Source: Hydrogenophaga palleronii NBRC 102513
Lineage (GTDB): Bacteria > Pseudomonadota > Gammaproteobacteria > Burkholderiales > Burkholderiaceae_C
Assembly: GCF_001571225.1 (NCBI RefSeq)
Contig: NZ_BCTJ01000020.1
Location: 1-64,000 of the forward strand
DNA length: 64,000 nucleotides
Reading direction: 5' to 3'
The notes below the pieces were generated by a model. That model ran no database searches, was not told the origin of the DNA, and worked only from the letters and a program-made list of their open reading frames with translations. Made by a program: the position numbers and the translations under genes. Shown here one piece after another: positions 1-64,000 of this stretch. Each line of letters begins with the position of its first letter. Within the stretch, counting starts at the first letter, position 1.

Positions 1-704
1 CCCTTTTTGCCCGCCAGACGGGCTGTGCACCGTGCCTGGCCTGCGCTATCCTGCCGCCCTACGCGTTGTTTTCGGGGGGGGGCAGCATGCAGATCTACCG
101 GGTGAGCGATCCCGATTGGGCCACGTCGGCCGAGCTGGTGTTGAACGAGCCGGAGCAGCCCGACACCGCCAACCTGGTGCTCGGTGCCGAAACCCGCCAC
201 CCCGTGCAGTTTGTCGTGTTCACCGCGGCCACGCCCGAGGGCACCTGGTCGCCCGAGCTGGATGCGCGCCTGACCCTGCTCGACAACGACCTGCGCCCGT
301 TCGAGTGGCAAGGCCCTTCCGAACGGCAGTACCTGTCGCCCGACCGGCAGGTGGCCATCCTGATACAGCCCGAGGGCCATTCGTGGATCGCGTCCATCTA
401 CCGAGACGGGTCGCCGGTGGGCCTCAGCGCCATGGCATTCCACCCGGCTCCGGCCGCCGCGCAGGCGCCGCGGCTGCGTTGTCGGGTCTGCCGAAGCACG
501 GCCAAGGCGCTGGCGGTGGCCATCGTGGCGGCTGCCGGGGCGGCCGGTGCCGGCATCGCCTTGCCGGCGGCGTTGATCGCCGCGGTGGGCGCGTTCCTCG
601 GTGTTGCCACGGCGGCTGCCGTGGCCTTCATCAACAGCGTGCTGGGTGACGTGGCTTCGGTGGTGGCCGACAAGCTGTGCCTGGCCGCCGGTCTGTGCCC
701 CTGA
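1..704 (+). CDS. Unidentified protein with hydrophobic Gly/Ala-rich C-terminus; start not fixed, possibly cut by left edge
   Basis: I do not recognise this family. The frame is open from base 3 of the window, so the start may lie outside it; internal candidates are TTG at 66 and ATG at 87, the latter just after a run of eight G. From ATG 87 the protein has 205 residues: a polar N-terminal region of about 115 residues, a CxxC pair (CRVC), a Gly/Ala/Val-rich hydrophobic stretch of about 60 residues, and a C-terminus ending KLCLAAGLCP with two more cysteines. The in-frame sequence upstream of 66 also contains a GCAPCLAC cluster, which may or may not be translated. The hydrophobic stretch could be one or two membrane segments. 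No neighbour explains it: a degenerate HD-GYP gene follows 65 bases downstream. Confidence 0.6.
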   Translation, partial: LFARQTGCAPCLACAILPPYALFSGGGSMQIYRVSDPDWATSAELVLNEPEQPDTANLVLGAETRHPVQFVVFTAATPEGTWSPELDARLTLLDNDLRPFEWQGPSERQYLSPDRQVAILIQPEGHSWIASIYRDGSPVGLSAMAFHPAPAAAQAPRLRCRVCRSTAKALAVAIVAAAGAAGAGIALPAALIAAVGAFLGVATAAAVAFINSVLGDVASVVADKLCLAAGLCP

Positions 705-769
705 ACTTGGCGGTTTTTTGACGGCTTTTCGGGCATTCGTGACGTGCGCAGGCGCGTAGATTCGGTGCG

Positions 770-1972
770 ATGTACAAGTCGCTTCCCCTGGACGCCATCG
801 CGCTGCAGCAGCCGGTTCCCGTGAACGTGTGGGATCCGAAGGGTGTGCTGTTGTTGCGCAAGGGCGAAGCGATCACCTCGGAACAACATCGCGGCCTGCT
901 CATGCTGCACTCGCCGGTGGTGCTGGAGGCCGACTGGCGTGCCTGGAACTACAGCTACACCACCGAGCTCGACCGCATGGTGCGCGACAACGTTTCCATC
1001 AGCCAGATCGCCAGCCTGAGCCACGCGGTGGAGGTGCCGAATGCGGTGGCGCGCGACGACGTCGGCCCGCTGGAGTTCTGGTCCGACGCCCACGCGTCCC
1101 TCGGCAAGCTCCTGCTGCAAGGCGAGGCGGCCACGCAGTTCAACGAGCGCTTCGAACGCCTGGCTGCGCGCGCGCAAGGCATGTGGCGTTCGGTGCCCGA
1201 CGACAGCCTGCTGGTGCTGGTTCAACTGCTGTTTGATGCGCGCGTGGGCTACAGCGCAAGCCACGCCTTGCTTTCAGCCGGCCTGTGTGCGCTGGTGTCG
1301 CCGTCCACCGGCCTGTCGCCGAGCGAGCAGGACACGTTGTTTCGTGCCGCGCTCAGCATGAACATCGGCATGACGCGCGCGCACGACGCCATGGCCCGCC
1401 AGTCTGCTGAACTCAACTCCGCGCAACGCCAGGCCGTGCACGAACACCCGGTGCGCGGCGCGGCGATGCTGCGCGCGCTGGGTGTCAACGATCCGTTCTG
1501 GCTGCAGCTGGTGGAAGAGCAACACGAACGCGCCGATGGCAGCGGTTATCCGGCCGGCAAGCTGGTGACGGACCTGGCGCAGCGCCTGCTGCAGATGGCG
1601 GATGTGTATGCGGCCTGCATCAGCCCGCGCGAGGGCCGTGGAGGTTTGCTGGCGCAGCAGGTTGCGCGCGAGCTCTACCTTGGCCCCGACCGGCAGCCCG
1701 ACCCGCTGGGCGCGCTGTTCATCAAACACATCGGCTTTTACCCGCCGGGCAGTTATGTGCGCCTGGCCAGTGGCGAGGTGGCGGTGGTGACGCGGCGCAC
1801 CAGCAAGGCCAATGCACCGCAGGTGCTGGCCATCGTGGGGCGGCAGGGCATGCCGCTGGGCGAACCGCGTGCGCGCGACACGCAGGACCCGCAGCACGAG
1901 ATCAAGGCCGGCCTGCCGCCGGGTGATGTGCGGGTGGTGGTGAACATCCCCCGCCTGCTGAGCCGGCGCTAG
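770..1972 (+). CDS. Degenerate HD-GYP domain protein
   Basis: 400 residues. The C-terminal half aligns by eye with HD-GYP domains, which hydrolyse cyclic di-GMP. HEHPVRG (about 224-230) matches the HPxxG motif and QHERADGSGYP (251-261) matches HHExxDGxGYP, followed by a MADVY segment (276-280). The metal-binding HD itself is missing: where active proteins have LHDIG this one has SMNIG (196-200), and the first His of HHE is Gln. It is therefore probably not a phosphodiesterase and may be a c-di-GMP effector or scaffold. There is no receiver or sensor domain; the first 190 residues carry no recognised fold. It converges on the catabolic operon, whose last gene ends 21 bases away. Confidence 0.8.
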   Translation: MYKSLPLDAIALQQPVPVNVWDPKGVLLLRKGEAITSEQHRGLLMLHSPVVLEADWRAWNYSYTTELDRMVRDNVSISQIASLSHAVEVPNAVARDDVGPLEFWSDAHASLGKLLLQGEAATQFNERFERLAARAQGMWRSVPDDSLLVLVQLLFDARVGYSASHALLSAGLCALVSPSTGLSPSEQDTLFRAALSMNIGMTRAHDAMARQSAELNSAQRQAVHEHPVRGAAMLRALGVNDPFWLQLVEEQHERADGSGYPAGKLVTDLAQRLLQMADVYAACISPREGRGGLLAQQVARELYLGPDRQPDPLGALFIKHIGFYPPGSYVRLASGEVAVVTRRTSKANAPQVLAIVGRQGMPLGEPRARDTQDPQHEIKAGLPPGDVRVVVNIPRLLSRR

Positions 1973-1993
1973 CCGGCCAGCTGGCCGTGCCGC

Positions 1994-2449
1994 TCAGCGG
2001 GGCAGGTACATCGTCGCTTCGACTTCGATCAGGGCGTCGTCGCTCGGCAGGAAGCGCGACACCTCCAGCACGGTGCTCACCGGTGGCTGCCCGGGGTAGA
2101 ACAGGCCACGCACGCGGTTGTACTGCGCGTAGTGCGGCAGGTGCCGGAAGTACTGCACCAGCTTGACCACATCGTCCATCTTTCCGCCGTGTTCTTCGGC
2201 GATGGCCCGGATGCGGTCGAGAACGAACCAGCTTTGCGCCACGATGGGCGCCTCGAACACGTCCACCGACATCTGGCCGGTGACGTAGCCCAGCCCGCGC
2301 AGCGGCGGCAGCGCTTCGGCGGGAAGCTCCTCGTAACGGCTCACGGTCTGGCGGGTGGTGGGGTTGACCGCCACCACGCCGCTCAGGAACACGAAATCGC
2401 CAACGCGTCGGGCGGCCGCGTAGTGGGCCATGGGGGTGCCGGTGCTCAT
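1994..2449 (-). CDS. RidA/YjgF/YER057c/UK114-family protein lacking the catalytic Arg
   Basis: 151 residues with the RidA fold pattern: FVFLSGVV near the N-terminus and VEATMYLP at the end. RidA enzymes deaminate reactive enamines/imines using an Arg in a P-[AV]-R-[ST] motif. Here the equivalent segment is QPPVSTVLEV (121-130) with Val124 in the Arg position, so imine deaminase activity is doubtful; it may belong to a Rid subgroup with another role. It is the last gene of the leftward eight-gene operon, 28 bases after the FAD-linked oxidase. RidA-like proteins are frequent in ring-nitrogen catabolism (RutC of the uracil pathway), which fits the rest of the operon. The substrate is unknown. 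Confidence 0.85.
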   Translation of the reverse strand: MSTGTPMAHYAAARRVGDFVFLSGVVAVNPTTRQTVSRYEELPAEALPPLRGLGYVTGQMSVDVFEAPIVAQSWFVLDRIRAIAEEHGGKMDDVVKLVQYFRHLPHYAQYNRVRGLFYPGQPPVSTVLEVSRFLPSDDALIEVEATMYLPR

Positions 2450-2477
2450 GGGGGTTCTCCGTGTGAAGGTGCGGTGC

Positions 2478-3836
2478 TCAGCCGGGCAGGCCCCAGGCGC
2501 GCATCTTGCCCGGGTTCAGCAGACCGGCGGGGTCGAAACGTTTTTTCATGTCGATCACGTTCTGCGGCAGGTCTCCACCCACCTTGCCTTCTTCGATGAT
2601 GAAGGTGTGCGGGTTGTTCACGCGGATGCCGTTGTCGCGGAAGATCTGGATGATCTCGTTCAGGCGTTCCTCGGTGGTGAAGCGCACCAGCGGCAACGAG
2701 GTGCAGGTGGTGAAGCCGTCCATGCTGCGCAGGAACTCCACGTGCATCAGCACCTCGTCGCCGAACAGCGAGCGAATGGTGCGCACCTGGTCCAGGTGTT
2801 TGCCGGGCGTGAAGGTGGTCTGCAGGTAGGTCAGGCCCTTGTCGACCTTGAGCGCGTTCAGCGTGGTGTGGTTCCAGCAGTACTCCACCAGCGTGTGGTG
2901 CTGCGCTTTCACCTCGTCGGCCGTGCGGCGGTAGGTCACCTTGCCGCCGTGTGCCGCGGCCACCTGCAGTGCCGCCGCTTCGGAGAACTCGGCCACCAGC
3001 ACCAGCGCCGCGTGGCAGCCCTTGGGCAGGTACTCGGCCAGCGGCGTCATGTAGGCCGGCACCGGGTCGGCCAGCACGGCGATGTTCTTCTTCACGATGC
3101 CGGGGCCGTGGGCCAGGGCGTTGCCGAAGTCGAGCGCGCGGTCGCCGTCTTCGAACGTGACGATCATCTCCAGCCACGGGTGGGCTGGCGCGAGCGCCAT
3201 CTCCACCTCGAGCACCAGGCCGTTGGTGCCCCAGAGGTGGTGCATCAGCAGGGCTTCGGGGCCACGCAGTTCCACCACTTGCGGCTCGGCTTCGATGCTC
3301 ATGGCACGGATGCCGATGATGTTGCCGGCGGCGCCGATGGGGCCGTAGTTGATCGAACCCGCACCACCGAAGCCGCCGCTGAACAGGCCGCCCAGCGAGG
3401 CGCTGCGGAAGGTGGAGGGGATGCAGCGCAGCTCCCAGCCCATGGGGCGGGTGGCGGTGTCGAAGTCACCGAGGCGGATGCCGGCCTGCGCGCGGCCGAC
3501 GCCGGGGCGCGACCAGAGGAAGGCGTTGTAGCCGCTCATGTCCAGGACCACGCCACCGTGCAGCGGTGTGGACTGGCCGTAGTTGCCGGTGCCCGCGCCA
3601 CGCAGGGTGAGCGGGATGTTGCGGCGCGCGCAGGCGCTGGCCACCTTGCGAATCTCTTCTTCGGTGCGCGGCTTGACGACGATGTCGGCGCGCTTGCCGA
3701 CCAGCTGGCGCTTGAGCACCGGGCTGAACCAGGAGAAGTCTTGCGACAGGCGGCCCACCTTCAGGGGGTCGGTGATCCAGTCGAGGTCGGGCAGCTCGTG
3801 CTGCAGTTGTTCGATGGGCGTTTGAGGGGCGTTCAT
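2478..3836 (-). CDS. FAD-linked oxidase (GlcD/VAO family)
   Basis: 452 residues. The N-terminal half is a FAD-binding PCMH domain: IVVKPRTEEEIRKV (about 51-64) followed by LRGAGTGNYGQSTPLHGGVV, the pyrophosphate-binding loop typical of GlcD-like oxidases. The C-terminus ends with FDPAGLLNPGKM, the usual family ending. Such enzymes oxidise 2-hydroxy acids or similar substrates and pass electrons to quinone, cytochrome or oxygen. ATG at 3836 is preceded by a weak GAAAGA. It lies between the ABC permease (24 bases upstream) and the ridA-like gene (28 bases downstream), so it is probably co-transcribed with an importer and serves the imported compound. No FeS (GlcF-like) partner is encoded nearby. 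The substrate cannot be told from sequence. Confidence 0.88.
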   Translation of the reverse strand: MNAPQTPIEQLQHELPDLDWITDPLKVGRLSQDFSWFSPVLKRQLVGKRADIVVKPRTEEEIRKVASACARRNIPLTLRGAGTGNYGQSTPLHGGVVLDMSGYNAFLWSRPGVGRAQAGIRLGDFDTATRPMGWELRCIPSTFRSASLGGLFSGGFGGAGSINYGPIGAAGNIIGIRAMSIEAEPQVVELRGPEALLMHHLWGTNGLVLEVEMALAPAHPWLEMIVTFEDGDRALDFGNALAHGPGIVKKNIAVLADPVPAYMTPLAEYLPKGCHAALVLVAEFSEAAALQVAAAHGGKVTYRRTADEVKAQHHTLVEYCWNHTTLNALKVDKGLTYLQTTFTPGKHLDQVRTIRSLFGDEVLMHVEFLRSMDGFTTCTSLPLVRFTTEERLNEIIQIFRDNGIRVNNPHTFIIEEGKVGGDLPQNVIDMKKRFDPAGLLNPGKMRAWGLPG

Positions 3837-3860
3837 GGCGTGTCTTTCGGAAACGGTGGA

Positions 3861-4673
3861 TCAGTCCTGTGCGATTTCGCTGGCGTGCCAGGAACCCAGC
3901 GACACCTTGGTCAGCCAGGCCATGAGCACGAAGAGGAAAACGCCGGCGAACGAGATCAGCAGCAGCGCGGCGAACATGCGCGGGATGTCGAGCTGGTAAC
4001 CGGCCATCAGGATCTGGTAGGCCAGACCGGTGTTGGTGCCGCCGGTGCCGGCCACGAACTCGGCCACCACGGCGCCGATCAGCGCCAGGCCCGAGGAGAT
4101 GCGCAGGCCGCCGAAGAAGTAGGGCAGCGCGCTCGGGATGCGCAGGCGCCACAGGATCTGGCCGCGCGTGGCACGGTTCATCTTGAAGTAGCTCTGCAGG
4201 TCGGGGTCGACGCTGCGCAGGCCCAGCGTGGTGTTGGAGATGATGGGGAACAGCGCCACCAGCGCGGAACACACCACCAGCGAGGCCGTCGGCTGTTTGA
4301 CCCAGATGATGATCAGCGGGGCAATCGCCACGATGGGCGTGACCTGCAGCAGCACGGCATACGGGAACAGCGCGGTCTCGATCAGGCGGCTCTGCACGAA
4401 CAGGAAGGAGATCAGCACCCCGACCACCACCGCGAGGATGAAGGACAGCACGGTGATCTTCATGGTGATCACCAGGGAGTTGAACAGCGTGCCCCAATCC
4501 TTGATCAGGGTCTCCATCATCAGGCCGGGCGAGGGGATCAGGTACGGCGGCAGCTCGAAGCCGACCACCAGGCCCTGCCACGCAGCGATCAGGACGATGG
4601 CGACCAGCGCCGGGTACAGGATGCGCTGCACGCGCGGCTGTTTCAGGAAGGGGGTGTTGTGCGTCGTGTTCAT
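3861..4673 (-). CDS. ABC transporter permease (SsuC/TauC type)
   Basis: 270 residues, about six hydrophobic segments, single permease of the BPD/TauC-SsuC type. The cytoplasmic EAA-like loop is visible as SYFKMNRATRGQILWRLRIP (about 158-177), where the permease contacts the ATPase. Its ATG overlaps the stop codon of the ATPase gene (ATGA), so translation is probably coupled. With the ATPase and the NMT1/THI5-like binding protein it forms one importer; relatives take up sulfonates, nitrate, riboflavin or pyrimidine precursors. The setting among amidohydrolase and RidA genes suggests a nitrogen heterocycle, which is inference. Confidence 0.92.
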   Translation of the reverse strand: MNTTHNTPFLKQPRVQRILYPALVAIVLIAAWQGLVVGFELPPYLIPSPGLMMETLIKDWGTLFNSLVITMKITVLSFILAVVVGVLISFLFVQSRLIETALFPYAVLLQVTPIVAIAPLIIIWVKQPTASLVVCSALVALFPIISNTTLGLRSVDPDLQSYFKMNRATRGQILWRLRIPSALPYFFGGLRISSGLALIGAVVAEFVAGTGGTNTGLAYQILMAGYQLDIPRMFAALLLISFAGVFLFVLMAWLTKVSLGSWHASEIAQD

Positions 4674-5491
4674 GCGCGGGCGTCCTCGGTGGTGTCACGG
4701 CTGGCGCGCAGCAGGCTTTCCTGCAGTTGCTTGGCGTGGCGGCTGAATTCGGTGGAGACCATGAAGTCCGGGCTGCGTGGGTAGGGTTCGTCGATGTGGA
4801 ACTCTTCCACGATGCGGCCCGGGCGCGCGGCCATCATCACCACACGGCTGGAGAGGAACACCGACTCGTGGATCGAGTGGGTGACGAACACCACGGTGAG
4901 GTTCTTCTTCTGCCAGAGTTCGAGCAGGTCGGCGTCGAGCTTGTGGCGCGTGATTTCATCGAGCGCACCGAAGGGTTCGTCCATCAGCAGCAGGGTCGGC
5001 TCGACCACCAGGCCACGCGCGATCGACACGCGCATCTGCATGCCGCCCGACAGCGCACGCGGCAAGACCTTGGCGAACTTGGACAGGCCCACCAGCGCCA
5101 GCGCATCGGCGACGCGTGCGTCGGCCTCGGCACGTGGCACACCGGCCAGGTCCAGCGGCAGGCGCACATTGGTCTGCACGTTGGCCCAGGGCATCAGCGT
5201 CGGTGCCTGGAACACGAAGGACAGGCGATGGCCCGACTTCTCCAACTGGTTGACACCCTGGCCCCACAGCTTGAGGCTGCCGCTGGTGGGTTCCAGCAGG
5301 CCGGCCACCATCTTGAGCAGCGTGCTCTTGCCGCAGCCCGAGGGGCCGAGCAAGGTCACGAATTCGCCTTCGCGAACTTGCAGGTCCACCGGCTGCAAGG
5401 CCACGGTGCCGTTGGGGTAGGTTTTCTGAACGCCCTGGATATCGATCGCCAGGGTGTTGTTGGACGCTTGGTCTGTCTTCGTCGTCGTCAT
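4670..5491 (-). CDS. ABC transporter ATP-binding protein (SsuB/TauB type)
   Basis: 273 residues from the chosen ATG at 5491 (protein start MTTTKTDQ); an in-frame GTG at 5548 would add 19 poorly conserved-looking residues and was not preferred. Walker A is GPSGCGKST, the signature is LSGGMQMRVSIAR, Walker B is LLLMDEPFGALDE and the switch His is in FVTHSIHESVFL. These are the hallmarks of the nitrate/sulfonate/taurine subfamily. The gene overlaps the permease by 4 bases and follows the binding-protein gene by 84 bases. It powers uptake across the inner membrane for the catabolic operon. Confidence 0.95.
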   Translation of the reverse strand: MTTTKTDQASNNTLAIDIQGVQKTYPNGTVALQPVDLQVREGEFVTLLGPSGCGKSTLLKMVAGLLEPTSGSLKLWGQGVNQLEKSGHRLSFVFQAPTLMPWANVQTNVRLPLDLAGVPRAEADARVADALALVGLSKFAKVLPRALSGGMQMRVSIARGLVVEPTLLLMDEPFGALDEITRHKLDADLLELWQKKNLTVVFVTHSIHESVFLSSRVVMMAARPGRIVEEFHIDEPYPRSPDFMVSTEFSRHAKQLQESLLRASRDTTEDARA

Positions 5492-5575
5492 GTGATGTTC
5501 GTGGGCTGGAAGCGGATGCAGGCCGGTGCGCCAGCCGAAGCGGCGCACCGGTGCGAGGCGCGTTGACGGGTCAGG

Positions 5576-6574
5576 TCAGGGCAGGACCTTGGCCTCGCGG
5601 GAGATGTCGAAGCGGTAGGCCTGGTCGACGTTGACCTTGGCCGGGTCGATCATCTCGTTCTCCACCAGGAAGGCGTGCGTCTTCATCAGGCGTTCGCGCG
5701 TGATCACGCCGATGCCCAGCTTGGCCGCGTCGCCGCTGGTGATGATGCCCATCTCCTTGATCTTGCCGATGCCGTAGTTGAGCTGGTCATCGGTCATGTT
5801 GGGGTTGTCCTTCTTGATCAGGGCGTTGGCCGGCGCGGGGTCGGCCAGGTAGCTCTTGTAGCCTTCGGCGGTGGCTTTCACGAAGGCGGTCACGGCCTTC
5901 TCACGGTCCTTCACCGTCTTCTCCATGCAGGAGATCAGGTTGGCGTAGGGTGGGTAGCCCTGGTCGGCCAGCAGGAAGGTGTTGACCTTCACGCCCGCCT
6001 TCTGGATGGCGAAGGGCTCGGACGAGAGGAAGCCCATCTGCACGATGTTCTTGTCGGCAACGAAGGGCTGGATGTTGTAGGTGTAGGGGCGCACCTGCGA
6101 GTCGGTGTAGCCGTACTTGCCTTTGAGCCAGGACCACATGCCGCGCATCGCGGTGGGGGCGATCAGGATGGTCTTGCCCTTCATGTCCTCGAAGGACTTG
6201 ACGTCTTCGTGGGCGATCAGCACCTGCGGGTCTTTCTGGAAGATCGCCGCCACGTTGACGATGGGCAGGCCGTTGCCGCGCGCCACCATCATCTGCGTGT
6301 CGGTCGCGCCCATGATGCAGTCGGCCTGGCCGGCGGCCATGACCTGGATGATGTTGATCTGCGGGCCACCCATCTTGATGGTCACGTCCAGGCCGTGCTT
6401 CTTGTAGATGCCGTTGGCAATCGCCTGGTAGTAGCCGCCGTGTTCGGCCTGTGCGTACCAGTTGGTCATGAAGGTGAACTTTTCCTGCGCCTGGGCGGCG
6501 GTCAGGGTCAGCACACCCAGGGCGGTGGCGCTCAGGGCGCGGCACAGGCGGGGCATTGTGGAAGCAGCGGTCAT
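5576..6574 (-). CDS. ABC transporter substrate-binding protein (NMT1/THI5-like)
   Basis: 332 residues with a signal peptide (residues 1 to about 29, cleavage after TAAQAQ). The mature start EKFTFMTNWYAQAEHGGYYQ is the typical opening of the NMT1/THI5-like periplasmic proteins. These bind thiamine-pyrimidine precursors, riboflavin, sulfonates and other small aromatic or heterocyclic compounds. A GQADCIMGATD segment (about 77-87) is the usual hinge-side loop. ATG 6574 is preceded by an AAGG about nine bases away. It is the first gene of the importer set, just downstream of the creatininase-family gene. Its ligand is the best handle on the substrate of the whole operon. Confidence 0.92.
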   Translation of the reverse strand: MTAASTMPRLCRALSATALGVLTLTAAQAQEKFTFMTNWYAQAEHGGYYQAIANGIYKKHGLDVTIKMGGPQINIIQVMAAGQADCIMGATDTQMMVARGNGLPIVNVAAIFQKDPQVLIAHEDVKSFEDMKGKTILIAPTAMRGMWSWLKGKYGYTDSQVRPYTYNIQPFVADKNIVQMGFLSSEPFAIQKAGVKVNTFLLADQGYPPYANLISCMEKTVKDREKAVTAFVKATAEGYKSYLADPAPANALIKKDNPNMTDDQLNYGIGKIKEMGIITSGDAAKLGIGVITRERLMKTHAFLVENEMIDPAKVNVDQAYRFDISREAKVLP

Positions 6575-6657
6575 GGCAGGCCTTTTTGTCGAAGGGTGGG
6601 GTGGGGCGAGGTGGCGCGAGGGGAGGAAAACGGAAACGAAAAAACAGTAAGCAGGTT

Positions 6658-7515
6658 TCAGTCCAGGGTCTGCTGGATGTGGCCGGTGTGGTGGCCACGT
6701 TCCCAGGTCGCTTCGTCGCGAACGACCCAGCGCATGGTGTAGAGCTCGGTGATGGCCTGGACCCAGCTATCGGCCAGGCTGTCGAGGATGGCTTCACCCT
6801 GTTCGCGGGTGGCGGTGGTGGGGTCGCCGATGACGCCGCTGGGGCCGAAGTCGCGCGCCACCCAGGCACAGGCCGGGCGGCCGTCGGCCGAGAGCGTCTT
6901 GCTCGGGAACGGGGGCGGGAAGTAGGCGGCGGCGCGCTCCATGTGCACGGTGTCGGGCGCCAGCGCGAGCATCAGCGCGGTTTCCGAATGGCCGGCGTGC
7001 ATCGAGAGCTTGCGCTCCTGGTCGCTGATGAACTTGCCCGAGACGTTGGGCACGCGCGAGACACCGTAGGGCACGACGACAAAGTCGCCATGGCGCAGGC
7101 GCAGTTCACGCGCCGCCATCTCCAGCACCTGCGGCTGGCCGCCGTGGCCGTTGGCGAACACCAGCTTGCGAAAGCCCGAGCGGTAGACCGACTCGCCGAG
7201 TTCGATCATGGTCGACAGCAGCGTGGTGCCGGTCAGCGTCATGGTGCCGGCGAAGTGCAGGTGCTCTTCGGACTTGCCGTAGGTGATGGGCGGCAGGCCG
7301 AAGGCGCGGATCTCGGCGGGCAGGCGCTCGAAGGCCTTGCCGATCACGCCGGCGGCGATCACCGTGTCCACCGAGCAGGGCAGGTGCGGGCCGTGCTGTT
7401 CCGTGGCGCCCACCGGCAGCACGATGACCGTGTTCTCGCGGTCCGGCAGCGCGGTGATTTCCGTCCAGGCCAAGTAGGGCAGGAAACGGTGGGGAGGGAA
7501 GTAGCCGTGCATCAT
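6658..7515 (-). CDS. Creatininase (creatinine amidohydrolase) family protein
   Basis: 285 residues. Family motifs: LPVGATEQHGPHLP with Glu39 and His41, SVD with Asp50, and FANGHGG with His124. The metal-site Glu that follows in Pseudomonas creatininase (NGHxE) is replaced by Gly here, while Glu178 in HAGHSETALM matches the later conserved Glu of the wider family. The wider family includes formamidopyrimidine deformylases and the MftE peptidase, so hydrolysis of a cyclic amide or formamide is likely but true creatininase activity is not assured. It sits between the amidohydrolase and the importer genes in the same operon. Confidence 0.85.
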   Translation of the reverse strand: MMHGYFPPHRFLPYLAWTEITALPDRENTVIVLPVGATEQHGPHLPCSVDTVIAAGVIGKAFERLPAEIRAFGLPPITYGKSEEHLHFAGTMTLTGTTLLSTMIELGESVYRSGFRKLVFANGHGGQPQVLEMAARELRLRHGDFVVVPYGVSRVPNVSGKFISDQERKLSMHAGHSETALMLALAPDTVHMERAAAYFPPPFPSKTLSADGRPACAWVARDFGPSGVIGDPTTATREQGEAILDSLADSWVQAITELYTMRWVVRDEATWERGHHTGHIQQTLD

Positions 7516-7535
7516 GGGGCGGGGTCCTTGGGAGG

Positions 7536-8810
7536 TCAGTCGGAGGCGAGAAGATGGCCCTGGCGCAACACGCTGCGCGCCGCGCTGCGTGACGGCCAGG
7601 CGTGGGCGTCGCTGTCGTGAAACACCACCAGGTCGGCGCTGGCGCCTTCCAGCGTGGGGCGCGCCAGCGGGTGGCGCAGCAGCCAGTCGCTGCGGCAGAG
7701 GGCGTCGGACCAGAGGTCGAAAGGGCTGTCGAGCTGGCCGGTGAGCGCGCCCGCCTGCATGGCTTCGAGCGGGTCCAGGCTGCCGGCGCGGCAGAACGGG
7801 TCTTGCACGTTGTCGCTGGCGAACAGCAGCGGAATGCCGTGCGCGCGCGCTTCCTTCACCAGCGTGAGGCCGCGCAGTCGCGGCGTGCGGCCGGTCACCG
7901 CGTCCTGCAGCAGCAGGTTGGTGATGGGCAATGAGATCAGCGTGATGGGCGCGCGCGCCACCGCTTCCAGCGTGGCCTGCACGCGGGCCTCGTCCTGCGC
8001 GGCGAGGGCGCAGTTGTGGCCGCAGACCACCCGGCCGCCAAAGCCGATCTTGCGCAGCAGGCCGGCAACAAAGGCCAGGCCCTGTGCGTCGGGGTTGAGT
8101 TCTTCGTCAACGTGCAGGTCCAGGTCCAGGTCCACCGCCTGCGCGGCCAGCACCAGGTTGCGCAGGGCGGCGGCGTCCCAGTTGCTGGAGTGCACGAAAC
8201 CACCGAGCAGCGCGTGTGGCCCGGTCTCGGCCACGCTGCGCGTCAGGCGCAGGGCATCGTCGGCGTTCTGGAACGGCGCCAGTTTGATCAGGGCCACCTG
8301 TTCAAGGTGGACGCGGCCGCGCCATTCGGCCGCGAGCTCCGTCATCACCTGCCAGGCGAGTGGCGGCGTCTGCGGGTCCCACCAGTCGATGTGGGTGCGC
8401 ATGTGGGTGGTGCCGGCCTGCCAGGCCCACTGCAGGCCTTTTTCGGCGCGTGCGCGCAGGTCAGCATGGGTCCAGTGCGCGCGGTCGCTGATGACGGCGT
8501 CGATGGCACCGAGCAGGCCGGGTTTCGCCGCGCCCATGCGCGGCAGGATGAAGGCCTTGTCCAGGTGGGTATGCGCGTCCACGAAGCCCGGCAGCACCGG
8601 CGCGCCTTGCACATCCCAGTCGCCTTGCGCCACCGGCGTGGCCGCCGTCATGGGCAGCACGCGGGCGACACGGCCTGCGGCGAGCTCGATGCGCGCGAGC
8701 GATGGTGTGTGGCCCTGCACCGGCCAGTCGGGCGCCAGCAGCCAGCGCGGCAGGCGCGCGTTGCTGATCACCTCGGGAGCGGCAGGAGGGCGTGAGGGCG
8801 GCAGGCTCAT
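7536..8810 (-). CDS. Cytosine-deaminase-family amidohydrolase
   Basis: 424 residues from ATG 8810, eight bases after the upstream reductase stop. The protein resembles E. coli CodA along its length. Metal and catalytic residues all appear present: HTH (His80, His82), LHVDEE (His233, Glu236), CGHNC (His265) and ASDNVQDP (Asp333), plus a CodA-like RLRGLTLVKEARAHGI segment. This family deaminates cytosine, isoguanine, creatinine or related cyclic amidines, releasing ammonia. The longer open frame reaching upstream of 8810 is a shadow of the reductase gene. Its place between a creatininase-family protein and a reductase, with hydantoinase genes nearby, favours a ring amidine rather than housekeeping cytosine salvage. 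Confidence 0.9.
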   Translation of the reverse strand: MSLPPSRPPAAPEVISNARLPRWLLAPDWPVQGHTPSLARIELAAGRVARVLPMTAATPVAQGDWDVQGAPVLPGFVDAHTHLDKAFILPRMGAAKPGLLGAIDAVISDRAHWTHADLRARAEKGLQWAWQAGTTHMRTHIDWWDPQTPPLAWQVMTELAAEWRGRVHLEQVALIKLAPFQNADDALRLTRSVAETGPHALLGGFVHSSNWDAAALRNLVLAAQAVDLDLDLHVDEELNPDAQGLAFVAGLLRKIGFGGRVVCGHNCALAAQDEARVQATLEAVARAPITLISLPITNLLLQDAVTGRTPRLRGLTLVKEARAHGIPLLFASDNVQDPFCRAGSLDPLEAMQAGALTGQLDSPFDLWSDALCRSDWLLRHPLARPTLEGASADLVVFHDSDAHAWPSRSAARSVLRQGHLLASD

Positions 8811-8818
8811 GGGGCGGG

Positions 8819-9850
8819 TCAGAGGTCCAGGGTCAGCGTGGGCGTGCGGCTGCGCGAGCAGCAGATGGCGATGTGCGTCGCGCGCTCGTCTTCGGTCAGG
8901 CAGAAGTCCTGGTGATCGGGTGTGCCGTCCAGGTAGGGCGTGATGCAGGAGCCGCAGATGCCTTGTTCGCACACGGTGTCCACACGCACGCCCGCGCTTT
9001 GCAGCACGTGGGCGATGTTCTGCTCGGGCCCCACCGTCAGCCGCTTCTGGCTGCGCGCCAGCACCACCTCGAAACCGGCCGTTGCCGGTGCCGCGGCGCT
9101 GGCCGCTTCGCTCTTGGGTGGTGCGTTGAAGTACTCGAAGTGCACACGCTCGGCCGGCCAGTGCTGGCAGGCTTCGCGCACGTGCTGCATGAAACCTTCC
9201 GGCCCGCAGTAGTAGGCGTGCGAGCCGGCTGGCGCGGCCGCCACCAGCGAGGCCGGGCTGGTCCGCACGGGGGCGTCGTCGAAGTGGGTCTGCACACGGT
9301 CGCGCCAGGGCGCGGTGTCGAGCACGTTCTTGAGCGGCAGGTACGCTGCGCTGCGCGCAAACACCGCGAGGGTGAACGGCTCGCCACGCGCATGCAGGGC
9401 GTGCGCCATGGCCACCATCGGCGTCATGCCGATGCCGCCGCCGAGCAGCAGGTGGTGTGGCGCCTGCGGCGCGAGCGGGAACAGGTTGCGTGGCGCGCCG
9501 ATGCGCAGGATTTCGCCTTCGCGCACCCAGCTGTGCACCGCGCGCGAACCGCCGCGGCCACGGTCTTCGCGCTTGACCGCGATCTCGTAGGCCTCGTGGC
9601 TGCGCGCCGGGTCGCCGCAAAGCGAGTAGCTGCGCACCAGGTCACCGGGCAGGTACACGTCGATGTGCGCGCCGGCCTCGCAGGTGGGCAGGGGGTGGCC
9701 GTCGATGCGCTGCAGCACGAAGCCGCTGACCTCTGAGGTGTGGCGCAGCACCTGGGATACCCGGATCGTGATCTCGCCACGCGGGGTTGGGGTCTGTGAA
9801 GAGGGGGTGTCCGGGACAACTGGTGTGGCCGCGGTGGAAAGGGAGCTCAA
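8819..9850 (-). CDS. Phthalate-dioxygenase-reductase/VanB-type flavin and 2Fe-2S oxidoreductase
   Basis: 343 residues. An FAD/FMN-binding domain comes first (RSYSLCGDP, about 73-81), then an NAD-binding domain (LLLGGGIGMTPMVAMAHAL) and a C-terminal plant-type 2Fe-2S ferredoxin with CEQGICGSC and a fourth Cys in DFCL. Such reductases feed electrons from NAD(P)H to Rieske oxygenases or P450s. No oxygenase gene is present in the window. The start appears to be TTG at 9850: no in-frame ATG or GTG lies between it and the first domain, and the Shine-Dalgarno is weak. It is the first gene of the eight-gene operon and its promoter carries the RutR-type operator. Confidence 0.92.
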   Translation of the reverse strand: MSSLSTAATPVVPDTPSSQTPTPRGEITIRVSQVLRHTSEVSGFVLQRIDGHPLPTCEAGAHIDVYLPGDLVRSYSLCGDPARSHEAYEIAVKREDRGRGGSRAVHSWVREGEILRIGAPRNLFPLAPQAPHHLLLGGGIGMTPMVAMAHALHARGEPFTLAVFARSAAYLPLKNVLDTAPWRDRVQTHFDDAPVRTSPASLVAAAPAGSHAYYCGPEGFMQHVREACQHWPAERVHFEYFNAPPKSEAASAAAPATAGFEVVLARSQKRLTVGPEQNIAHVLQSAGVRVDTVCEQGICGSCITPYLDGTPDHQDFCLTEDERATHIAICCSRSRTPTLTLDL

Positions 9851-9866
9851 TTTCTGACCGTTTAAT

Positions 9867-9882
9867 TTGACTATTTGGTCAG
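9867..9882. promoter_or_regulatory. RutR-type operator over the operon promoter
   Basis: The 16-mer TTGACTATTTGGTCAG matches the E. coli RutR box (TTGACCA-NN-TGGTCAA) at all but two defined positions. On the minus strand it starts within the -10 hexamer and covers the likely transcription start, 16 bases before the TTG codon of the reductase gene. That placement fits repression. A RutR homologue is encoded immediately to the right. A further CTGACC lies at 9854-9859 and could be an extra half-site. Confidence 0.7.
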
Positions 9883-9886
9883 TATA
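9881..9886 (-). promoter_or_regulatory. Candidate -10 element of the eight-gene catabolic operon
   Basis: Minus-strand TATACT (five of six matches to TATAAT) within a locally AT-rich stretch. The -35 region is poor (TTTTCC at 17-base spacing), which would suit a regulated promoter. It would give a leader of roughly two dozen bases. Confidence 0.5.
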
Positions 9887-10027
9887 AGAAAAAAAGACCG
9901 TCGGAAAACCGTGAAAACCCTCGGCTTTTCATCGGATGCAACAGGGCAACAGGCGGTGGCGTGGTGTTGGTGGCGCGGCGCTGAAAGACGGCGCCGCCTT
10001 GAGGCAGGGTGAGGTGTTGCGCGGTGT

Positions 10028-10711
10028 TCAGTCGCGCATCAGGCCGCAGCCGCGAAGCACGAACGGCACCAGGTCGTGCGCCACCGTCTCGCGGTCCAGC
10101 GGTGCCGGGTCGCGTTCGCTGCCGCAGATCTCGCGCACCTGCAGTGCAAAGTCGGCGTGGTGCTGCGTCATGGCCCAGATGTGCATCAGCAGCAGGTGGG
10201 CGTTCATCGGCCGCATCAGGCCGCGTGCGATCCAGCCGTTGATGATGGCCACTTCCTTCTGGATCCAGATGCGTGCATTGGGCCAGTAGCGGTCCAGGTT
10301 GTGGCCTCCGTCGAGGATCTCGCGCGTGAAGATGCGCGACACCGTGGGCTGGTCGAACGCGTGGTCGAGCTTCTGCCGGATGTAGTGCGCCAGGATGTCG
10401 GCCGGCTCGGTGAGCCCGGGCGGCGCGAACTCGATCTTCCAGGCCTTCATCACGGAGTCGAGCAGCTCGCTGTAGAGCTCTTCCTTGCCGGTGATGTAGT
10501 AGTGCAGCTGCGGTTTGGTGAGGCCCGCACGCTCGGCGATGGCCTGGGTGGACGTGCCCTTGAGGCCATGCAGGCTGAACTCTTCGATGGCGGCTTCGCG
10601 GATGGCGGCCAGGATGCGCTGTCGGCTTTCCCGCACGGCGCGAACGGGTCGAGCGGGCGTGTGGGCATCGGCGCGGGGCGTGGGCCGCGCCGGAGATCGT
10701 GCTGCTGTCAT
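10028..10711 (-). CDS. TetR-family regulator, RutR-like
   Basis: 227 residues from ATG 10711; an in-frame ATG at 10768 would add 19 residues and neither has a clear ribosome binding site. A TetR helix-turn-helix is at the N-terminus: ILAAIREAAIEEFSLHGLKG, then AIAERAGLTKPQLHYYITGK. The C-terminal domain strongly resembles RutR, the uracil-sensing regulator, in EYIRLKL-like and IWAMTQHHADFALQV segments (compare IWASTQHYADFAVQV of E. coli RutR). A pyrimidine-like or hydantoin-like ligand is therefore plausible. A matching operator lies 150 bases downstream at the head of the eight-gene operon. The gene follows the second operon by 110 bases and may be read from it. Confidence 0.88.
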   Translation of the reverse strand: MTAARSPARPTPRADAHTPARPVRAVRESRQRILAAIREAAIEEFSLHGLKGTSTQAIAERAGLTKPQLHYYITGKEELYSELLDSVMKAWKIEFAPPGLTEPADILAHYIRQKLDHAFDQPTVSRIFTREILDGGHNLDRYWPNARIWIQKEVAIINGWIARGLMRPMNAHLLLMHIWAMTQHHADFALQVREICGSERDPAPLDRETVAHDLVPFVLRGCGLMRD

Positions 10712-10821
10712 GGTCCGGGATCGCGCTGGAAGACGGCGGCTGCCAGGCGCTGAAAAGAGGGATTTCATGATAGCAGGCGCGCCGTTTTGGTGCGTCCCTG
10801 GAACGGCCCCGCACGGTGTGT

Positions 10822-11226
10822 TCAGCGCGGCGGACGCAGGGCGGTGGCTTCGATCTCCACCAGCACCGGGGCAATCAGGCCCGAGATCACGGTCGAGCGT
10901 GCCGGCGCGGTGGCGGCCGGGAAACGTTCGGCGTACGCGGCGTTGAAGCCGGGGTAGTCCTGTGCGTTGACCAGCCACACCGTGGTCTTCACCACGTCGG
11001 CCAGCGTGCAGCCCGCGCGCTTGAGGATGTCCTCGATCAGGTCCAGCGTGTAGTGGGTCTGGCTCGCGATGTCTTCGCCCGCGGGCTGGCCGTTGCGCAT
11101 TGGCACCTGCCCGGCGACGAAGACCAAGCGGTCTTCGACCACCACGGCGGGCGAAATGGGTTGCACCAGGCCAGCCCGTTGCACGGGCGGCCCCACGTAT
11201 TCAATGCCGGGGTTTGGGGTTGTCAT
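10822..11226 (-). CDS. RidA-family protein with conserved Arg
   Basis: 134 residues. RidA signature at the C-terminus: APARSTV (Arg110) and VLVEIEATAL (Glu124). Unlike the paralogue at 1994-2449, this one keeps the Arg needed for 2-aminoacrylate or imine deamination, so it is likely an active enamine/imine deaminase. It could clear the imino acid made by the DadA-like oxidase of the same operon. It is the last structural gene of the leftward hydantoinase operon, 16 bases after the Bug receptor gene. Confidence 0.9.
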   Translation of the reverse strand: MTTPNPGIEYVGPPVQRAGLVQPISPAVVVEDRLVFVAGQVPMRNGQPAGEDIASQTHYTLDLIEDILKRAGCTLADVVKTTVWLVNAQDYPGFNAAYAERFPAATAPARSTVISGLIAPVLVEIEATALRPPR

Positions 11227-11230
11227 TCGA

Positions 11231-11246
11231 TCGGTCAGTCGGTCAA
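11231..11246. repeat. Short direct repeat TCGGTCAG/TCGGTCAA
   Basis: Two copies of TCGGTCA eight bases apart lie over the stop of the Bug gene and just before the ridA start. On the minus strand they read TTGACCGACTGACC, i.e. two half-sites resembling the RutR box but in direct, not inverted, orientation. Functional meaning is uncertain. Confidence 0.3.
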
Positions 11247-12244
11247 TCGGGTTTGGCGCCGGAGGCCTTCACGATGCCGGCCCACTTGCTGGCCTCGGCT
11301 TCGATGAAGTTCTTGTAGTCGGTGGCGCTGCTGCCGCCGAGCTTGAAGCCGCGCGAGACGAAGTAGTCCTGGATGTCGGGGCTTGCCAGCGCGGCGTTCA
11401 CGTCCTTGTTGAGCCGTTCCACCACGGCGGCGGGTGTGCCGGGTGGCGCGAACAGGCCTTGCCACGACAGGGCTTCAAAACCGGGGTAACCGCTTTCGGC
11501 CACCGTCGGCACGTTCGGGTACAGCGGGTGCCGTTCTTTCGAGGTCACCGCGATCGGCACCAGCTTGCCGGCTGCGATCTGCGGCTGCACCACCAGGATG
11601 TCGCCAAACATCAGGTCGATCTGGCCACCCATGAGGTCGCTCAGCGCGCCGGCGCTGCCGCGGTACGGGATGTGCAGCAGCGACGCCTTGGTGGCCAGCT
11701 TGAACATCTCGCCCGTGAGGTGCATGGAGGTGCCGCTGCCGGCCGAGCCGTAGGTGATGGAGCCAGGCCGTGCGCGCGCGGCGGCGATCAGTTCGGGCAG
11801 CGTCTTCGCTGGCAGGTTCGGGTTCTTCACGATCAGCAGCGGAGCGCTGACCACCGCGGTGACCGGCGTGAAACCCTTGACCACGTCGTAGGGCAGGTTC
11901 GGGTACAGCGCACCGGCGATGCCGTTGCTGCCGGTCACGCCGAGCAGCAGCGTGTAGCCGTCGGGTTCGGATTTGGAGACGTGGTCTGCACCGACGGTGC
12001 CACCGGCGCCGGGCCGGTTGTCCACCAGCACGGTCTGCTTCCAGGTGGTGCCGAGTTTTTCGCCCAGCTTGCGCGCCAGCAGGTCGGTGCTGCCACCGGG
12101 CGGGAACGGCACGACGATGCGCACCAGCTTGTTGGGGTAACTCTGCGCCAGGGCCCCCGCGGGTGCGGCGAGGGCGCCGAGGCCGACGGTGGCGGCGAGT
12201 GCGAGTGCGCTCAGGGTGCGCGATGGAAAGTTGATGCGGGTCAT
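11243..12244 (-). CDS. Bug-family (TctC-like) periplasmic solute receptor
   Basis: 333 residues from ATG 12244 (MTRINFPSRT), preceded by GAAAGTGG; an ATG at 12265 is possible but has no ribosome binding site. A signal peptide ends at GALAQ (about residue 34). The mature protein opens SYPNKLVRIVVPFPPGGSTD, the hallmark of Bug proteins, and contains the VLVDNRPGAGG loop. Bug proteins bind carboxylates, amino acids or cyclic amides and normally serve TctAB permeases; none is encoded here, as is common in Comamonadaceae. Its position after hyuA-hyuB suggests it binds the hydantoinase substrate or product. Confidence 0.93.
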   Translation of the reverse strand: MTRINFPSRTLSALALAATVGLGALAAPAGALAQSYPNKLVRIVVPFPPGGSTDLLARKLGEKLGTTWKQTVLVDNRPGAGGTVGADHVSKSEPDGYTLLLGVTGSNGIAGALYPNLPYDVVKGFTPVTAVVSAPLLIVKNPNLPAKTLPELIAAARARPGSITYGSAGSGTSMHLTGEMFKLATKASLLHIPYRGSAGALSDLMGGQIDLMFGDILVVQPQIAAGKLVPIAVTSKERHPLYPNVPTVAESGYPGFEALSWQGLFAPPGTPAAVVERLNKDVNAALASPDIQDYFVSRGFKLGGSSATDYKNFIEAEASKWAGIVKASGAKPD

Positions 12245-12292
12245 GTGGATGCCACTTTCATTCAAAGGGGTTGGGGGTTGGAGGTTGGTGCC

Positions 12293-13867
12293 TCAGCGTT
12301 CTGCTGCGGCACCCCATGCGCCTCCTCCGGCCGTTTCAATGACCAGTCGGTCTCCGGCCGACCACTCGACACGTGCCCGTGCGGGCAGGACGTCAACGTG
12401 GCCATCGGCTCTTTCGATGCGCGCGGCCGATGGTGAACCATCGCCGCCGCCTTGGCTGCCGCGTGCGCGGCTGACATGGCGTTCGCCCCGGTAGGAAACG
12501 CTGCCATGTCCTTCTAGCAATTCGTATACCCGGCGCACGCCGTGGCCGCCTTCGAAGCGGCCTACGCCGCCAGAACCTTCGCGGATGGCGTAGGTCTTCA
12601 CGCGCAGCGGCGCTTCGGCTTCGATCACTTCCACCGGCGTGTTGCGGGCGTTGCCGACGTCGGTGGAGATGCCGCTGGTGCCATCGCCGTGTGCGCTTGC
12701 GCCGGCACCGCTGGCGATGATCTCGGTCATCAGCCAGCGCTGGCCGTCTGCCGCTGTGCCGCCGAGCGACAGCACCGTGGCCACACCCGCGTTGGACGCC
12801 AGCGGTTCACGCGCCGCGCCGAGCGACCAGGCACTGAGCATGGCGTTGCAGGCGAGCTTGAGCGTGGCGGTGCGTGCGTTCACCGCCGCCGGCAGGCGCG
12901 GGTTGACCACGCTGCCTTCGGGCAACACCCAGGTGGCGGGTGCGAGGCAGCCGGCGTTGTTCGGCGCCTGTGGTGCGAGCGAACGCATGAAGAACAGGAT
13001 GGCCGACATCATGCTCGACGGCGATGCGTTGACCGGGCCACGCGTCTGTGGCGACGAGCCGGTGAAATCGATCGTGAGCGTATCGCCCTGCTTGTGCAGC
13101 CGCACCGCGATCTGCACCGGCGTGGTGTCGATGCCGTCGCCGTCGAGCTGGTCCTGCCAGTGCCAGCTGCCATCGGGCACGGCGAGCAGTGCGTCGCGGG
13201 TCATGCGTTCGGACTGCGCCAGCAGCGCATCACACACCGCGTGGAAATTGCTGCCTGTGCGTGCCTGCAGCGCCGCCGTTTCGTGCGCACCCAGGCTCAC
13301 GGCCGACCACTGCGCGTTCAGGTCGCCCAGCAGGTTGCCCGGCGTGCGGCTGTTGGCGGTGAGCAGGGTTTCGATGTTGGGGTCGACCACACCCGCGCTG
13401 CGCCAGCGCACCGGCGGGATGCGCAGGCCTTCCTGGTGGATGTCGGTGGCGTTGGGCGGGATCGAACCCGCTGCCATGCCGCCCACGTCCTGGTGGTGCA
13501 GGATGGCCGCGGCCAGGCCGATCACGGCGCCGTCGTGCACGATGGGGCGCACCACGATCAGGTCGGGCAGGTGGGTGCCGCCGGACCAGGGGTCGTTCAT
13601 CAGAAAGGCGTCGCCATCGGCCATCTGCGCGGCGGGAAAACGTTGCAGCACGCCGGCCACGGCCGGGATCAGCGAGCCCAGCAGCAGCGGCAGCGAACGC
13701 GCCTGCGCGAGCAGGCGGCCGTCGGGCAGGAAGACCGCCGCCGCGCAGTCGCCGCCTTCGCGTGCGATCGACGAGTAGGCCGCGCGCATCATGCGGCTCT
13801 GCATGCGGTCGACGATGCCTTGCAGCGCGAGCCGCACGGGCTCCATCAGGATCAGGTGCGTGTTCAT
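12293..13867 (-). CDS. hyuB: Hydantoinase/oxoprolinase subunit B
   Basis: 524 residues from ATG 13867, which overlaps the hyuA stop by 4 bases. The N-terminus (AYSSIAREGGDCAAAVFLPDGRLLAQ) and the segments FLMNDPWSGGTHLPDLIVV and LHHQDVGGMAAGSIPPNATD are characteristic of the HyuB/OplB family. With HyuA it forms an ATP-dependent amidohydrolase acting on hydantoins, N-methylhydantoin, 5-oxoproline or similar lactams. The far longer open frame extending right of 13867 is only a shadow of hyuA. The C-terminus (about 440-500) has the expected Gly-rich GGVGRFEGGHGV motif. Confidence 0.94.
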   Translation of the reverse strand: MNTHLILMEPVRLALQGIVDRMQSRMMRAAYSSIAREGGDCAAAVFLPDGRLLAQARSLPLLLGSLIPAVAGVLQRFPAAQMADGDAFLMNDPWSGGTHLPDLIVVRPIVHDGAVIGLAAAILHHQDVGGMAAGSIPPNATDIHQEGLRIPPVRWRSAGVVDPNIETLLTANSRTPGNLLGDLNAQWSAVSLGAHETAALQARTGSNFHAVCDALLAQSERMTRDALLAVPDGSWHWQDQLDGDGIDTTPVQIAVRLHKQGDTLTIDFTGSSPQTRGPVNASPSSMMSAILFFMRSLAPQAPNNAGCLAPATWVLPEGSVVNPRLPAAVNARTATLKLACNAMLSAWSLGAAREPLASNAGVATVLSLGGTAADGQRWLMTEIIASGAGASAHGDGTSGISTDVGNARNTPVEVIEAEAPLRVKTYAIREGSGGVGRFEGGHGVRRVYELLEGHGSVSYRGERHVSRARGSQGGGDGSPSAARIERADGHVDVLPARARVEWSAGDRLVIETAGGGAWGAAAER

Positions 13868-15825
13868 GCCGGTTCTCCCGTGGTTGCGGTGTGGGTCAGC
13901 AACAAGGAGCCATCGGCCTCCTGCAGCCATTGCCAGCCGGCCGGCACCCACACCGTGGTGGTGGCCGCAAACAAGGCCTGTGGACCGGTGCCGCGTGCTG
14001 CGCAGCCGTCCCACAGCGCGGCGTCGGGGCGCAGGTGCTTGGCGTTGATGCCGGGTTGGGGCACGGCTTGTTCGAACACGCCACGCAGCAGGCCCACCTG
14101 CGCGTCGCTGCGTGCCGGCATCTGGCCGCGCAAGGCTTCGTAGCGCGCCGCAAAGCGCGCTTGCAGCGTGGCCAGATCGTCCTCGGGCAACCAGGCCACT
14201 TCGACCGGGCTGCCCTGGCCGCGGTGCAGGATTTCGAGGCTCCAGCGGATCGCGGCGCACGGGGTGTCCGGTTGCAGTGCGTCGCGCAGCGCCACCAGCC
14301 CGGCCAAGCCATCGGCGGACAGCGGCAGGCTGCAGGCCTTCTCCACCGTCTGTGTGGGCGCCGATGCCAGCAGGCCGAGCGCGGCGACCACGCCGGCGTT
14401 GGCGATCACGCGCACCTGCGAAACGCCGGCAAGCTCGGCCACCTCTGCCACGTGTTGTGCACCACCGCCGCCGGCGGCCACCAGCAGGCAGTCGGCCGGA
14501 TGGATGTCGCGCTGGAAGGCGCGCATTTTCACGCTCTCGGCCATGGCGGTGGCGGCGGTTGCCACGATGGCCTGTGCCGCGTCGCGCACCGAGATGCCCA
14601 GCGGTTCGGCGATGTCGCGCGCCACGGCCGCTTCGGACAGGGCCAGGTCCAGCGTCACGCCTCCGGAGAGCCGCTGCGGCAACCGGCCCAACAGCAACAG
14701 GGCGTCGGTCAGCGTGGCGTTGGTGCCGCCCAGGCCATACGCGGCCGGGCCGGGCCAGGCGCCCTGGGAGCGTGGCCCCAGGCGCAACCCGCCGCCGGCG
14801 TTGACGCTGGCCAGGCTGCCACCGCCGATGGAGAGCGACTCCACATCGGCGCAGCGCAGCCGCAGCGTGAGATCGCCGCAGAGCAGGGTGTCGGTGAACA
14901 GCGGGCGGCCCGCTTCCAGAATGCCGATGTCGGTGCTGGTGCCGCCGACATCGATGGACATGACGACCTGCGCGGCATCGGTGTGCGGCAGGCTGGCGGC
15001 CACCCCTTGCAAGGCGGCGCAGGGGCCGGACATGGCCAGGGTGATCGGGCGCGCGAGCGCGTCCCGCCAGGGCGCGATGCCGCCTTCGGAACGCATCAGC
15101 TCGGGTGCGGGCAGGCCGCGCTCGGCCAGTGCGCCGCCGAGCGTCTGCAGGTACTGCTGCACCATGGGCTTGCTGTAGGCGTCGAAGGCGGTGGCGAGGA
15201 AACGCTCGAACTCGCGCGGCTTGGGATCGACGTCGCTCGAGATCGAGACCATCAGCGACGGTTGTGCCTCCAGCAGCCAGGCGCGCACCTGTTGCTCGTG
15301 CGCGGGCCGCAGGTGCGAGAACAGCAGGCACACCGCCACCGCGCGCACGCCGGCGGCGTGGATCTTCCGGGCCAGCGCCAGCACCTGGTCGCGGTCGAGC
15401 GCTTCGACCTCGGCGCCCTGGGCGTCCACGCGGCCGGCGATCTCGTGCCGCTGCGCCGCCGGGAACAGGCGGCGTTCGGGCGTGGGCGGCAAGACGGCGG
15501 CGGTGTACAGGTCGCGCCGGTCCTGGCGCGCCAGCGCCAGCACGTCGCGCATGCCGGTGTTGGTGAGCACGGCGATCGGGCCGTCGTTCTGTTCCAGCAG
15601 CAGGTTGGTGACGACGGTGGAGCCGTGCACGATGCGCGCGATCTGCGCGCTCTGAATGCCGTTCTCGTCCAGCATGCGCTGCACGGCCTGCAGGATCGGC
15701 TGCACGAGTTGGCCCGCTTCACGCGGGTGTTTGAGGCTTCGCAGCGCACCGTCCGTGGAGCAGGCCACCACGTCGATGAAGGTGCCGCCCATGTCGATGC
15801 CGATGGCCCAGCGCGTGGTGGTCAT
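13864..15825 (-). CDS. hyuA: Hydantoinase/oxoprolinase subunit A
   Basis: 653 residues. The acetate/sugar-kinase-like ATP fold shows twice: GIDMGGTFIDVV (9-20) and SIDVGGTSTDIGI (about 299-311). Further family motifs are IVHGSTVVTNLLLE, LMRSEGGI and LVAAGGGGAQH. HyuA binds ATP and, with HyuB, opens a cyclic amide ring with ATP hydrolysis. The pair is translationally coupled (ATGA). It starts nine bases after the DadA-like gene. Acetone carboxylase subunits are distant relatives, but no gamma subunit is present, so a hydantoinase/oxoprolinase role is favoured. The substrate is inferred only. Confidence 0.94.
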   Translation of the reverse strand: MTTTRWAIGIDMGGTFIDVVACSTDGALRSLKHPREAGQLVQPILQAVQRMLDENGIQSAQIARIVHGSTVVTNLLLEQNDGPIAVLTNTGMRDVLALARQDRRDLYTAAVLPPTPERRLFPAAQRHEIAGRVDAQGAEVEALDRDQVLALARKIHAAGVRAVAVCLLFSHLRPAHEQQVRAWLLEAQPSLMVSISSDVDPKPREFERFLATAFDAYSKPMVQQYLQTLGGALAERGLPAPELMRSEGGIAPWRDALARPITLAMSGPCAALQGVAASLPHTDAAQVVMSIDVGGTSTDIGILEAGRPLFTDTLLCGDLTLRLRCADVESLSIGGGSLASVNAGGGLRLGPRSQGAWPGPAAYGLGGTNATLTDALLLLGRLPQRLSGGVTLDLALSEAAVARDIAEPLGISVRDAAQAIVATAATAMAESVKMRAFQRDIHPADCLLVAAGGGGAQHVAEVAELAGVSQVRVIANAGVVAALGLLASAPTQTVEKACSLPLSADGLAGLVALRDALQPDTPCAAIRWSLEILHRGQGSPVEVAWLPEDDLATLQARFAARYEALRGQMPARSDAQVGLLRGVFEQAVPQPGINAKHLRPDAALWDGCAARGTGPQALFAATTTVWVPAGWQWLQEADGSLLLTHTATTGEPA

Positions 15826-15834
15826 GGCCGGCCC

Positions 15835-17073
15835 TCAGCGAAAACGTTTTGCACTGAAGGGCGACAGGTCCACCTGGGTGGCGCGACCGGCCACCAGGTG
15901 GGCCACCTCGCGGCCGGTGCTGGCGCCCATGCACATGCCCATGTGGCCGTGGCCGAAGGCCAGCCAGGCGTTGTCGGCCTGGCTGCTGCGGTCGATCACC
16001 GGCAGGCTGTCGGGCATGCAGGGGCGGTGCCCCATCCACTGCGTGACTTCCGAGGTGTCGAGGTGCGGGAACAGCAACTGCCCCTGGCGCAGCAGCGCCT
16101 GGGCGCGTGCGTAGTTGGGTGCCGGCTTGAGGCCGGCGAACTCCACCGTGCCGGCCAGCCGCAGGCCCATGGCCATGGGGTTGACCATGATGTTGTTCTC
16201 CGAGGCCATCACGGTGTGGCGCAGCTTCAGGTTGGAGCTGCGCACGGTGACGTGGTAACCGCGCTGGGTTTCCAGTGGCACGCGGTCGCCGAGCTGTTTC
16301 GCCAGCTGCCCCGACCAGGCGCCGGCGGCCACCACCACGCCATCGACCGCCAGCGGTTCACCGCTGTCCATGCGCAGGCCGGTGACGCGCCGGCCTTGGC
16401 GCTCGAAGCCGGTGACCGAACGGTGGTCGTGGCGCGCACCGTCGCGCACGCTCTGCGCCACCAGGGCCTTGACGAGTTGCGACGGGTCCAGCGTGGAGCC
16501 GTTGTCGGGCGCCAGGATGCCGAAGCGGAAACGGCCCTTGAGGTCGGGTTCGAGTTCTTCGAGCTCGTCGCGCTCCACGTTGACCAGGTTCACGCCCAGC
16601 GACTTGCGCAAGGCCATGCCCCATTTCCATTGGTCGGCGGCTTCGCGCGACGAATAGACATAGAGGCAGCCGCTGCGGCGCACCAGTGCACCGGCCTCGG
16701 CGTGCTGCAGCAGGGGCTCGTAGCACTCGAAGATGGGGCGCAACAAGGTCTGCAGCGCGGTTGCGATGCGCGTCACTTCTTGCGGCGTGGAGTGCTGCAA
16801 CATGCGCAGCAGCCAGGGCGCCACGCGCGGCAGGTAGGCGGTGCGGATGGTCAGCGGGCCGAGCGGATCAAGCAGCCAGCTCGGCACTTTCTTCCACATG
16901 TTGGGCATGCCCACCGGCAGGCAGGCGCTGGGCGACAGCGAGCCGGCATTGCCGAACGAGCAGGCTTCGCCCGGCTCGAGTGGGTCGACGAAGGTGATCT
17001 GGTGGCCGTCGCGCTGCAGCCAGGCGGCTGTGCAGGCGCCGACGATGCCTGTGCCAATGACGGCGATGTGCAT
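15835..17073 (-). CDS. FAD-dependent oxidoreductase, D-amino-acid dehydrogenase (DadA) type
   Basis: 412 residues of the DAO superfamily. The FAD-binding dinucleotide motif is at the very N-terminus (VIGTGIVGACTAAWLQRDGH, 4-23), followed by SFGNAGSLSPS typical of DadA. C-terminal WMGHRPCMPDSLPVIDRS and FGHGHMGMCMG complete the FAD site. The enzyme would oxidise a D-amino acid or N-substituted glycine (for example sarcosine) to an imino acid. It is the first gene of the leftward operon with hyuA and hyuB, which would supply such an amino acid after ring opening and decarbamoylation. A second paralogue is at 45393-46688. Confidence 0.92.
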   Translation of the reverse strand: MHIAVIGTGIVGACTAAWLQRDGHQITFVDPLEPGEACSFGNAGSLSPSACLPVGMPNMWKKVPSWLLDPLGPLTIRTAYLPRVAPWLLRMLQHSTPQEVTRIATALQTLLRPIFECYEPLLQHAEAGALVRRSGCLYVYSSREAADQWKWGMALRKSLGVNLVNVERDELEELEPDLKGRFRFGILAPDNGSTLDPSQLVKALVAQSVRDGARHDHRSVTGFERQGRRVTGLRMDSGEPLAVDGVVVAAGAWSGQLAKQLGDRVPLETQRGYHVTVRSSNLKLRHTVMASENNIMVNPMAMGLRLAGTVEFAGLKPAPNYARAQALLRQGQLLFPHLDTSEVTQWMGHRPCMPDSLPVIDRSSQADNAWLAFGHGHMGMCMGASTGREVAHLVAGRATQVDLSPFSAKRFR

Positions 17074-17117
17074 GGGGTCTGCGGACTCTCAGGGGGTGGA
17101 AGGGGGAGGCTCGCGGC

Positions 17118-17147
17118 ATTCTATGAACCGCCTTGTCTATCAGACAA
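17118..17147 (-). promoter_or_regulatory. Candidate promoter of the dadA-like/hyuAB operon
   Basis: On the minus strand TTGTCT (17142-17147) and TAGAAT (17118-17123) are 18 bases apart, a reasonable sigma-70 promoter. The -35 hexamer lies inside the LysR-type palindrome, so regulator binding would directly affect polymerase contact. Confidence 0.5.
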
Positions 17148-17148
17148 G
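17132..17148. promoter_or_regulatory. LysR-type operator palindrome
   Basis: CTTGTCTATCAGACAAG has perfect 7-base arms around ATC and contains the T-N11-A dyad of LysR-type boxes. It sits in the 163-base gap between the divergent dadA-like gene and lysR, 59 bases before the former and 89 before the latter. Binding by the adjacent LysR protein is inferred. Confidence 0.65.
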
Positions 17149-17236
17149 CCAATTCTTTTGATACATTCATCATGAAAATTGATGGAGGTGCATGCACGCA
17201 CCGCCGCCGTGACCCCAGCCATTTTCTGGTGCGCCC

Positions 17237-18172
17237 ATGAACCGTATGAACATCAGCCTGCGACAGATGCGGGCCTTTGCCGCCGTGACCCAGAGCGGCA
17301 GCTTCACGGGCGCGGCGCGCCAGCTCAACCTGACCCAGTCGGCCGTGAGCATGCTGGTGCAGCAGCTGGAGCAGGAGCTGCACCTGCAACTGTTCGACCG
17401 CAGCCGCACCGCCATCACCCTCACCGAGGCCGGCAAGAACCTGCTGCCGCTGGCGCAGCGCATCCTGGAGGACCTGCGGCAGGTGGTGGAGGGCGCCTCC
17501 GAGATCCGCGCCTTGCGGCGCGGCTTCCTGCGTGTGGCGGCCTCGCAGATGATGGCCTGCACCTGGGTCGCCTCGGTGTTGACCGAGTTCGGCCAGCAAC
17601 ACCCGGGCATCAACCTGCGGCTGGTGGACGCGGTGGCGGACGACGTGGTGGACACCGTGCGCCACGGTGCGGTGGAGCTCGGCATCGGCCCCGAGCGGGT
17701 GACGGGCGACGACGTGACGCGCAGTTTCCTGATGAACGTGCCGATCCACCTGGTGTGCGCGCAGTCCCATCCGGCGCACGGCCGCGCCAGCATGGCGTGG
17801 AAGGACCTGAGCGACGAGCGCTGGATCGTGTACTCGAAGGAATTCAGCCGTCACGTGGAGCGTGTGCTGCACACCCATGGGCACGACTTTTCGCTCAACA
17901 CGGCGAGTGATGTGGGTTATCTCACCACCGCCATGGCGCTCGCCGGCCATGGCATGGGGGTGTTGCTGGCGCCCGAGTACGCGCGCGGTTTTGCCGACAA
18001 CTTCGGTGTGCGTTTCGTGCCGCTGCGGGCTCCGGCCATCCAGCGCGAGTACTTCGTGTACCAGCGCAAGGGGCAGTCCTTGTCGCCGGCGGCGGCAACT
18101 TTTCTGGCGATGCTGCGGGCGCGGGGCGGCGGTGCCACGCCGCGGCGCCGCAGCAGCAAGGCGGCGGCTTAG
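17237..18172 (+). CDS. LysR-family transcriptional regulator
   Basis: 311 residues. The winged helix-turn-helix is at 6-65: LRQMRAFAAVTQSGSFTGAA, LTQSAVSMLVQQLEQEL and LFDRSRTAITLTEAG. The rest is a periplasmic-binding-like effector domain. It is transcribed divergently from the dadA-like/hyuAB operon across a shared region that holds a perfect LysR-type palindrome, so it very likely controls that operon and itself. The C-terminus has a basic tail (RRRSSKAAA). Its stop overlaps the stop of the convergent helicase gene by three bases. Effector unknown. Confidence 0.95.
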   Translation: MNRMNISLRQMRAFAAVTQSGSFTGAARQLNLTQSAVSMLVQQLEQELHLQLFDRSRTAITLTEAGKNLLPLAQRILEDLRQVVEGASEIRALRRGFLRVAASQMMACTWVASVLTEFGQQHPGINLRLVDAVADDVVDTVRHGAVELGIGPERVTGDDVTRSFLMNVPIHLVCAQSHPAHGRASMAWKDLSDERWIVYSKEFSRHVERVLHTHGHDFSLNTASDVGYLTTAMALAGHGMGVLLAPEYARGFADNFGVRFVPLRAPAIQREYFVYQRKGQSLSPAAATFLAMLRARGGGATPRRRSSKAAA

Positions 18173-19443
18173 TCGGGCTTGTGGCCGTCTGCCGCGGCGG
18201 CGGCAGCTGCGGCGCGCAGCTTGTCCTTCTTGCTCGGGCGTTTGCCCTTGATGCCGCCGTTGCCCTGGCCGCCATCGCCGGGCGCCGACGGTGGTGCCGT
18301 TTCCGTGGGCTCGAACCCGGGCAGCACTTCCAGCGGCAGCGACAGGCCCTGGCGTTTTTCGATCAGGTGCCAGTGGGCCTCGCTGGCCGGGCTGACGAAG
18401 CTCACCGCCAGCCCGCTCTCGCCTGCACGGCCGGTGCGGCCGATGCGGTGCACGTAGTCCACTGCCGAACGAGGGAGGTCGTAGTTCACCACCACCGGCA
18501 GCTGTTCGATGTCGATGCCACGTGCCGCGAGGTCGGTGGTGACGACCACGTCCCAGCGTTTTTCCTTGAACTCCTTCAGCGCCTGCTGCCGCGCGCCCTG
18601 GCTCAGGCCGCCGTGGAAGGAGGTGGCGTAAAGGTCGCCCTGGTGCAGCTTGCTGGCCACGCGGTCGGCCAGGTATTGCGTGGCGACGAACACCAGCACA
18701 CGTTGCCAGCCCTGCGTCTTGATGAGCCGACGCAGCAACTCGGTGCGGCGGTTCGTGTCGACCCGGTATGCCTGCTGCAGGATCACCGCTTCTTCCACGG
18801 GCGCAGAAGGCACGTCGATGCGCAAGGGTTCGCGCAGCAGCACGCCCGCGAGGGCCTGCACCTCGGGCGGGAAGGTGGCCGAGAAGAACAGGCTCTGCCG
18901 GCGCGCCGGCAGGAGTGCGAGCACGCGGTCGAGCTCTTCGGCAAAACCCAGGTCGAGCAGGCGGTCGGCCTCGTCGAGCACCAGCAGCTGCACGTCCGAC
19001 AGGCGCAGCGCGTTGTGCTGCACCAGGTCGAGCAGACGCCCCGGTGTGGCCACCACCACGTCGGCACCGCCGCGCAGCGCCATCATCTGCGGGTTGATCG
19101 ACACACCGCCGAACACCACCGCGAGCTTGGGACGCTGCGGCAGGTGCTGGGCCAGCGAGCGCAGCACCTCACCGGCTTGCGCGGCCAGTTCGCGCGTGGG
19201 CACGAGCACCAGCGCGCGCACGCGCCGGGGCGTGTGCCGGGCATCGGTGGCCTGCAGGCTGTGCAGCAGGGGCAGGGCGTAGGCGGCGGTTTTGCCCGAG
19301 CCGGTCTGTGCCGTGGCCAGCAGGTCGTGGCCGGCGAGCACGGCGGGGATGGCGTCGTGCTGGATCGGTGTGGGCGTGGTGAAGCCGAGTTCGGCGGCGG
19401 CGCGGGCGAGAGGGGGCGCAAGGCCCAGGGCGGTGAATGGCAT
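18169..19443 (-). CDS. DEAD-box ATP-dependent RNA helicase (RhlE-like)
   Basis: 424 residues with the full DEAD-box set: Q motif (FTTPTPIQHDAI), motif I AQTGSGKT (45-52), motif II VLDEAD, motif III FFSATFPPE, motif V TTDLAARGID and motif VI HRIGRTGRAGE. A short Gly/Lys/Ala-rich tail ends the protein (GKRPSKKDKLRAAAAAAA). RhlE-type helicases remodel RNA in ribosome assembly and mRNA decay; the assignment within DEAD-box subgroups is approximate. It converges on lysR with overlapping stops. It starts 50 bases from the divergent SUI1-family gene. Confidence 0.95.
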   Translation of the reverse strand: MPFTALGLAPPLARAAAELGFTTPTPIQHDAIPAVLAGHDLLATAQTGSGKTAAYALPLLHSLQATDARHTPRRVRALVLVPTRELAAQAGEVLRSLAQHLPQRPKLAVVFGGVSINPQMMALRGGADVVVATPGRLLDLVQHNALRLSDVQLLVLDEADRLLDLGFAEELDRVLALLPARRQSLFFSATFPPEVQALAGVLLREPLRIDVPSAPVEEAVILQQAYRVDTNRRTELLRRLIKTQGWQRVLVFVATQYLADRVASKLHQGDLYATSFHGGLSQGARQQALKEFKEKRWDVVVTTDLAARGIDIEQLPVVVNYDLPRSAVDYVHRIGRTGRAGESGLAVSFVSPASEAHWHLIEKRQGLSLPLEVLPGFEPTETAPPSAPGDGGQGNGGIKGKRPSKKDKLRAAAAAAAADGHKPD

Positions 19444-19493
19444 GGATCGGGCCAGTGTACCGGCCCGGGTGCGCGCGGGTACGATGCGAGCCC

Positions 19494-19868
19494 ATGAAAA
19501 AAGCGCTTTCTTCCCTGGGTGGCCTCGTGTATTCCACCGACGCCGGCCGCATGTGCCCCGACTGCCGCCAGCCGCTGGCCGACTGCCGCTGCAAGGCCAA
19601 TGCTGCGGCTGCCGCCCTGGCCGCGGGCGATGGTGTGGCGCGCGTGTCGCGCGAAACCAAGGGCCGGGGTGGCAAGGCAGTCACCGTGGTCAAGGGCGTG
19701 GCGCTCGATGCGGTGGCGCTGGCGGCGCTGGGCAAACAGCTCAAGGCCGCTTGTGGCACCGGTGGCACGGTGAAGGACGGCGTGATCGAAATCCAGGGCG
19801 ACCACATCGACAAGGTGATGGCTGCGCTCAAGGCGCAGGGCCACACCGTCAAGCGCGCAGGCGGCTAA
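19494..19868 (+). CDS. SUI1/YciH-family translation factor-like protein
   Basis: 124 residues from ATG 19494. The C-terminal half is a SUI1/eIF1 domain with KGRGGKAVTVVKG and CGTGGTVKDGVIEIQGDHID. The N-terminal part contains three closely spaced cysteines (CPDCRQPLADCRC), a possible zinc knuckle also present in YciH-type proteins. In bacteria such proteins can influence initiation fidelity, but their role is not settled. The frame extends left to 19437 but that part overlaps the divergent helicase start and has no ribosome binding site. Confidence 0.9.
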   Translation: MKKALSSLGGLVYSTDAGRMCPDCRQPLADCRCKANAAAAALAAGDGVARVSRETKGRGGKAVTVVKGVALDAVALAALGKQLKAACGTGGTVKDGVIEIQGDHIDKVMAALKAQGHTVKRAGG

Positions 19869-19881
19869 GGCCCGCTGCGGT

Positions 19882-20439
19882 TCAGAACAGCTGCGCCCAC
19901 CAGAGGCGCAGGCGCATGCCGATTTCGCTGGTGTAGCCCACGGTGGCGCTGCGCAGCTGGCCGTTCGCATCCACCACCACGAAGGCCGGCACGGCCTTGA
20001 AGCCGAGTTCGCGGGCGATGGCGCCGCGCGCGTCGATGGCCGTGGCCCAGGGCAGTTCGCGCCGGGCCAGCACGCCGGCCACCTGCTCGGCCGGGCCGGA
20101 CTGCATGGCGACGGTGAGCACCGGCCAGTCGCCGGCCAGGCGGGTCACGCTGTCTTCTTCGGCGCGGCAGATGGGGCACCACTCGGCCCACACGTGCAGC
20201 GCCACCGGCTGGCCGGGGTGTTGCTCACGCCATTGCGCGAGCGTGGTCTGGGTGCGGCTGCCGTCGGGCTGCAGCAGGCTGAAGGCCAGCTCGGGCGCGG
20301 CACCGGCCGGCACGTCGCGGGTCTGCCAGGCCTGCACGCCGTACAGCACCCCACACACCATCAGCAGCGTCAGCAGGTGGTTCTTCCACTGCTGGCGCAG
20401 TGACTGTCCCCAGCGGGCGAGGCGACCGGTGCGGGCCAT
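19882..20439 (-). CDS. Membrane-anchored thioredoxin-fold protein disulfide reductase (TlpA/DsbE-like)
   Basis: 185 residues from ATG 20439. One N-terminal membrane anchor (about 20-38: LLTLLMVCGVLYGVQAW), then a periplasmic thioredoxin domain with a WCPIC active site (AEWCPIC) and the cis-Pro loop KAVPAFVVVD. It would reduce or exchange disulfides in the periplasm, for instance in cytochrome c maturation or copper centre assembly; no such partners are close by. It follows serB by 13 bases on the same strand, so the two may share a transcript. The longer frame to 20562 overlaps serB and was rejected. Confidence 0.9.
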   Translation of the reverse strand: MARTGRLARWGQSLRQQWKNHLLTLLMVCGVLYGVQAWQTRDVPAGAAPELAFSLLQPDGSRTQTTLAQWREQHPGQPVALHVWAEWCPICRAEEDSVTRLAGDWPVLTVAMQSGPAEQVAGVLARRELPWATAIDARGAIARELGFKAVPAFVVVDANGQLRSATVGYTSEIGMRLRLWWAQLF

Positions 20440-20452
20440 GCTGTGGCAGCGC

Positions 20453-21187
20453 TCAGCGCAGCACTTCAAGCAGGCGATCAAGCCCGCCTTCGTTGATCGC
20501 CACGTTGGCCTGCGCACGCACCGCCGGTTTGGCGTGGTACGCGACCGACAGGCCGACCGCATGCATCATGGGCAAATCGTTGGCGCCGTCGCCCATGGCG
20601 ATGCATTGCGCGGGCTCGATGCCGAGCAGCGAGGCCACTTCGAGCACCGTGCGGCGCTTCTCGGCGCCATCACAGATGTCGCCCCAGGCCTGCTCCACCA
20701 GGCGGCCGGTGAGCTGGCCGCAGTTGGGGCCGCTTTCAATTTCCAGGATGTTGGCGCGCATGAAGTCGATGCCCAGCGTGTCGCGCACACGTTCGCTGAA
20801 GAAGGTGAAGCCGCCCGAGACCAGCAGCACCTTCATGCCCACCGCCTTGCACGCCTGGATGAGCTCGGCCGCACCCGGGTTGATGCGCAGGCGCTCGGTG
20901 TAGACCTGCTCCATGTCGGCGATGGTCACGCCGCTCAGCAGGGCCAGGCGCAGGCGCAGGCTGTCCTTGAAATCGGTGATCTCGCCACGCATGGCGGCTT
21001 CGGTGATGGCGGCCACCTCGGCCTTCTTGCCCACCGCGTCGGCGATCTCGTCAATGCACTCGATGTTGATCAGCGTGGAGTCCATGTCGAAGGCGATGAG
21101 CTTGAAGTCGCTCAGCTTCAACGGCGGCGTGAAACCCCGGACCATCAGGCCTGGGGCGAACTCGGTGGCGGCGGGAGCTTGTGTCAT
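20453..21187 (-). CDS. serB: Phosphoserine phosphatase
   Basis: 244 residues from ATG 21187; ATG 21208 is an alternative adding seven residues. HAD-superfamily motifs: DMDSTLI with nucleophile and acid Asp near residue 34, VSGGFTFF (motif II), and MGDGANDLPMM (motif IV). The IECIDEIAD segment after motif I is typical of SerB. It removes phosphate from O-phosphoserine in the last step of serine synthesis. It lacks the N-terminal ACT domains of longer SerB forms. The Bug receptor gene ends 27 bases upstream on the same strand. Confidence 0.96.
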   Translation of the reverse strand: MTQAPAATEFAPGLMVRGFTPPLKLSDFKLIAFDMDSTLINIECIDEIADAVGKKAEVAAITEAAMRGEITDFKDSLRLRLALLSGVTIADMEQVYTERLRINPGAAELIQACKAVGMKVLLVSGGFTFFSERVRDTLGIDFMRANILEIESGPNCGQLTGRLVEQAWGDICDGAEKRRTVLEVASLLGIEPAQCIAMGDGANDLPMMHAVGLSVAYHAKPAVRAQANVAINEGGLDRLLEVLR

Positions 21188-21214
21188 GGCCGGGATTATC
21201 CCTGCCATGGCGGC

Positions 21215-22195
21215 TCACTGCGGCGTGAGGCCGGCGGCCTTGACCAGCTCGGCGTGCAGCTTGATCTCGGACGCGATGATGCGCTGCAGTTCTTCGGGTG
21301 TGCTGGGCGCAACCTCGATGCCGCTGGCGGCGAGTTTGGCCTTGAACTCGGCGTCCATGGCGGTCTGCGCGGCACGGTTGAGCTGGTCGATGATGGGGCG
21401 CGGCGTTTTCGCCGGTGCCAGCAGGCCGACCCAGGCCGACAGGTTCAGGTCTGCCAGGCCGGCTTCGGCCATGGTCGGCACGGCGGACAGCACCGGCGAA
21501 CGCTGCGGGCTCAGCAGGCCGAGCGCGTGCAGCTTGCCGGACTGGATGTGCGGCAGGGCTTCGGGCAGCACGGCGAACATGGCGTCCACGTTGCCGGCCA
21601 GGGTGTCGTTGACGGCCAGCGCGCCACCCTTGTAGGGCACGTGCAGCATGCGCGCCTGGGTGCGGGTTTCGAACATCAGGCCGGCCAGGTGCTGCGGGCT
21701 GCCGTCGCCCGAGGAGGCGTAGGTGATGCCGCCCGGTGCGGCCTTGGCCGCGGCCAGGAACGCTGCGGCGGTGGGGTATTTCTGTTTGTTGTTCACCACC
21801 AGCACCATGGGCTGGTTCACCAGCCGGGAGATCGGGATGAAGTCGGCCTCGGGGTCGTAGGGCAGGGCCTTGAAGATGCTCTTGTTGGTGGTCAGGAACG
21901 AGGCGGGCGACACCGTGAGCGTGTAGCCGTCGGCGGCGGCGCGGGCCACCGCCGGCATGCCGATCTGGCCCGACGCACCGGCGCGGTTCTCGATCACCAC
22001 CGGCTGGCCGAACTGCTGGTTGAGTTTCTGCCCCAGCGTGCGCGCGATCATGTCGGCGCTGCCACCGGCCGGCAGGCCGACGACGATCTTCACCACGCGG
22101 TCGGGGTACGTGCTCTGCGCCAGCGCGGGGCCGCTCAGGGTGAATGCCAGCAGGGCGCTGGCGACGGGCAGGAAGGTGCGGCGGTGGATCAACAT
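21215..22195 (-). CDS. Bug-family (TctC-like) periplasmic solute receptor
   Basis: 326 residues from ATG 22195, preceded by GGAG at good spacing; an in-frame ATG at 22246 adds 17 residues without a ribosome binding site. Signal peptide ends at GPALAQ. The mature protein begins STYPDRVVKIVVGLPAGGSA with the family loop VVIENRAGASGQIG. It is a second, distinct Bug receptor, far from any TctAB genes. Its ligand is unknown; the neighbours (serB, mfd) give no functional hint. Confidence 0.93.
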   Translation of the reverse strand: MLIHRRTFLPVASALLAFTLSGPALAQSTYPDRVVKIVVGLPAGGSADMIARTLGQKLNQQFGQPVVIENRAGASGQIGMPAVARAAADGYTLTVSPASFLTTNKSIFKALPYDPEADFIPISRLVNQPMVLVVNNKQKYPTAAAFLAAAKAAPGGITYASSGDGSPQHLAGLMFETRTQARMLHVPYKGGALAVNDTLAGNVDAMFAVLPEALPHIQSGKLHALGLLSPQRSPVLSAVPTMAEAGLADLNLSAWVGLLAPAKTPRPIIDQLNRAAQTAMDAEFKAKLAASGIEVAPSTPEELQRIIASEIKLHAELVKAAGLTPQ

Positions 22196-22323
22196 GGCGG
22201 GCTCCGTATCGGGGATGGCGTGTGCGTTGGAAAGGATCAGGGCCACCCCTTTGGAGCGGCCCTGCCAATCTACGCAAATTCCATGCCGCTGAATACGGGG
22301 CGCACCCGCCCCGGCCCTGAAGC

Positions 22324-25815
<3,492 letters not shown>

Positions 25816-25919
25816 GGAGCAGGTGGCGTGCAGGAGGGCTGGGAAAGCGGGCGGCCGGAACGGCAACGACGAACACCCCCGGCCGCGATCGGCAGGGGGT
25901 GTGAAGGCCTGATTTTAGA

Positions 25920-26654
25920 ATGCGCTCACACATGCCCGACGCCATTTCCGAATTGCCCTCCAAGTCCACACCCCGCTGCCACGCGCTGCTGCCCTGCGCC
26001 GGCACCGGCTCCCGGGCCGGCACCGAACAGCCCAAGCAGTACCAGCCCATCGCCGGCCAGCCCATGGTGATGCACACCCTGGACGCGCTGCGCGCCGTTA
26101 CCCGGCTGGACCTCTGCGTGGTGGTGATCGCCCCCGACGACGCCTTCTGGTCCGCCCAACCGGTGGGCACGCTGCTCGCGCGCTGCGGCGGTGCCACGCG
26201 CGCCGACAGCGTGTTCAACGGCCTGCAGGCCTTGCGCGAGCAGGGCGCTGACGACAACGACTGGGTGCTGGTGCACGACGCGGCGCGTTGCCTGGTCACC
26301 CCCCTGCAGGTGAATCAGCTGATCGACGCCTGCCAGGACGACGCGGTGGGCGGCCTGCTGGCCCTGCCGCTGCCCGACACGCTCAAGGCCGAGCAGGATG
26401 GGCGTGTGGCCGCCACCGTGGATCGCGGTGGCAAATGGCTGGCCCAGACGCCGCAGATGTTCCGCCTCGGCGCGCTGCACCATGCCCTGGCCGCCCGCGC
26501 CGCGAGCGGTTTTGCCGGCGTGACCGACGAGGCCAGTGCCATGGAGATGGCGGGCCATCGGCCACTGCTGGTGCGCGGCAGCGCGCAGAACTTCAAGATC
26601 ACTTACCCCGAAGACTTCGCCCTGGCCGAAGCCGTCATCAGGAGCCGAACATGA
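25920..26654 (+). CDS. ispD: 2-C-methyl-D-erythritol 4-phosphate cytidylyltransferase
   Basis: 244 residues from ATG 25920; ATG 25932 is equally possible. The nucleotide-binding loop is [13 protein letters not shown]...PKQYQPIAG, and [13 protein letters not shown] is the second IspD motif. It transfers CMP from CTP to MEP in the third MEP-pathway step. The ATG of ispF overlaps its stop (ATGA), giving the standard ispDF pair. dxr of the same pathway is at 51888-53075. Confidence 0.96.
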
Positions 26655-27172
26655 ACCCGTTTTCCCCATTGCCTCCGTTTCGCATTGGTGAGGGCTGGGA
26701 TGTGCACGCCCTCGTGGCCGACCGCCCGCTCATCATCGGCGGGGTGAACATTCCCTACAGCAAGGGGCTGCTCGGCCACTCGGATGCCGACGTGCTGCTG
26801 CACGCCATCACCGACGCGCTGCTCGGCGCCGCGGCGCTGGGTGACATCGGTCGCCACTTTCCCGACACCGACGCAAAGTTCAAGGGCGCCGATTCCAGCG
26901 TCTTGCTGGCCGAAGCCGCACGCCGCGTGCGGGCCGCGGGTTTCGAGATCGGCAACGTCGACAGCACGGTGGTCGCACAGGCGCCCAAACTCGCGCCGCA
27001 CATCGGCGCGATGTGCGACAACATCGCACGCACGCTGGGCGTGGCGGTGGGGCAGGTCAACGTGAAGGCCAAGACGGCCGAGAAGATCGGCCCGGTGGGC
27101 GAAGGCCTGTCGATGGAGGCGCGTGCGGCGGTGTTGCTGGTGGTGAGCACCACCAACCGGGCAGCCGCCTGA
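26651..27172 (+). CDS. ispF: 2-C-methyl-D-erythritol 2,4-cyclodiphosphate synthase
   Basis: 173 residues. Zinc ligands Asp17 and His19 are in GWDVHAL, with the [19 protein letters not shown] helix and the [13 protein letters not shown] substrate loop. The C-terminal [17 protein letters not shown] is invariant in the family. It cyclises CDP-ME-2-phosphate with loss of CMP. Start overlaps ispD stop by four bases. It converges on the sensor kinase gene, 20 bases away. Confidence 0.97.
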
Positions 27173-27192
27173 GCGGCCACCCGGCGCCGGTA

Positions 27193-28596
27193 TCAGGCCG
27201 GGGCCTTCACCAGCTTCATGTGTGCGGCCAGGCCACCCGTGCTGCTGTTGGCCAGCGCAAAACGCCCGCCCATGCGCGTGATCGCGCGCTCCACAATGGC
27301 CAGGCCCAGGCCGGTGCCGGTTGCGGCGGAGCGTGAGACATCACCCCGAAAGAACGGCTGTGTGAGCTGTTGCAGTTGCTCGGGAAGCACACCTTGCCCA
27401 TGGTCACGCAGCTTGACCAGCACCATGTCGTCCTTCGCCTTGGCCGCGATCTCAACCTTGACGATGCCGCTTTCGGGGTCGCGCCCGTAGCGCAAGGCGT
27501 TCTCCAGCAGGTTGGAAAAAACCCGCTGCAGCTCCACCGCATCGCCCATCACCTCGGTGTCGAGCGGGATGTTGGTGCTGATGTAGGTGCTGGCGTCCTG
27601 GCCGACGGCGAAGATCGCGGCGTCCACCACCTGGTTGAGGTTGACGCGTGAGGGCGAGAGGTGGTCGGGCCGCGCGTAGTCGAGGAACTTGTCGATGATG
27701 GCGTTGACCTGGTCGATGTCGGCCGCCATGTGCTCCCGCGCCTGCAGATCGTCCACGCTCATTTCGGTTTCCAGCCGCAGCCGCGCCAGTGGCGTGCGCA
27801 GGTCATGGGAAATGCCGGCCAGCATCAGCGCGCGGTCCTGCTCGATCTTGGACAGGCGCTGGGCCATGCGGTTGAAGCCGATGTTCACCTCACGGATCTC
27901 GCTCGTGGCCACCGCTTCGTTGAGCTGGCTGGCGTTGAAATCACCCTCGCGCACGCGACCGGCCGCGAACGACAGCTTTTTCAACGGCCGGTTGATCAGG
28001 CGCGCGATCAACGCGGCGCCAGCGAGCGACAGCACGGCGGCCATGCCCAGCCAGATCAGCCAGGTGGTACCCGCCACCGGGCCGATGCGCGAAGGGTCGG
28101 TGAGCAGCCAGTACGGATCGCCGTCGATCGTGAAGCCGATCCAAAGCCCGGGCGTGCCATTCACCTCCCGCGCCACCAGGGTGTCGGGCCCGAGCCGGCC
28201 ACTGAGCCGCTCGGCCACGTTGCGGCTCAGCGCGTCGGTGTTGTAGAGGCGGAAGGTGTCGGCCGGCTCGCGCGGCGCAATGCGCAGTCCTTCTTCACTC
28301 GCCAGGGTCTTGATCAGGGACACCCGGGCGATGGCGTCCGAGTGCACCAGCGCAGCGCGACTGAGGTTGACCAGCGAGGCCAGCTGGTTGGCGCTCTGCA
28401 GCGCACGCGGTTCGTATTCCAGGGCGCGGAAGGTCTGCAACCAGGCCACGATGCAGCCGATCAGCAGCAGGGACAGGAAGAAGAAGGTGCGCCAGAACAG
28501 GCTTACGCCCCGCGAAGGCCGCATTTCCAGCGGGGCCGGTGCGGTTTCCAAGGCGATGGGTTCGGTCTCGAAGAGTACGCGCGACTCGTCGCTCAT
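27193..28596 (-). CDS. EnvZ-like sensor histidine kinase
   Basis: 467 residues from ATG 28596. Two membrane segments (about 31-56 and 174-197) bracket a periplasmic sensor of roughly 115 residues. A HAMP linker is followed by GISHDLRTPLARL with the phosphorylated His near 264, then the N box (LLENALRYG), G1 (RDHGQGV) and G2 (GTGLGLAIVERA). Its start overlaps the response-regulator stop (ATGA), so the two are coupled. The pair resembles EnvZ/OmpR, the osmolarity system, but the signal sensed here is not known. Confidence 0.95.
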   Translation of the reverse strand: MSDESRVLFETEPIALETAPAPLEMRPSRGVSLFWRTFFFLSLLLIGCIVAWLQTFRALEYEPRALQSANQLASLVNLSRAALVHSDAIARVSLIKTLASEEGLRIAPREPADTFRLYNTDALSRNVAERLSGRLGPDTLVAREVNGTPGLWIGFTIDGDPYWLLTDPSRIGPVAGTTWLIWLGMAAVLSLAGAALIARLINRPLKKLSFAAGRVREGDFNASQLNEAVATSEIREVNIGFNRMAQRLSKIEQDRALMLAGISHDLRTPLARLRLETEMSVDDLQAREHMAADIDQVNAIIDKFLDYARPDHLSPSRVNLNQVVDAAIFAVGQDASTYISTNIPLDTEVMGDAVELQRVFSNLLENALRYGRDPESGIVKVEIAAKAKDDMVLVKLRDHGQGVLPEQLQQLTQPFFRGDVSRSAATGTGLGLAIVERAITRMGGRFALANSSTGGLAAHMKLVKAPA

Positions 28597-29327
28597 CAGG
28601 CGTTGCCGTCGGGAACGAACACATAGCCCACGCCCCACACCGTCTGCAGGTAACGTGGCGACGCGGCGTCTTCCTCGATCAGCTTGCGCAGGCGCGAGAC
28701 CTGCACGTCCAGGCTGCGGTCAAACGGCTCGAACTCGCGGCCGCGTGCCAGCTGGGCCAGTTTTTCACGCGACAGCGGTTGGCGCGGGTGGCGCACCAAG
28801 GCCTTGAGCATGGCGAATTCGCCGGTGGTCAGGGGCAGGTCGGCGCCGTCTTTGCGCAGGGTGCGCAAGCTCAGGTCGAACTCGAACGGGCCGAACTTCA
28901 CGACTTCCTGGTCTTGCGAGGGTGCGCCCGGCACTTCGGTTGGCGGGCGGCGGCGCAGCACGGCGTGGATGCGCGCCAGCAGCTCGCGCGGGTTGAACGG
29001 TTTGCCCAGGTAGTCGTCGGCACCGACTTCGAGGCCCACAATGCGGTCCACGTCCTCGCTCTTGGCGGTCAACATGATGATGGGAGTGCGGTCGCCATTG
29101 GCGCGCAGGCGGCGGCAGATCGAGAGGCCATCCTCGCCGGGCATCATCAGATCAAGCACGATGATGTCGACCGAGTCGCGCTGCAGGACACGGTTCAGGG
29201 CCTTCCCATCTTCGGCCAGCATGACCTCGAAACCTTCCTGCATCAGGTAGCGGCGCAGCAGGTCGCGGATGCGGACGTCGTCGTCGACGACCAGTACCTT
29301 GTTGGGGCGGGCGTTGGTTTGTGGCAT
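28596..29327 (-). CDS. ompR: OmpR-family response regulator
   Basis: 243 residues from ATG 29327, with a clear GGAAG ribosome binding site. Receiver domain: acidic pocket VVDDD (14-17), phospho-acceptor Asp59 in VLDLMMPGEDG, Lys109 in GADDYLGKPF. The C-terminal winged helix (LTTGEFAMLKALVRHPRQPLSREKL, SRLRKLIE, VWGVGYVF) matches OmpR. The symbol rests on overall similarity. Two TGTAACA boxes in inverted orientation lie in the intergenic region upstream, which fits autoregulation. Confidence 0.93.
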   Translation of the reverse strand: MPQTNARPNKVLVVDDDVRIRDLLRRYLMQEGFEVMLAEDGKALNRVLQRDSVDIIVLDLMMPGEDGLSICRRLRANGDRTPIIMLTAKSEDVDRIVGLEVGADDYLGKPFNPRELLARIHAVLRRRPPTEVPGAPSQDQEVVKFGPFEFDLSLRTLRKDGADLPLTTGEFAMLKALVRHPRQPLSREKLAQLARGREFEPFDRSLDVQVSRLRKLIEEDAASPRYLQTVWGVGYVFVPDGNA

Positions 29328-29346
29328 AAGAGCAACTTCCGATAAA

Positions 29347-29420
29347 TGTAACAAACGCGATTGTGGCAGCGCCAAGTGCTTGTCAGGACACGATTTTTAT
29401 TTTCTTGACACGCTGTTACA
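29347..29420. promoter_or_regulatory. Inverted TGTAACA boxes, candidate OmpR sites
   Basis: TGTAACA at 29347-29353 and its exact reverse complement TGTTACA at 29414-29420 flank the middle of the 169-base divergent region between ompR and the small periplasmic gene. TGTAACA is the core of E. coli OmpR half-sites. A TTGACA at 29405-29410 could serve as a rightward -35 but no good -10 follows at normal spacing. Confidence 0.45.
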
Positions 29421-29496
29421 GATATTGCCTGCGCTGGCAACGGCTTCACCTGAGGCACATCACACAATCGCCGCAATGACCATACTTGAGTGCACC

Positions 29497-29790
29497 ATGA
29501 AAACGTATCTACCAAGTGCTTTGTTGTTGGCGACCCTGGGTCCGGCGGTCGCCGCCCCGGAAGACCAGCGCGTGCATGCCTTGGTGGCGGGTTCGCCGGT
29601 GGTCGTCATGCCGATCGTGGCCGAAGAGGCCGATCCCCGCACGACCGTGCGGTTGCGCGATGCCCTGCGGCAGCCCTTCGATGACATGGACGACACTCGA
29701 AAACCCTATCGACTGTCCCAGGAGGAACGCCAGCGCCTGCGCGAGCAGCTGCGTGACCAGCCCTACCAGGACTTCAAATTCAAACCATGA
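29497..29790 (+). CDS. Small periplasmic protein, function unknown
   Basis: 97 residues from ATG 29497; an ATG at 29476 is also in frame. A signal peptide is evident (MKTYLPSALLLATLGPAVAA, cleavage near residue 20). The remainder is charged and ends with YRLSQEERQRLREQLRDQPY, an Arg/Glu-rich helix. No family was recognised. Its stop overlaps the start of the SIMPL-domain gene (ATGA), so the two exported proteins are probably made together. The divergent OmpR-like regulator suggests envelope-stress control, which is inference. Confidence 0.8.
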   Translation: MKTYLPSALLLATLGPAVAAPEDQRVHALVAGSPVVVMPIVAEEADPRTTVRLRDALRQPFDDMDDTRKPYRLSQEERQRLREQLRDQPYQDFKFKP

Positions 29791-30542
29791 CCCTGTCCAC
29801 TCTCAACCTTTCTGCCCGTTCTTCCTTCGTTCCCACCCGTCTTCTTCTTCCCGCACTGCTGGCCTTCGGGCTCGGCGCCAGTACCGCCGCCATGGCCCAG
29901 AATTCCGCCCCCGTGCCCGCCAACGTCGTGAACATCTCTGCCAGCGGTTTCCTGGAAGTGCCGCAGGACTGGCTGAGCATGAGCCTGAACACCACGCGCG
30001 AAGGCAGCGATGCCGCCACCGTGCAGAACCAGCTCAAGCAGGCCCTGGACGCCGCACTGGCGATTGCCCGTGCCAACGCCAAGCCGCAGCAGCTGGAAGT
30101 GCGCACCGGCCAGTTCAGCCTCTACCCGCGCTACACCAGCAACGGCAAGATCAATGGCTGGCAGGGCAGCACGGAGCTGGTGATCGAAGGCCGTGACTTT
30201 GCGGCGATCAGCGCCACGGCCGGCAAGATCCAGACCCTGACCATGTCCGGCACCAGCTTCTCGCTGTCGCGCGATGCCCGCCGCAAGCTGGAATCGGACG
30301 TGCAGGCCATGGCCATCGAGCGCTTCAAGGCGCGCGCCGACGAAGTCAGCAAGGGTTTTGGCTTCACCGCCTACAGCCTGCGTGAGGTGTCGGTGAGCTC
30401 GGCCGACCAGGAAAGCCGCCCGCACCAGCCGCGCATGCTGGCGATGGAAGCCAAGGCCGCCATGTCGGACGCGGCGGTGCCGGTGGAGGCGGGCAAGTCG
30501 ACCGTCAACGTCACCGTGTCGGGCTCGATCCAGCTGCGTTGA
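29787..30542 (+). CDS. SIMPL-domain (DUF541) periplasmic protein
   Basis: 251 residues with a signal peptide ending at STAAMAQ (about residue 38). The mature part matches SIMPL/DUF541: NISASGFLEVPQDWLSMSLN at the start, QQLEVRTGQFSLYPRY in the middle, and a long helix with SDVQAMAIERFKARADEVSK. E. coli YggE of this family is linked to oxidative-stress protection, but the molecular role is unsettled. It is coupled to the upstream small periplasmic gene and is followed by a strong terminator. Confidence 0.88.
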   Translation: MTLSTLNLSARSSFVPTRLLLPALLAFGLGASTAAMAQNSAPVPANVVNISASGFLEVPQDWLSMSLNTTREGSDAATVQNQLKQALDAALAIARANAKPQQLEVRTGQFSLYPRYTSNGKINGWQGSTELVIEGRDFAAISATAGKIQTLTMSGTSFSLSRDARRKLESDVQAMAIERFKARADEVSKGFGFTAYSLREVSVSSADQESRPHQPRMLAMEAKAAMSDAAVPVEAGKSTVNVTVSGSIQLR

Positions 30543-30560
30543 GAGCGCTGAGCCCGTCAC

Positions 30561-30592
30561 GCAAAAAAGCCCGCATGCCGCGGGCTTTTTGC
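30561..30592. terminator. Bidirectional intrinsic terminator
   Basis: GCAAAAAAGCCCGC pairs with GCGGGCTTTTTGC around a short loop, with A-runs on one side and T-runs on the other. It lies between the convergent SIMPL-domain and bdhA genes and can stop transcription from both. Confidence 0.92.
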
Positions 30593-30616
30593 TTCCTGTG
30601 GCGTGCGCCAGAGGGC

Positions 30617-31387
30617 TTATTGAGCGGCCCAGCCGCCGTCCATGTTCCAGGCCACGCCGCGCACGTTGTTGCCCGCGGCCGAGCAGAAGAACACCGCCAG
30701 CTCGCCCAGCTCTTCGGGCGTGGTGAATTGCAGCGAGGGCTCCTTTTCACCCAGCAGTTGCCGGGTGGCCTCGTCATTGGAGATGCCCTTGGCCTCGGCC
30801 TTCGCATCCACCTGCTTCTGCACCAGGGGAGTGAGCACCCAGCCCGGGCAGATCGCGTTGCAGGTCACGCCGGTGGTGGCGTTTTCCAGCGCGGTCACCT
30901 TGGTCAGGCCCACCACGCCGTGTTTGGCCGCCACGTAGGCCGACTTTTCGGCCGAGCCCACCAGCCCATGCACCGAGGCCACGTTGATGATGCGCCCCCA
31001 ATTGCTCTTGAGCATGGCCGGCAGGGCCAGCCGGGTGGCGTGGAAGGCGCTGCTGAGGTTGATGGCGATCACCGCGTCCCAGCGTTCCACCGGAAAGCTC
31101 TCCACCCGCGCGACGTGCTGGATACCGGCGTTGTTCACGAGGATGTCGACCTGCCCGAAGGTGCTGGCCGCGAAGGCCATCATGGCTTCGATCTGATCGG
31201 GCTGGCTCATGTCGGCGCCGTGGTAGGCCACCTTGGCCCCGAGCGCTGCGATCTCGGCTTTGGCCGGCGCGGGGTCGCCAAAACCGTTGAGCACGATGTT
31301 GGCGCCCTGGCGCGCGAGGGCCTTGGCGATGCCCAGGCCGATGCCGCTGGTGGAGCCGGTGACGAGGGCGGTCTTGTTGGCGAGCAT
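30617..31387 (-). CDS. bdhA: 3-hydroxybutyrate dehydrogenase (SDR family)
   Basis: 256 residues. Rossmann motif TGSTSGIGLGIA (10-21), NNAG in VDILVNNAGIQH, catalytic Ser-Tyr-Lys in ASVHGLVGSAEKSAYVAAK, and the C-terminal Gln-rich substrate lid KQVDAKAEAKGISNDEA seen in bacterial 3-hydroxybutyrate dehydrogenases. It interconverts (R)-3-hydroxybutyrate and acetoacetate with NAD, the entry of PHB breakdown products to central metabolism. That agrees with PhaR encoded at 37.5 kb. It is divergent from an alpha/beta hydrolase gene. Confidence 0.93.
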   Translation of the reverse strand: MLANKTALVTGSTSGIGLGIAKALARQGANIVLNGFGDPAPAKAEIAALGAKVAYHGADMSQPDQIEAMMAFAASTFGQVDILVNNAGIQHVARVESFPVERWDAVIAINLSSAFHATRLALPAMLKSNWGRIINVASVHGLVGSAEKSAYVAAKHGVVGLTKVTALENATTGVTCNAICPGWVLTPLVQKQVDAKAEAKGISNDEATRQLLGEKEPSLQFTTPEELGELAVFFCSAAGNNVRGVAWNMDGGWAAQ

Positions 31388-31475
31388 GGGTGTATTCCAG
31401 TTCCAGTACGATGGGTTGAAAAAGCGCTTGAACCATTATCACGGACGTCCCTGGTCTTCCAAACACAACATCCCC

Positions 31476-32396
31476 ATGGCAGAACCGACCCTTCAGCATC
31501 TCACCGTCAACGGCCAGGCCTCCCGCAGCGGTGAACCCCGTCGGCTGGCTTACTGGGACTGGCCTTGCGCGCAGAACGGCTCTCACCACGTGGTGGTGTG
31601 CGTGCACGGCCTGTCGCGCCAGGGGCGTGACTTCGACACGCTGGCCCGGGCGCTGAGCGAGCGCGCCCGTGTCATTGCCGTCGACGTGGCCGGTCGCGGC
31701 CACAGCGACTGGCTGGCCGACCCGATGGGCTACCAGATTCCCACGTACGCCGCCGACCTGGCCGCCTTGTTGATGCAGCTGCGCGCGCAGGACCCGCAGG
31801 CCGTGATCGACTGGGTTGGCACCAGCATGGGCGGCCTGATAGGCATGGTGGTGGCGGCACAGCCACCACTGGCACCGCGTCGGCTGGTGCTCAATGACGT
31901 CGGCCCCAGCATCCAGTGGGAGGCGCTGCAGCGCATCGCAACCTACCTGGGCCTGGATCCGTCGTTCGACAGCGAGCAAGCCGCCATGGACTACCTGGCC
32001 GCCATTTCCGCCAGCTTCGGGCCGCACACCGAGGCGCAGTGGCGGGCTTTGTCGCTGCCGCTGCTGCGCGAGCGCGACCGGCGCTGGCACCTCCACTACG
32101 ACCCGGCCATTGCGATGCCGCTCAAGGCGCTGACCGGCATGGCCGACCAGGCCCAGGCGCGGCAGATCGCCAGCGACGGCGAAGCCAGCCTCTGGGGCAT
32201 GTACGACAGCATCACGGCACCCACCTTGTTGCTGCGCGGCGCACAGTCGGACCTGTTGAGCGAGGCCACGGCCAGCGAGATGGGGGCGCGTGGTCCCAAG
32301 GCCCGCTGCGTGGTGTTTCAGGGCGTCGGCCATGCGCCGACCTTGGTGGCCGATGATCAGTTGGCCGCCGTCAGGGATTTTCTTTGGGCCGATTGA
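31476..32396 (+). CDS. Alpha/beta hydrolase
   Basis: 306 residues from ATG 31476. Alpha/beta hydrolase signs: VVVCVHGLSRQGRDF (oxyanion loop), nucleophile elbow GTSMGG, and catalytic His in GVGHAPTL near the C-terminus. Esterases, lactonases and PHB-oligomer hydrolases share this fold, so the substrate cannot be assigned. It is divergent from bdhA (88 bases between starts) and 18 bases before relA. Linkage to bdhA leaves open a hydroxybutyrate-ester role, which is only a guess. Confidence 0.88.
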   Translation: MAEPTLQHLTVNGQASRSGEPRRLAYWDWPCAQNGSHHVVVCVHGLSRQGRDFDTLARALSERARVIAVDVAGRGHSDWLADPMGYQIPTYAADLAALLMQLRAQDPQAVIDWVGTSMGGLIGMVVAAQPPLAPRRLVLNDVGPSIQWEALQRIATYLGLDPSFDSEQAAMDYLAAISASFGPHTEAQWRALSLPLLRERDRRWHLHYDPAIAMPLKALTGMADQAQARQIASDGEASLWGMYDSITAPTLLLRGAQSDLLSEATASEMGARGPKARCVVFQGVGHAPTLVADDQLAAVRDFLWAD

Positions 32397-32414
32397 ACCC
32401 GCGTTGAACAAGAC

Positions 32415-34739
32415 ATGAAGCGATCGAATCCGCCTCCTTCCGCTGACGCACCCGCCACAGTGGCCTTGCCCGAACTCCCCTCGGCGGTGCCGTCCGCGAT
32501 CGTGGCCGCCACCTCCGACAGTCTGCCCAGGCAGGCCCACGCGCTGGCCCGTGCCCGCGCATTCGCGGAACCCCTGCTGGACAGCGAGCAACTCGATACC
32601 GGTGAAAACACCCTGGCGCATGCCGATGCGGTGGCTGGTGTGCTGCAAGAAATCGGCGGCTCCGAGGCCATGCAGGCCGCGGTCTACCTGGTGTATGCCT
32701 GCCAGCACCTGAACCGGCCGCAGGAGGTGATTGCCAAGGCATTTGGCGACAACTTTGCGGCGCTGGCGCTGGAGACCACCAAACTGGTCCAGCTGCAGCG
32801 CCTGGCGCGCATAAAGACCGCCGCAGCGCAGGCCAAGAAGGACGAGGAGCGACAGGCCGCGCAAGACCTTTCGCTGCCGGTCACGACCCCGGGCAAGACG
32901 CCGGTGTCCGAACTCGCTGCGAGCCAGACCGAGAACGTGCGCAAGATGCTGCTGGCGTTCTCGCGCGACCTGCGCGTGGTCATGCTGCGCCTGGCCTCGC
33001 GCCTGCAGACGCTGCGCTACTACGCCGCCTGCAAAGGCGATCCCGGCGAGGCCCTGGCCAGCGAATCCCTGCACGTGTTTGCGCCGCTGGCCAACCGCCT
33101 CGGCATCTGGCAACTGAAATGGGAGATGGAAGACCTCGCCTTCCGTTTTCTGGAGCCGCAGACCTACAAACACGTGGCGCGCCTGCTGGATGAAAAACGC
33201 GTCGAGCGTGAGGCCCATGTGGAGCAGGTGCGCCAGCTGCTCGAGATCGACCTGCAGCGGCAGGGCGTGACGGCATCGGTGCAGGGCCGCCCGAAACACA
33301 TCTACAGCATCGTCAGGAAGATGCGCGGCAAGTCGCTGGACTTCGACCAGGTGTTCGACATCCGGGCGCTGCGCGTGATCGTGCCGAACGTGGACGACTG
33401 CTACGCCGCGCTCGCCCATGTGCACGCCAGCTACACGCCGGTGGCCAACGAGTTCGACGACTACATCGCCAAACCCAAGCCGAACGGTTACCAGTCGCTG
33501 CACACCGTGGTGCGCGATGCGGAGGGCAGGGCGTTCGAAATCCAGATCCGCACCCAGGCAATGCACGACCACGCCGAACACGGTGTGGCCGCGCACTGGG
33601 CCTACAAGGAAGCTGGTGCCAAGGGTTACGCCGGTGTGGCCGCGAGTTCGGAGTACGACGCCAAGATCGCCGTGCTGCGCCAACTGCTGGCCTGGGAGCG
33701 TGACCTGAGCGGTTCTGCGAAGGGGCTGTTCGACGACCGCATCTACGTGCTCACGCCCGACGCTGCCATCGTGGAACTGCCGCAGGGCGCCACGGCGGTC
33801 GACTTTGCCTACACGGTGCACACCGACCTCGGCCACCGCTGCCGCGGCGCGCGTGTGGACGGCGCGATGGTGACGCTCAACACACCGCTGCAGAACGGGC
33901 AGACGGTGGAGATCACGGCCACCAAAGAGGGTGGGCCGTCGCGCGACTGGCTCAACGGCGAGCTGGGTTACCTGGTCAGCCACCGGGCCAAGAGCAAGGT
34001 GCGCGCCTGGTTCAACGCCCAGGCCATGGAAGAGACCATGGCGCGCGGCCGTGAGGCGGTGGAAAAACTCTTGCAGCGTGAAGGCAAAACCGCGACCAAG
34101 CTCGACGACCTGGCGGTGGCCATGGGCTTGGCCTCGGCCCAGGAGCTGTTTGAACAGGTCGGCAAGGACGAGCTGTCGCTGCGTGCGATCGAAACGCAGT
34201 TGCGCCCGCCCGAGCCCGAAGCGCCGTCGGAAATCCCGACCTGGCTCAAGAAGCCACGCAAACCGTCAGCCCAACCGAATGGTGGTGTGTTGGTCGTGGG
34301 GGTGGACTCGCTGATGACGCAGCTGGCGAAATGCTGCAAGCCGGCACCGCCGGACGAGATCGGTGGCTTTGTCACACGCGGCAAGGGCGTGAGCATCCAC
34401 CGCGCCGACTGCAGCGACTTCGCACATCTGCAGCGCAAGAACCCCGACCGGGTGATCGAGGTGCAATGGACCGGCCACGTGGCGCCCGACCGGGACGGGC
34501 GTGCGGCGGTATACCCGGTGGACGTCGCCATCGAAGCGCAAGACCGTCAGGGCCTGCTGCGCGACATCTCGGACGTGTTCGCACGGGAGAAGATGAACGT
34601 CATCGGCGTGCAGACGCAGTCTGTGCGTGACATCGCCTGGATGACCTTCACCATCGAGGTGGCCGACGCGCGCCAGGTGGCGCGAGCCATGGCAGTGGTG
34701 GGCGATGTGGCGGGTGTGCGCGTGGTGCGCCGCAAATAA
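32415..34739 (+). CDS. relA: GTP pyrophosphokinase (RelA type)
   Basis: 774 residues. The N-terminal HD hydrolase domain is inactive: the usual LLHDVVED is YACQHLNRP (about 94-102). The synthetase domain has GRPKHIYSIVRKM (from about 290) and EFDDYIAKPKPNGYQSLHT (from about 345); the acidic EFDD signature marks monofunctional RelA rather than SpoT. A TGS domain (from about 440) and C-terminal ACT domain (from about 699) follow. It makes (p)ppGpp from GTP/GDP and ATP on stalled ribosomes. A perfect hairpin follows the stop and then a tRNA-Val gene. Confidence 0.96.
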   Translation: MKRSNPPPSADAPATVALPELPSAVPSAIVAATSDSLPRQAHALARARAFAEPLLDSEQLDTGENTLAHADAVAGVLQEIGGSEAMQAAVYLVYACQHLNRPQEVIAKAFGDNFAALALETTKLVQLQRLARIKTAAAQAKKDEERQAAQDLSLPVTTPGKTPVSELAASQTENVRKMLLAFSRDLRVVMLRLASRLQTLRYYAACKGDPGEALASESLHVFAPLANRLGIWQLKWEMEDLAFRFLEPQTYKHVARLLDEKRVEREAHVEQVRQLLEIDLQRQGVTASVQGRPKHIYSIVRKMRGKSLDFDQVFDIRALRVIVPNVDDCYAALAHVHASYTPVANEFDDYIAKPKPNGYQSLHTVVRDAEGRAFEIQIRTQAMHDHAEHGVAAHWAYKEAGAKGYAGVAASSEYDAKIAVLRQLLAWERDLSGSAKGLFDDRIYVLTPDAAIVELPQGATAVDFAYTVHTDLGHRCRGARVDGAMVTLNTPLQNGQTVEITATKEGGPSRDWLNGELGYLVSHRAKSKVRAWFNAQAMEETMARGREAVEKLLQREGKTATKLDDLAVAMGLASAQELFEQVGKDELSLRAIETQLRPPEPEAPSEIPTWLKKPRKPSAQPNGGVLVVGVDSLMTQLAKCCKPAPPDEIGGFVTRGKGVSIHRADCSDFAHLQRKNPDRVIEVQWTGHVAPDRDGRAAVYPVDVAIEAQDRQGLLRDISDVFAREKMNVIGVQTQSVRDIAWMTFTIEVADARQVARAMAVVGDVAGVRVVRRK

Positions 34740-34744
34740 ATGCA

Positions 34745-34766
34745 GGAGCGCTCGGAAGAGCGCTCC
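34745..34766 (+). terminator. Perfect 9-bp hairpin with GGAA loop after relA
   Basis: GGAGCGCTC-GGAA-GAGCGCTCC starts five bases after the relA stop. The stem is perfect and the loop is a GNRA tetraloop, but no U-tract follows. It may be a weak or factor-dependent terminator or an mRNA 3' stabiliser. Confidence 0.5.
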
Positions 34767-34774
34767 AAGACTGC

Positions 34775-34780
34775 TATACT
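34775..34780 (+). promoter_or_regulatory. Candidate -10 element of tRNA-Val
   Basis: TATACT lies 21 bases before the first base of the tRNA. No convincing -35 is seen at normal spacing because the relA 3' hairpin occupies that position. Confidence 0.45.
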
Positions 34781-34801
34781 GCGAGGCTTCGGATCGTTTG
34801 T

Positions 34802-34878
34802 AGGCGCGTAGCTCAGCTGGTTAGAGCACCACCTTGACATGGTGGGGGTCGTTGGTTCGAGTCCAATCGCGCCTACCA
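34802..34878 (+). tRNA. tRNA-Val (GAC)
   Basis: 77 bases with encoded CCA. Acceptor stem AGGCGCG pairs with CGCGCCT, the D arm is GCTCAGCTGGTTAGAGC, the anticodon loop is TTGACAT (anticodon GAC) and the T arm holds GGTTCGAGTCC. It reads GUC/GUU valine codons. Confidence 0.96.
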
Positions 34879-34916
34879 AAAAGCCCTTGCAATTTATTGA
34901 GTTGCAAGGGCTTTTT
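34878..34916 (+). terminator. Intrinsic terminator of tRNA-Val
   Basis: AAAAAGCCCTTGCAA pairs perfectly with TTGCAAGGGCTTTTT around a nine-base loop and ends in a T-run. It begins at the last base of the tRNA. Confidence 0.93.
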
Positions 34917-35217
34917 GCTTTCCAGCCTTCGGGGCGAGGTGCACGTCAAGCGCAGCGTCCCTTCTGCCCCTGGGCCCCAAGCGTACATCCGGTACGATTG
35001 ATGGACGTCGCGGATCAGGCAGATGCTTGTTCAACCCGTGCTTCACCGGCTTGACGGACCATCCTTCCCGATTCGGTTGTAGAGCGTGCGTATGTCATGG
35101 CAATGCGGCAAGCCTGCGCCAATGATTCTGGAGGTGTCGCTAATATGGCGCCCGCCATGCCGGTTTTTACCGTGGTGCCGTTGCCGCTCCGGCCCTTATC
35201 AGACGATCCGATCCAAC
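34917..35217. other. 301-base non-coding stretch before acyltransferase gene
   Basis: No gene is supported here. Codons in frame with the acyltransferase lack that family's conserved start. TAATAT at 35141-35146 is a possible -10 for the acyltransferase gene but has no good -35. No duplicate of the tRNA-Val 3' end was found that would mark an integration site. Confidence 0.5.
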
Positions 35218-37158
35218 ATGAATTTTCGTACCGACATCAACGGATTGCGTGCCATTGCGTTGCTGGGTGTTGTGCTCTTTCATTTTTTGGGAGCAGTGTT
35301 GCCTGGTGGTTTTTCGGGGGTAGACGTCTTTTTTGTCATCTCCGGCTTCCTCATGACCTCCATCATTTTTCGAGGCATGGAAGCGCAGACTTTCAAAATC
35401 AGCGCGTTTTACCTGGCACGGGCCAAGCGGATCGTTCCTGCCCTGGCGGTGCTTTGTGGCGTCCTGGTGGTGTTGGGTTGGTTCTTTCTTCACCCAACTG
35501 ACTTCGGCACGTTGGGCAAACACGCGCTGGGCAGTCTTTCCTTCAGCTCCAACGTTGTGTATCTCAAGGAAAGCGGCTACTTTGATGAAGCATCCAAAGA
35601 GAAGTGGTTGCTGCACACGTGGTCTCTGTCCGTGGAATGGCAGTTCTATGTGCTGTACCCGATTGCGCTGGTGATTCTGCGCAGATTCATGCGCTTGCAG
35701 CCCTTGCGCTACGTGTTGGCTGCGGGTGCCGTTGCATCGTTTGCACTGTGTGTCTATGCAACGGGGCGTTGGCCCAGCTCGGCGTTTTATCTCTTGCCTA
35801 CGCGCGCCTGGGAAATGCTGGTGGGTGGCTTGGCTTTCCTGTATCCCATCCAGCTGACAAGCACGGCCAAAAAATGGACTGAGGCCTTGGGCGTTGGGGC
35901 GATTCTCGTCGCCTACGTGGCGTTCTCGGAGGCGGTTGCCTGGCCGGGGTATGCGGCCGCCTTGCCGGTGTTGGGGACGGTCTTGGTCATTGTGGCCTCC
36001 CGTGAAGACTCCCGGATCACGGGCAATGGGGTCTTCCAATGGTTTGGTGCCGTGTCTTACTCCGTTTACCTGTGGCACTGGCCCTTGGTGGTATGGCTCA
36101 ACTATGCGGGCAAGGGTACCGATCTTGTCTGGATGGCTGCCGGAATGTTGTTGTCGGTGGGGTTGGGGGCCTTGTCTTACTACATTGTTGAAAACCGAAA
36201 AAGATGGATGTTGCCGTCTTCCTTTTGGACGAGGGTGCTGGGCCCCAATCTTGGAGGTTTGTTCGTGGTGGCGGCCATCGCATGCGCGGTCATCGTCTAC
36301 CAGAATGGGTTTGAATCGCGTTTGAGTCCTCAGTACCTGTCGGTGACAGGGCAGCAGGTGATGCCGCGGCGGGACAATGGCTACTGCTTCTACGATTTCA
36401 ACAATGACACCCGCCTGGTGCCCTCGAAAGATGCGATCGTCTGTACGTTGGGGGACCGCAGCAAACGCCCCAAGGTATTGCTTTTTGGCGATTCTTTCGC
36501 TGGGCACTTTGAGCCCTTCTGGGATGAACTTGGCAAGGCCAATGCTGTGGCGATCAATGCGGTGACGACCAACTGGTGCATCCCCATCGCGGGCACCGCT
36601 TTTGATGGTCCGCCCAGTCACCCTGCTTATGAACAATGCATGCTGAATCGCCGGATGCTGGCGGCGGAGGTGGCCAACTACGACTTGGTCGTTTTTGCCG
36701 GGCAATGGAGCAATGGACTGAAGGCCGGTTATCTGAACGAGGTGATGCAGACGGTGCGCCAAACGGCCGGAATGGTTCCCTCGGTCATGGTGATGCCGGC
36801 GCCAACCCGGTACGACACCAACGTGTTGAAACGCTTTCAGCGCAGCCTTTTTTACCAAACGCCGTTTGATCTGGGGCAGTACGCCAAGGGTGGCGACAAG
36901 CAGGAAGAAGAGGCTTACGCGAGCTTGCGTGAGGATGCCAAAGACTTGAGCAACGTGCTTTTCCTGGAGCGTGAGCAGTTGTTCGCGCCATCGGATACCT
37001 ATGCCAAGTCAGGGCACACGCTGCCATACAGTCTGGATGGCATGCACATCACCCTTGAGGGGGCGCTGGTCGTCGCTGACGCGTTTCAGAAGGCTCGCAT
37101 CTATCAGCAGGTCGTGCAGCCCAAACTGGCCCTAATCGCTCATGGCGGCAAGCCGTGA
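35218..37158 (+). CDS. OafA/YrhL-type membrane acyltransferase fused to SGNH domain
   Basis: 646 residues from ATG 35218. The N-terminal half is acyltransferase family 3: FRTDINGLRAIALLGVVLFHF with the conserved His near 22, GVDVFFVISGFL, and about ten membrane segments to residue 365. The C-terminal half is a periplasmic SGNH domain with GDSFAGH (Ser near 424) and DGMHIT (Asp-x-x-His near 608). Such fusions O-acetylate LPS O-antigen, capsule or peptidoglycan sugars. GC content and codon choice look lower than in neighbouring genes, and the gene stands alone next to a tRNA, so recent acquisition is likely. No O-antigen genes are nearby. Confidence 0.93.
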   Translation: MNFRTDINGLRAIALLGVVLFHFLGAVLPGGFSGVDVFFVISGFLMTSIIFRGMEAQTFKISAFYLARAKRIVPALAVLCGVLVVLGWFFLHPTDFGTLGKHALGSLSFSSNVVYLKESGYFDEASKEKWLLHTWSLSVEWQFYVLYPIALVILRRFMRLQPLRYVLAAGAVASFALCVYATGRWPSSAFYLLPTRAWEMLVGGLAFLYPIQLTSTAKKWTEALGVGAILVAYVAFSEAVAWPGYAAALPVLGTVLVIVASREDSRITGNGVFQWFGAVSYSVYLWHWPLVVWLNYAGKGTDLVWMAAGMLLSVGLGALSYYIVENRKRWMLPSSFWTRVLGPNLGGLFVVAAIACAVIVYQNGFESRLSPQYLSVTGQQVMPRRDNGYCFYDFNNDTRLVPSKDAIVCTLGDRSKRPKVLLFGDSFAGHFEPFWDELGKANAVAINAVTTNWCIPIAGTAFDGPPSHPAYEQCMLNRRMLAAEVANYDLVVFAGQWSNGLKAGYLNEVMQTVRQTAGMVPSVMVMPAPTRYDTNVLKRFQRSLFYQTPFDLGQYAKGGDKQEEEAYASLREDAKDLSNVLFLEREQLFAPSDTYAKSGHTLPYSLDGMHITLEGALVVADAFQKARIYQQVVQPKLALIAHGGKP

Positions 37159-37486
37159 GATCAGGGCTCCCGAAGTCTTTCTTGCATTGTTGAATCCTGG
37201 TGGGAGCCTGCAGTGCTCTCAAAGGATTTCAAGCCCCGTGGCCTTTTCCTCGGCACAAGCGTGACGCAACTGGGCAGGAGCCGTCTGCGCATCGGGCCTT
37301 CCGCGCGCTTGGCGTGATTGACGGGCGGCGTTATCGCCTCACTGGCGTGTTTCCTGGATTCTTGTCGCAGGGCTTCCCGCACAGGGAAAACCCATGTCCG
37401 GCGGGCGCGGCGGCCTTTTTAGAATGTGCCGTATCCTCCCCCGCTGATGTGGGGCGCTTGTGACCCCCTTTCCAGAAAGTCCTGCA
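37159..37486. other. 328-base non-coding stretch before phaR
   Basis: No gene is supported. TAGAAT at 37420-37425, after a T-run, is a candidate -10 for phaR. GGCTCCC near the left end can pair with GGGAGCC about 30 bases later, too far apart to be a good terminator. Confidence 0.45.
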
Positions 37487-38029
37487 GTGCAAAAAACCAA
37501 GGCCGGTAGCGGCAGCGAGCGTGCGCCAGCCGTGCGTGTGATCAAGAAGTACCCGAACCGGCGTCTGTACGACACCGACACCTCGTCGTACATCACGCTG
37601 GCCGAGGTGAAGGCGCTCGTCATGGACAACGAGTCCTTCGTGGTGCGTGATGCCAAGAGCAACGACGACCTGACGCGCAGCATCCTGCTGCAGATCATTC
37701 TGGAAGAAGAAACCGCGGGCGTGCCGATCTTCACCGAGCAGGTGCTGGCGAACATCATCCGTTTCTACGGCCACGCCATGCAGGACTTCATGGGAGCCTA
37801 CCTGGAGAAGAACGTCCAGATTTTCATGGACCTGCAGCACAAGATGAGCGAGCAGTCGACCGGTGCCAATCCGGAGGCGTGGAAGCAGTTCATGAACGTG
37901 CAGTCGCCCATGATGCAGGGCATGATGGGCACATACTTGGAGCAGTCGCGCAATGCTTTCACGCAGATGCAGGAACAGATGCAGAAGAACAGCGAGCAGA
38001 TGCTGGCAGCGCTGGGGCTCAAGCGATAA
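37487..38029 (+). CDS. phaR: Polyhydroxyalkanoate synthesis repressor
   Basis: 180 residues from GTG 37487 (reads as MQKTKAG), preceded by AGAAAG; GTG 37460 is an alternative with nine more residues. The PHB/PHA accumulation regulator DNA-binding domain is RVIKKYPNRRLYDTDTSSYITLAEVK (near residues 17-42), followed by the second PHB-associated domain and a Met/Gln-rich coiled C-terminus. PhaR binds PHB granules and represses phasin and its own gene. No pha synthesis genes are in the window, but bdhA at 30.6 kb belongs to the same metabolism. Confidence 0.93.
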   Translation: MQKTKAGSGSERAPAVRVIKKYPNRRLYDTDTSSYITLAEVKALVMDNESFVVRDAKSNDDLTRSILLQIILEEETAGVPIFTEQVLANIIRFYGHAMQDFMGAYLEKNVQIFMDLQHKMSEQSTGANPEAWKQFMNVQSPMMQGMMGTYLEQSRNAFTQMQEQMQKNSEQMLAALGLKR

Positions 38030-38038
38030 CACCCGGCC

Positions 38039-38081
38039 GACCTGCCGCCATACCTGAGGGTGCCGGGGTAGGTCGTTTTTT
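38039..38081 (+). terminator. Probable terminator of phaR
   Basis: GACCT-GCC pairs with GGGTAGGTC (one G-U) and is followed by GTTTTTT, ten bases after the phaR stop. The loop is long. Confidence 0.6.
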
Positions 38082-38122
38082 CTTCAAGTGTGTTTTGTGG
38101 GCAGGTCTGAGACAATCGGACC

Positions 38123-39508
38123 ATGTCTGAAACGCTTGCCATGCCGCCCCACGCGGCGCCCAAAGTCGGTTTTGTCAGCCTGGGATGCCCCAAGGCACTG
38201 ACCGATTCCGAACTCATCCTCACGCAACTCAGCGCCGAGGGCTATCAAACTTCCAAGACCTTTGCCGGCGCCGACCTGGTGATCGTCAACACCTGCGGCT
38301 TCATTGACGACGCGGTGCGCGAAAGCCTGGACACCATTGGCGAAGCGCTGGCGGAGAACGGCAAGGTCATCGTCACTGGCTGCCTTGGCGCGCGCGAAGG
38401 CGAGGGCGGCGGCAACTTGGTGCGCCAGATGCACCCCAGCGTGCTGGCTGTCACCGGTCCGCACGCCACCCATGAGGTGATGACCGCGGTGCACGAGCAC
38501 CTGCCCAAGCCGCATGATCCGTTCGTGGATCTGGTGCCGCCGCAGGGCATCAAGCTCACGCCGCGCCACTACGCTTATCTGAAGATCAGCGAAGGCTGCA
38601 ACCACCGCTGCACTTTCTGCATCATCCCGTCCATGCGGGGTGATCTGGTGAGCCGCCCGATCGGCGATGTGCTGACCGAAGCGCGCAAGCTGTTCGAGTC
38701 GGGCGTGAAAGAGTTGCTGGTGGTCAGCCAGGACACCTCGGCCTACGGTGTGGATGTGAAGTACCGCACTGGCTTCTGGGACGGCAAGCCGGTGAAGACC
38801 CGCATGTTCGACCTGGTGCGCTCCCTCGGCGAGATCGCCCAGGCCTACGGCGCATGGGTGCGCTTGCACTATGTGTACCCCTATCCCCATGTGGACGAGA
38901 TCATCCCGCTCATGGCCGATGGCCTGTGTCTGCCTTACCTGGACGTGCCGCTGCAGCACAGCCACCCCGATGTGCTGCGCCGCATGAAACGTCCGGCCAG
39001 CGGCGAAAGGAATCTGGAACGCATTGCGCGCTGGCGCGAGCTGTGCCCGCAGATTGTGGTGCGCAGCACCTTCATCGCCGGTTTCCCGGGTGAGACCGAG
39101 GCCGAGTTCGACCATCTGTTGAATTTTGTGCGCGAGGCGCGTATCGACCGTGCAGGCTGTTTTGCCTATTCGCCCGTGCCGGGTGCGACGGCGAACGAGT
39201 TGCCCGACGCCGTGCCCGATGCATTGCGCGAAGAGCGCCGTGCGCGTTTCATGGCCGTGGCCGAGACTGTGTCGGCCGAGAAGCTGCAGCAGCGCGTGGG
39301 CGCGACCATGCAGGTGCTGGTGGACTCGGCACCCGGGCTGGGGAAAAAGGGTGGCATTGGCCGCAGCTATGCCGATGCGCCCGAGATCGACGGCGTCGTG
39401 CGGCTGCTGCCGCCGGAGAAGATCAGCAAGACCATGAAGGTCGGTGAATTCACCAAGGCCCGCGTGGTCGCTGCACAAGGGCATGACCTGTTGGCGGTGC
39501 CGGTTTGA
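38123..39508 (+). CDS. rimO: Ribosomal protein S12 methylthiotransferase
   Basis: 461 residues of the MiaB/RimO class. The N-terminal UPF0004 domain opens [16 protein letters not shown] and includes VNTCGF and TGCLGA, giving the three Cys of the auxiliary cluster. The radical-SAM motif CNHRCTFC is near 160-167. A C-terminal TRAM domain follows (from about 385). It methylthiolates an Asp of S12. It is transcribed alone, with a GC-rich hairpin 27 bases after its stop. Confidence 0.97.
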
Positions 39509-39534
39509 CGGGTTTCCCGTTGACGTCATCACCC

Positions 39535-39554
39535 GCCCGGCCATCGTGCCGGGC
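39535..39554 (+). other. GC-rich hairpin after rimO
   Basis: GCCCGGC-CATCGT-GCCGGGC forms a perfect 7-base stem with no U-tract. It resembles the U-tract-less hairpins after relA, tsf and pyrH in this window. Confidence 0.5.
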
Positions 39555-39630
39555 GCTTCAGGAAGCGAAGCAATGTCTCACGGTGCGTGAAGCCTGCCTG
39601 CAGGTTTTTCGTGTCGCGAAGACAAAAGAA

Positions 39631-39663
39631 AAGGGCTTGCAAACATTGCGTTTGCAAGCCCTT
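39631..39663 (-). terminator. Intrinsic terminator of tRNA-Leu
   Basis: On the minus strand AAGGGCTTGCAAA pairs with TTTGCAAGCCCTT and is followed by TTCTTTTGT. It begins six bases past the tRNA CCA. On the plus strand there is no T-run, so it acts mainly leftward. Confidence 0.85.
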
Positions 39664-39668
39664 ATGAT

Positions 39669-39753
<85 letters not shown>

Positions 39754-39769
39754 TTTCAGGAAAAACGCA

Positions 39770-39775
39770 AGTATA
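39770..39775 (-). promoter_or_regulatory. Candidate -10 element of tRNA-Leu
   Basis: Minus-strand TATACT, the same hexamer as before tRNA-Val, 16 bases upstream of the tRNA 5' end, within the 59-base gap shared with divergent rnr. No clear -35. Confidence 0.45.
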
Positions 39776-39812
39776 GCAGAGAAAATTTGCTCGAAAAAAG
39801 CTGAGAAAAAAA

Positions 39813-42107
39813 TTGAACGAAAAAAATAGCCTGTTGGCCGAATATGAAGGTGTTGTGTCTGGCCACCGAGACGGACATGGTTTTGTGATTCGCGATGATG
39901 GACAGGCCGATATTTACCTGCCGTCCAACGAGATGCGCGCGGTGCTGCACAAGGACAGGGTCAAGGCCCGCATCGTGCGCCTGGACCGCAAGGGCCGGCC
40001 CGAGGGCCGTGTGACGGAGATCGTCGAGCGCTCGGACTCCCCGATCATCGGCCGCCTGCTGCAAGAGAGCGGCGTGTGGCTGGTGGCTCCGGAAGACAAG
40101 CGCTACGGCCAGGATGTGTTGATTCCCAAAGGTGCCACCGGCTCCGCCAAGCCCGGCCAGGTGGTCGTGGTGCAGCTGACCGAGCCGCCCGCGTTGTACG
40201 GCCAGCCGGTCGGACGCGTGAAGGAAGTGCTGGGCGAGATCGACGACCCCGGCATGGAGATCGAAATCGCGGTGCGCAAGTACGGCGTGCCGCACGAATT
40301 CTCGGACGCCGCGCTGGCGCAGGCCCGTGCGCTGCCGGACCATGTGCGTTCCGCCGACCACAAGCATCGCGTGGACCTGCGCGATGTGCCGCTGGTGACC
40401 ATCGACGGCGAAGACGCACGCGACTTCGACGATGCGGTGTACTGCGAGCCGGCGAAGGTCGGCAAGGGCAAGGGCTGGCGCCTGCTGGTTGCGATCGCCG
40501 ACGTGAGCCACTACGTGGAAACGGGCTCAGCCATCGACGTCGACGCCTACGACCGCGCGACCTCGGTGTATTTCCCGCGCCGTGTCATTCCCATGTTGCC
40601 GGAGAAACTCTCCAACGGCCTGTGTTCGCTCAACCCGGGCGTGGAGCGCCTGTGCATGGTGTGCGACATGCTGGTCAATGCCAAGGGTGAGGTGCATGCC
40701 TACCAGTTCTATCCGGCGGTGATGTTCAGCCACGCGCGCTTCACCTACACCGAGGTGGCCGCGATCCTGCAGAACACGCGTGGGCCGGAAGCCGCTCAGC
40801 GCAAGGGCCTGGTGCCCTACGTGCTCAACCTGCACGACGTTTACCGTGCACTGCTCATGGCGCGCGGCGAACGCGGCGCGGTGGACTTCGAGACCACCGA
40901 GACCCAGATCGTGTGCGACGAGTCCGGCCGCATCGAAAAAATCGTCCCGCGCACCCGCAACGACGCGCACAAGCTGATCGAAGAAGCCATGCTGGCCGCC
41001 AACGTGTGTTCGGCCGACTTCATCAACCAGGGAAAACACACCGGCCTGTTCCGGGTGCACGAAGGCCCGACGCCGGAGAAGCAGGAAATACTGCGCAACT
41101 ATCTCAAGGCCATGGGCGTGTCGCAGACCATCGGCGACAACCCCAAGCCGGGTGACTTCCAGGCGATCGCGAACGCGACCAAGGACCGCCCGGAGGCGCA
41201 GCAGATCCACACCATGTTGCTGCGCTCCATGCAGCAGGCGATCTACACCCCGATCAACAGCGGCCACTTCGGCCTGGCGTTCGAGGCCTACACCCACTTC
41301 ACCAGTCCGATCCGGCGCTATCCCGATCTGCTGGTGCACCGTGTGATCAAGGCCATCCTGGCGCGCAAGCGTTATGAACTGCCTGCGCTGCCGACACCGG
41401 GCGAGGCCCACGCGAAGCTGAGCAAGCGCCTGGCCAGCCGTGTCAAACCACCGGTGCCGGGCGAGCCGGTCAAGAAGCCTTCTGCCGACACCCTGGCCTG
41501 GCAGGCCGCGGGCCTGCATTGCAGCGCCAACGAGCGCCGCGCCGATGAAGCGAGCCGCGACGTCGAAGCCTGGCTCAAGTGCAAGTACATGCGCGAGCAC
41601 CTGGGCGAAGAGTTCAGCGGTGTGGTCAGTTCGGTCACCAGCTTCGGCCTGTTCGTCACGCTGGATGCGATGTACGTTGAAGGCCTGGTGCACATCACCG
41701 AACTGGGCGGCGAGTACTTCCGTTTCGACGAAGCGCGCCAGGAGTTGCGTGGCGAGCGCACCGGCATCCGTTATGCGCTGGGCAGCCGGGTGCAGGTGCA
41801 GGTGAGCCGCGTCGATCTGGACGGCCGCCGCATCGACTTCCGTCTGGTCAGCGGCAACGACGATCTGGTGTTGCGTGCCATGCGCGACAAGACGGGCTCG
41901 TCGCCGGGTGCATCCGACGGCGGCGGCGTACCCGCCGGAGGCCGCAGCAGCAAGGAGCGGCGCAGTGCCGGTGGCAAGGAGCGCTCCGGTGGTGCCAAGC
42001 CGCCAGCAGCGGAGGCCAAGGCCGCAGGCCGCAAGGCGGCGGGCAAAAAGACCGAGCGGGGTGGCGCGCGCAGCACCGCCAGCCAGTCCCGCAAGAGCCG
42101 GCGCTGA
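39813..42107 (+). CDS. rnr: Ribonuclease R
   Basis: 764 residues from TTG 39813; no ATG precedes the first domain, and the start lies in an A-rich stretch with a weak GAG. Order: N-terminal OB/cold-shock domains (GHRDGHGFVIRDDGQADIYL), the RNB catalytic domain with DGEDARDFDDAV (Asp cluster near 196-206), an S1 domain (from about 596: FSGVVSSVTSFGLFVTLDAMYVEGLV), and a Lys/Arg/Ala/Gly/Ser-rich tail from about 694. It degrades structured RNA 3' to 5' and matures rRNA and tmRNA. The basic tail probably aids RNA binding. It diverges from tRNA-Leu. Confidence 0.96.
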   Translation: MNEKNSLLAEYEGVVSGHRDGHGFVIRDDGQADIYLPSNEMRAVLHKDRVKARIVRLDRKGRPEGRVTEIVERSDSPIIGRLLQESGVWLVAPEDKRYGQDVLIPKGATGSAKPGQVVVVQLTEPPALYGQPVGRVKEVLGEIDDPGMEIEIAVRKYGVPHEFSDAALAQARALPDHVRSADHKHRVDLRDVPLVTIDGEDARDFDDAVYCEPAKVGKGKGWRLLVAIADVSHYVETGSAIDVDAYDRATSVYFPRRVIPMLPEKLSNGLCSLNPGVERLCMVCDMLVNAKGEVHAYQFYPAVMFSHARFTYTEVAAILQNTRGPEAAQRKGLVPYVLNLHDVYRALLMARGERGAVDFETTETQIVCDESGRIEKIVPRTRNDAHKLIEEAMLAANVCSADFINQGKHTGLFRVHEGPTPEKQEILRNYLKAMGVSQTIGDNPKPGDFQAIANATKDRPEAQQIHTMLLRSMQQAIYTPINSGHFGLAFEAYTHFTSPIRRYPDLLVHRVIKAILARKRYELPALPTPGEAHAKLSKRLASRVKPPVPGEPVKKPSADTLAWQAAGLHCSANERRADEASRDVEAWLKCKYMREHLGEEFSGVVSSVTSFGLFVTLDAMYVEGLVHITELGGEYFRFDEARQELRGERTGIRYALGSRVQVQVSRVDLDGRRIDFRLVSGNDDLVLRAMRDKTGSSPGASDGGGVPAGGRSSKERRSAGGKERSGGAKPPAAEAKAAGRKAAGKKTERGGARSTASQSRKSRR

Positions 42108-42131
42108 GCCGGCGCCACGCTGAAGAGAACC

Positions 42132-43058
42132 ATGCCTGTTTCAGCCGCCACCGCCAAGAAGGCCGTCGACAAGCTGGCGAAGGCTCAACGCGCTGCGACG
42201 AGCACGGTGCCGATCGGCCGAGCCTTGCGCATCGGCGTGTCGGCGCGCTTGCTGCACCAGGCGCCGCAGGAGCTGGGCTTTCGCAACAAGATCCTGCAGT
42301 ACATCGAGCAGTCGCTGGCGCACTGGATCATGGAGCACGGGGCCGTGGCCTTCATGGTGCCGGCGGTGGCACACGACAGCAAACACGCGGCGCGACACCT
42401 CAAGGTGGAGCACGTGGTGCAGGAGCTGGACGCGCTGGTGCTGCAAGGCGGCGCCGACGTGGCGCCGCAGACCTATGGCCAGACGCCGATGGATCCGCGC
42501 TGGCAGGGCGATGTGGTGCGCGACCGGTATGAACTGGCCCTGCTGCGCGCCTTTCTCGCGCAGAAAAAACCGGTGCTGGGCGTGTGCCGCGGGGCGCAAC
42601 TGCTCAACGTGGCGTTTGGCGGCACGCTGTACCAGGACATCCCCACGCAATGCCCGGCGGCGCACGCGCACGTCGACACTGACCTGTACGACCAGCTTGA
42701 ACACGACGTGACCTTTCTGCAGGGCACGGCGCTCACCAGGCTCTACCCCAATGCCTCGCAGTTGCGCGTGACCAGCATCCACCACCAGGCGGTGGCCGAG
42801 CTCGGCAAGGGCATGGTGGTGGAGGCGGTGTCCACGCTGGACGGCATGGTGGAAGCGATCCGCTGGACCGGCGAGGCCTATGCACGCGGCGTGCAGTGGC
42901 ACCCCGAGTTCCACCATGGGCGTGACGCGCTGGCCGACAGCTCCCCCATCATGCTGGACTTCCTGGAGGCCTCGCGCGAGGCGGCGCTCACGCGCCTGGC
43001 GGCTGGCCTGGAGCCGGATCCGCGGGTGCCACGGGCCCCGCTGCGCCTGGGCGCCTGA
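42132..43058 (+). CDS. Gamma-glutamyl-gamma-aminobutyrate hydrolase-like (PuuD) class I glutamine amidotransferase
   Basis: 308 residues. Triad: nucleophile Cys in VLGVCRGAQLLNVAFGG, then His and Glu in GVQWHPEF. The LVLQGGADVAPQTYG segment is typical of the peptidase C26/PuuD group, which cleaves gamma-glutamyl amides such as gamma-Glu-GABA in putrescine breakdown. No other puu gene is close. An N-terminal stretch of about 30 basic residues precedes the domain. A GAAGAG ribosome binding site precedes ATG 42132; rnr ends 24 bases upstream, so they may be co-transcribed. Confidence 0.88.
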   Translation: MPVSAATAKKAVDKLAKAQRAATSTVPIGRALRIGVSARLLHQAPQELGFRNKILQYIEQSLAHWIMEHGAVAFMVPAVAHDSKHAARHLKVEHVVQELDALVLQGGADVAPQTYGQTPMDPRWQGDVVRDRYELALLRAFLAQKKPVLGVCRGAQLLNVAFGGTLYQDIPTQCPAAHAHVDTDLYDQLEHDVTFLQGTALTRLYPNASQLRVTSIHHQAVAELGKGMVVEAVSTLDGMVEAIRWTGEAYARGVQWHPEFHHGRDALADSSPIMLDFLEASREAALTRLAAGLEPDPRVPRAPLRLGA

Positions 43059-43121
43059 GGCGGCTTGCGGCACGCCGCACAGGTCCTACACTCGGCTGTC
43101 GTTTTCAGACCTCCTCACGCC

Positions 43122-43673
43122 ATGCGCATCGTCTTTTTCCTGCTCGAAACCCTGTTCTTCTTCCTGATCGCGGCGGCTCTGCTGCGCGCCTGGATGAACC
43201 ATCTGCGGGTGCACATGTCGGCCCAGCCGGGCCGGCTGGCGATGGCGGTGACCGACTGGTTGGTGGTGCCGTTGCGCCGGGTGCTGCCGCGTGGTCTGGC
43301 ACAGAGCCGCATCGACTGGGGCAGCCTGGTCGCGGCGCTGCTGCTGGCTGTGGCCTACGGGCTGTTGTGGTTGCTGCTGGCCACCGCGGCGTCGGCGGCG
43401 CCGTTCACGGCCGAAGCCTCGGTGATGCTGGTGTTCACCATGGCGTTGCGCATTCTGGCACGCACCCTGTTGCAGGGGCTGATGATCCTGCTGATCGGCT
43501 ACGCCATCCTGTCCTGGGTGCAGCCGCAGTCGCCGGTCATGGGCACGCTGGACCGCCTGTGTGCGCCCATCCTGCGCCCGGTGCGCCGCATCGTGCCGCT
43601 GGTGGGCGGGGTTGACCTGTCGGTGCTGGTGCTCATCATCCTGCTGCAGGTCGGCCTGATGCTGCTGGGCTGA
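43122..43673 (+). CDS. YggT-family inner-membrane protein
   Basis: 183 residues from ATG 43122. Two YggT repeats, each with hydrophobic segments: one near 3-75 ending WLVVPLRRVLP, the other near 125-183 with YAILSWVQPQSPVMGTLDRL and PILRPVRRIVP. The family is linked to osmotic or division-related membrane functions but lacks a defined activity. It converges on nnr; the two stops lie within a small CTGAGG/CCTCAG hairpin. Confidence 0.9.
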   Translation: MRIVFFLLETLFFFLIAAALLRAWMNHLRVHMSAQPGRLAMAVTDWLVVPLRRVLPRGLAQSRIDWGSLVAALLLAVAYGLLWLLLATAASAAPFTAEASVMLVFTMALRILARTLLQGLMILLIGYAILSWVQPQSPVMGTLDRLCAPILRPVRRIVPLVGGVDLSVLVLIILLQVGLMLLG

Positions 43674-43684
43674 GGCCGCAGCCC

Positions 43685-45283
43685 TCAGTCCCAGGCGCGC
43701 ACGCGTGCGGCGAGCCGGCTTGCGCTCAGGCCGACGCGGTTGCCTCCATCGTCCCAGCGGTCGGCCAACGCGCCGTGCTGGAACACCGCCTGGCACACAC
43801 GTGCCAGCGCCGAATCGCCGGCATCGATAGGCCGGGCCAGGGCGCTGCCGATCATGCCGGCCAGCACGTCGCCCGTACCGGCGGTGGCCAGGGCGGCGTT
43901 GCCCGAGTGGTTGATGCGCGGTACCTCGCCGGGCGCCGCCACCACCGAGCCGGAACCCTTGAGCACGCACAACACGCCAAAGCGTTCACTCAGCGCCTTC
44001 GCCGCACGCAGGCGGTCGCCCATCACCGTGGCGGTGTCCGTGCCCAGCAAACGCGCCGCTTCCAGCGGATGGGGGGTGAGCACGGTGATCCAGCCGCGGC
44101 CCAGACGGTGGCTGAGCAGGGTTTGCAGCGCCGGATCGGCGGCAATCGCGTTGAGCGCATCGGCGTCCAGCACCAGCCGTGCCGCGTCCGACAGCACACA
44201 CGGCAGCAGGGCCGCCACCGCCACGCCACCACCGCAGCCGCACACCACGGCACCGGCCCGGAGTTGGGTTGGCTCCAGCAGCAGGTCAACACGCCGGAAC
44301 ATCAGTTCCGGGCAGACCGGATCCCAGTGGGTTTGTGGGGCTGCGGCGTCTTCCAGCAGGCCGACAAAGACCCGGCCCGCGCCCGCGTGCAGTGCCGCGC
44401 GTGCCACCAGCACGGCCGCACCCGTCATGCCCGCGCCGTGCAGCGTGATGCCCTGGCCGCCGATCACCAGCACGTCACCAAAGCTGCCCTTGTGGCTGGC
44501 GTGGGGGCGGGTGTTGGAGGTGGTGTATCTGCCGTGGTCTTCCAGCCAGGCCGCCACCGGCACGGACGCTGGCGGCGTGACGCCCAGGTCGTCAAACCAG
44601 AGTTCGCCGGCCGCGTCGCGGCCGGCGCCGGTGAACAGGCCCGGCTTGAGCGTCAGCAGCGACAGCGTGTGGCGTGGTCCGGTGCAAGAGGAGGGGCCGT
44701 CTTCTGCATCGGTGGTGGCGAGCACGCCGGTGTCGGCGTGCAGGCCGGTGGGTAGATCAATGTTCAGCACCGACGATGCGCTGCGCCGCAGCAAGCCCAG
44801 CCAGCGCGCGAGCTCGCCTTCCAGCGGGCGGAGGTGGCCGATGCCCAGCAGCGCGTCGATGGCGAGATCGAAGTGCGTTGGCGGGGTGTCGCTGAAGACC
44901 ACGTCGGTTTCGCGCGCGGCTTGCAGTGCCTGGCGTGCGTCCGGCGGCAGGCGCGCCGGGTCGGGTGCGGCGTGCGTGACCACGATCTTCGGCGAGTCAC
45001 CGCGCGCCTGTGCCCAGTGCTGCAGGTGCCTGGCCGCCACCAGTCCGTCGCCACCGTTGTTGCCCGGACCGCAGGCGATCCAGATCACGCTGGCGTGTGG
45101 TTGCAGGGCACTTGCGAGGCGCGCCACCGACAGGCCGGCGCGTTGCATGAGGGTGTGGGCGGGCAGGGCGGCGGCGGCCGCGCGCTCGATCTCGCGCGTG
45201 CTGTCGCTGCCGTACAGGGCCTCGCGCCGCGTGCCAGGCACGGGCCGCAGGCCGGTCCCGGCCTTGGAATGGGGCGAGCTCAC
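43685..45283 (-). CDS. nnr: Bifunctional NAD(P)HX epimerase/dehydratase
   Basis: 532 residues from GTG 45283, which has a good AGGAG. The N-terminal YjeF-N epimerase domain has GPGNNGGDGLVAARHL. The C-terminal carbohydrate-kinase-like dehydratase (NnrD) has ITVLTPHPLEAARL, VLKGSGSVV and ATAGTGDVLAGMIGSALA. It repairs hydrated NADH/NADPH. Length and domain order agree with E. coli YjeF. Divergent distance to neighbours is small; no operon partner is evident. Confidence 0.95.
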   Translation of the reverse strand: MSSPHSKAGTGLRPVPGTRREALYGSDSTREIERAAAAALPAHTLMQRAGLSVARLASALQPHASVIWIACGPGNNGGDGLVAARHLQHWAQARGDSPKIVVTHAAPDPARLPPDARQALQAARETDVVFSDTPPTHFDLAIDALLGIGHLRPLEGELARWLGLLRRSASSVLNIDLPTGLHADTGVLATTDAEDGPSSCTGPRHTLSLLTLKPGLFTGAGRDAAGELWFDDLGVTPPASVPVAAWLEDHGRYTTSNTRPHASHKGSFGDVLVIGGQGITLHGAGMTGAAVLVARAALHAGAGRVFVGLLEDAAAPQTHWDPVCPELMFRRVDLLLEPTQLRAGAVVCGCGGGVAVAALLPCVLSDAARLVLDADALNAIAADPALQTLLSHRLGRGWITVLTPHPLEAARLLGTDTATVMGDRLRAAKALSERFGVLCVLKGSGSVVAAPGEVPRINHSGNAALATAGTGDVLAGMIGSALARPIDAGDSALARVCQAVFQHGALADRWDDGGNRVGLSASRLAARVRAWD

Positions 45284-45392
45284 GGTGGCGCTCCTGTGAA
45301 GAGGTGAGGGTGGGCGGCCCAGGGGTTCGGGCCGCGCCGCGCAGGCATTTCACCATGTTTGCAGGGCACCGGGCGGCCCTGGCCGGATGGCT

Positions 45393-46688
45393 TCAAAGGC
45401 CGAAGCGTTGCGGCGAACAACCGGTGATGGCGATGTCGGCGTCGCGGCCTGCCAGGCGGTCGGCCAGCGCGCGGGCGCTGCCGCAGGCCATGGACCAGCC
45501 GGCCGCGCCATGGCCGATGTTGAGCCAGACGCCCGGCACGCGCGAAGCGCCCAGCACCGGCGGGCCGTCGGGCAAGGTGGCTTGCAGGCCTTGCCATTCC
45601 TGCACGCTGCCGCGTGGCCCGGCCAGCCGAACAGCGCCCGGAAACCAGTCGGCCAGCACGCCGTAAAGCCGGCGCAGCGTGTCTTTGGATGCCTGCCCCG
45701 GCGTGCCACCGAAGTCGTTGCCGCCGGCCACGCGGATGCGCTGACCCAGGCGGGCAATCGACACCCCGTGCCGGGTGTCGAACACCGCCGACAGCGGCGC
45801 GTCCAGGGGTTCGCGGATGGCGGCGCTGAGCGAGTGCGCCTGCACGCCCTGCAGCGGCAGGCGCAGGCCCAGGGACTGCAGCAAGGCGACGCTGTGCACG
45901 CCGGCGCACACCACCACGGCGTCGAAGCGCTGCGGGCTGTCGGGCGTGTGGGCGAGTTGCGACGGGGCCGAGCCGGAGGCCTTCAGGCGCAGGTCGATCG
46001 CGTTCGCGCCGCGGCTTTCAATCGACTCCACCGCGGTGTTGAACTCGAATTCGCAGCCCAGGCGCTGGGCTTCGGCGCGGATCGATAGTGCGAACTCCCG
46101 GCAATTGGCGACGGCCTCGCCCATCAGCTCCACCGCACCGTGCAACGGTGTTTCGGCGTTGAGGGCTGGCTCCATGGCGCGCGCCTGCGTGGCGTCGTGC
46201 TCGCGGAAGCCGATGCCCAGGTCCTTCATCTGCTGCAGCGCGGGGCGAGCCTGTTCGGCTTCGCGCGCGCTGCGCAGCAGCACCAGCATGCCTTCGCTGC
46301 GGTCGTGCTCCAGCGATTGGCTTTCGGTCAGGGACAGCAGGCGTTCCTGGCTGTATCGCACCAGCTGGTGGATCTGCCGGTGCTGCTCGGCCTGGCGTTC
46401 GCCCAGACCGGCCTTGCGCCAGCGCGAGAGCCAGCCCCATTCGCCCAGCGAAGGCAGGCCGTGCAGCTGCATGCCACCCGGGCGCGACGTCCAGGGCCAG
46501 CGCAGGCTGCGCTCGGGCTGGCGCCAGGGGGCCGTCCAGCCCGCCGCCACGATGGCGCCGCTGGCAAAGCTGGCTTCTTCGGCCACGGTGCTGCGGCGTT
46601 CGAAGACGGTGACCTGGTGCCCGTCGAGCGTGAGCTCAAAAGCGGTCGTGGTACCCACCACGCCCGCACCCACCACCGCGAGCCTCAA
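45393..46688 (-). CDS. FAD-dependent oxidoreductase, D-amino-acid dehydrogenase (DadA) type
   Basis: 431 residues from TTG 46688, chosen because the FAD motif begins at once (LAVVGAGVVGTTTAFELTLDGH) and a G-rich stretch precedes it. The frame continues open upstream for 100 codons to an ATG at 46988, but those residues are Pro/Arg-rich and overlap the rpsB leader. Further DadA marks are EEASFASGAIVAAGW after the FAD motif and WLNIGHGAAGWSMACG at the C-terminus. It probably oxidises D-amino acids, passing electrons to the respiratory chain. It differs clearly from the paralogue at 15835-17073. Confidence 0.9.
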   Translation of the reverse strand: MRLAVVGAGVVGTTTAFELTLDGHQVTVFERRSTVAEEASFASGAIVAAGWTAPWRQPERSLRWPWTSRPGGMQLHGLPSLGEWGWLSRWRKAGLGERQAEQHRQIHQLVRYSQERLLSLTESQSLEHDRSEGMLVLLRSAREAEQARPALQQMKDLGIGFREHDATQARAMEPALNAETPLHGAVELMGEAVANCREFALSIRAEAQRLGCEFEFNTAVESIESRGANAIDLRLKASGSAPSQLAHTPDSPQRFDAVVVCAGVHSVALLQSLGLRLPLQGVQAHSLSAAIREPLDAPLSAVFDTRHGVSIARLGQRIRVAGGNDFGGTPGQASKDTLRRLYGVLADWFPGAVRLAGPRGSVQEWQGLQATLPDGPPVLGASRVPGVWLNIGHGAAGWSMACGSARALADRLAGRDADIAITGCSPQRFGL

Positions 46689-47040
46689 GAGCGGCCCCCG
46701 GCGGCGCGGGTGGATGTCAGACTTCCATGGGGGGCAACGGGGCCGCCTGGATGTGGGGCAGCGGGAGGTCGGGCATCGGGCATGAGAGGGTAGAGAGAAG
46801 ATTTCAGGAGGCGGCTCGTGGACGGGCAGCGCCCCCAAGGGGGAGGCCGGGAGAGGCTGGGCTATAATCGAACGGCTTTGCAGGGGCAGATCCGGACCAG
46901 CGTTCGGGTGGCGCCTGACAAAGCAAATCGCAAACCAGCCCAACCGGGTGTCGCCTGCAGCACAGGGGTCGAAACACGACGCCATCAATGCACAGGTGAT
47001 CGGGGCTGGATTTTAGACTCAACCTCTGGAAAGTTAACTC
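46689..47040 (+). promoter_or_regulatory. rpsB promoter and 5' leader region
   Basis: 352 bases without a supported gene. A perfect -10 TATAAT lies at 46863-46868 (context GGCTATAAT), without a good -35. Transcription from it would give a leader of about 165 bases before the rpsB ATG. In gammaproteobacteria S2 represses rpsB-tsf through its mRNA leader; whether this leader does the same is untested. Confidence 0.65.
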
Positions 47041-47796
47041 ATGTCTATCTCCATGCGCGAAATGCTGGAAGCCGGTGTCCACTTCGGTCACCAAACCCGC
47101 TTCTGGAACCCCAAGATGGCTCCGTACATCTTCGGTCACCGCAACAAAATCCACATCGTCAACCTCGAAAAGACGCTGCCCCTGTTCGAAGAGGCGGCCA
47201 AGTTCGTGCGTCAACTCTCCGCCAACCGCGGCACTATCCTGATCGTGGGCACCAAGCGCCAGTCGCGCGACATCGTGGCCCAGGAGGCCCGCCGTGCCGG
47301 CGTGCCTTTCGTGGACCAGCGCTGGCTCGGCGGCATGCTGACCAACTTCAAGACGGTCAAGACCTCGATCAAGCGTCTGAAGGACATGCAGGCTCAAAAA
47401 GAAGCCGGCCTGGACAGTATGAGCAAAAAAGAGCAGCTGATGTTTGCTCGTGAAATGGAAAAGCTCGAGAAGGACATCGGCGGCATCCAGGACATGACCG
47501 CGCTGCCCGACGCCATCTTCATCATCGACGTGGGCTTCCACAAGATTGCCGTGCTCGAAGCGCAAAAGCTGGGCATCCCGCTGGTGGGTGTGGTCGATAC
47601 CAACCACTCGCCGGTCGGCATTGACTACGTGATCCCCGGCAACGACGACTCGGCCCGCGCCGTGGCTCTGTACGCCCGTGGCATCGCCGACGCCATCATC
47701 GAAGGCCGCAACAACGCGGTGAACGATGTGGTCAAGGCCGTGGCCGCCGAAGGCAGCGACGAGTTTGTGGAAGTCAAGGAAAACGCGGCCGCCTGA
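47041..47796 (+). CDS. rpsB: 30S ribosomal protein S2
   Basis: 251 residues, full length. It starts [20 protein letters not shown] and has the second S2 signature [20 protein letters not shown] with [14 protein letters not shown]2 is a late-assembling small-subunit protein on the solvent side and anchors S1. First gene of the rpsB-tsf-pyrH-frr cluster. A hairpin with T-run separates it from tsf. Confidence 0.98.
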
Positions 47797-47813
47797 GCCT
47801 GCCTTCCTCATGG

Positions 47814-47840
47814 AAGAGGGGCTCGTGTGGCCCCTTTTTT
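47814..47840 (+). terminator. Terminator or attenuator between rpsB and tsf
   Basis: GGGGC-TCGTGTG-GCCCC followed by TTTTTT, about 20 bases after the rpsB stop. A partial terminator here would lower tsf relative to rpsB expression, as reported for E. coli. Confidence 0.75.
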
Positions 47841-47911
47841 GTAAGACAACCGATCATTGAACAGTCCGACGGGCTCGTGAGCGAGCGCCGCGGCGAACGG
47901 AGAAAAGAAAC

Positions 47912-48829
47912 ATGGCAATTACCGCAAGCATGGTCGCCGAACTGCGCGCCAAGACCGACGCCCCGATGATGGAGTGCAAGAAGGCCCTGACCGAAGCCGA
48001 TGGCGACATGGCCAAGGCCGAAGAGCTGCTGCGCGTCAAGCTGGGCACCAAGGCCGGCAAGGCCGCCAGCCGCGTGACCGCCGAAGGCGTGGTCACCAGC
48101 TTCATCGAAGGCAACACCGGCGCGGTGATCGAAGTCAACTGCGAAACCGACTTCGTGACCAAGAACGACAGCTTCCTGGCGCTGGCCAACGCCGCAGCCA
48201 AGCTGGTGGCGCAACACAATCCCGCCAGCGTTGAAGCCCTGGGCGCGCTGGCCTACAGCCAGGATGGCTTCGGCCCGACGCTGGAAGACGTGCGCACCGG
48301 CCTGATTGGCAAGATCGGTGAGAACATGAGCTTCCGCCGCTTCAAGCAATACAGCGGCGGCGCCAAGCTGGCCAGCTACCTGCACGGCACGCGCATCGGC
48401 GTGCTGGTGGAGTTCGACGGTGACGAAACCGCGGCCAAGGACACGGCGATGCACATCGCCGCCATGAAGCCCGTGGCACTGACCAGCGCCGACGTGCCGG
48501 CCGAGTTCATCGAGCGCGAGCGTTCGGTGGCAGTGGCCAAGGCCGACGAAGCCAACAAGGAACTCGTGGCCGCTGGCAAGCCAGCCCAGAGCGCCGAGAT
48601 CGTCACCAAGCGCATCGACGGCGCGGTGCAGAAGTACCTGAAAGAGGTTTCGCTGTTCAACCAGCCGTTCGTGAAGAACGACAAGCAGACCGTGGAACAG
48701 ATGCTCAAGGCCGCAGGCACCACCGTGAAGGGCTTCACCCTCTACGTGGTGGGCGAAGGCATCGAGAAGAAGGTGGACGACTTCGCTGCCGAAGTGGCCG
48801 CGCAGGTTGCTGCTGCCAAGGGCGCCTGA
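47912..48829 (+). CDS. tsf: Elongation factor Ts
   Basis: 305 residues, full length. The UBA-like N-terminus contains [22 protein letters not shown], and the core has the TDF motif ([10 protein letters not shown]) that inserts into EF-Tu to expel GDP. Good ribosome binding site GGAGAAAAG before ATG. It recycles EF-Tu-GDP to EF-Tu-GTP. Tandem GC hairpins follow its stop. Confidence 0.98.
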
Positions 48830-48848
48830 TAGCTTCGGGTTGCATGAA

Positions 48849-48897
48849 ACAACGGGCCGCAAGGCCCGTTGTGCCGTATGGGGCTTATTTGCGCCCC
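48849..48897 (+). terminator. Tandem hairpins between tsf and pyrH
   Basis: First, ACAACGGGCC-GCAA-GGCCCGTTGT (48849-48872), a perfect 10-base stem with GNRA loop. Second, GGGGC...GCCCC (48880-48897) with an eight-base loop. Neither is followed by a U-tract, so read-through to pyrH is likely. Confidence 0.55.
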
Positions 48898-48975
48898 ACC
48901 CCGGCCGGTGTCGACGGGCTCCTCGCTACACTTGCCGGTTGAGTCTCTTTTCTTTGATTTCCTGAAAGTCGCCTC

Positions 48976-49686
48976 ATGCCAGCCTACAAACGGATTCTGC
49001 TGAAACTGTCGGGGGAGGCCCTGATGGGCGACGACGCTTTCGGCATCAACCGGGCCACCATCGTGCGCATGGTGGAAGAGATCGCCGACGTCACCCGCCT
49101 CGGCGTGCAAGTGGCCATCGTCATTGGCGGAGGCAACATTTTTCGCGGCGTCGCCGGTGGTTCGGTCGGCATGGACCGTGCCACGGCCGACTACATGGGC
49201 ATGCTGGCCACGGTGATGAACTCGCTGGCCCTGGCCGACACCATGGACAAAGCGGGCCTGGTGGCACGCGTGATGTCGGCCATTGCCATCGAACAGGTGG
49301 TTGAGCCCTACGTGCGTCCCAAGGCCCTGCAGTACCTCGAAGAGGGCAAGGTTGTGGTGTTCGCCGCCGGCACCGGCAACCCGTTTTTCACCACCGACAC
49401 GGCGGCCGCCCTGCGCGGTGCCGAGATTGGCGCCGAGATTGTGCTCAAGGCCACCAAGGTCGATGGCGTCTACAGCGCCGACCCGAACAAGGATCCGAAC
49501 GCCACGCGTTACGCCACCATCTCGTTCGACGAAGCCATGAGCAAGAACCTGCAGGTCATGGACGCCACCGCGTTCGCACTCTGCCGCGACCAGAAACTGC
49601 CCGTGAAGGTGTTCTCGATCTTCAAGCCCGGCGCACTGCGCAAGGTGGTGCAGGGTGGTGACGAGGGCACCCTGGTTCACGTCTGA
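48976..49686 (+). CDS. pyrH: Uridylate kinase
   Basis: 236 residues. It opens [15 protein letters not shown] and has [13 protein letters not shown], the [13 protein letters not shown] loop and [13 protein letters not shown], all marks of bacterial hexameric UMP kinase. It makes UDP from UMP and is allosterically controlled by GTP and UTP. It sits between tsf and frr as usual. carA and carB, the first pyrimidine-pathway genes, are at the right end of the window. Confidence 0.98.
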
Positions 49687-49701
49687 TGCCGCCACGGCAT
49701 C
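49685..49701 (+). other. Perfect hairpin at the pyrH stop
   Basis: GATGCCG-CCA-CGGCATC overlaps the last two bases of the pyrH stop. It has no U-tract and lies 32 bases before frr. Confidence 0.5.
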
Positions 49702-49732
49702 CACCCCATCCCTGCTGCATTGAGGAGTATTC

Positions 49733-50293
49733 ATGAGCACCGAAGACATTCGAAAGACCGCCGAGCACAAGATGATTCAATCGCTTGAGTCGCTCAAGAA
49801 CGGTTTGACCAAGGTTCGCACCGGCCGCCCCAACCCGGCCCTGCTGGACACCGTGCACGTGGACTACTACGGCTCCATGCTGCCGCTGTCGCAAGTGGCC
49901 AACCTGTCCCTGCTGGACGCCCGCACCATCGGTGTGGCCCCGTGGGAAAAAGGCATGGGCGCGAAGATCGAAAAAGCCATCCGCGAGTCCGACCTGGGTC
50001 TGAACCCGTCCAGCCAGGGTGATCTGATCCGCGTGCCGATGCCGGCCATGACCGAGGAGCGACGCAAGGAACTCACCAAGGTCGTGCGCAACGACGGCGA
50101 AGCCGCCAAGATCGCGATCCGCAACCTGCGCCGCGACGCCAACGAAGCGGTCAAGAAACTGGTCAAGGACAAGCTGGCGTCGGAAGACGACGACCGCCGC
50201 TCGCAGGAAGACATCCAGAAACTCACCGACCGCATGATTGCCGAGGTGGATCGCGTGGTGGCGTCCAAAGAGCAGGACATCCTGGCGGTCTGA
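49733..50293 (+). CDS. frr: Ribosome recycling factor
   Basis: 186 residues, full length, with strong ribosome binding site TGAGGAG. Family motifs: [19 protein letters not shown] near the start, [19 protein letters not shown] and [16 protein letters not shown] in the long helical domain. It splits post-termination ribosomes with EF-G. It follows pyrH and precedes uppS by 26 bases. Confidence 0.98.
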
Positions 50294-50319
50294 GCCCTTT
50301 TTTGCCCGCCCCACCACCC

Positions 50320-51069
50320 ATGGCAGCACCCCACGCGCCTTCCCGTTTGCCGCAACACGTGGCCATCGTCATGGACGGCAACGGCCGCTGGGCGCAGAAG
50401 CGCTGGCTGCCGCGCGTCGCCGGGCACAAGCAGGGCGTGGACGCGCTGCGCGGGGTGGTCAAAGCCTGCATCGAGCGCGGGGTGCCCGTGCTGTCGGTGT
50501 TTGCGTTCTCGTCGGAGAACTGGAACCGGCCGGTCGATGAGGTCTCGGGCCTGATGGACTTGTTGGTGCTGGCGCTCTCACGCGAGGTGCCGAGCCTGAA
50601 GAAAAACGGCGTGCGCCTGCATTTCCCCGGCAACCGCAGCGGCCTGTCGGCGCGCGTGGTGCAAGGCCTGGAGGCCGCCGAGCGCGACACGGCGGCCAAC
50701 CAGACCCTGGTGCTCAACGTCTGCTTCAACTACGGCGGCCGCTGGGACATGGCGCAGGCCGCAAGGCGTCTGGTGGAGCAGGGCATCGAGATCACCGAAG
50801 ACAACCTGTCGCGCGCCATGGCGCTGGCCCACGTGGCCGATCCCGATTTGTTGATCCGCACCGGTGGCGAACTGCGCATCAGCAACTTCCTGCTCTGGCA
50901 GTCTGCCTACACCGAGCTGGTGTTCAGCGATTGTCTGTGGCCCGATTTCGATGCCGCCGAGCTGGACCGCTCCCTGGCCGAGTTCGCGCGCCGCGAGCGC
51001 CGCTTCGGCCAGACCGGCGAACAGGTCGCCGAGCCCGAGTTGGCCGGCGCGGACCAGCGACATGCTTAA
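50320..51069 (+). CDS. uppS: Undecaprenyl diphosphate synthase
   Basis: 249 residues from ATG 50320; a TTG at 50302 is less likely. Cis-prenyltransferase motifs: HVAIVMDGNGRWAQKR with catalytic Asp near 19, FAFSSENWNRP, and LLIRTGGELRISNFLLWQ. It makes the C55 carrier for peptidoglycan and O-antigen synthesis from isopentenyl diphosphate, downstream of dxr, ispD and ispF. Its stop overlaps the cdsA start by eight bases. Confidence 0.97.
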   Translation: MAAPHAPSRLPQHVAIVMDGNGRWAQKRWLPRVAGHKQGVDALRGVVKACIERGVPVLSVFAFSSENWNRPVDEVSGLMDLLVLALSREVPSLKKNGVRLHFPGNRSGLSARVVQGLEAAERDTAANQTLVLNVCFNYGGRWDMAQAARRLVEQGIEITEDNLSRAMALAHVADPDLLIRTGGELRISNFLLWQSAYTELVFSDCLWPDFDAAELDRSLAEFARRERRFGQTGEQVAEPELAGADQRHA

Positions 51070-51883
51070 GCAACGCGTCACCACCGCCGTGCTGCTGCTG
51101 GCGATTCTGCTGCCGGCCCTGTTTTATCCCTCGATCGAACCCTTCGCCGCGCTCACCCTGCTGCTGATCGTGGCCGGTGGCTGGGAATGGGCGCGCCTCA
51201 ACGGCTGCGGCTCCTCGCTGTCGCTCGGGATCGGCATCGGCCTGGGTGTGCTGATGGCCGGCATCTGGGCCGCCGGTGGTCTGAGCGTGTCGCTGCGCCT
51301 GCTGTGGCTGGCGGTGGGCGCGCTCTGGGTGCTGCTGGCGGTGGTGATGCTGGCGCGCGGCGTGGCCGGCTGGAGCCTGTGGCCCCGCGGTTTGCGCCTG
51401 GTGGTCGGGCTGGTGCTGATCTCCTGCGCCTGGCTGGCCATGGTGCACGCGCGCCTGGTGGGCCTGGACTTTCTGCTTTCGGTGCTGCTGCTGGTCTGGA
51501 TGGCCGACATCGCGGCCTACTTCGGTGGCAAGGCCCTGGGCCGGCGCAAGCTCGCGCCCACCATCAGCCCGGGCAAGAGTTGGGAGGGCGCCATCAGCGG
51601 TTTGCTCGGCGTGTGCCTGCTCGCTGCCGGTTGGCTGTGGGCGGACGGACAGGGCAACAACCTGTACGCACGCCTGTGGGCGCTGGGCCCGCTGCTGGCC
51701 GTGTTGTCGCTGGTGTTTCTGGTGGCGATGAGCGTCATCGGTGACCTGGTGGAGTCGCTCGTCAAGCGCAGCGCCGGTGCCAAGGATTCCAGCCAGTTGC
51801 TGCCGGGTCACGGTGGGGTGCTGGACCGGGTGGACGCCTTGCTGCCCGTGCTGCCACTGGCCATGATGCTGATCTCGGTCTGA
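51062..51883 (+). CDS. cdsA: Phosphatidate cytidylyltransferase
   Basis: 273 residues, about eight membrane segments. The CdsA signature is at the C-terminal end: [37 protein letters not shown], with the conserved KDSS and GGxxDRxD residues. It makes CDP-diacylglycerol for all phospholipids. The start overlaps uppS by eight bases, implying coupled translation; dxr follows after four bases. Confidence 0.97.
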
Positions 51884-51887
51884 CGCC

Positions 51888-53075
51888 ATGAACGAACGCG
51901 CACAAGCCGTCACCATCCTCGGTTCCACGGGTTCCATCGGCACCAGCACGCTGGACGTGATCGCGCGCCATCCGGAGCGCTACACCGTGTTCGCGCTCAC
52001 CGCGGCCACGCAGGTGGAGCTCATTCTGGCGCAGTGCCAGCAGTTCACCCCGCGTTACGCCGTGATGGCCAGCGCCACGCACGCGCAGCAACTGGCGGCA
52101 CGGGTGCGCGAGCTCGGCCTGAAGGTGGAGGTGCTGTCCGGCGAGCAGGCCTTGTGCGAGGTCAGCAGCGCGCCCGAGGTGGACGCGGTGATGGCCGCCA
52201 TCGTCGGCGCCGCCGGCCTGGCGCCTAGCCTGGCCGCCGCCCGCGCCGGCAAGAAGCTGCTGCTGGCCAACAAGGAAGCCCTGGTGGTGGGCGGCGAACT
52301 CTTCATGCAGGCGGTGCGCGAAGGCGGCGCGACCTTGCTGCCGATCGACAGCGAACATTCGGCGGTGTTCCAGTCGCTGCCCGACGACCCCGCTACCTGG
52401 TCGCGCCGGGTCGACAAGATCGTGCTGACCGCCTCGGGTGGCCCGTTCCGCACCCGCGACCCGGACACGCTGGCCAGCGTCACGCCCGAGCAGGCCTGCG
52501 CCCACCCCAACTGGGTGATGGGTCGCAAGATTTCGGTGGACTCGGCGACCATGATGAACAAGGCGCTGGAGGTGATCGAGGCCAGTTACCTGTTCGGCCT
52601 GCCGGGCTCGCGCATCGAGGTGGTGATCCACCCGCAGAGCGTGATCCACTCCATGGTGCAGTACACAGACCGTTCGGTGGTGGCCCAGCTGGGCACGCCG
52701 GACATGCGCGGGCCGATCGCCTACGGCCTGTCCTGGCCCGAGCGCATCGAGTCCGGCGCCGCCGCACTGGACTTCGCCAACCTGGCCGCGCTCAGCTTCG
52801 AAAAGCCGGACGACCGGCGCTTTCCCGGCCTGCGCCTGGCCTGGGACGCGCTGGCCGGGCCGGTCGGCACCACCGCGGTGCTCAATGCCGCCAACGAGGT
52901 GGCGGTGGCGGCATTCCTGGAGCGCCGCCTGCGGTTCGACCAGATCCACAGCGTCAACCATGCAACTTTGCAGGCGCTCACACCCTCCAAGCCGCAGGAC
53001 CTGGCCGACCTGCTGGCCATCGACACCGAAGCCCGGGCATTGGCGCTGGCCCGGGTGAACACACTGGCCGCCTGA
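51888..53075 (+). CDS. dxr: 1-deoxy-D-xylulose 5-phosphate reductoisomerase
   Basis: 395 residues. NADPH-binding [16 protein letters not shown] is at the start; [15 protein letters not shown] and [13 protein letters not shown] provide the metal and substrate sites. It commits DXP to the MEP isoprenoid pathway. It starts four bases after cdsA and is followed by rseP. Confidence 0.98.
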
Positions 53076-53124
53076 GCGCCAGCGGCCGGCCCGCCCAGCC
53101 GACTTACTTTTGATCGATATCACC

Positions 53125-54489
53125 ATGCTCACACTCGTTGCCTTCGTGGTAGCCCTCGGCCTGTTGATCGCCGTGCACGAGTACGGTCACTACCGGGTGG
53201 CGGTGGCCTGCGGCGTGAAGGTGCTGCGCTTCTCGGTCGGTTTCGGCAAACCCCTGTTCTCCTGGCGCAAGAAAGGCAGCCCGACCGAGTTCACGCTCGG
53301 TGCGCTACCCCTGGGCGGTTATGTGCGCATGCTGGACGAGCGCGAAGCACCGGTGGACCCGGCCGAACGCCACCTGGCTTTCAACACCCAACCCTTGCGC
53401 TCGCGCGCCGCCATCGTGGCCGCCGGCCCGGCCGCCAACCTGCTGCTGGCAATCCTGATCTATGCCATGTTGAACTGGACCGGCGTAGAAGAACCCAAGC
53501 CCATCCTTGCCAGCCCGGTGGCCGGATCGCTGGCCGACCGTGCCGGTCTGCGCGGCGGCGAATGGGTGGCACAGGTGGCCACGCCCGAATCCACGCCCAG
53601 CGACGTTGCCTCTTACGAAGACCTGCGCTGGCACCTCACCCAGGCCGTGCTGTCGAGCGAAGACCTGACGCTCTGGGTGGCGCCGAACGAAGGCGAGCCG
53701 ACGCGGCCGGTGACCCTGCCCTTGAGCGAGCTGGAAGTGCGCGAAGCCGATGCGGCGCTGTTCCAGCGGGTCGGCATCACCAGCCCTTGGAGCGCGCCGG
53801 TGGTGGGCGAGGTCATGGACGGCGGCGCCGCCGCCGCGGCCGGTTTGCGCGCCGGCGACGTGGTGCGCCAGATCAACGGCCAGCCGGTTGGCGACGGTGG
53901 CCGCCTGCGCGGCCTGATCCGCGCGGCCACGGGGCCGGCGGGCCAGCCGGTTGAACAACGCTGGGAGGTGGTGCGCGGCGGTCAGACACTGCAGCTCACC
54001 GTCACACCGGTGCCGGAGCAGCAGGCGGGTGCCTGGGTCGGCCGCGTCGGGGCCTACATCGGTGCTGCGCCCGAGATGGTGACGGTGCGCCACGGCTTGG
54101 TGGACGGGCTGGTCAAAGGTGCGGTGCGCACCTGGGAAGTGTCCTGGCTGACGCTCAAGATGATGGGCCGCATGTTGATCGGCGAGGCCTCGGTGAAGAA
54201 CCTCAGCGGCCCGCTCACCATCGCCGACTACGCGGGCAAGTCCGCCAGCCTCGGTATCACGTCTTACCTGCTGTTTCTCGCCTTGATCAGCGTGAGTCTG
54301 GGCGTGCTCAACCTGCTGCCGCTGCCGGTCCTCGATGGGGGACACCTGATGTATTATCTTTGGGAGGGTGTCACTGGGCGCAGCGTGTCTGATGTCTGGA
54401 TGGAGCGCCTGCAGCGCGGGGGTGTCGTGGTTCTCATGGCGCTCATGTCCGTTGCCTTGTTCAATGATGTGGCCCGCTTGGCTGGCTGA
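53125..54489 (+). CDS. rseP: RIP site-2 protease RseP
   Basis: 454 residues from ATG 53125; an upstream TTG at 53110 is possible. Zinc-metalloprotease motif HEYGH in the first membrane segment, second active-site motif LLPLPVLDGGHL in the third, and two PDZ domains between (about 115-300). It cleaves the anti-sigma factor RseA to release sigma E and clears signal peptide remnants. It precedes bamA, whose product state feeds that same stress response. Confidence 0.96.
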   Translation: MLTLVAFVVALGLLIAVHEYGHYRVAVACGVKVLRFSVGFGKPLFSWRKKGSPTEFTLGALPLGGYVRMLDEREAPVDPAERHLAFNTQPLRSRAAIVAAGPAANLLLAILIYAMLNWTGVEEPKPILASPVAGSLADRAGLRGGEWVAQVATPESTPSDVASYEDLRWHLTQAVLSSEDLTLWVAPNEGEPTRPVTLPLSELEVREADAALFQRVGITSPWSAPVVGEVMDGGAAAAAGLRAGDVVRQINGQPVGDGGRLRGLIRAATGPAGQPVEQRWEVVRGGQTLQLTVTPVPEQQAGAWVGRVGAYIGAAPEMVTVRHGLVDGLVKGAVRTWEVSWLTLKMMGRMLIGEASVKNLSGPLTIADYAGKSASLGITSYLLFLALISVSLGVLNLLPLPVLDGGHLMYYLWEGVTGRSVSDVWMERLQRGGVVVLMALMSVALFNDVARLAG

Positions 54490-54502
54490 ACGCTTCCTTT
54501 CC

Positions 54503-56827
54503 ATGAAAAAAAATACCAGAGGCTTTCGCGGCCTGACCCTTTCAGCGCTCGCGATGGCCTTGCTGTCGGCCTTGCCGGCTTGGGCCGTTGACCCCTTTAC
54601 GTTGCGCGACATCCGGGTGGAGGGCCTGCAGCGTGTGGAGCCCGGCACCGTGTTCGCCTCGCTGCCGTTCCGCATCGGCGACCAGTACAACGACGACAAA
54701 GGTTCGACCGCGATCCGTTCGCTGTTCGGCCTGGGCCTGTTCAGCGACGTGCGCCTGCAGGTCAATGGCGACGTGCTGGTGGTGATCGTGGAAGAACGCC
54801 CGACCGTGGCCGACGTGAGCTTCTCCGGCATCAAGGAATTTGAAGAGGACGTGCTCAAGAAAGCCTTGCGCGACATCGGCCTGACCGACGGCCGTCCGTT
54901 CGACAAGGCGCTGGCCGACCGCGCGGAGCAGGAGCTCAAGCGCCAGTACATCAACCGCAGCATGTACGCCGCGCAGGTGGTGACCACCGTCACGCCGGGC
55001 GAACGCAACCGCGTCAACCTCAACTTCAGCGTGGTCGAAGGCGATGTCGCCAAGATCAAGGAAATCCGCATCGTCGGCAACCAGGCGTTTTCCGAGTCGA
55101 CCCTGCGCAACCTGTTCGACCTCAACACCGGTGGCTGGCTGAGCTGGTACACCAAGTCGGACCGCTACTCACGCGCCAAGCTGAACGCCGACATCGAGAC
55201 CCTGCGCTCCTACTACCTGACGCGCGGTTACCTCGAATTCCGCATCGACTCCACCCAGGTCGCCATCTCCCCCGACAAGGAGGACATGTCCATCACCCTG
55301 AACATCACCGAAGGCAACCGCTATGTGGTGAAGTCGGTGGCACTGGAGGGTGAGTACCTGGGCAAGGAAGAAGAGTTCAAGACGCTGGTGGCCTTGCGTG
55401 CGGGCGAGGCCTACAACGCCGAAAACGAGTCCGCCACGGTGAAGGCCTTCACCGATTATTTCGGCGCCTTCGGTTATGCCTTTGCGCAAGTGGAGCCCAC
55501 GCGCGACATCAATCGCGTGAACAAGCAGGTGTCCTTCGTCATTCGTGCGCAGCCCGCGCGCCGCGTATATGTGCGCCGCATCAACGTCGAAGGCAACAAC
55601 CGCACGCGCGACGAAGTCATCCGGCGCGAGTTCCGCCAGCTGGAATCGGCCTGGTATGACAGCGACCGCATCCGCCTGTCGCGCGACCGCGTGGACCGTC
55701 TCGGCTTCTTCACCCAGGTGGAGGTCGACACCCAGCCGGTGCCGGGCACGCCCGACCAGGTGGACATGACCATCACCGTGGCCGAAAAGCCCACCGGCAA
55801 CCTGTCGCTCGGCGCGGGCTACTCGCAGGCGGAAAAGCTGTCGCTGATCGCCGGCATCCGGCAGGAAAACGTGTTCGGTTCGGGCAACTACCTGGGCGTG
55901 GACGTCAACACCAGCGACTACAACCGCCAGATCGTGGTGAGCACGGTGAACCCGTACTTCACCGCCGACGGTGTCTCGCGCGCCATCGACGTCTATTACC
56001 GCACCACCCAGCCGTACTCACAGCAGGGTGGTGATTACCGCCTGGTCACGCCCGGCATGAGCATCAAGTTCGGTGTGCCTTTCACCGAGCGAGACACAGT
56101 GTTCTTCGGCATCGGCTTCGAGCAGACCCGCATCGAACCCGGCACCGGTTTGCCCGGCGCTTACCAGACCTACTCCGACACCTTCGGTCAGAGCAGCACC
56201 TCGGTGCCCTTGACCATCGGCTGGGCGCGCGATGGCCGAGACAGCTCGCTGGTGCCCACGCAAGGGCGCCTGCAGCGTTTCAACACCGAGTTGGGCATTG
56301 GTGGCGACACCCGCTACCTCAAGGCCAACTACCAGATCCAGCAGTACATTCCGCTGAGCAAGCAGTACACACTGGCTTTCAACGGCGAGCTGGGTTACGG
56401 CAAGGGCCTGGGCGGCCGTCCGTTCCCGTTGTTCAAGAACTTCTACGGTGGCGGCCTCGGTTCGGTGCGCGGCTTCGACCAGGGCACCCTGGGTCCGACC
56501 TCGGCCATCCTGTCGGGGGCGCAGGCCGGGGAACTCGTCAACATCGGCGGCAATCGCAGTATTGCCATGAGCGCAGAGTTCATCACGCCGTTCCCGGGGG
56601 CCGGCAACGACCGCACCCTGCGCATGTTTGGCTTTGTGGACGTGGGCAACGTGTACGGGGAAAATGACACCCGTGCGAACGCCAGAGATTTGCGCGCTTC
56701 CGTGGGCGTGGGCTTGAGCTGGATCTCGCCCGTCGGACCCTTGCGCTTCGCCATCGCCAATCCCATCCGCAAATTCCCTGGCGATAGAATCCAGAAATTC
56801 CAGTTTCAGATCGGAACCTCCTTTTGA
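54503..56827 (+). CDS. bamA: Outer membrane protein assembly factor BamA
   Basis: 774 residues from ATG 54503. A signal peptide ends at LPAWA. Five POTRA domains follow (about 25-430) and then a 16-strand barrel with SVRGFDQGTLGP (the VRGF motif of lid loop L6) and C-terminal Phe (IGTSF). It inserts beta-barrel proteins in the outer membrane. It follows rseP by 13 bases and its stop shares one base with the skp start. Confidence 0.98.
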   Translation: MKKNTRGFRGLTLSALAMALLSALPAWAVDPFTLRDIRVEGLQRVEPGTVFASLPFRIGDQYNDDKGSTAIRSLFGLGLFSDVRLQVNGDVLVVIVEERPTVADVSFSGIKEFEEDVLKKALRDIGLTDGRPFDKALADRAEQELKRQYINRSMYAAQVVTTVTPGERNRVNLNFSVVEGDVAKIKEIRIVGNQAFSESTLRNLFDLNTGGWLSWYTKSDRYSRAKLNADIETLRSYYLTRGYLEFRIDSTQVAISPDKEDMSITLNITEGNRYVVKSVALEGEYLGKEEEFKTLVALRAGEAYNAENESATVKAFTDYFGAFGYAFAQVEPTRDINRVNKQVSFVIRAQPARRVYVRRINVEGNNRTRDEVIRREFRQLESAWYDSDRIRLSRDRVDRLGFFTQVEVDTQPVPGTPDQVDMTITVAEKPTGNLSLGAGYSQAEKLSLIAGIRQENVFGSGNYLGVDVNTSDYNRQIVVSTVNPYFTADGVSRAIDVYYRTTQPYSQQGGDYRLVTPGMSIKFGVPFTERDTVFFGIGFEQTRIEPGTGLPGAYQTYSDTFGQSSTSVPLTIGWARDGRDSSLVPTQGRLQRFNTELGIGGDTRYLKANYQIQQYIPLSKQYTLAFNGELGYGKGLGGRPFPLFKNFYGGGLGSVRGFDQGTLGPTSAILSGAQAGELVNIGGNRSIAMSAEFITPFPGAGNDRTLRMFGFVDVGNVYGENDTRANARDLRASVGVGLSWISPVGPLRFAIANPIRKFPGDRIQKFQFQIGTSF

Positions 56828-57345
56828 TGAAGACTCTTTCCCGCATATTCGACCGACGCAACCTGCTGGCTGCAGCGCTGGGCCTACTGGCCTTCACGGC
56901 GACGGCCCAGGATCTGCGCATCGGTTTCGTGAACACCGACCGCATCTTCCGCGAGGCCAACTTGGCCAAAGCCGCCCAGACCAAGCTGGAAGCGGAATTC
57001 TCGCGGCGTGAGAAGGAAGTGCAGGGCCTGGCCTCTGCACTCAAGACCGCCTCGGAGAAATTCGAGCGCGAAGCTCCGACCCTGCCCGAAGCCCAACGCG
57101 TGGTGCGTCAGCGCCAGCTGGTGGACCAGGACCAAAACTTCCAGCGCAAGCAGCGTGAGTTCCAGGAAGACCTGAACCTGCGCAAGAACGAAGAGCTGCA
57201 AAGCGTGCTGGAACGCGCCAACCGCGTGATCAAGCAAGTGGCCGAAGCCGAGAAGTACGACTTGGTGATCCAGGAAGCCGTGTACATCAACCCCAAGCAC
57301 GACATCACCGACAAGGTGCTGAGCGGCTTGAACGGCGCCAAGTAA
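56827..57345 (+). CDS. skp: Periplasmic chaperone Skp/OmpH
   Basis: 172 residues from ATG 56827, overlapping the bamA stop by one base. A signal peptide ([16 protein letters not shown]) is followed by [15 protein letters not shown] and a long Glu/Arg/Gln-rich coiled tentacle region (about 50-140). Skp holds unfolded outer-membrane proteins for BamA. Order bamA-skp-lpxD is conserved across proteobacteria. Confidence 0.95.
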
Positions 57346-57364
57346 TACCGCAGGGCCAACCCAC

Positions 57365-58417
57365 GTGTCGAGGCCGCTGGGCGAAATCGTCAATGCCCTG
57401 GGCGGTACCCGACACGGTCCGGCCGATCTGCTGATCCACCGCCTGGCCCCCGTGGCCACGGCGGGCCCTGGCGAATTGGCCTTCGTGGCCCAGGCGCGCT
57501 ACGCCAGCCAGATCCAGACCACACGGGCCGATGTGCTCATCGTGCCCGCGTCCTTGCAGGCCCAGGCCCAGGCGCGTGGCGCCTGCATCGTCGCCGACGA
57601 CCCCTACCTCTACTTCGCACGCCTCACCCAGTGGTGGCGGCAGCAGCACGAGACCGTGCCCGCGCCGGGCATCGACCCGCTGGCCAGCATCCACCCCAGT
57701 GCGCGGGTGGAAGAGGGCGCGAGCGTCGGGCCGTTCGTGGTCATCGGTGCACGCGCCCGGGTGGCGCGTGGTGCGCGCATCGGCGCGCACACGGTGCTCG
57801 GTGCCGATGCCCAGGTGGGTGAAAACAGCTTGCTGCATCCGCGTGTGACGCTGGGTGACCGCTGCACGGTGGGCGCGCGCTGCGTGCTGCACCCGGGCGT
57901 GGTGATCGGCGCCGACGGTTTCGGTTTTGCGCCGCACCAGGGTGAGTGGATCAAGATCGAGCAACTCGGTGCGGTGCGCATCGGCAACGATGTCGAGATC
58001 GGCGCCAACACCTGCATCGACCGCGGTGCGCTTGACGACACCGTGATCGAAGACGGCGTCAAGCTCGACAACCTGATCCAGATCGGCCACAACGTGCACA
58101 TCGGCGCGCACACAGCCATGGCCGGCTGCGTCGGTGTGGCGGGCAGCGCCACCATCGGCGCGCACTGCACCATCGGTGGTGGAGCCGTGGTGCTGGGTCA
58201 CCTACGGCTGGCCGATGGCGTGCATGTCTCGGCCGCTTCGGTGGTCACGCGCTCGCTGCTCAAGCCGGGCCAGTACACCGGCATGTTTCCCATCGACGAC
58301 AATGCGAGCTGGGAAAAGAACGCCGCTTCCCTCAAGCAGCTCAACCGCCTGCGCGAACGCCTCAAGGCCGCCGAGCAAGCAATCGAGCAGGCCATACAAA
58401 ACAAGATCAGACCATGA
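57365..58417 (+). CDS. lpxD: UDP-3-O-(3-hydroxyacyl)glucosamine N-acyltransferase
   Basis: 350 residues from GTG 57365. An N-terminal uridine-binding domain precedes left-handed beta-helix hexapeptide repeats (about 105-290), including [16 protein letters not shown] and the catalytic-His region [16 protein letters not shown]-terminal helix is Lys/Glu-rich. Third step of lipid A synthesis. Its TGA overlaps the fabZ ATG. Confidence 0.97.
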
Positions 58418-58854
58418 TGGACATTCACGAGATTCTCAAGCAGCTGCCGCACCGTTACCCGTTTCTGTTGGTGGACCGTGTGCTGGAGCTGGAAAACGGC
58501 AAGCGCATCAAGGCGCTCAAGAATGTCACCATCAACGAGCCCTTTTTCGTTGGCCATTTCCCGCACCGCCCGGTGATGCCCGGCGTGCTGATGCTCGAAG
58601 CCATGGCGCAGGTTGCTGCGCTGCTGGCGTTCGACACCATGGGTGTGACGCCAGACGACAAGACCGTGTACTACTTTGCCGGCATCGACGGTGCGCGTTT
58701 CAAGCGGCCGGTTGAACCCGGTGACCAGCTGGTGATGGATGTGGAGCTCGACCGCATGAAGGCCGGTATCTTCAAGTTCAATGGCGTCACGCGCGTGGGC
58801 GAACACGTGGTGTGTGAAGCCACGCTGATGTGCACCATGCGCACCATCGCCTGA
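58414..58854 (+). CDS. fabZ: 3-hydroxyacyl-ACP dehydratase FabZ
   Basis: 146 residues; ATGATG gives two possible starts at 58414 and 58417. Hot-dog fold with [15 protein letters not shown] and the catalytic His/Glu motif [20 protein letters not shown]. It dehydrates 3-hydroxyacyl-ACP and competes with LpxA for the 3-hydroxyacyl-ACP pool, which explains its conserved place between lpxD and lpxA. Confidence 0.98.
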
Positions 58855-58873
58855 TGGTGCGAGAGGGCGCCCA

Positions 58874-59668
58874 GTGTCTTTGATCCATCCCACCGCCCTG
58901 GTCGATCCGGCGGCGCAGCTCGACAGTTCGGTCAGCGTCGGTCCCTACACGGTGATCGGCCCGCACGTGAAGGTCGGTGCCGGCACCACCATCGGCGCGC
59001 ACTGCGTGATCGAGGGGCACACCACCATTGGCCGCGACAACCGTATCTTCCAGTTCAACTCGCTGGGAGCGGTGCCGCAGGACAAGAAGTACGCGGGCGA
59101 GCCCTGCGAGCTGGTGATTGGTGACCGCAACACGGTGCGTGAGTTCTGCACCTTCAACATCGGCTCGCCCGGCGACCGCGCCGTGACCCAGATCGGCAAC
59201 GACAACTGGATCATGGCCTACGTGCACCTGGCGCACGACTGCGTGGTGGGCAATCACACCATCTTTGCCAACAACTCGCAACTGGCCGGCCACGTGGTGG
59301 TGGACGACTGGGTGATCCTGGGTGGTTTCACCGTGGTGCACCAGTTCGTGCGCATCGGTGCCCACGCCATGACCGCCATGTGTTCGCTGCTGTTCGCCGA
59401 CCTGCCACCGTTCGTGATGTGCCAGGGCCAACCGGCTCAGGCGCGCTCCATGAACTTCGAAGGCCTGCGCCGGCGCGGCTTCTCTCCGGAGCGCATATCT
59501 GCCGTCAAGGCCATGCACAAGGCGCTGTACCGCGATGACCTCAAGCTGGATCAGGCGGTCGAGCGCATTGCCGGCCTGACGGACAAGACGCCCGAAGCCG
59601 CGCCCGACGTGGCCATGATGCTGAACTTCCTCGGGCAGGTGTCGCCCCAGCGCGGCATCGTCCGCTGA
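58874..59668 (+). CDS. lpxA: UDP-N-acetylglucosamine acyltransferase
   Basis: 264 residues from GTG 58874, with AGAGGG upstream. Hexapeptide repeats fill residues 1-180; the catalytic His region is [17 protein letters not shown], and [17 protein letters not shown] is the acyl-chain ruler side. C-terminal helical domain with [11 protein letters not shown]. First step of lipid A synthesis. lpxB follows seven bases later. Confidence 0.98.
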
Positions 59669-59675
59669 GGCCAGC

Positions 59676-60821
59676 ATGCCGGCGACCAAGCGTTTTGCCC
59701 TCGTGGCGGGCGAGACCTCGGGCGACCTGCTGGCCGGCCTGCTGCTGGGCGGGGTGCGCCAGCGCTGGCCCGATCTGAAGTCTTTCGGCATTGGCGGTCC
59801 GCAGATGGCCGCACAGGGTTTCGAGGCCTGGTGGCCGAGCGAGAAGCTGGCCGTGCGTGGGTATGTGGAAGTGCTGCGCCACTACCGCGAGATCGTCGGC
59901 ATCCGCACGCAACTGCAGCAGCGCCTGTTGGGCAGCACCCGGCCCGACGTGTTCATTGGCGTGGATGCGCCCGATTTCAACCTCGATCTCGAAGCCAATC
60001 TGAAGGCGCAGGGCGTGCCGACGGTGCACTTCGTCTGCCCCTCGGTCTGGGCCTGGCGCGCTGACCGGGTGGAGAAAATCCGCCGCAGCGCTGATCACGT
60101 GCTGTGCATCTTCCCGTTTGAACCCGAGCTGCTGGCGCAACACGGCATTGCCGCCACCTACGTCGGCCACCCGCTGGCCAGCGTGATTCCGATGGAGCCC
60201 GACCGTGCTGCGGCGCGCGCCACGCTGGGCTTGCGCGACGAAGACACGGTGGTGGCCATCCTGCCGGGCAGCCGCGCGTCCGAGGTGCAGTACCTGGCGC
60301 AGGTTTTTTTCCAAGCTGCAGCAATGCTGCAGCGTGCGCGCCCCGGCCTGCGTTTTGTGGTGCCGGCGGTGCCTGCATTGCGCGAGCGCATCACCAGCCT
60401 GGCGCGGGCCGCCGGCCTGGGCGACGCACTGCAGGTGCTCTCGGGCCAGTCGCACACGGCGCTGACCGCCTGCAATGTGACGCTGATCGCCAGCGGCACC
60501 GCCACGCTGGAAGCGGCGCTGTTCAAGCGCCCGATGGTGATCGCCTACAACATGAACTGGCTGTCCTGGCAGATCATGCGGCGCAAGCAGTTGCAGCCCT
60601 GGGTGGGCCTGCCCAACATCCTGTGCGGCGACTTCGTGGTGCCCGAGTACCTGCAGGAAGCCGCTTCGCCGCAGGCTTTGTCGCAGGCGGTGTTGGCATG
60701 GCTGGACGCACCTGACAGAATCACGGCCCTGGAGCAGCGTTTCACCACGCTGCACCACACGCTGCGACGAGATACCGCCCAACTGGCCACCGATGCGATC
60801 GAACAAGTTCTTGAAGGCTGA
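59676..60821 (+). CDS. lpxB: Lipid A disaccharide synthase
   Basis: 381 residues of GT family 19. Starts with [15 protein letters not shown], then [38 protein letters not shown] and [10 protein letters not shown], and [19 protein letters not shown] near the C-terminus. It joins UDP-2,3-diacylglucosamine and lipid X. rnhB begins inside its last 29 bases. Confidence 0.98.
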
Positions 60822-61440
60822 ACAGGCGCCATTGGCCTGGGACGTGCCCGGCCTGCTGGCGGGCGTGGACGAGGCCGGGCGCGGCCCGCTCGCCGGCCCG
60901 GTGGTGGCGGCGGCGGTCATCCTTGACGACCGCGCACCCATCAAGGGCCTGGCCGATTCCAAGCAGCTCACTGCGCTGCGGCGCGAACGCCTGTACGACG
61001 AAATCCGCGCTAAGGCGCTGTGCTGCAGCGTGGCCCAGGCCTCGGTGGAAGAGATCGACCAGCTCAACATCCTGCAGGCCACCTTGCTGGCCATGCGGCG
61101 CGCTGTCGCGGGCCTGCGCCTGAAGCCGGCCAAGGTGCTGGTGGACGGCAACCGCCTGCCGCCGCTGGACGTGCTGGCCGAGGCCATCGTTTCGGGCGAT
61201 GCCCTGGTGCCTTCAATTTCTGCCGCGTCCATCCTGGCCAAGGTCACGCGTGACCGCCTGCTGTGCGAGCTGCATCTGCAGCACCCGGAATACGGCTTCG
61301 ACCGCCACAAGGGTTACGGCACGGCGCAGCACATGCAGGCGCTTCAGGCGCATGGTGCGCTGGCGGTGCACCGCCGTTCTTTCGCGCCGGTAGCCCGCAT
61401 GCTGGTGGTGAGCGCCGACGGCAAGGACGCATCGCCGTGA
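60793..61440 (+). CDS. rnhB: Ribonuclease HII
   Basis: 215 residues from ATG 60793, a 29-base overlap with lpxB; a later start within the first 20 codons is possible. Catalytic acidic residues are in [18 protein letters not shown] and ILVDGN-type VLVDGNRLP; the C-terminal HKGYGTAQH motif is present. It removes ribonucleotides misincorporated in DNA. Its stop overlaps the GTG of the next gene. Confidence 0.97.
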
Positions 61441-62243
61441 GCGCCACACCCCACGCCATCAGTTCGCGCGACAACCCCTTGCTCAAGCGCCTGCGCCTGC
61501 TGGCACAGGACAGCACGGCTTACCGCAAGAGCGGCCAGGTCTGGCTGGAAGGTGACCACCTGTGTCGCGCCTTGCTCGCGCGCGGCTTGCGACCGGCCAC
61601 GGCGGTGTTCACCGAACGTTTCTGGGTGCAGGCGCCGCACGACCTGCGCGATGCGGCCGACCATGTGGTGACCGTGCCCGACGCGCTCATGGCCGGCATC
61701 AGCGGGCTGGAGTCGCCTGCCGGTGTCGGGTTCGTGTGGGAGCTGCCCGCCGCCCCGACGGTGTTGCCCGGCGTGGCCGCGGTGGTGCTCGACCGGTTGC
61801 AGGATGCCGGCAACGTCGGCTCCATCCTGCGCAGTGCAGCGGCCTTCGGCTTTGGCCAGGTGCTGGCACTCAAGGGCACGGCGGCGCTCTGGTCGCCCAA
61901 GGTGGTGCGCTCGGGCATGGGCGCACACTTCGGGCTCAGGCTGGTGGAAGGCCTGTCGGTCGCCGAGCTGGATGCCCTGGATGTGCCGCTGATCGTCACC
62001 AGTTCACACCGCGGTGACTGGTTGCACCAGGCCGAACTTCCCTGGCCCTGCGCCTGGGTGCTGGGCCACGAGGGGCAGGGCGTGAGCGCTGCGCTGGAGG
62101 CGCGCGCCGGCCAGGCCGTGCGCATCGCACAACCGGGCGGCGAAGAATCGCTCAACGTGGCCGCGGCCGCGGCCATCTGCCTGCACGCCAGTGGTGCACA
62201 ACAGGCCGCGTCGGCCCGGAACGCTGGTCTCCAGACGCTATAA
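61437..62243 (+). CDS. SpoU/TrmH-family RNA 2'-O-methyltransferase
   Basis: 268 residues from GTG 61437, overlapping the rnhB stop (GTGA). A short substrate-binding domain (about 1-95) is followed by the SPOUT knot: [21 protein letters not shown] (motif 1, catalytic Arg), [10 protein letters not shown] (motif 2) and [17 protein letters not shown] (motif 3). It methylates a ribose in rRNA or tRNA; the target cannot be fixed by sequence alone (RlmB and TrmH are relatives). The carA promoter -10 lies over its stop codon. Confidence 0.93.
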
Positions 62244-62410
62244 TTCCGCGGTTTACCCGCAATCGGCGCAATCCCTGCGCGCCCCGGCTTTTCACCCCAG
62301 GTTTTTCACCCGTTTTTGTCCCGGCACTGCCGGTGCGGAGGCGGGCGCAAAGCCTGCGCGGCACCTGCCGCCGGCGCGAGGATGTTGCAGCCCCCAATCT
62401 GGAGAATTCC
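62239..62410 (+). promoter_or_regulatory. carA promoter and leader
   Basis: TATAAT at 62239-62244 overlaps the stop of the methyltransferase gene; the -35 is poor. The predicted leader of about 160 bases is GC-rich and can form hairpins (for example around GCGCAAAGCCTGCGC), but no short peptide or U-tract attenuator was clear. Confidence 0.55.
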
Positions 62411-63577
<1,167 letters not shown>

Positions 63578-63588
63578 GGTCTGCGCCC

Positions 63589-63951
63589 ATGAAGCTCTTC
63601 AGTTTTCCGATGTTTGCGGTGGAGAAGGCGATCGGCAAGCGTTTGCTGACGCTGGACGCGCCGCACAAGGACTGGTTCGCCCAGCGCTGGGCGCAGAAGC
63701 CCTACCGCAAGGCGTTTCTGGAGAACAAGGCCATGCCGCTGGTGACGCTGCTGGCCAAGGGCAAGACCTGGGACGACGAGACCTTCAACACCGAGCTGGC
63801 GGCGTGGGACGCGCGTTTCTACCCTGCCGAAATCGAAGTGCTGCGCCCCATCATCGAAGGCGACGGCCTGCTGCAGCTGATGCAGAAGAACGTGCCCGCC
63901 GAGCGTCTGCAGGCGTTGCTGAACACATTGGACACCCAGCGCCAGGCCTGA
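63589..63951 (+). CDS. Uncharacterised 120-residue protein between carA and carB
   Basis: 120 residues from ATG 63589. Not recognised. It is soluble in appearance, rich in Lys/Trp/Leu (DWFAQRWAQKPYRKAFLENK) with no signal peptide, membrane segment or cysteine. It lies 11 bases after carA and 24 bases before carB, so it is almost certainly translated from the carAB transcript. The frame extends leftward as an antiphase shadow of carA; only the part after 63589 is credible. Confidence 0.75.
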   Translation: MKLFSFPMFAVEKAIGKRLLTLDAPHKDWFAQRWAQKPYRKAFLENKAMPLVTLLAKGKTWDDETFNTELAAWDARFYPAEIEVLRPIIEGDGLLQLMQKNVPAERLQALLNTLDTQRQA

Positions 63952-63975
63952 GCCGGCGCGCACCCATCGCGAACC

Positions 63976-64000
63976 ATGCCCAAAAGAAACGACATACAAA
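63976..64000 (+). CDS. carB: Carbamoyl-phosphate synthase large subunit, first codons only
   Basis: ATG 63976 begins MPKRNDIQ, the near-invariant start of CarB (MPKRTDI). The window ends after eight codons. Position downstream of carA supports the call. Confidence 0.85.

Follow-up and report, generated by a model that had tools for sequence, protein, structure and literature searches.

The region at 1994-17236 of the window, the 64,000-nucleotide stretch of the Hydrogenophaga palleronii NBRC 102513 genome analysed here, raises the question of which ring compound its two operons degrade and whether both belong to one route. An earlier note had read them as two linked operons for a creatinine- or hydantoin-like compound. 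According to our analysis, operon B (1994-10711) is likely a catabolic cluster for pteridines (pterin or folate derivatives), with operon A as a separate module kept beside it in some members of the genus.

Gene content and regulation

Sixteen proteins of the region, the neighbouring LysR regulator among them, were scanned against Pfam and NCBIfam profiles, which recovered the families that the earlier note had named. The genes of both operons lie on the reverse strand. Operon B comprises genes for a RutR-like TetR regulator (10028-10711; TetR_C_3, TetR_N), a VanB/PDR-type reductase with a C-terminal 2Fe-2S domain (8819-9850), a CodA-like amidohydrolase related to pterin deaminases (7536-8810), a creatininase-family metallohydrolase (6658-7515; PF02633), an NMT1/THI5-like substrate-binding protein (5576-6574; PF09084), an ABC ATPase (4670-5491, ATG start at 5491), an ABC permease (3861-4673; BPD_transp_1), an FAD_binding_4 flavoenzyme (2478-3836) and, as last gene, the Rid-family protein RidA1 (1994-2449; PF01042). 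Operon A encodes a DadA-like FAD amino-acid dehydrogenase (15835-17073; PF01266), HyuA (13864-15825; Hydantoinase_A, PF01968, PF05378), HyuB (12293-13867; Hydantoinase_B, PF02538), a Bug/TctC-type receptor (11243-12244; PF03401) and RidA2 (10822-11226; Rid-family Pfam). The LysR gene (17237-18172, forward strand) is divergent from operon A. The first proposal is upheld in so far as this is a cluster for ring-nitrogen catabolism that has an importer, a RutR-like regulator, a cyclic-amidine-type deaminase and a RidA.

A predicted palindromic operator at 9867-9882, upstream of the operon, agrees with the RutR-type consensus at 12 of 14 positions, scored with what we take to be the RutR palindrome. 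Eleven of 24 TetR-to-next-gene intervals (one G105 interval being counted twice, for L043 and L044) score at least 11, while base shuffling expects 0.1. The RutR-like regulator, the operator-like site and the RidA-type proteins are features shared with Rut and other RutR-controlled pyrimidine pathways. However, the equivalog cut-offs for RutR and RutC are not reached in the window: for RutR, the scores are 126.1 bits with TIGR03613 (cut-off 368) and 111.1 bits against a cut-off of 230. Neither RutA nor RutB was matched among the 16 scanned proteins.

Operon B and its relatives

The deaminase had been credited with all catalytic residues of the CodA family, and this holds. Its H80, H82, H233, E236, H265 and D333 align with E. 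coli CodA H61, H63, H214, E217, H246 and D313 (numbering and roles in E. coli presumed from general knowledge), and these metal and acid residues are invariant in two alignments. Cytosine deaminase is its closest fold match, and it scores 310.9 bits with the cytosine deaminase model PRK07583, below the cut-off of 403. At the column of CodA Gln156, which we take to be a substrate contact, the alignment has Lys in the window protein and Pro in the Variovorax row. Family, metal and acid residues are common to this enzyme and the pterin deaminase of Variovorax sp. F1/Arad3529 (EC 3.5.4.11). Nevertheless, it is only 37-40% identical to Variovorax pterin-deaminase-type proteins, and in a FastTree tree of relatives other than F1, S110 and Arad3529 it belongs to a separate, supported clade with a long stem, so its substrate may have shifted; pterin activity is a prediction from sequence.

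RidA, reductase, substrate-binding protein, FAD enzyme, permease, ATPase and creatininase-family genes are shared with Variovorax pterin-deaminase-type loci; among the 26 loci L066-L091 (23 titled Variovorax), RidA is found in 25, the FAD enzyme in 21, and the creatininase-family and VanB-like reductase genes in 20 each. RidA1 is 76-79% identical to the RidA adjoining most of the Variovorax pterin-deaminase-type genes. The F1 pterin deaminase was assayed, and its amplification primers are given in the available text of PMC9513972. The 5' primer lies at the deaminase start (starts taken from the named genome collection) in 20 of the 31 loci L066-L096 with at most four mismatches, and the 3' primer, read as if it were printed 3'->5', at the beginning of the adjoining RidA gene in 21 of 31 with at most two. 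A primer search of 399 genomes of the family gave three one-mismatch matches. Primers, neighbour gene and family thus form the putative link to the assayed F1/Arad3529 enzymes. In the PMC9513972 text available, the words "cluster" and "creatinin" are absent and "operon" occurs in the reference list only.

Four hybrid loci (L092, L093, L096 and L178) combine a Variovorax-type deaminase with an importer of the window type (identities to the window proteins of 57-60% for the substrate-binding protein, 70-71% for the ATPase and, in three loci, 66-68% for the permease, none being seen in L092, whose contig ends). This pairing suggests that both deaminase types probably act on one substrate class. 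A Rhizobium plasmid also groups an annotated "cytosine deaminase" with an FAD oxidoreductase, an NAD(P)H oxidoreductase, a creatininase, an ABC importer and RidA.

The earlier note had suggested a search for conserved co-occurrence, and the operon B set proved to be conserved. Of 27 close loci, 23 have homologues of both the creatininase-family protein and the FAD enzyme next to the deaminase homologue. The corresponding count for 20 control regions (20 kb, at round-number positions of our own choice in genomes from the same family) is 0; the association is beyond chance. The 27 loci exclude the window, L035 (a near-copy of the pADP-1 region), G074 (51%, short locus only) and most of 625 plasmid records, six of which were retrieved; they include L043 and L044, which overlap on the same contig. 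Queries for accessory genes were drawn from members of the set (L037, L043 and L047). Among 80 distant deaminase loci, 29 show no creatininase or no FAD enzyme within the sequence examined, 24 of the 80 being shorter than 18 kb. The operon B-type gene set spans alpha-, beta- and gammaproteobacteria, Klebsiella and Pantoea among them. In many related clusters the position of the VanB-type reductase is taken by a flavodoxin-fold oxidoreductase, joined in three (L048, L049 and L169) by a stand-alone 2Fe-2S protein. In most cyanobacterial loci the deaminase stands alone.

Some related clusters carry an extra deaminase related to 2PAJ, which we take to be isoxanthopterin deaminase (two members were tested, one only partly), and some carry Rieske or 2OG oxygenases; the 80 distant loci contain 2, 6 and 1 of these genes, respectively. 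The window genome yielded no 2PAJ-type deaminase, a weak negative as the search had no positive control, and its best Rieske match reached only 36%, so that a close partner is lacking there. The 2PAJ entry title names a Sargasso Sea sample, and PMC5270733 describes deamination of isoxanthopterin and pterin-6-carboxylate by amidohydrolases from the Sargasso Sea.

The closest solved relative of the FAD enzyme is PDB 6V42, by full-length homology and fold match. The title of entries 6V42/6V43 describes a flavin oxygenase "involved in folate catabolism", a likeness taken from title and molecule name only. We infer that the window protein is a flavin oxygenase of this type, with predicted activity on a folate catabolite. 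The creatininase-family protein remains below the cut-offs of TIGR04448 (102.7 bits against 235) and TIGR03964, and in the alignment to 1q3k the creatininase motif NGHYEN, presumably near the second metal and the substrate, is replaced by NGHGGQ; it is probably not a creatininase proper. Because its homologues adjoin pterin-deaminase-type genes, and given the 6V42 title, operon B points to pterins or folate.

Operon A and its linkage to operon B

HyuA finds as best PDB match 7hk5, named N-methylhydantoinase (E 5.3e-86), followed by the 5-oxoprolinase 6yra. The Pfam domains are full in both subunits, as in the HyuAB/5-oxoprolinase/caprolactamase family, but the scores of 264.8 and 192.8 bits stay below the caprolactamase cut-offs of 1000. 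The DadA-like protein does not reach the PRK00711 cut-off (213.7 bits against 383); a role for it as an oxidative folate cleaver was considered and dropped as unsupported. The earlier note had seen no N-carbamoyl-amino-acid hydrolase, and none was found among the 16 scanned proteins. A genome-wide search with TIGR01879 (hydantoinase/carbamoylase family; isochorismatase-type N-carbamoylsarcosine amidases left out) gave a sole match at E 1e-20, on contig C11 near urate and HIU-hydrolase genes. Operon A probably opens another ring compound: HyuAB would open a cyclic amide in an ATP-dependent manner, the DadA-like enzyme would oxidise the resulting amino acid, and RidA2 would then remove the imine. 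By such a route a carbamoylase would not be needed.

The claimed linkage stood in part. Of 60 genomes searched in the genus, six carry HyuA, and in each of these operon A lies next to operon B; the pair is seen in two different genomic contexts. However, the linkage is absent from two other HyuA-bearing genomes of the family: G082 has operon A but not B, and in G177 the two lie on different contigs. In both, a LysR homologue keeps the same position beside operon A. In G423, an 867-aa opposite-strand reading frame lies between A and B. Nine genus genomes have a close deaminase (at least 54%), and six of them have operon A; of the other three, two (G441 and G451) carry homologues of the 2PAJ-type deaminase and of the Rieske and 2OG oxygenases next to B, while in G402 the locus is cut off by contig ends. 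HyuA is nearby in 5 of the 27 close and 1 of the 80 distant operon B-type loci.

The substrate of operon B

The pteridine reading builds on gene content, conservation, family links and the operator-like site, from which substrate, step order and catalytic roles are deduced. The NMT1-type ABC importer would take up a pterin, and the CodA-like enzyme would remove its 2-amino group, giving lumazine. The FAD enzyme and the reductase would carry out a redox step, the creatininase-family hydrolase would split an amide bond in the pyrazine ring thus oxidised, and RidA would clear an enamine or imine, while the RutR-like repressor may sense a uracil-like ring.

A known route leads from creatinine through a deaminase to N-methylhydantoin, which N-methylhydantoinase opens. 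Running it over both operons, with HyuAB opening, oxidation and imine removal by RidA, would fit a deaminase and HyuAB in one neighbourhood, the adjacency of A and B in the six genomes, their joint presence in two contexts and the name of the best HyuA match. Yet HyuAB is mostly absent near operon B, the creatininase cut-off is missed, the sole TIGR01879 gene sits near urate and HIU-hydrolase genes, and the FAD enzyme and deaminase families indicate folate or pterin. Creatinine, N-methylhydantoin and hydantoin as operon B substrates were not borne out by family cut-offs, conserved neighbours and the rarity of HyuAB beside B, and we consider the creatinine route very improbable. Operon B could instead serve a different ring bearing an amino group, whether a pyrimidine, a triazine or a purine-like compound, such as isocytosine, oxidised guanine or a thiamine pyrimidine. 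The substrate-binding protein matches best 3ix1, a pyrimidine-precursor binding protein, the regulator is RutR-like, the closest fold is cytosine deaminase, and the deaminase clade is distinct; moreover, a 55% identical relative adjoins cyanuric-acid genes on the triazine plasmid pADP-1, where creatininase and FAD enzyme are absent. We still think this unlikely, as in the hybrid loci the window's type of importer accompanies pterin-deaminase-type genes, the 6V42 title names folate catabolism, and Gln156 of CodA is lost in both the window and Variovorax rows.

It is also conceivable that A and B form one pteridine route in part of the genus, A handling a later ring fragment and standing in for the accessory module (oxygenase/2PAJ-type deaminase) that sister genomes have. 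The six operon A-bearing genomes among nine, the alternative genes of G441 and G451 and the recurrence of the pair in two contexts agree with this. Operon A, though, has its own regulator and receptor, stands without B in G082, on another contig in G177 and behind an intervening reading frame in G423, and two contexts imply few independent events, which leaves a single route as doubtful as another ring. We therefore favour operon B as a pteridine cluster with A as a separate module.

The gene set had been thought undescribed. No description of the whole cluster appeared among the matches listed (titles and abstract starts, open-licence PMC text), but homologous clusters tie it to pterins and folate. 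To our knowledge, a bacterial tetrahydroxypteridine ring-opening-type activity is old and has no assigned gene. Somewhat speculatively, the conserved set might be central to a bacterial pathway for degrading the pteridine ring, undescribed as a whole. In it, the oxidised pyrazine ring would be opened by the creatininase-family enzyme, and the HyuAB-DadA-RidA operon would have been recruited in part of Hydrogenophaga for a downstream ring fragment.

Environmental folate breakdown beyond hydrolysis and deamination is not fully elucidated, according to the available text of PMC9513972. The gene set supplies candidates for what follows, namely a flavin oxygenase, a ring opener of the creatininase family, RidA and Rieske/2OG oxygenases, together with a regulator and an importer as testable parts. 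The annotations "cytosine deaminase" and "creatininase" in such clusters are likely mis-annotations.

Conservation of operon B

The gene families and operons described at this locus in the earlier note were confirmed, and operon B (1994-10711) is a conserved unit. We compared 27 close deaminase loci (at least 46% identity to the window deaminase, 7536-8810), 80 distant deaminase loci and 20 control regions. The creatininase-family gene is present in 26/27 close and 54/80 distant loci, the FAD enzyme, a homologue of PDB 6V42, in 23 and 58, RidA1 in 20 and 36, a reductase of either type in 25 and 45, and the TetR gene in 22 and 40, versus 0/20 control regions for each of the five. ATPase, Bug and LysR genes are of little weight, since they also appear in control regions (8/20, 5/20 and 3/20, respectively). 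The FAD enzyme is missing from four close loci: three of these stop at a contig end, and the fourth, pADP-1, lacks the creatininase gene as well. Cyanobacterial relatives of the deaminase mostly occur without the rest of the set.

Several variants of the locus were observed. In relatives of operon B from Rahnella (L036), Klebsiella pneumoniae (L037) and Pantoea (L038), a LysR gene replaces the TetR gene; the Rahnella and Klebsiella loci also carry a 2OG oxygenase and a second amidohydrolase on the opposite strand, the latter having 2PAJ as its best PDB match in Klebsiella. Genome G105 contains two operon B copies side by side (L043 and L044), whose deaminases are 60% and 64% identical to that of the window. 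Elsewhere in the window, positions 34802-40000 show lower GC (0.598 at 36001-40000) near tRNA-Val and tRNA-Leu genes.

Probable relation to folate and pterin catabolism

You et al. 2022 assayed a Variovorax pterin deaminase converting folate and pteroate to their deamino forms (PMC9513972). As strains F1 and S110 are absent from our locus titles, the F1-type enzyme was identified by primers, neighbour and family. In that study one primer lies at the deaminase start and the other in a downstream 'endoribonuclease' gene. Among the 31 loci L066-L096, the 5' primer falls at the deaminase start in 20 (at most 4 mismatches), and the 3' primer matches the beginning of the gene that follows, which encodes a RidA, in 21 (at most 2 mismatches; exact in 7). 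The 3' primer, labelled 5'->3' in section 19, fits the described gene only if its letters are read 3'->5'. The matched deaminase length in L066-L091 (380-403 codons) fits the published 399 aa. In most of the 31 loci this RidA shares 76-79% identity with window RidA1, and TetR, reductase, SBP, FAD enzyme, permease, ATPase and creatininase genes adjoin the deaminase in most Variovorax loci. Operon B is thus likely a variant of folate/pterin catabolism, its probable identity no longer mysterious.

Against this reading, the window deaminase belongs to a clade that stands on a long stem apart from the Variovorax clade; it may therefore act on a different pteridine or on some other ring. A relative with 55% identity (pADP-1, 14959-16290) has a different setting in Pseudomonas sp. 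ADP, where the cyanuric-acid genes atzD-F and an ABC importer lie next to it. Searches of the window genome found neither a 2PAJ-type gene (a search run without a positive control) nor a close Rieske partner. Other sequence features agree with the pterin reading. Four loci (L092, L093, L096, L178) combine a Variovorax-type deaminase, 39-42% identical to the window's, with the window-type importer. A second deaminase, with 2PAJ as best PDB match (compared for the whole L037 protein and part of that of L047), is present in 6/27 close loci, and homologues of Rieske and 2OG oxygenases in 4/27 and 8/27, some at only ~30% identity. The reductase position is taken in many related clusters by a flavodoxin-fold oxidoreductase, accompanied in L048, L049 and L169 by a stand-alone 2Fe-2S protein resembling the C-terminus of the window reductase. 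A RutR-like palindrome, the putative operator, precedes the called reductase start by 16 bases; scores of at least 11/14 occur in 11/24 equivalent intervals, against 0.1 expected by shuffling. Separately, a creatininase-deaminase-FAD enzyme cluster on a Rhizobium brockwellii plasmid (L212) has directly next to it, at 1-2678, genes with the annotations PaoC, xanthine dehydrogenase subunit M and PaoA, which are candidates for pterin-aldehyde or ring oxidation.

For folate/pterin catabolism by operon B, the importer would take the substrate in, the deaminase would convert a pterin to lumazine, and an oxidation dependent on flavin and the reductase would follow. The creatininase-family enzyme would then cleave a ring amide, and RidA would hydrolyse an enamine or imine. 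ArfB, of the creatininase family, cleaves the acylamino group of a diaminopyrimidinone, and by analogy we infer the ring opening, as we do the steps after deamination. Deamination is the one step for which the literature consulted gives an assayed relative (PMC9513972).

Operon A and its association with operon B

HyuA was found in 3/200 family genomes, counting the window genome. G082 carries LysR-DadA-HyuA-HyuB-Bug-RidA2, with no deaminase match at E 1e-40; in G177, LysR-DadA-HyuA-HyuB-Bug and operon B are on different contigs. Sixty genomes drawn from the genus gave HyuA in 6 and a close deaminase (at least 54%) in 9, and in all six HyuA genomes both genes lie on one contig, a few kb apart. 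Five genus relatives keep the window gene order as far as their contigs extend; G423 has an 867-aa frame on the opposite strand between the operons. Four genomes, including that of the window, share the window flank; two of these four, G407 and G432, were comparable on one side only. The other two genomes, G423 and G433, carry the pair within other, shared flanks. Having two flank types, the pair probably stayed together through relocation, which favours, without proving, shared use of both operons. A second receptor, Bug-like by eye, is located at 21215-22246 in the window, with a homologue in G432.

As the earlier note had seen, the cluster contains no carbamoylase. One TIGR01879 gene was found in the window genome, on contig C11 near Xan_ur_permease, HIUase and Urate_ox_N domains, likely a purine/ureide locus. 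With no carbamoylase in the cluster and this gene near urate genes, a lactam is a simpler substrate for operon A (10822-17073) than a hydantoin. The interpretation in the earlier note is upheld in part: a catabolic cluster for ring-nitrogen compounds, with no carbamoylase, stands, but creatinine/N-methylhydantoin as substrate of operon B is not supported, since operon B points to folate/pterin.

Significance

The earlier note knew of no described system with exactly these genes. Folate/pterin catabolism is of a known kind, although, as far as our searches show, it is only partly described in the literature. The operon B set offers concrete enzymes for a little-mapped folate/pterin pathway.
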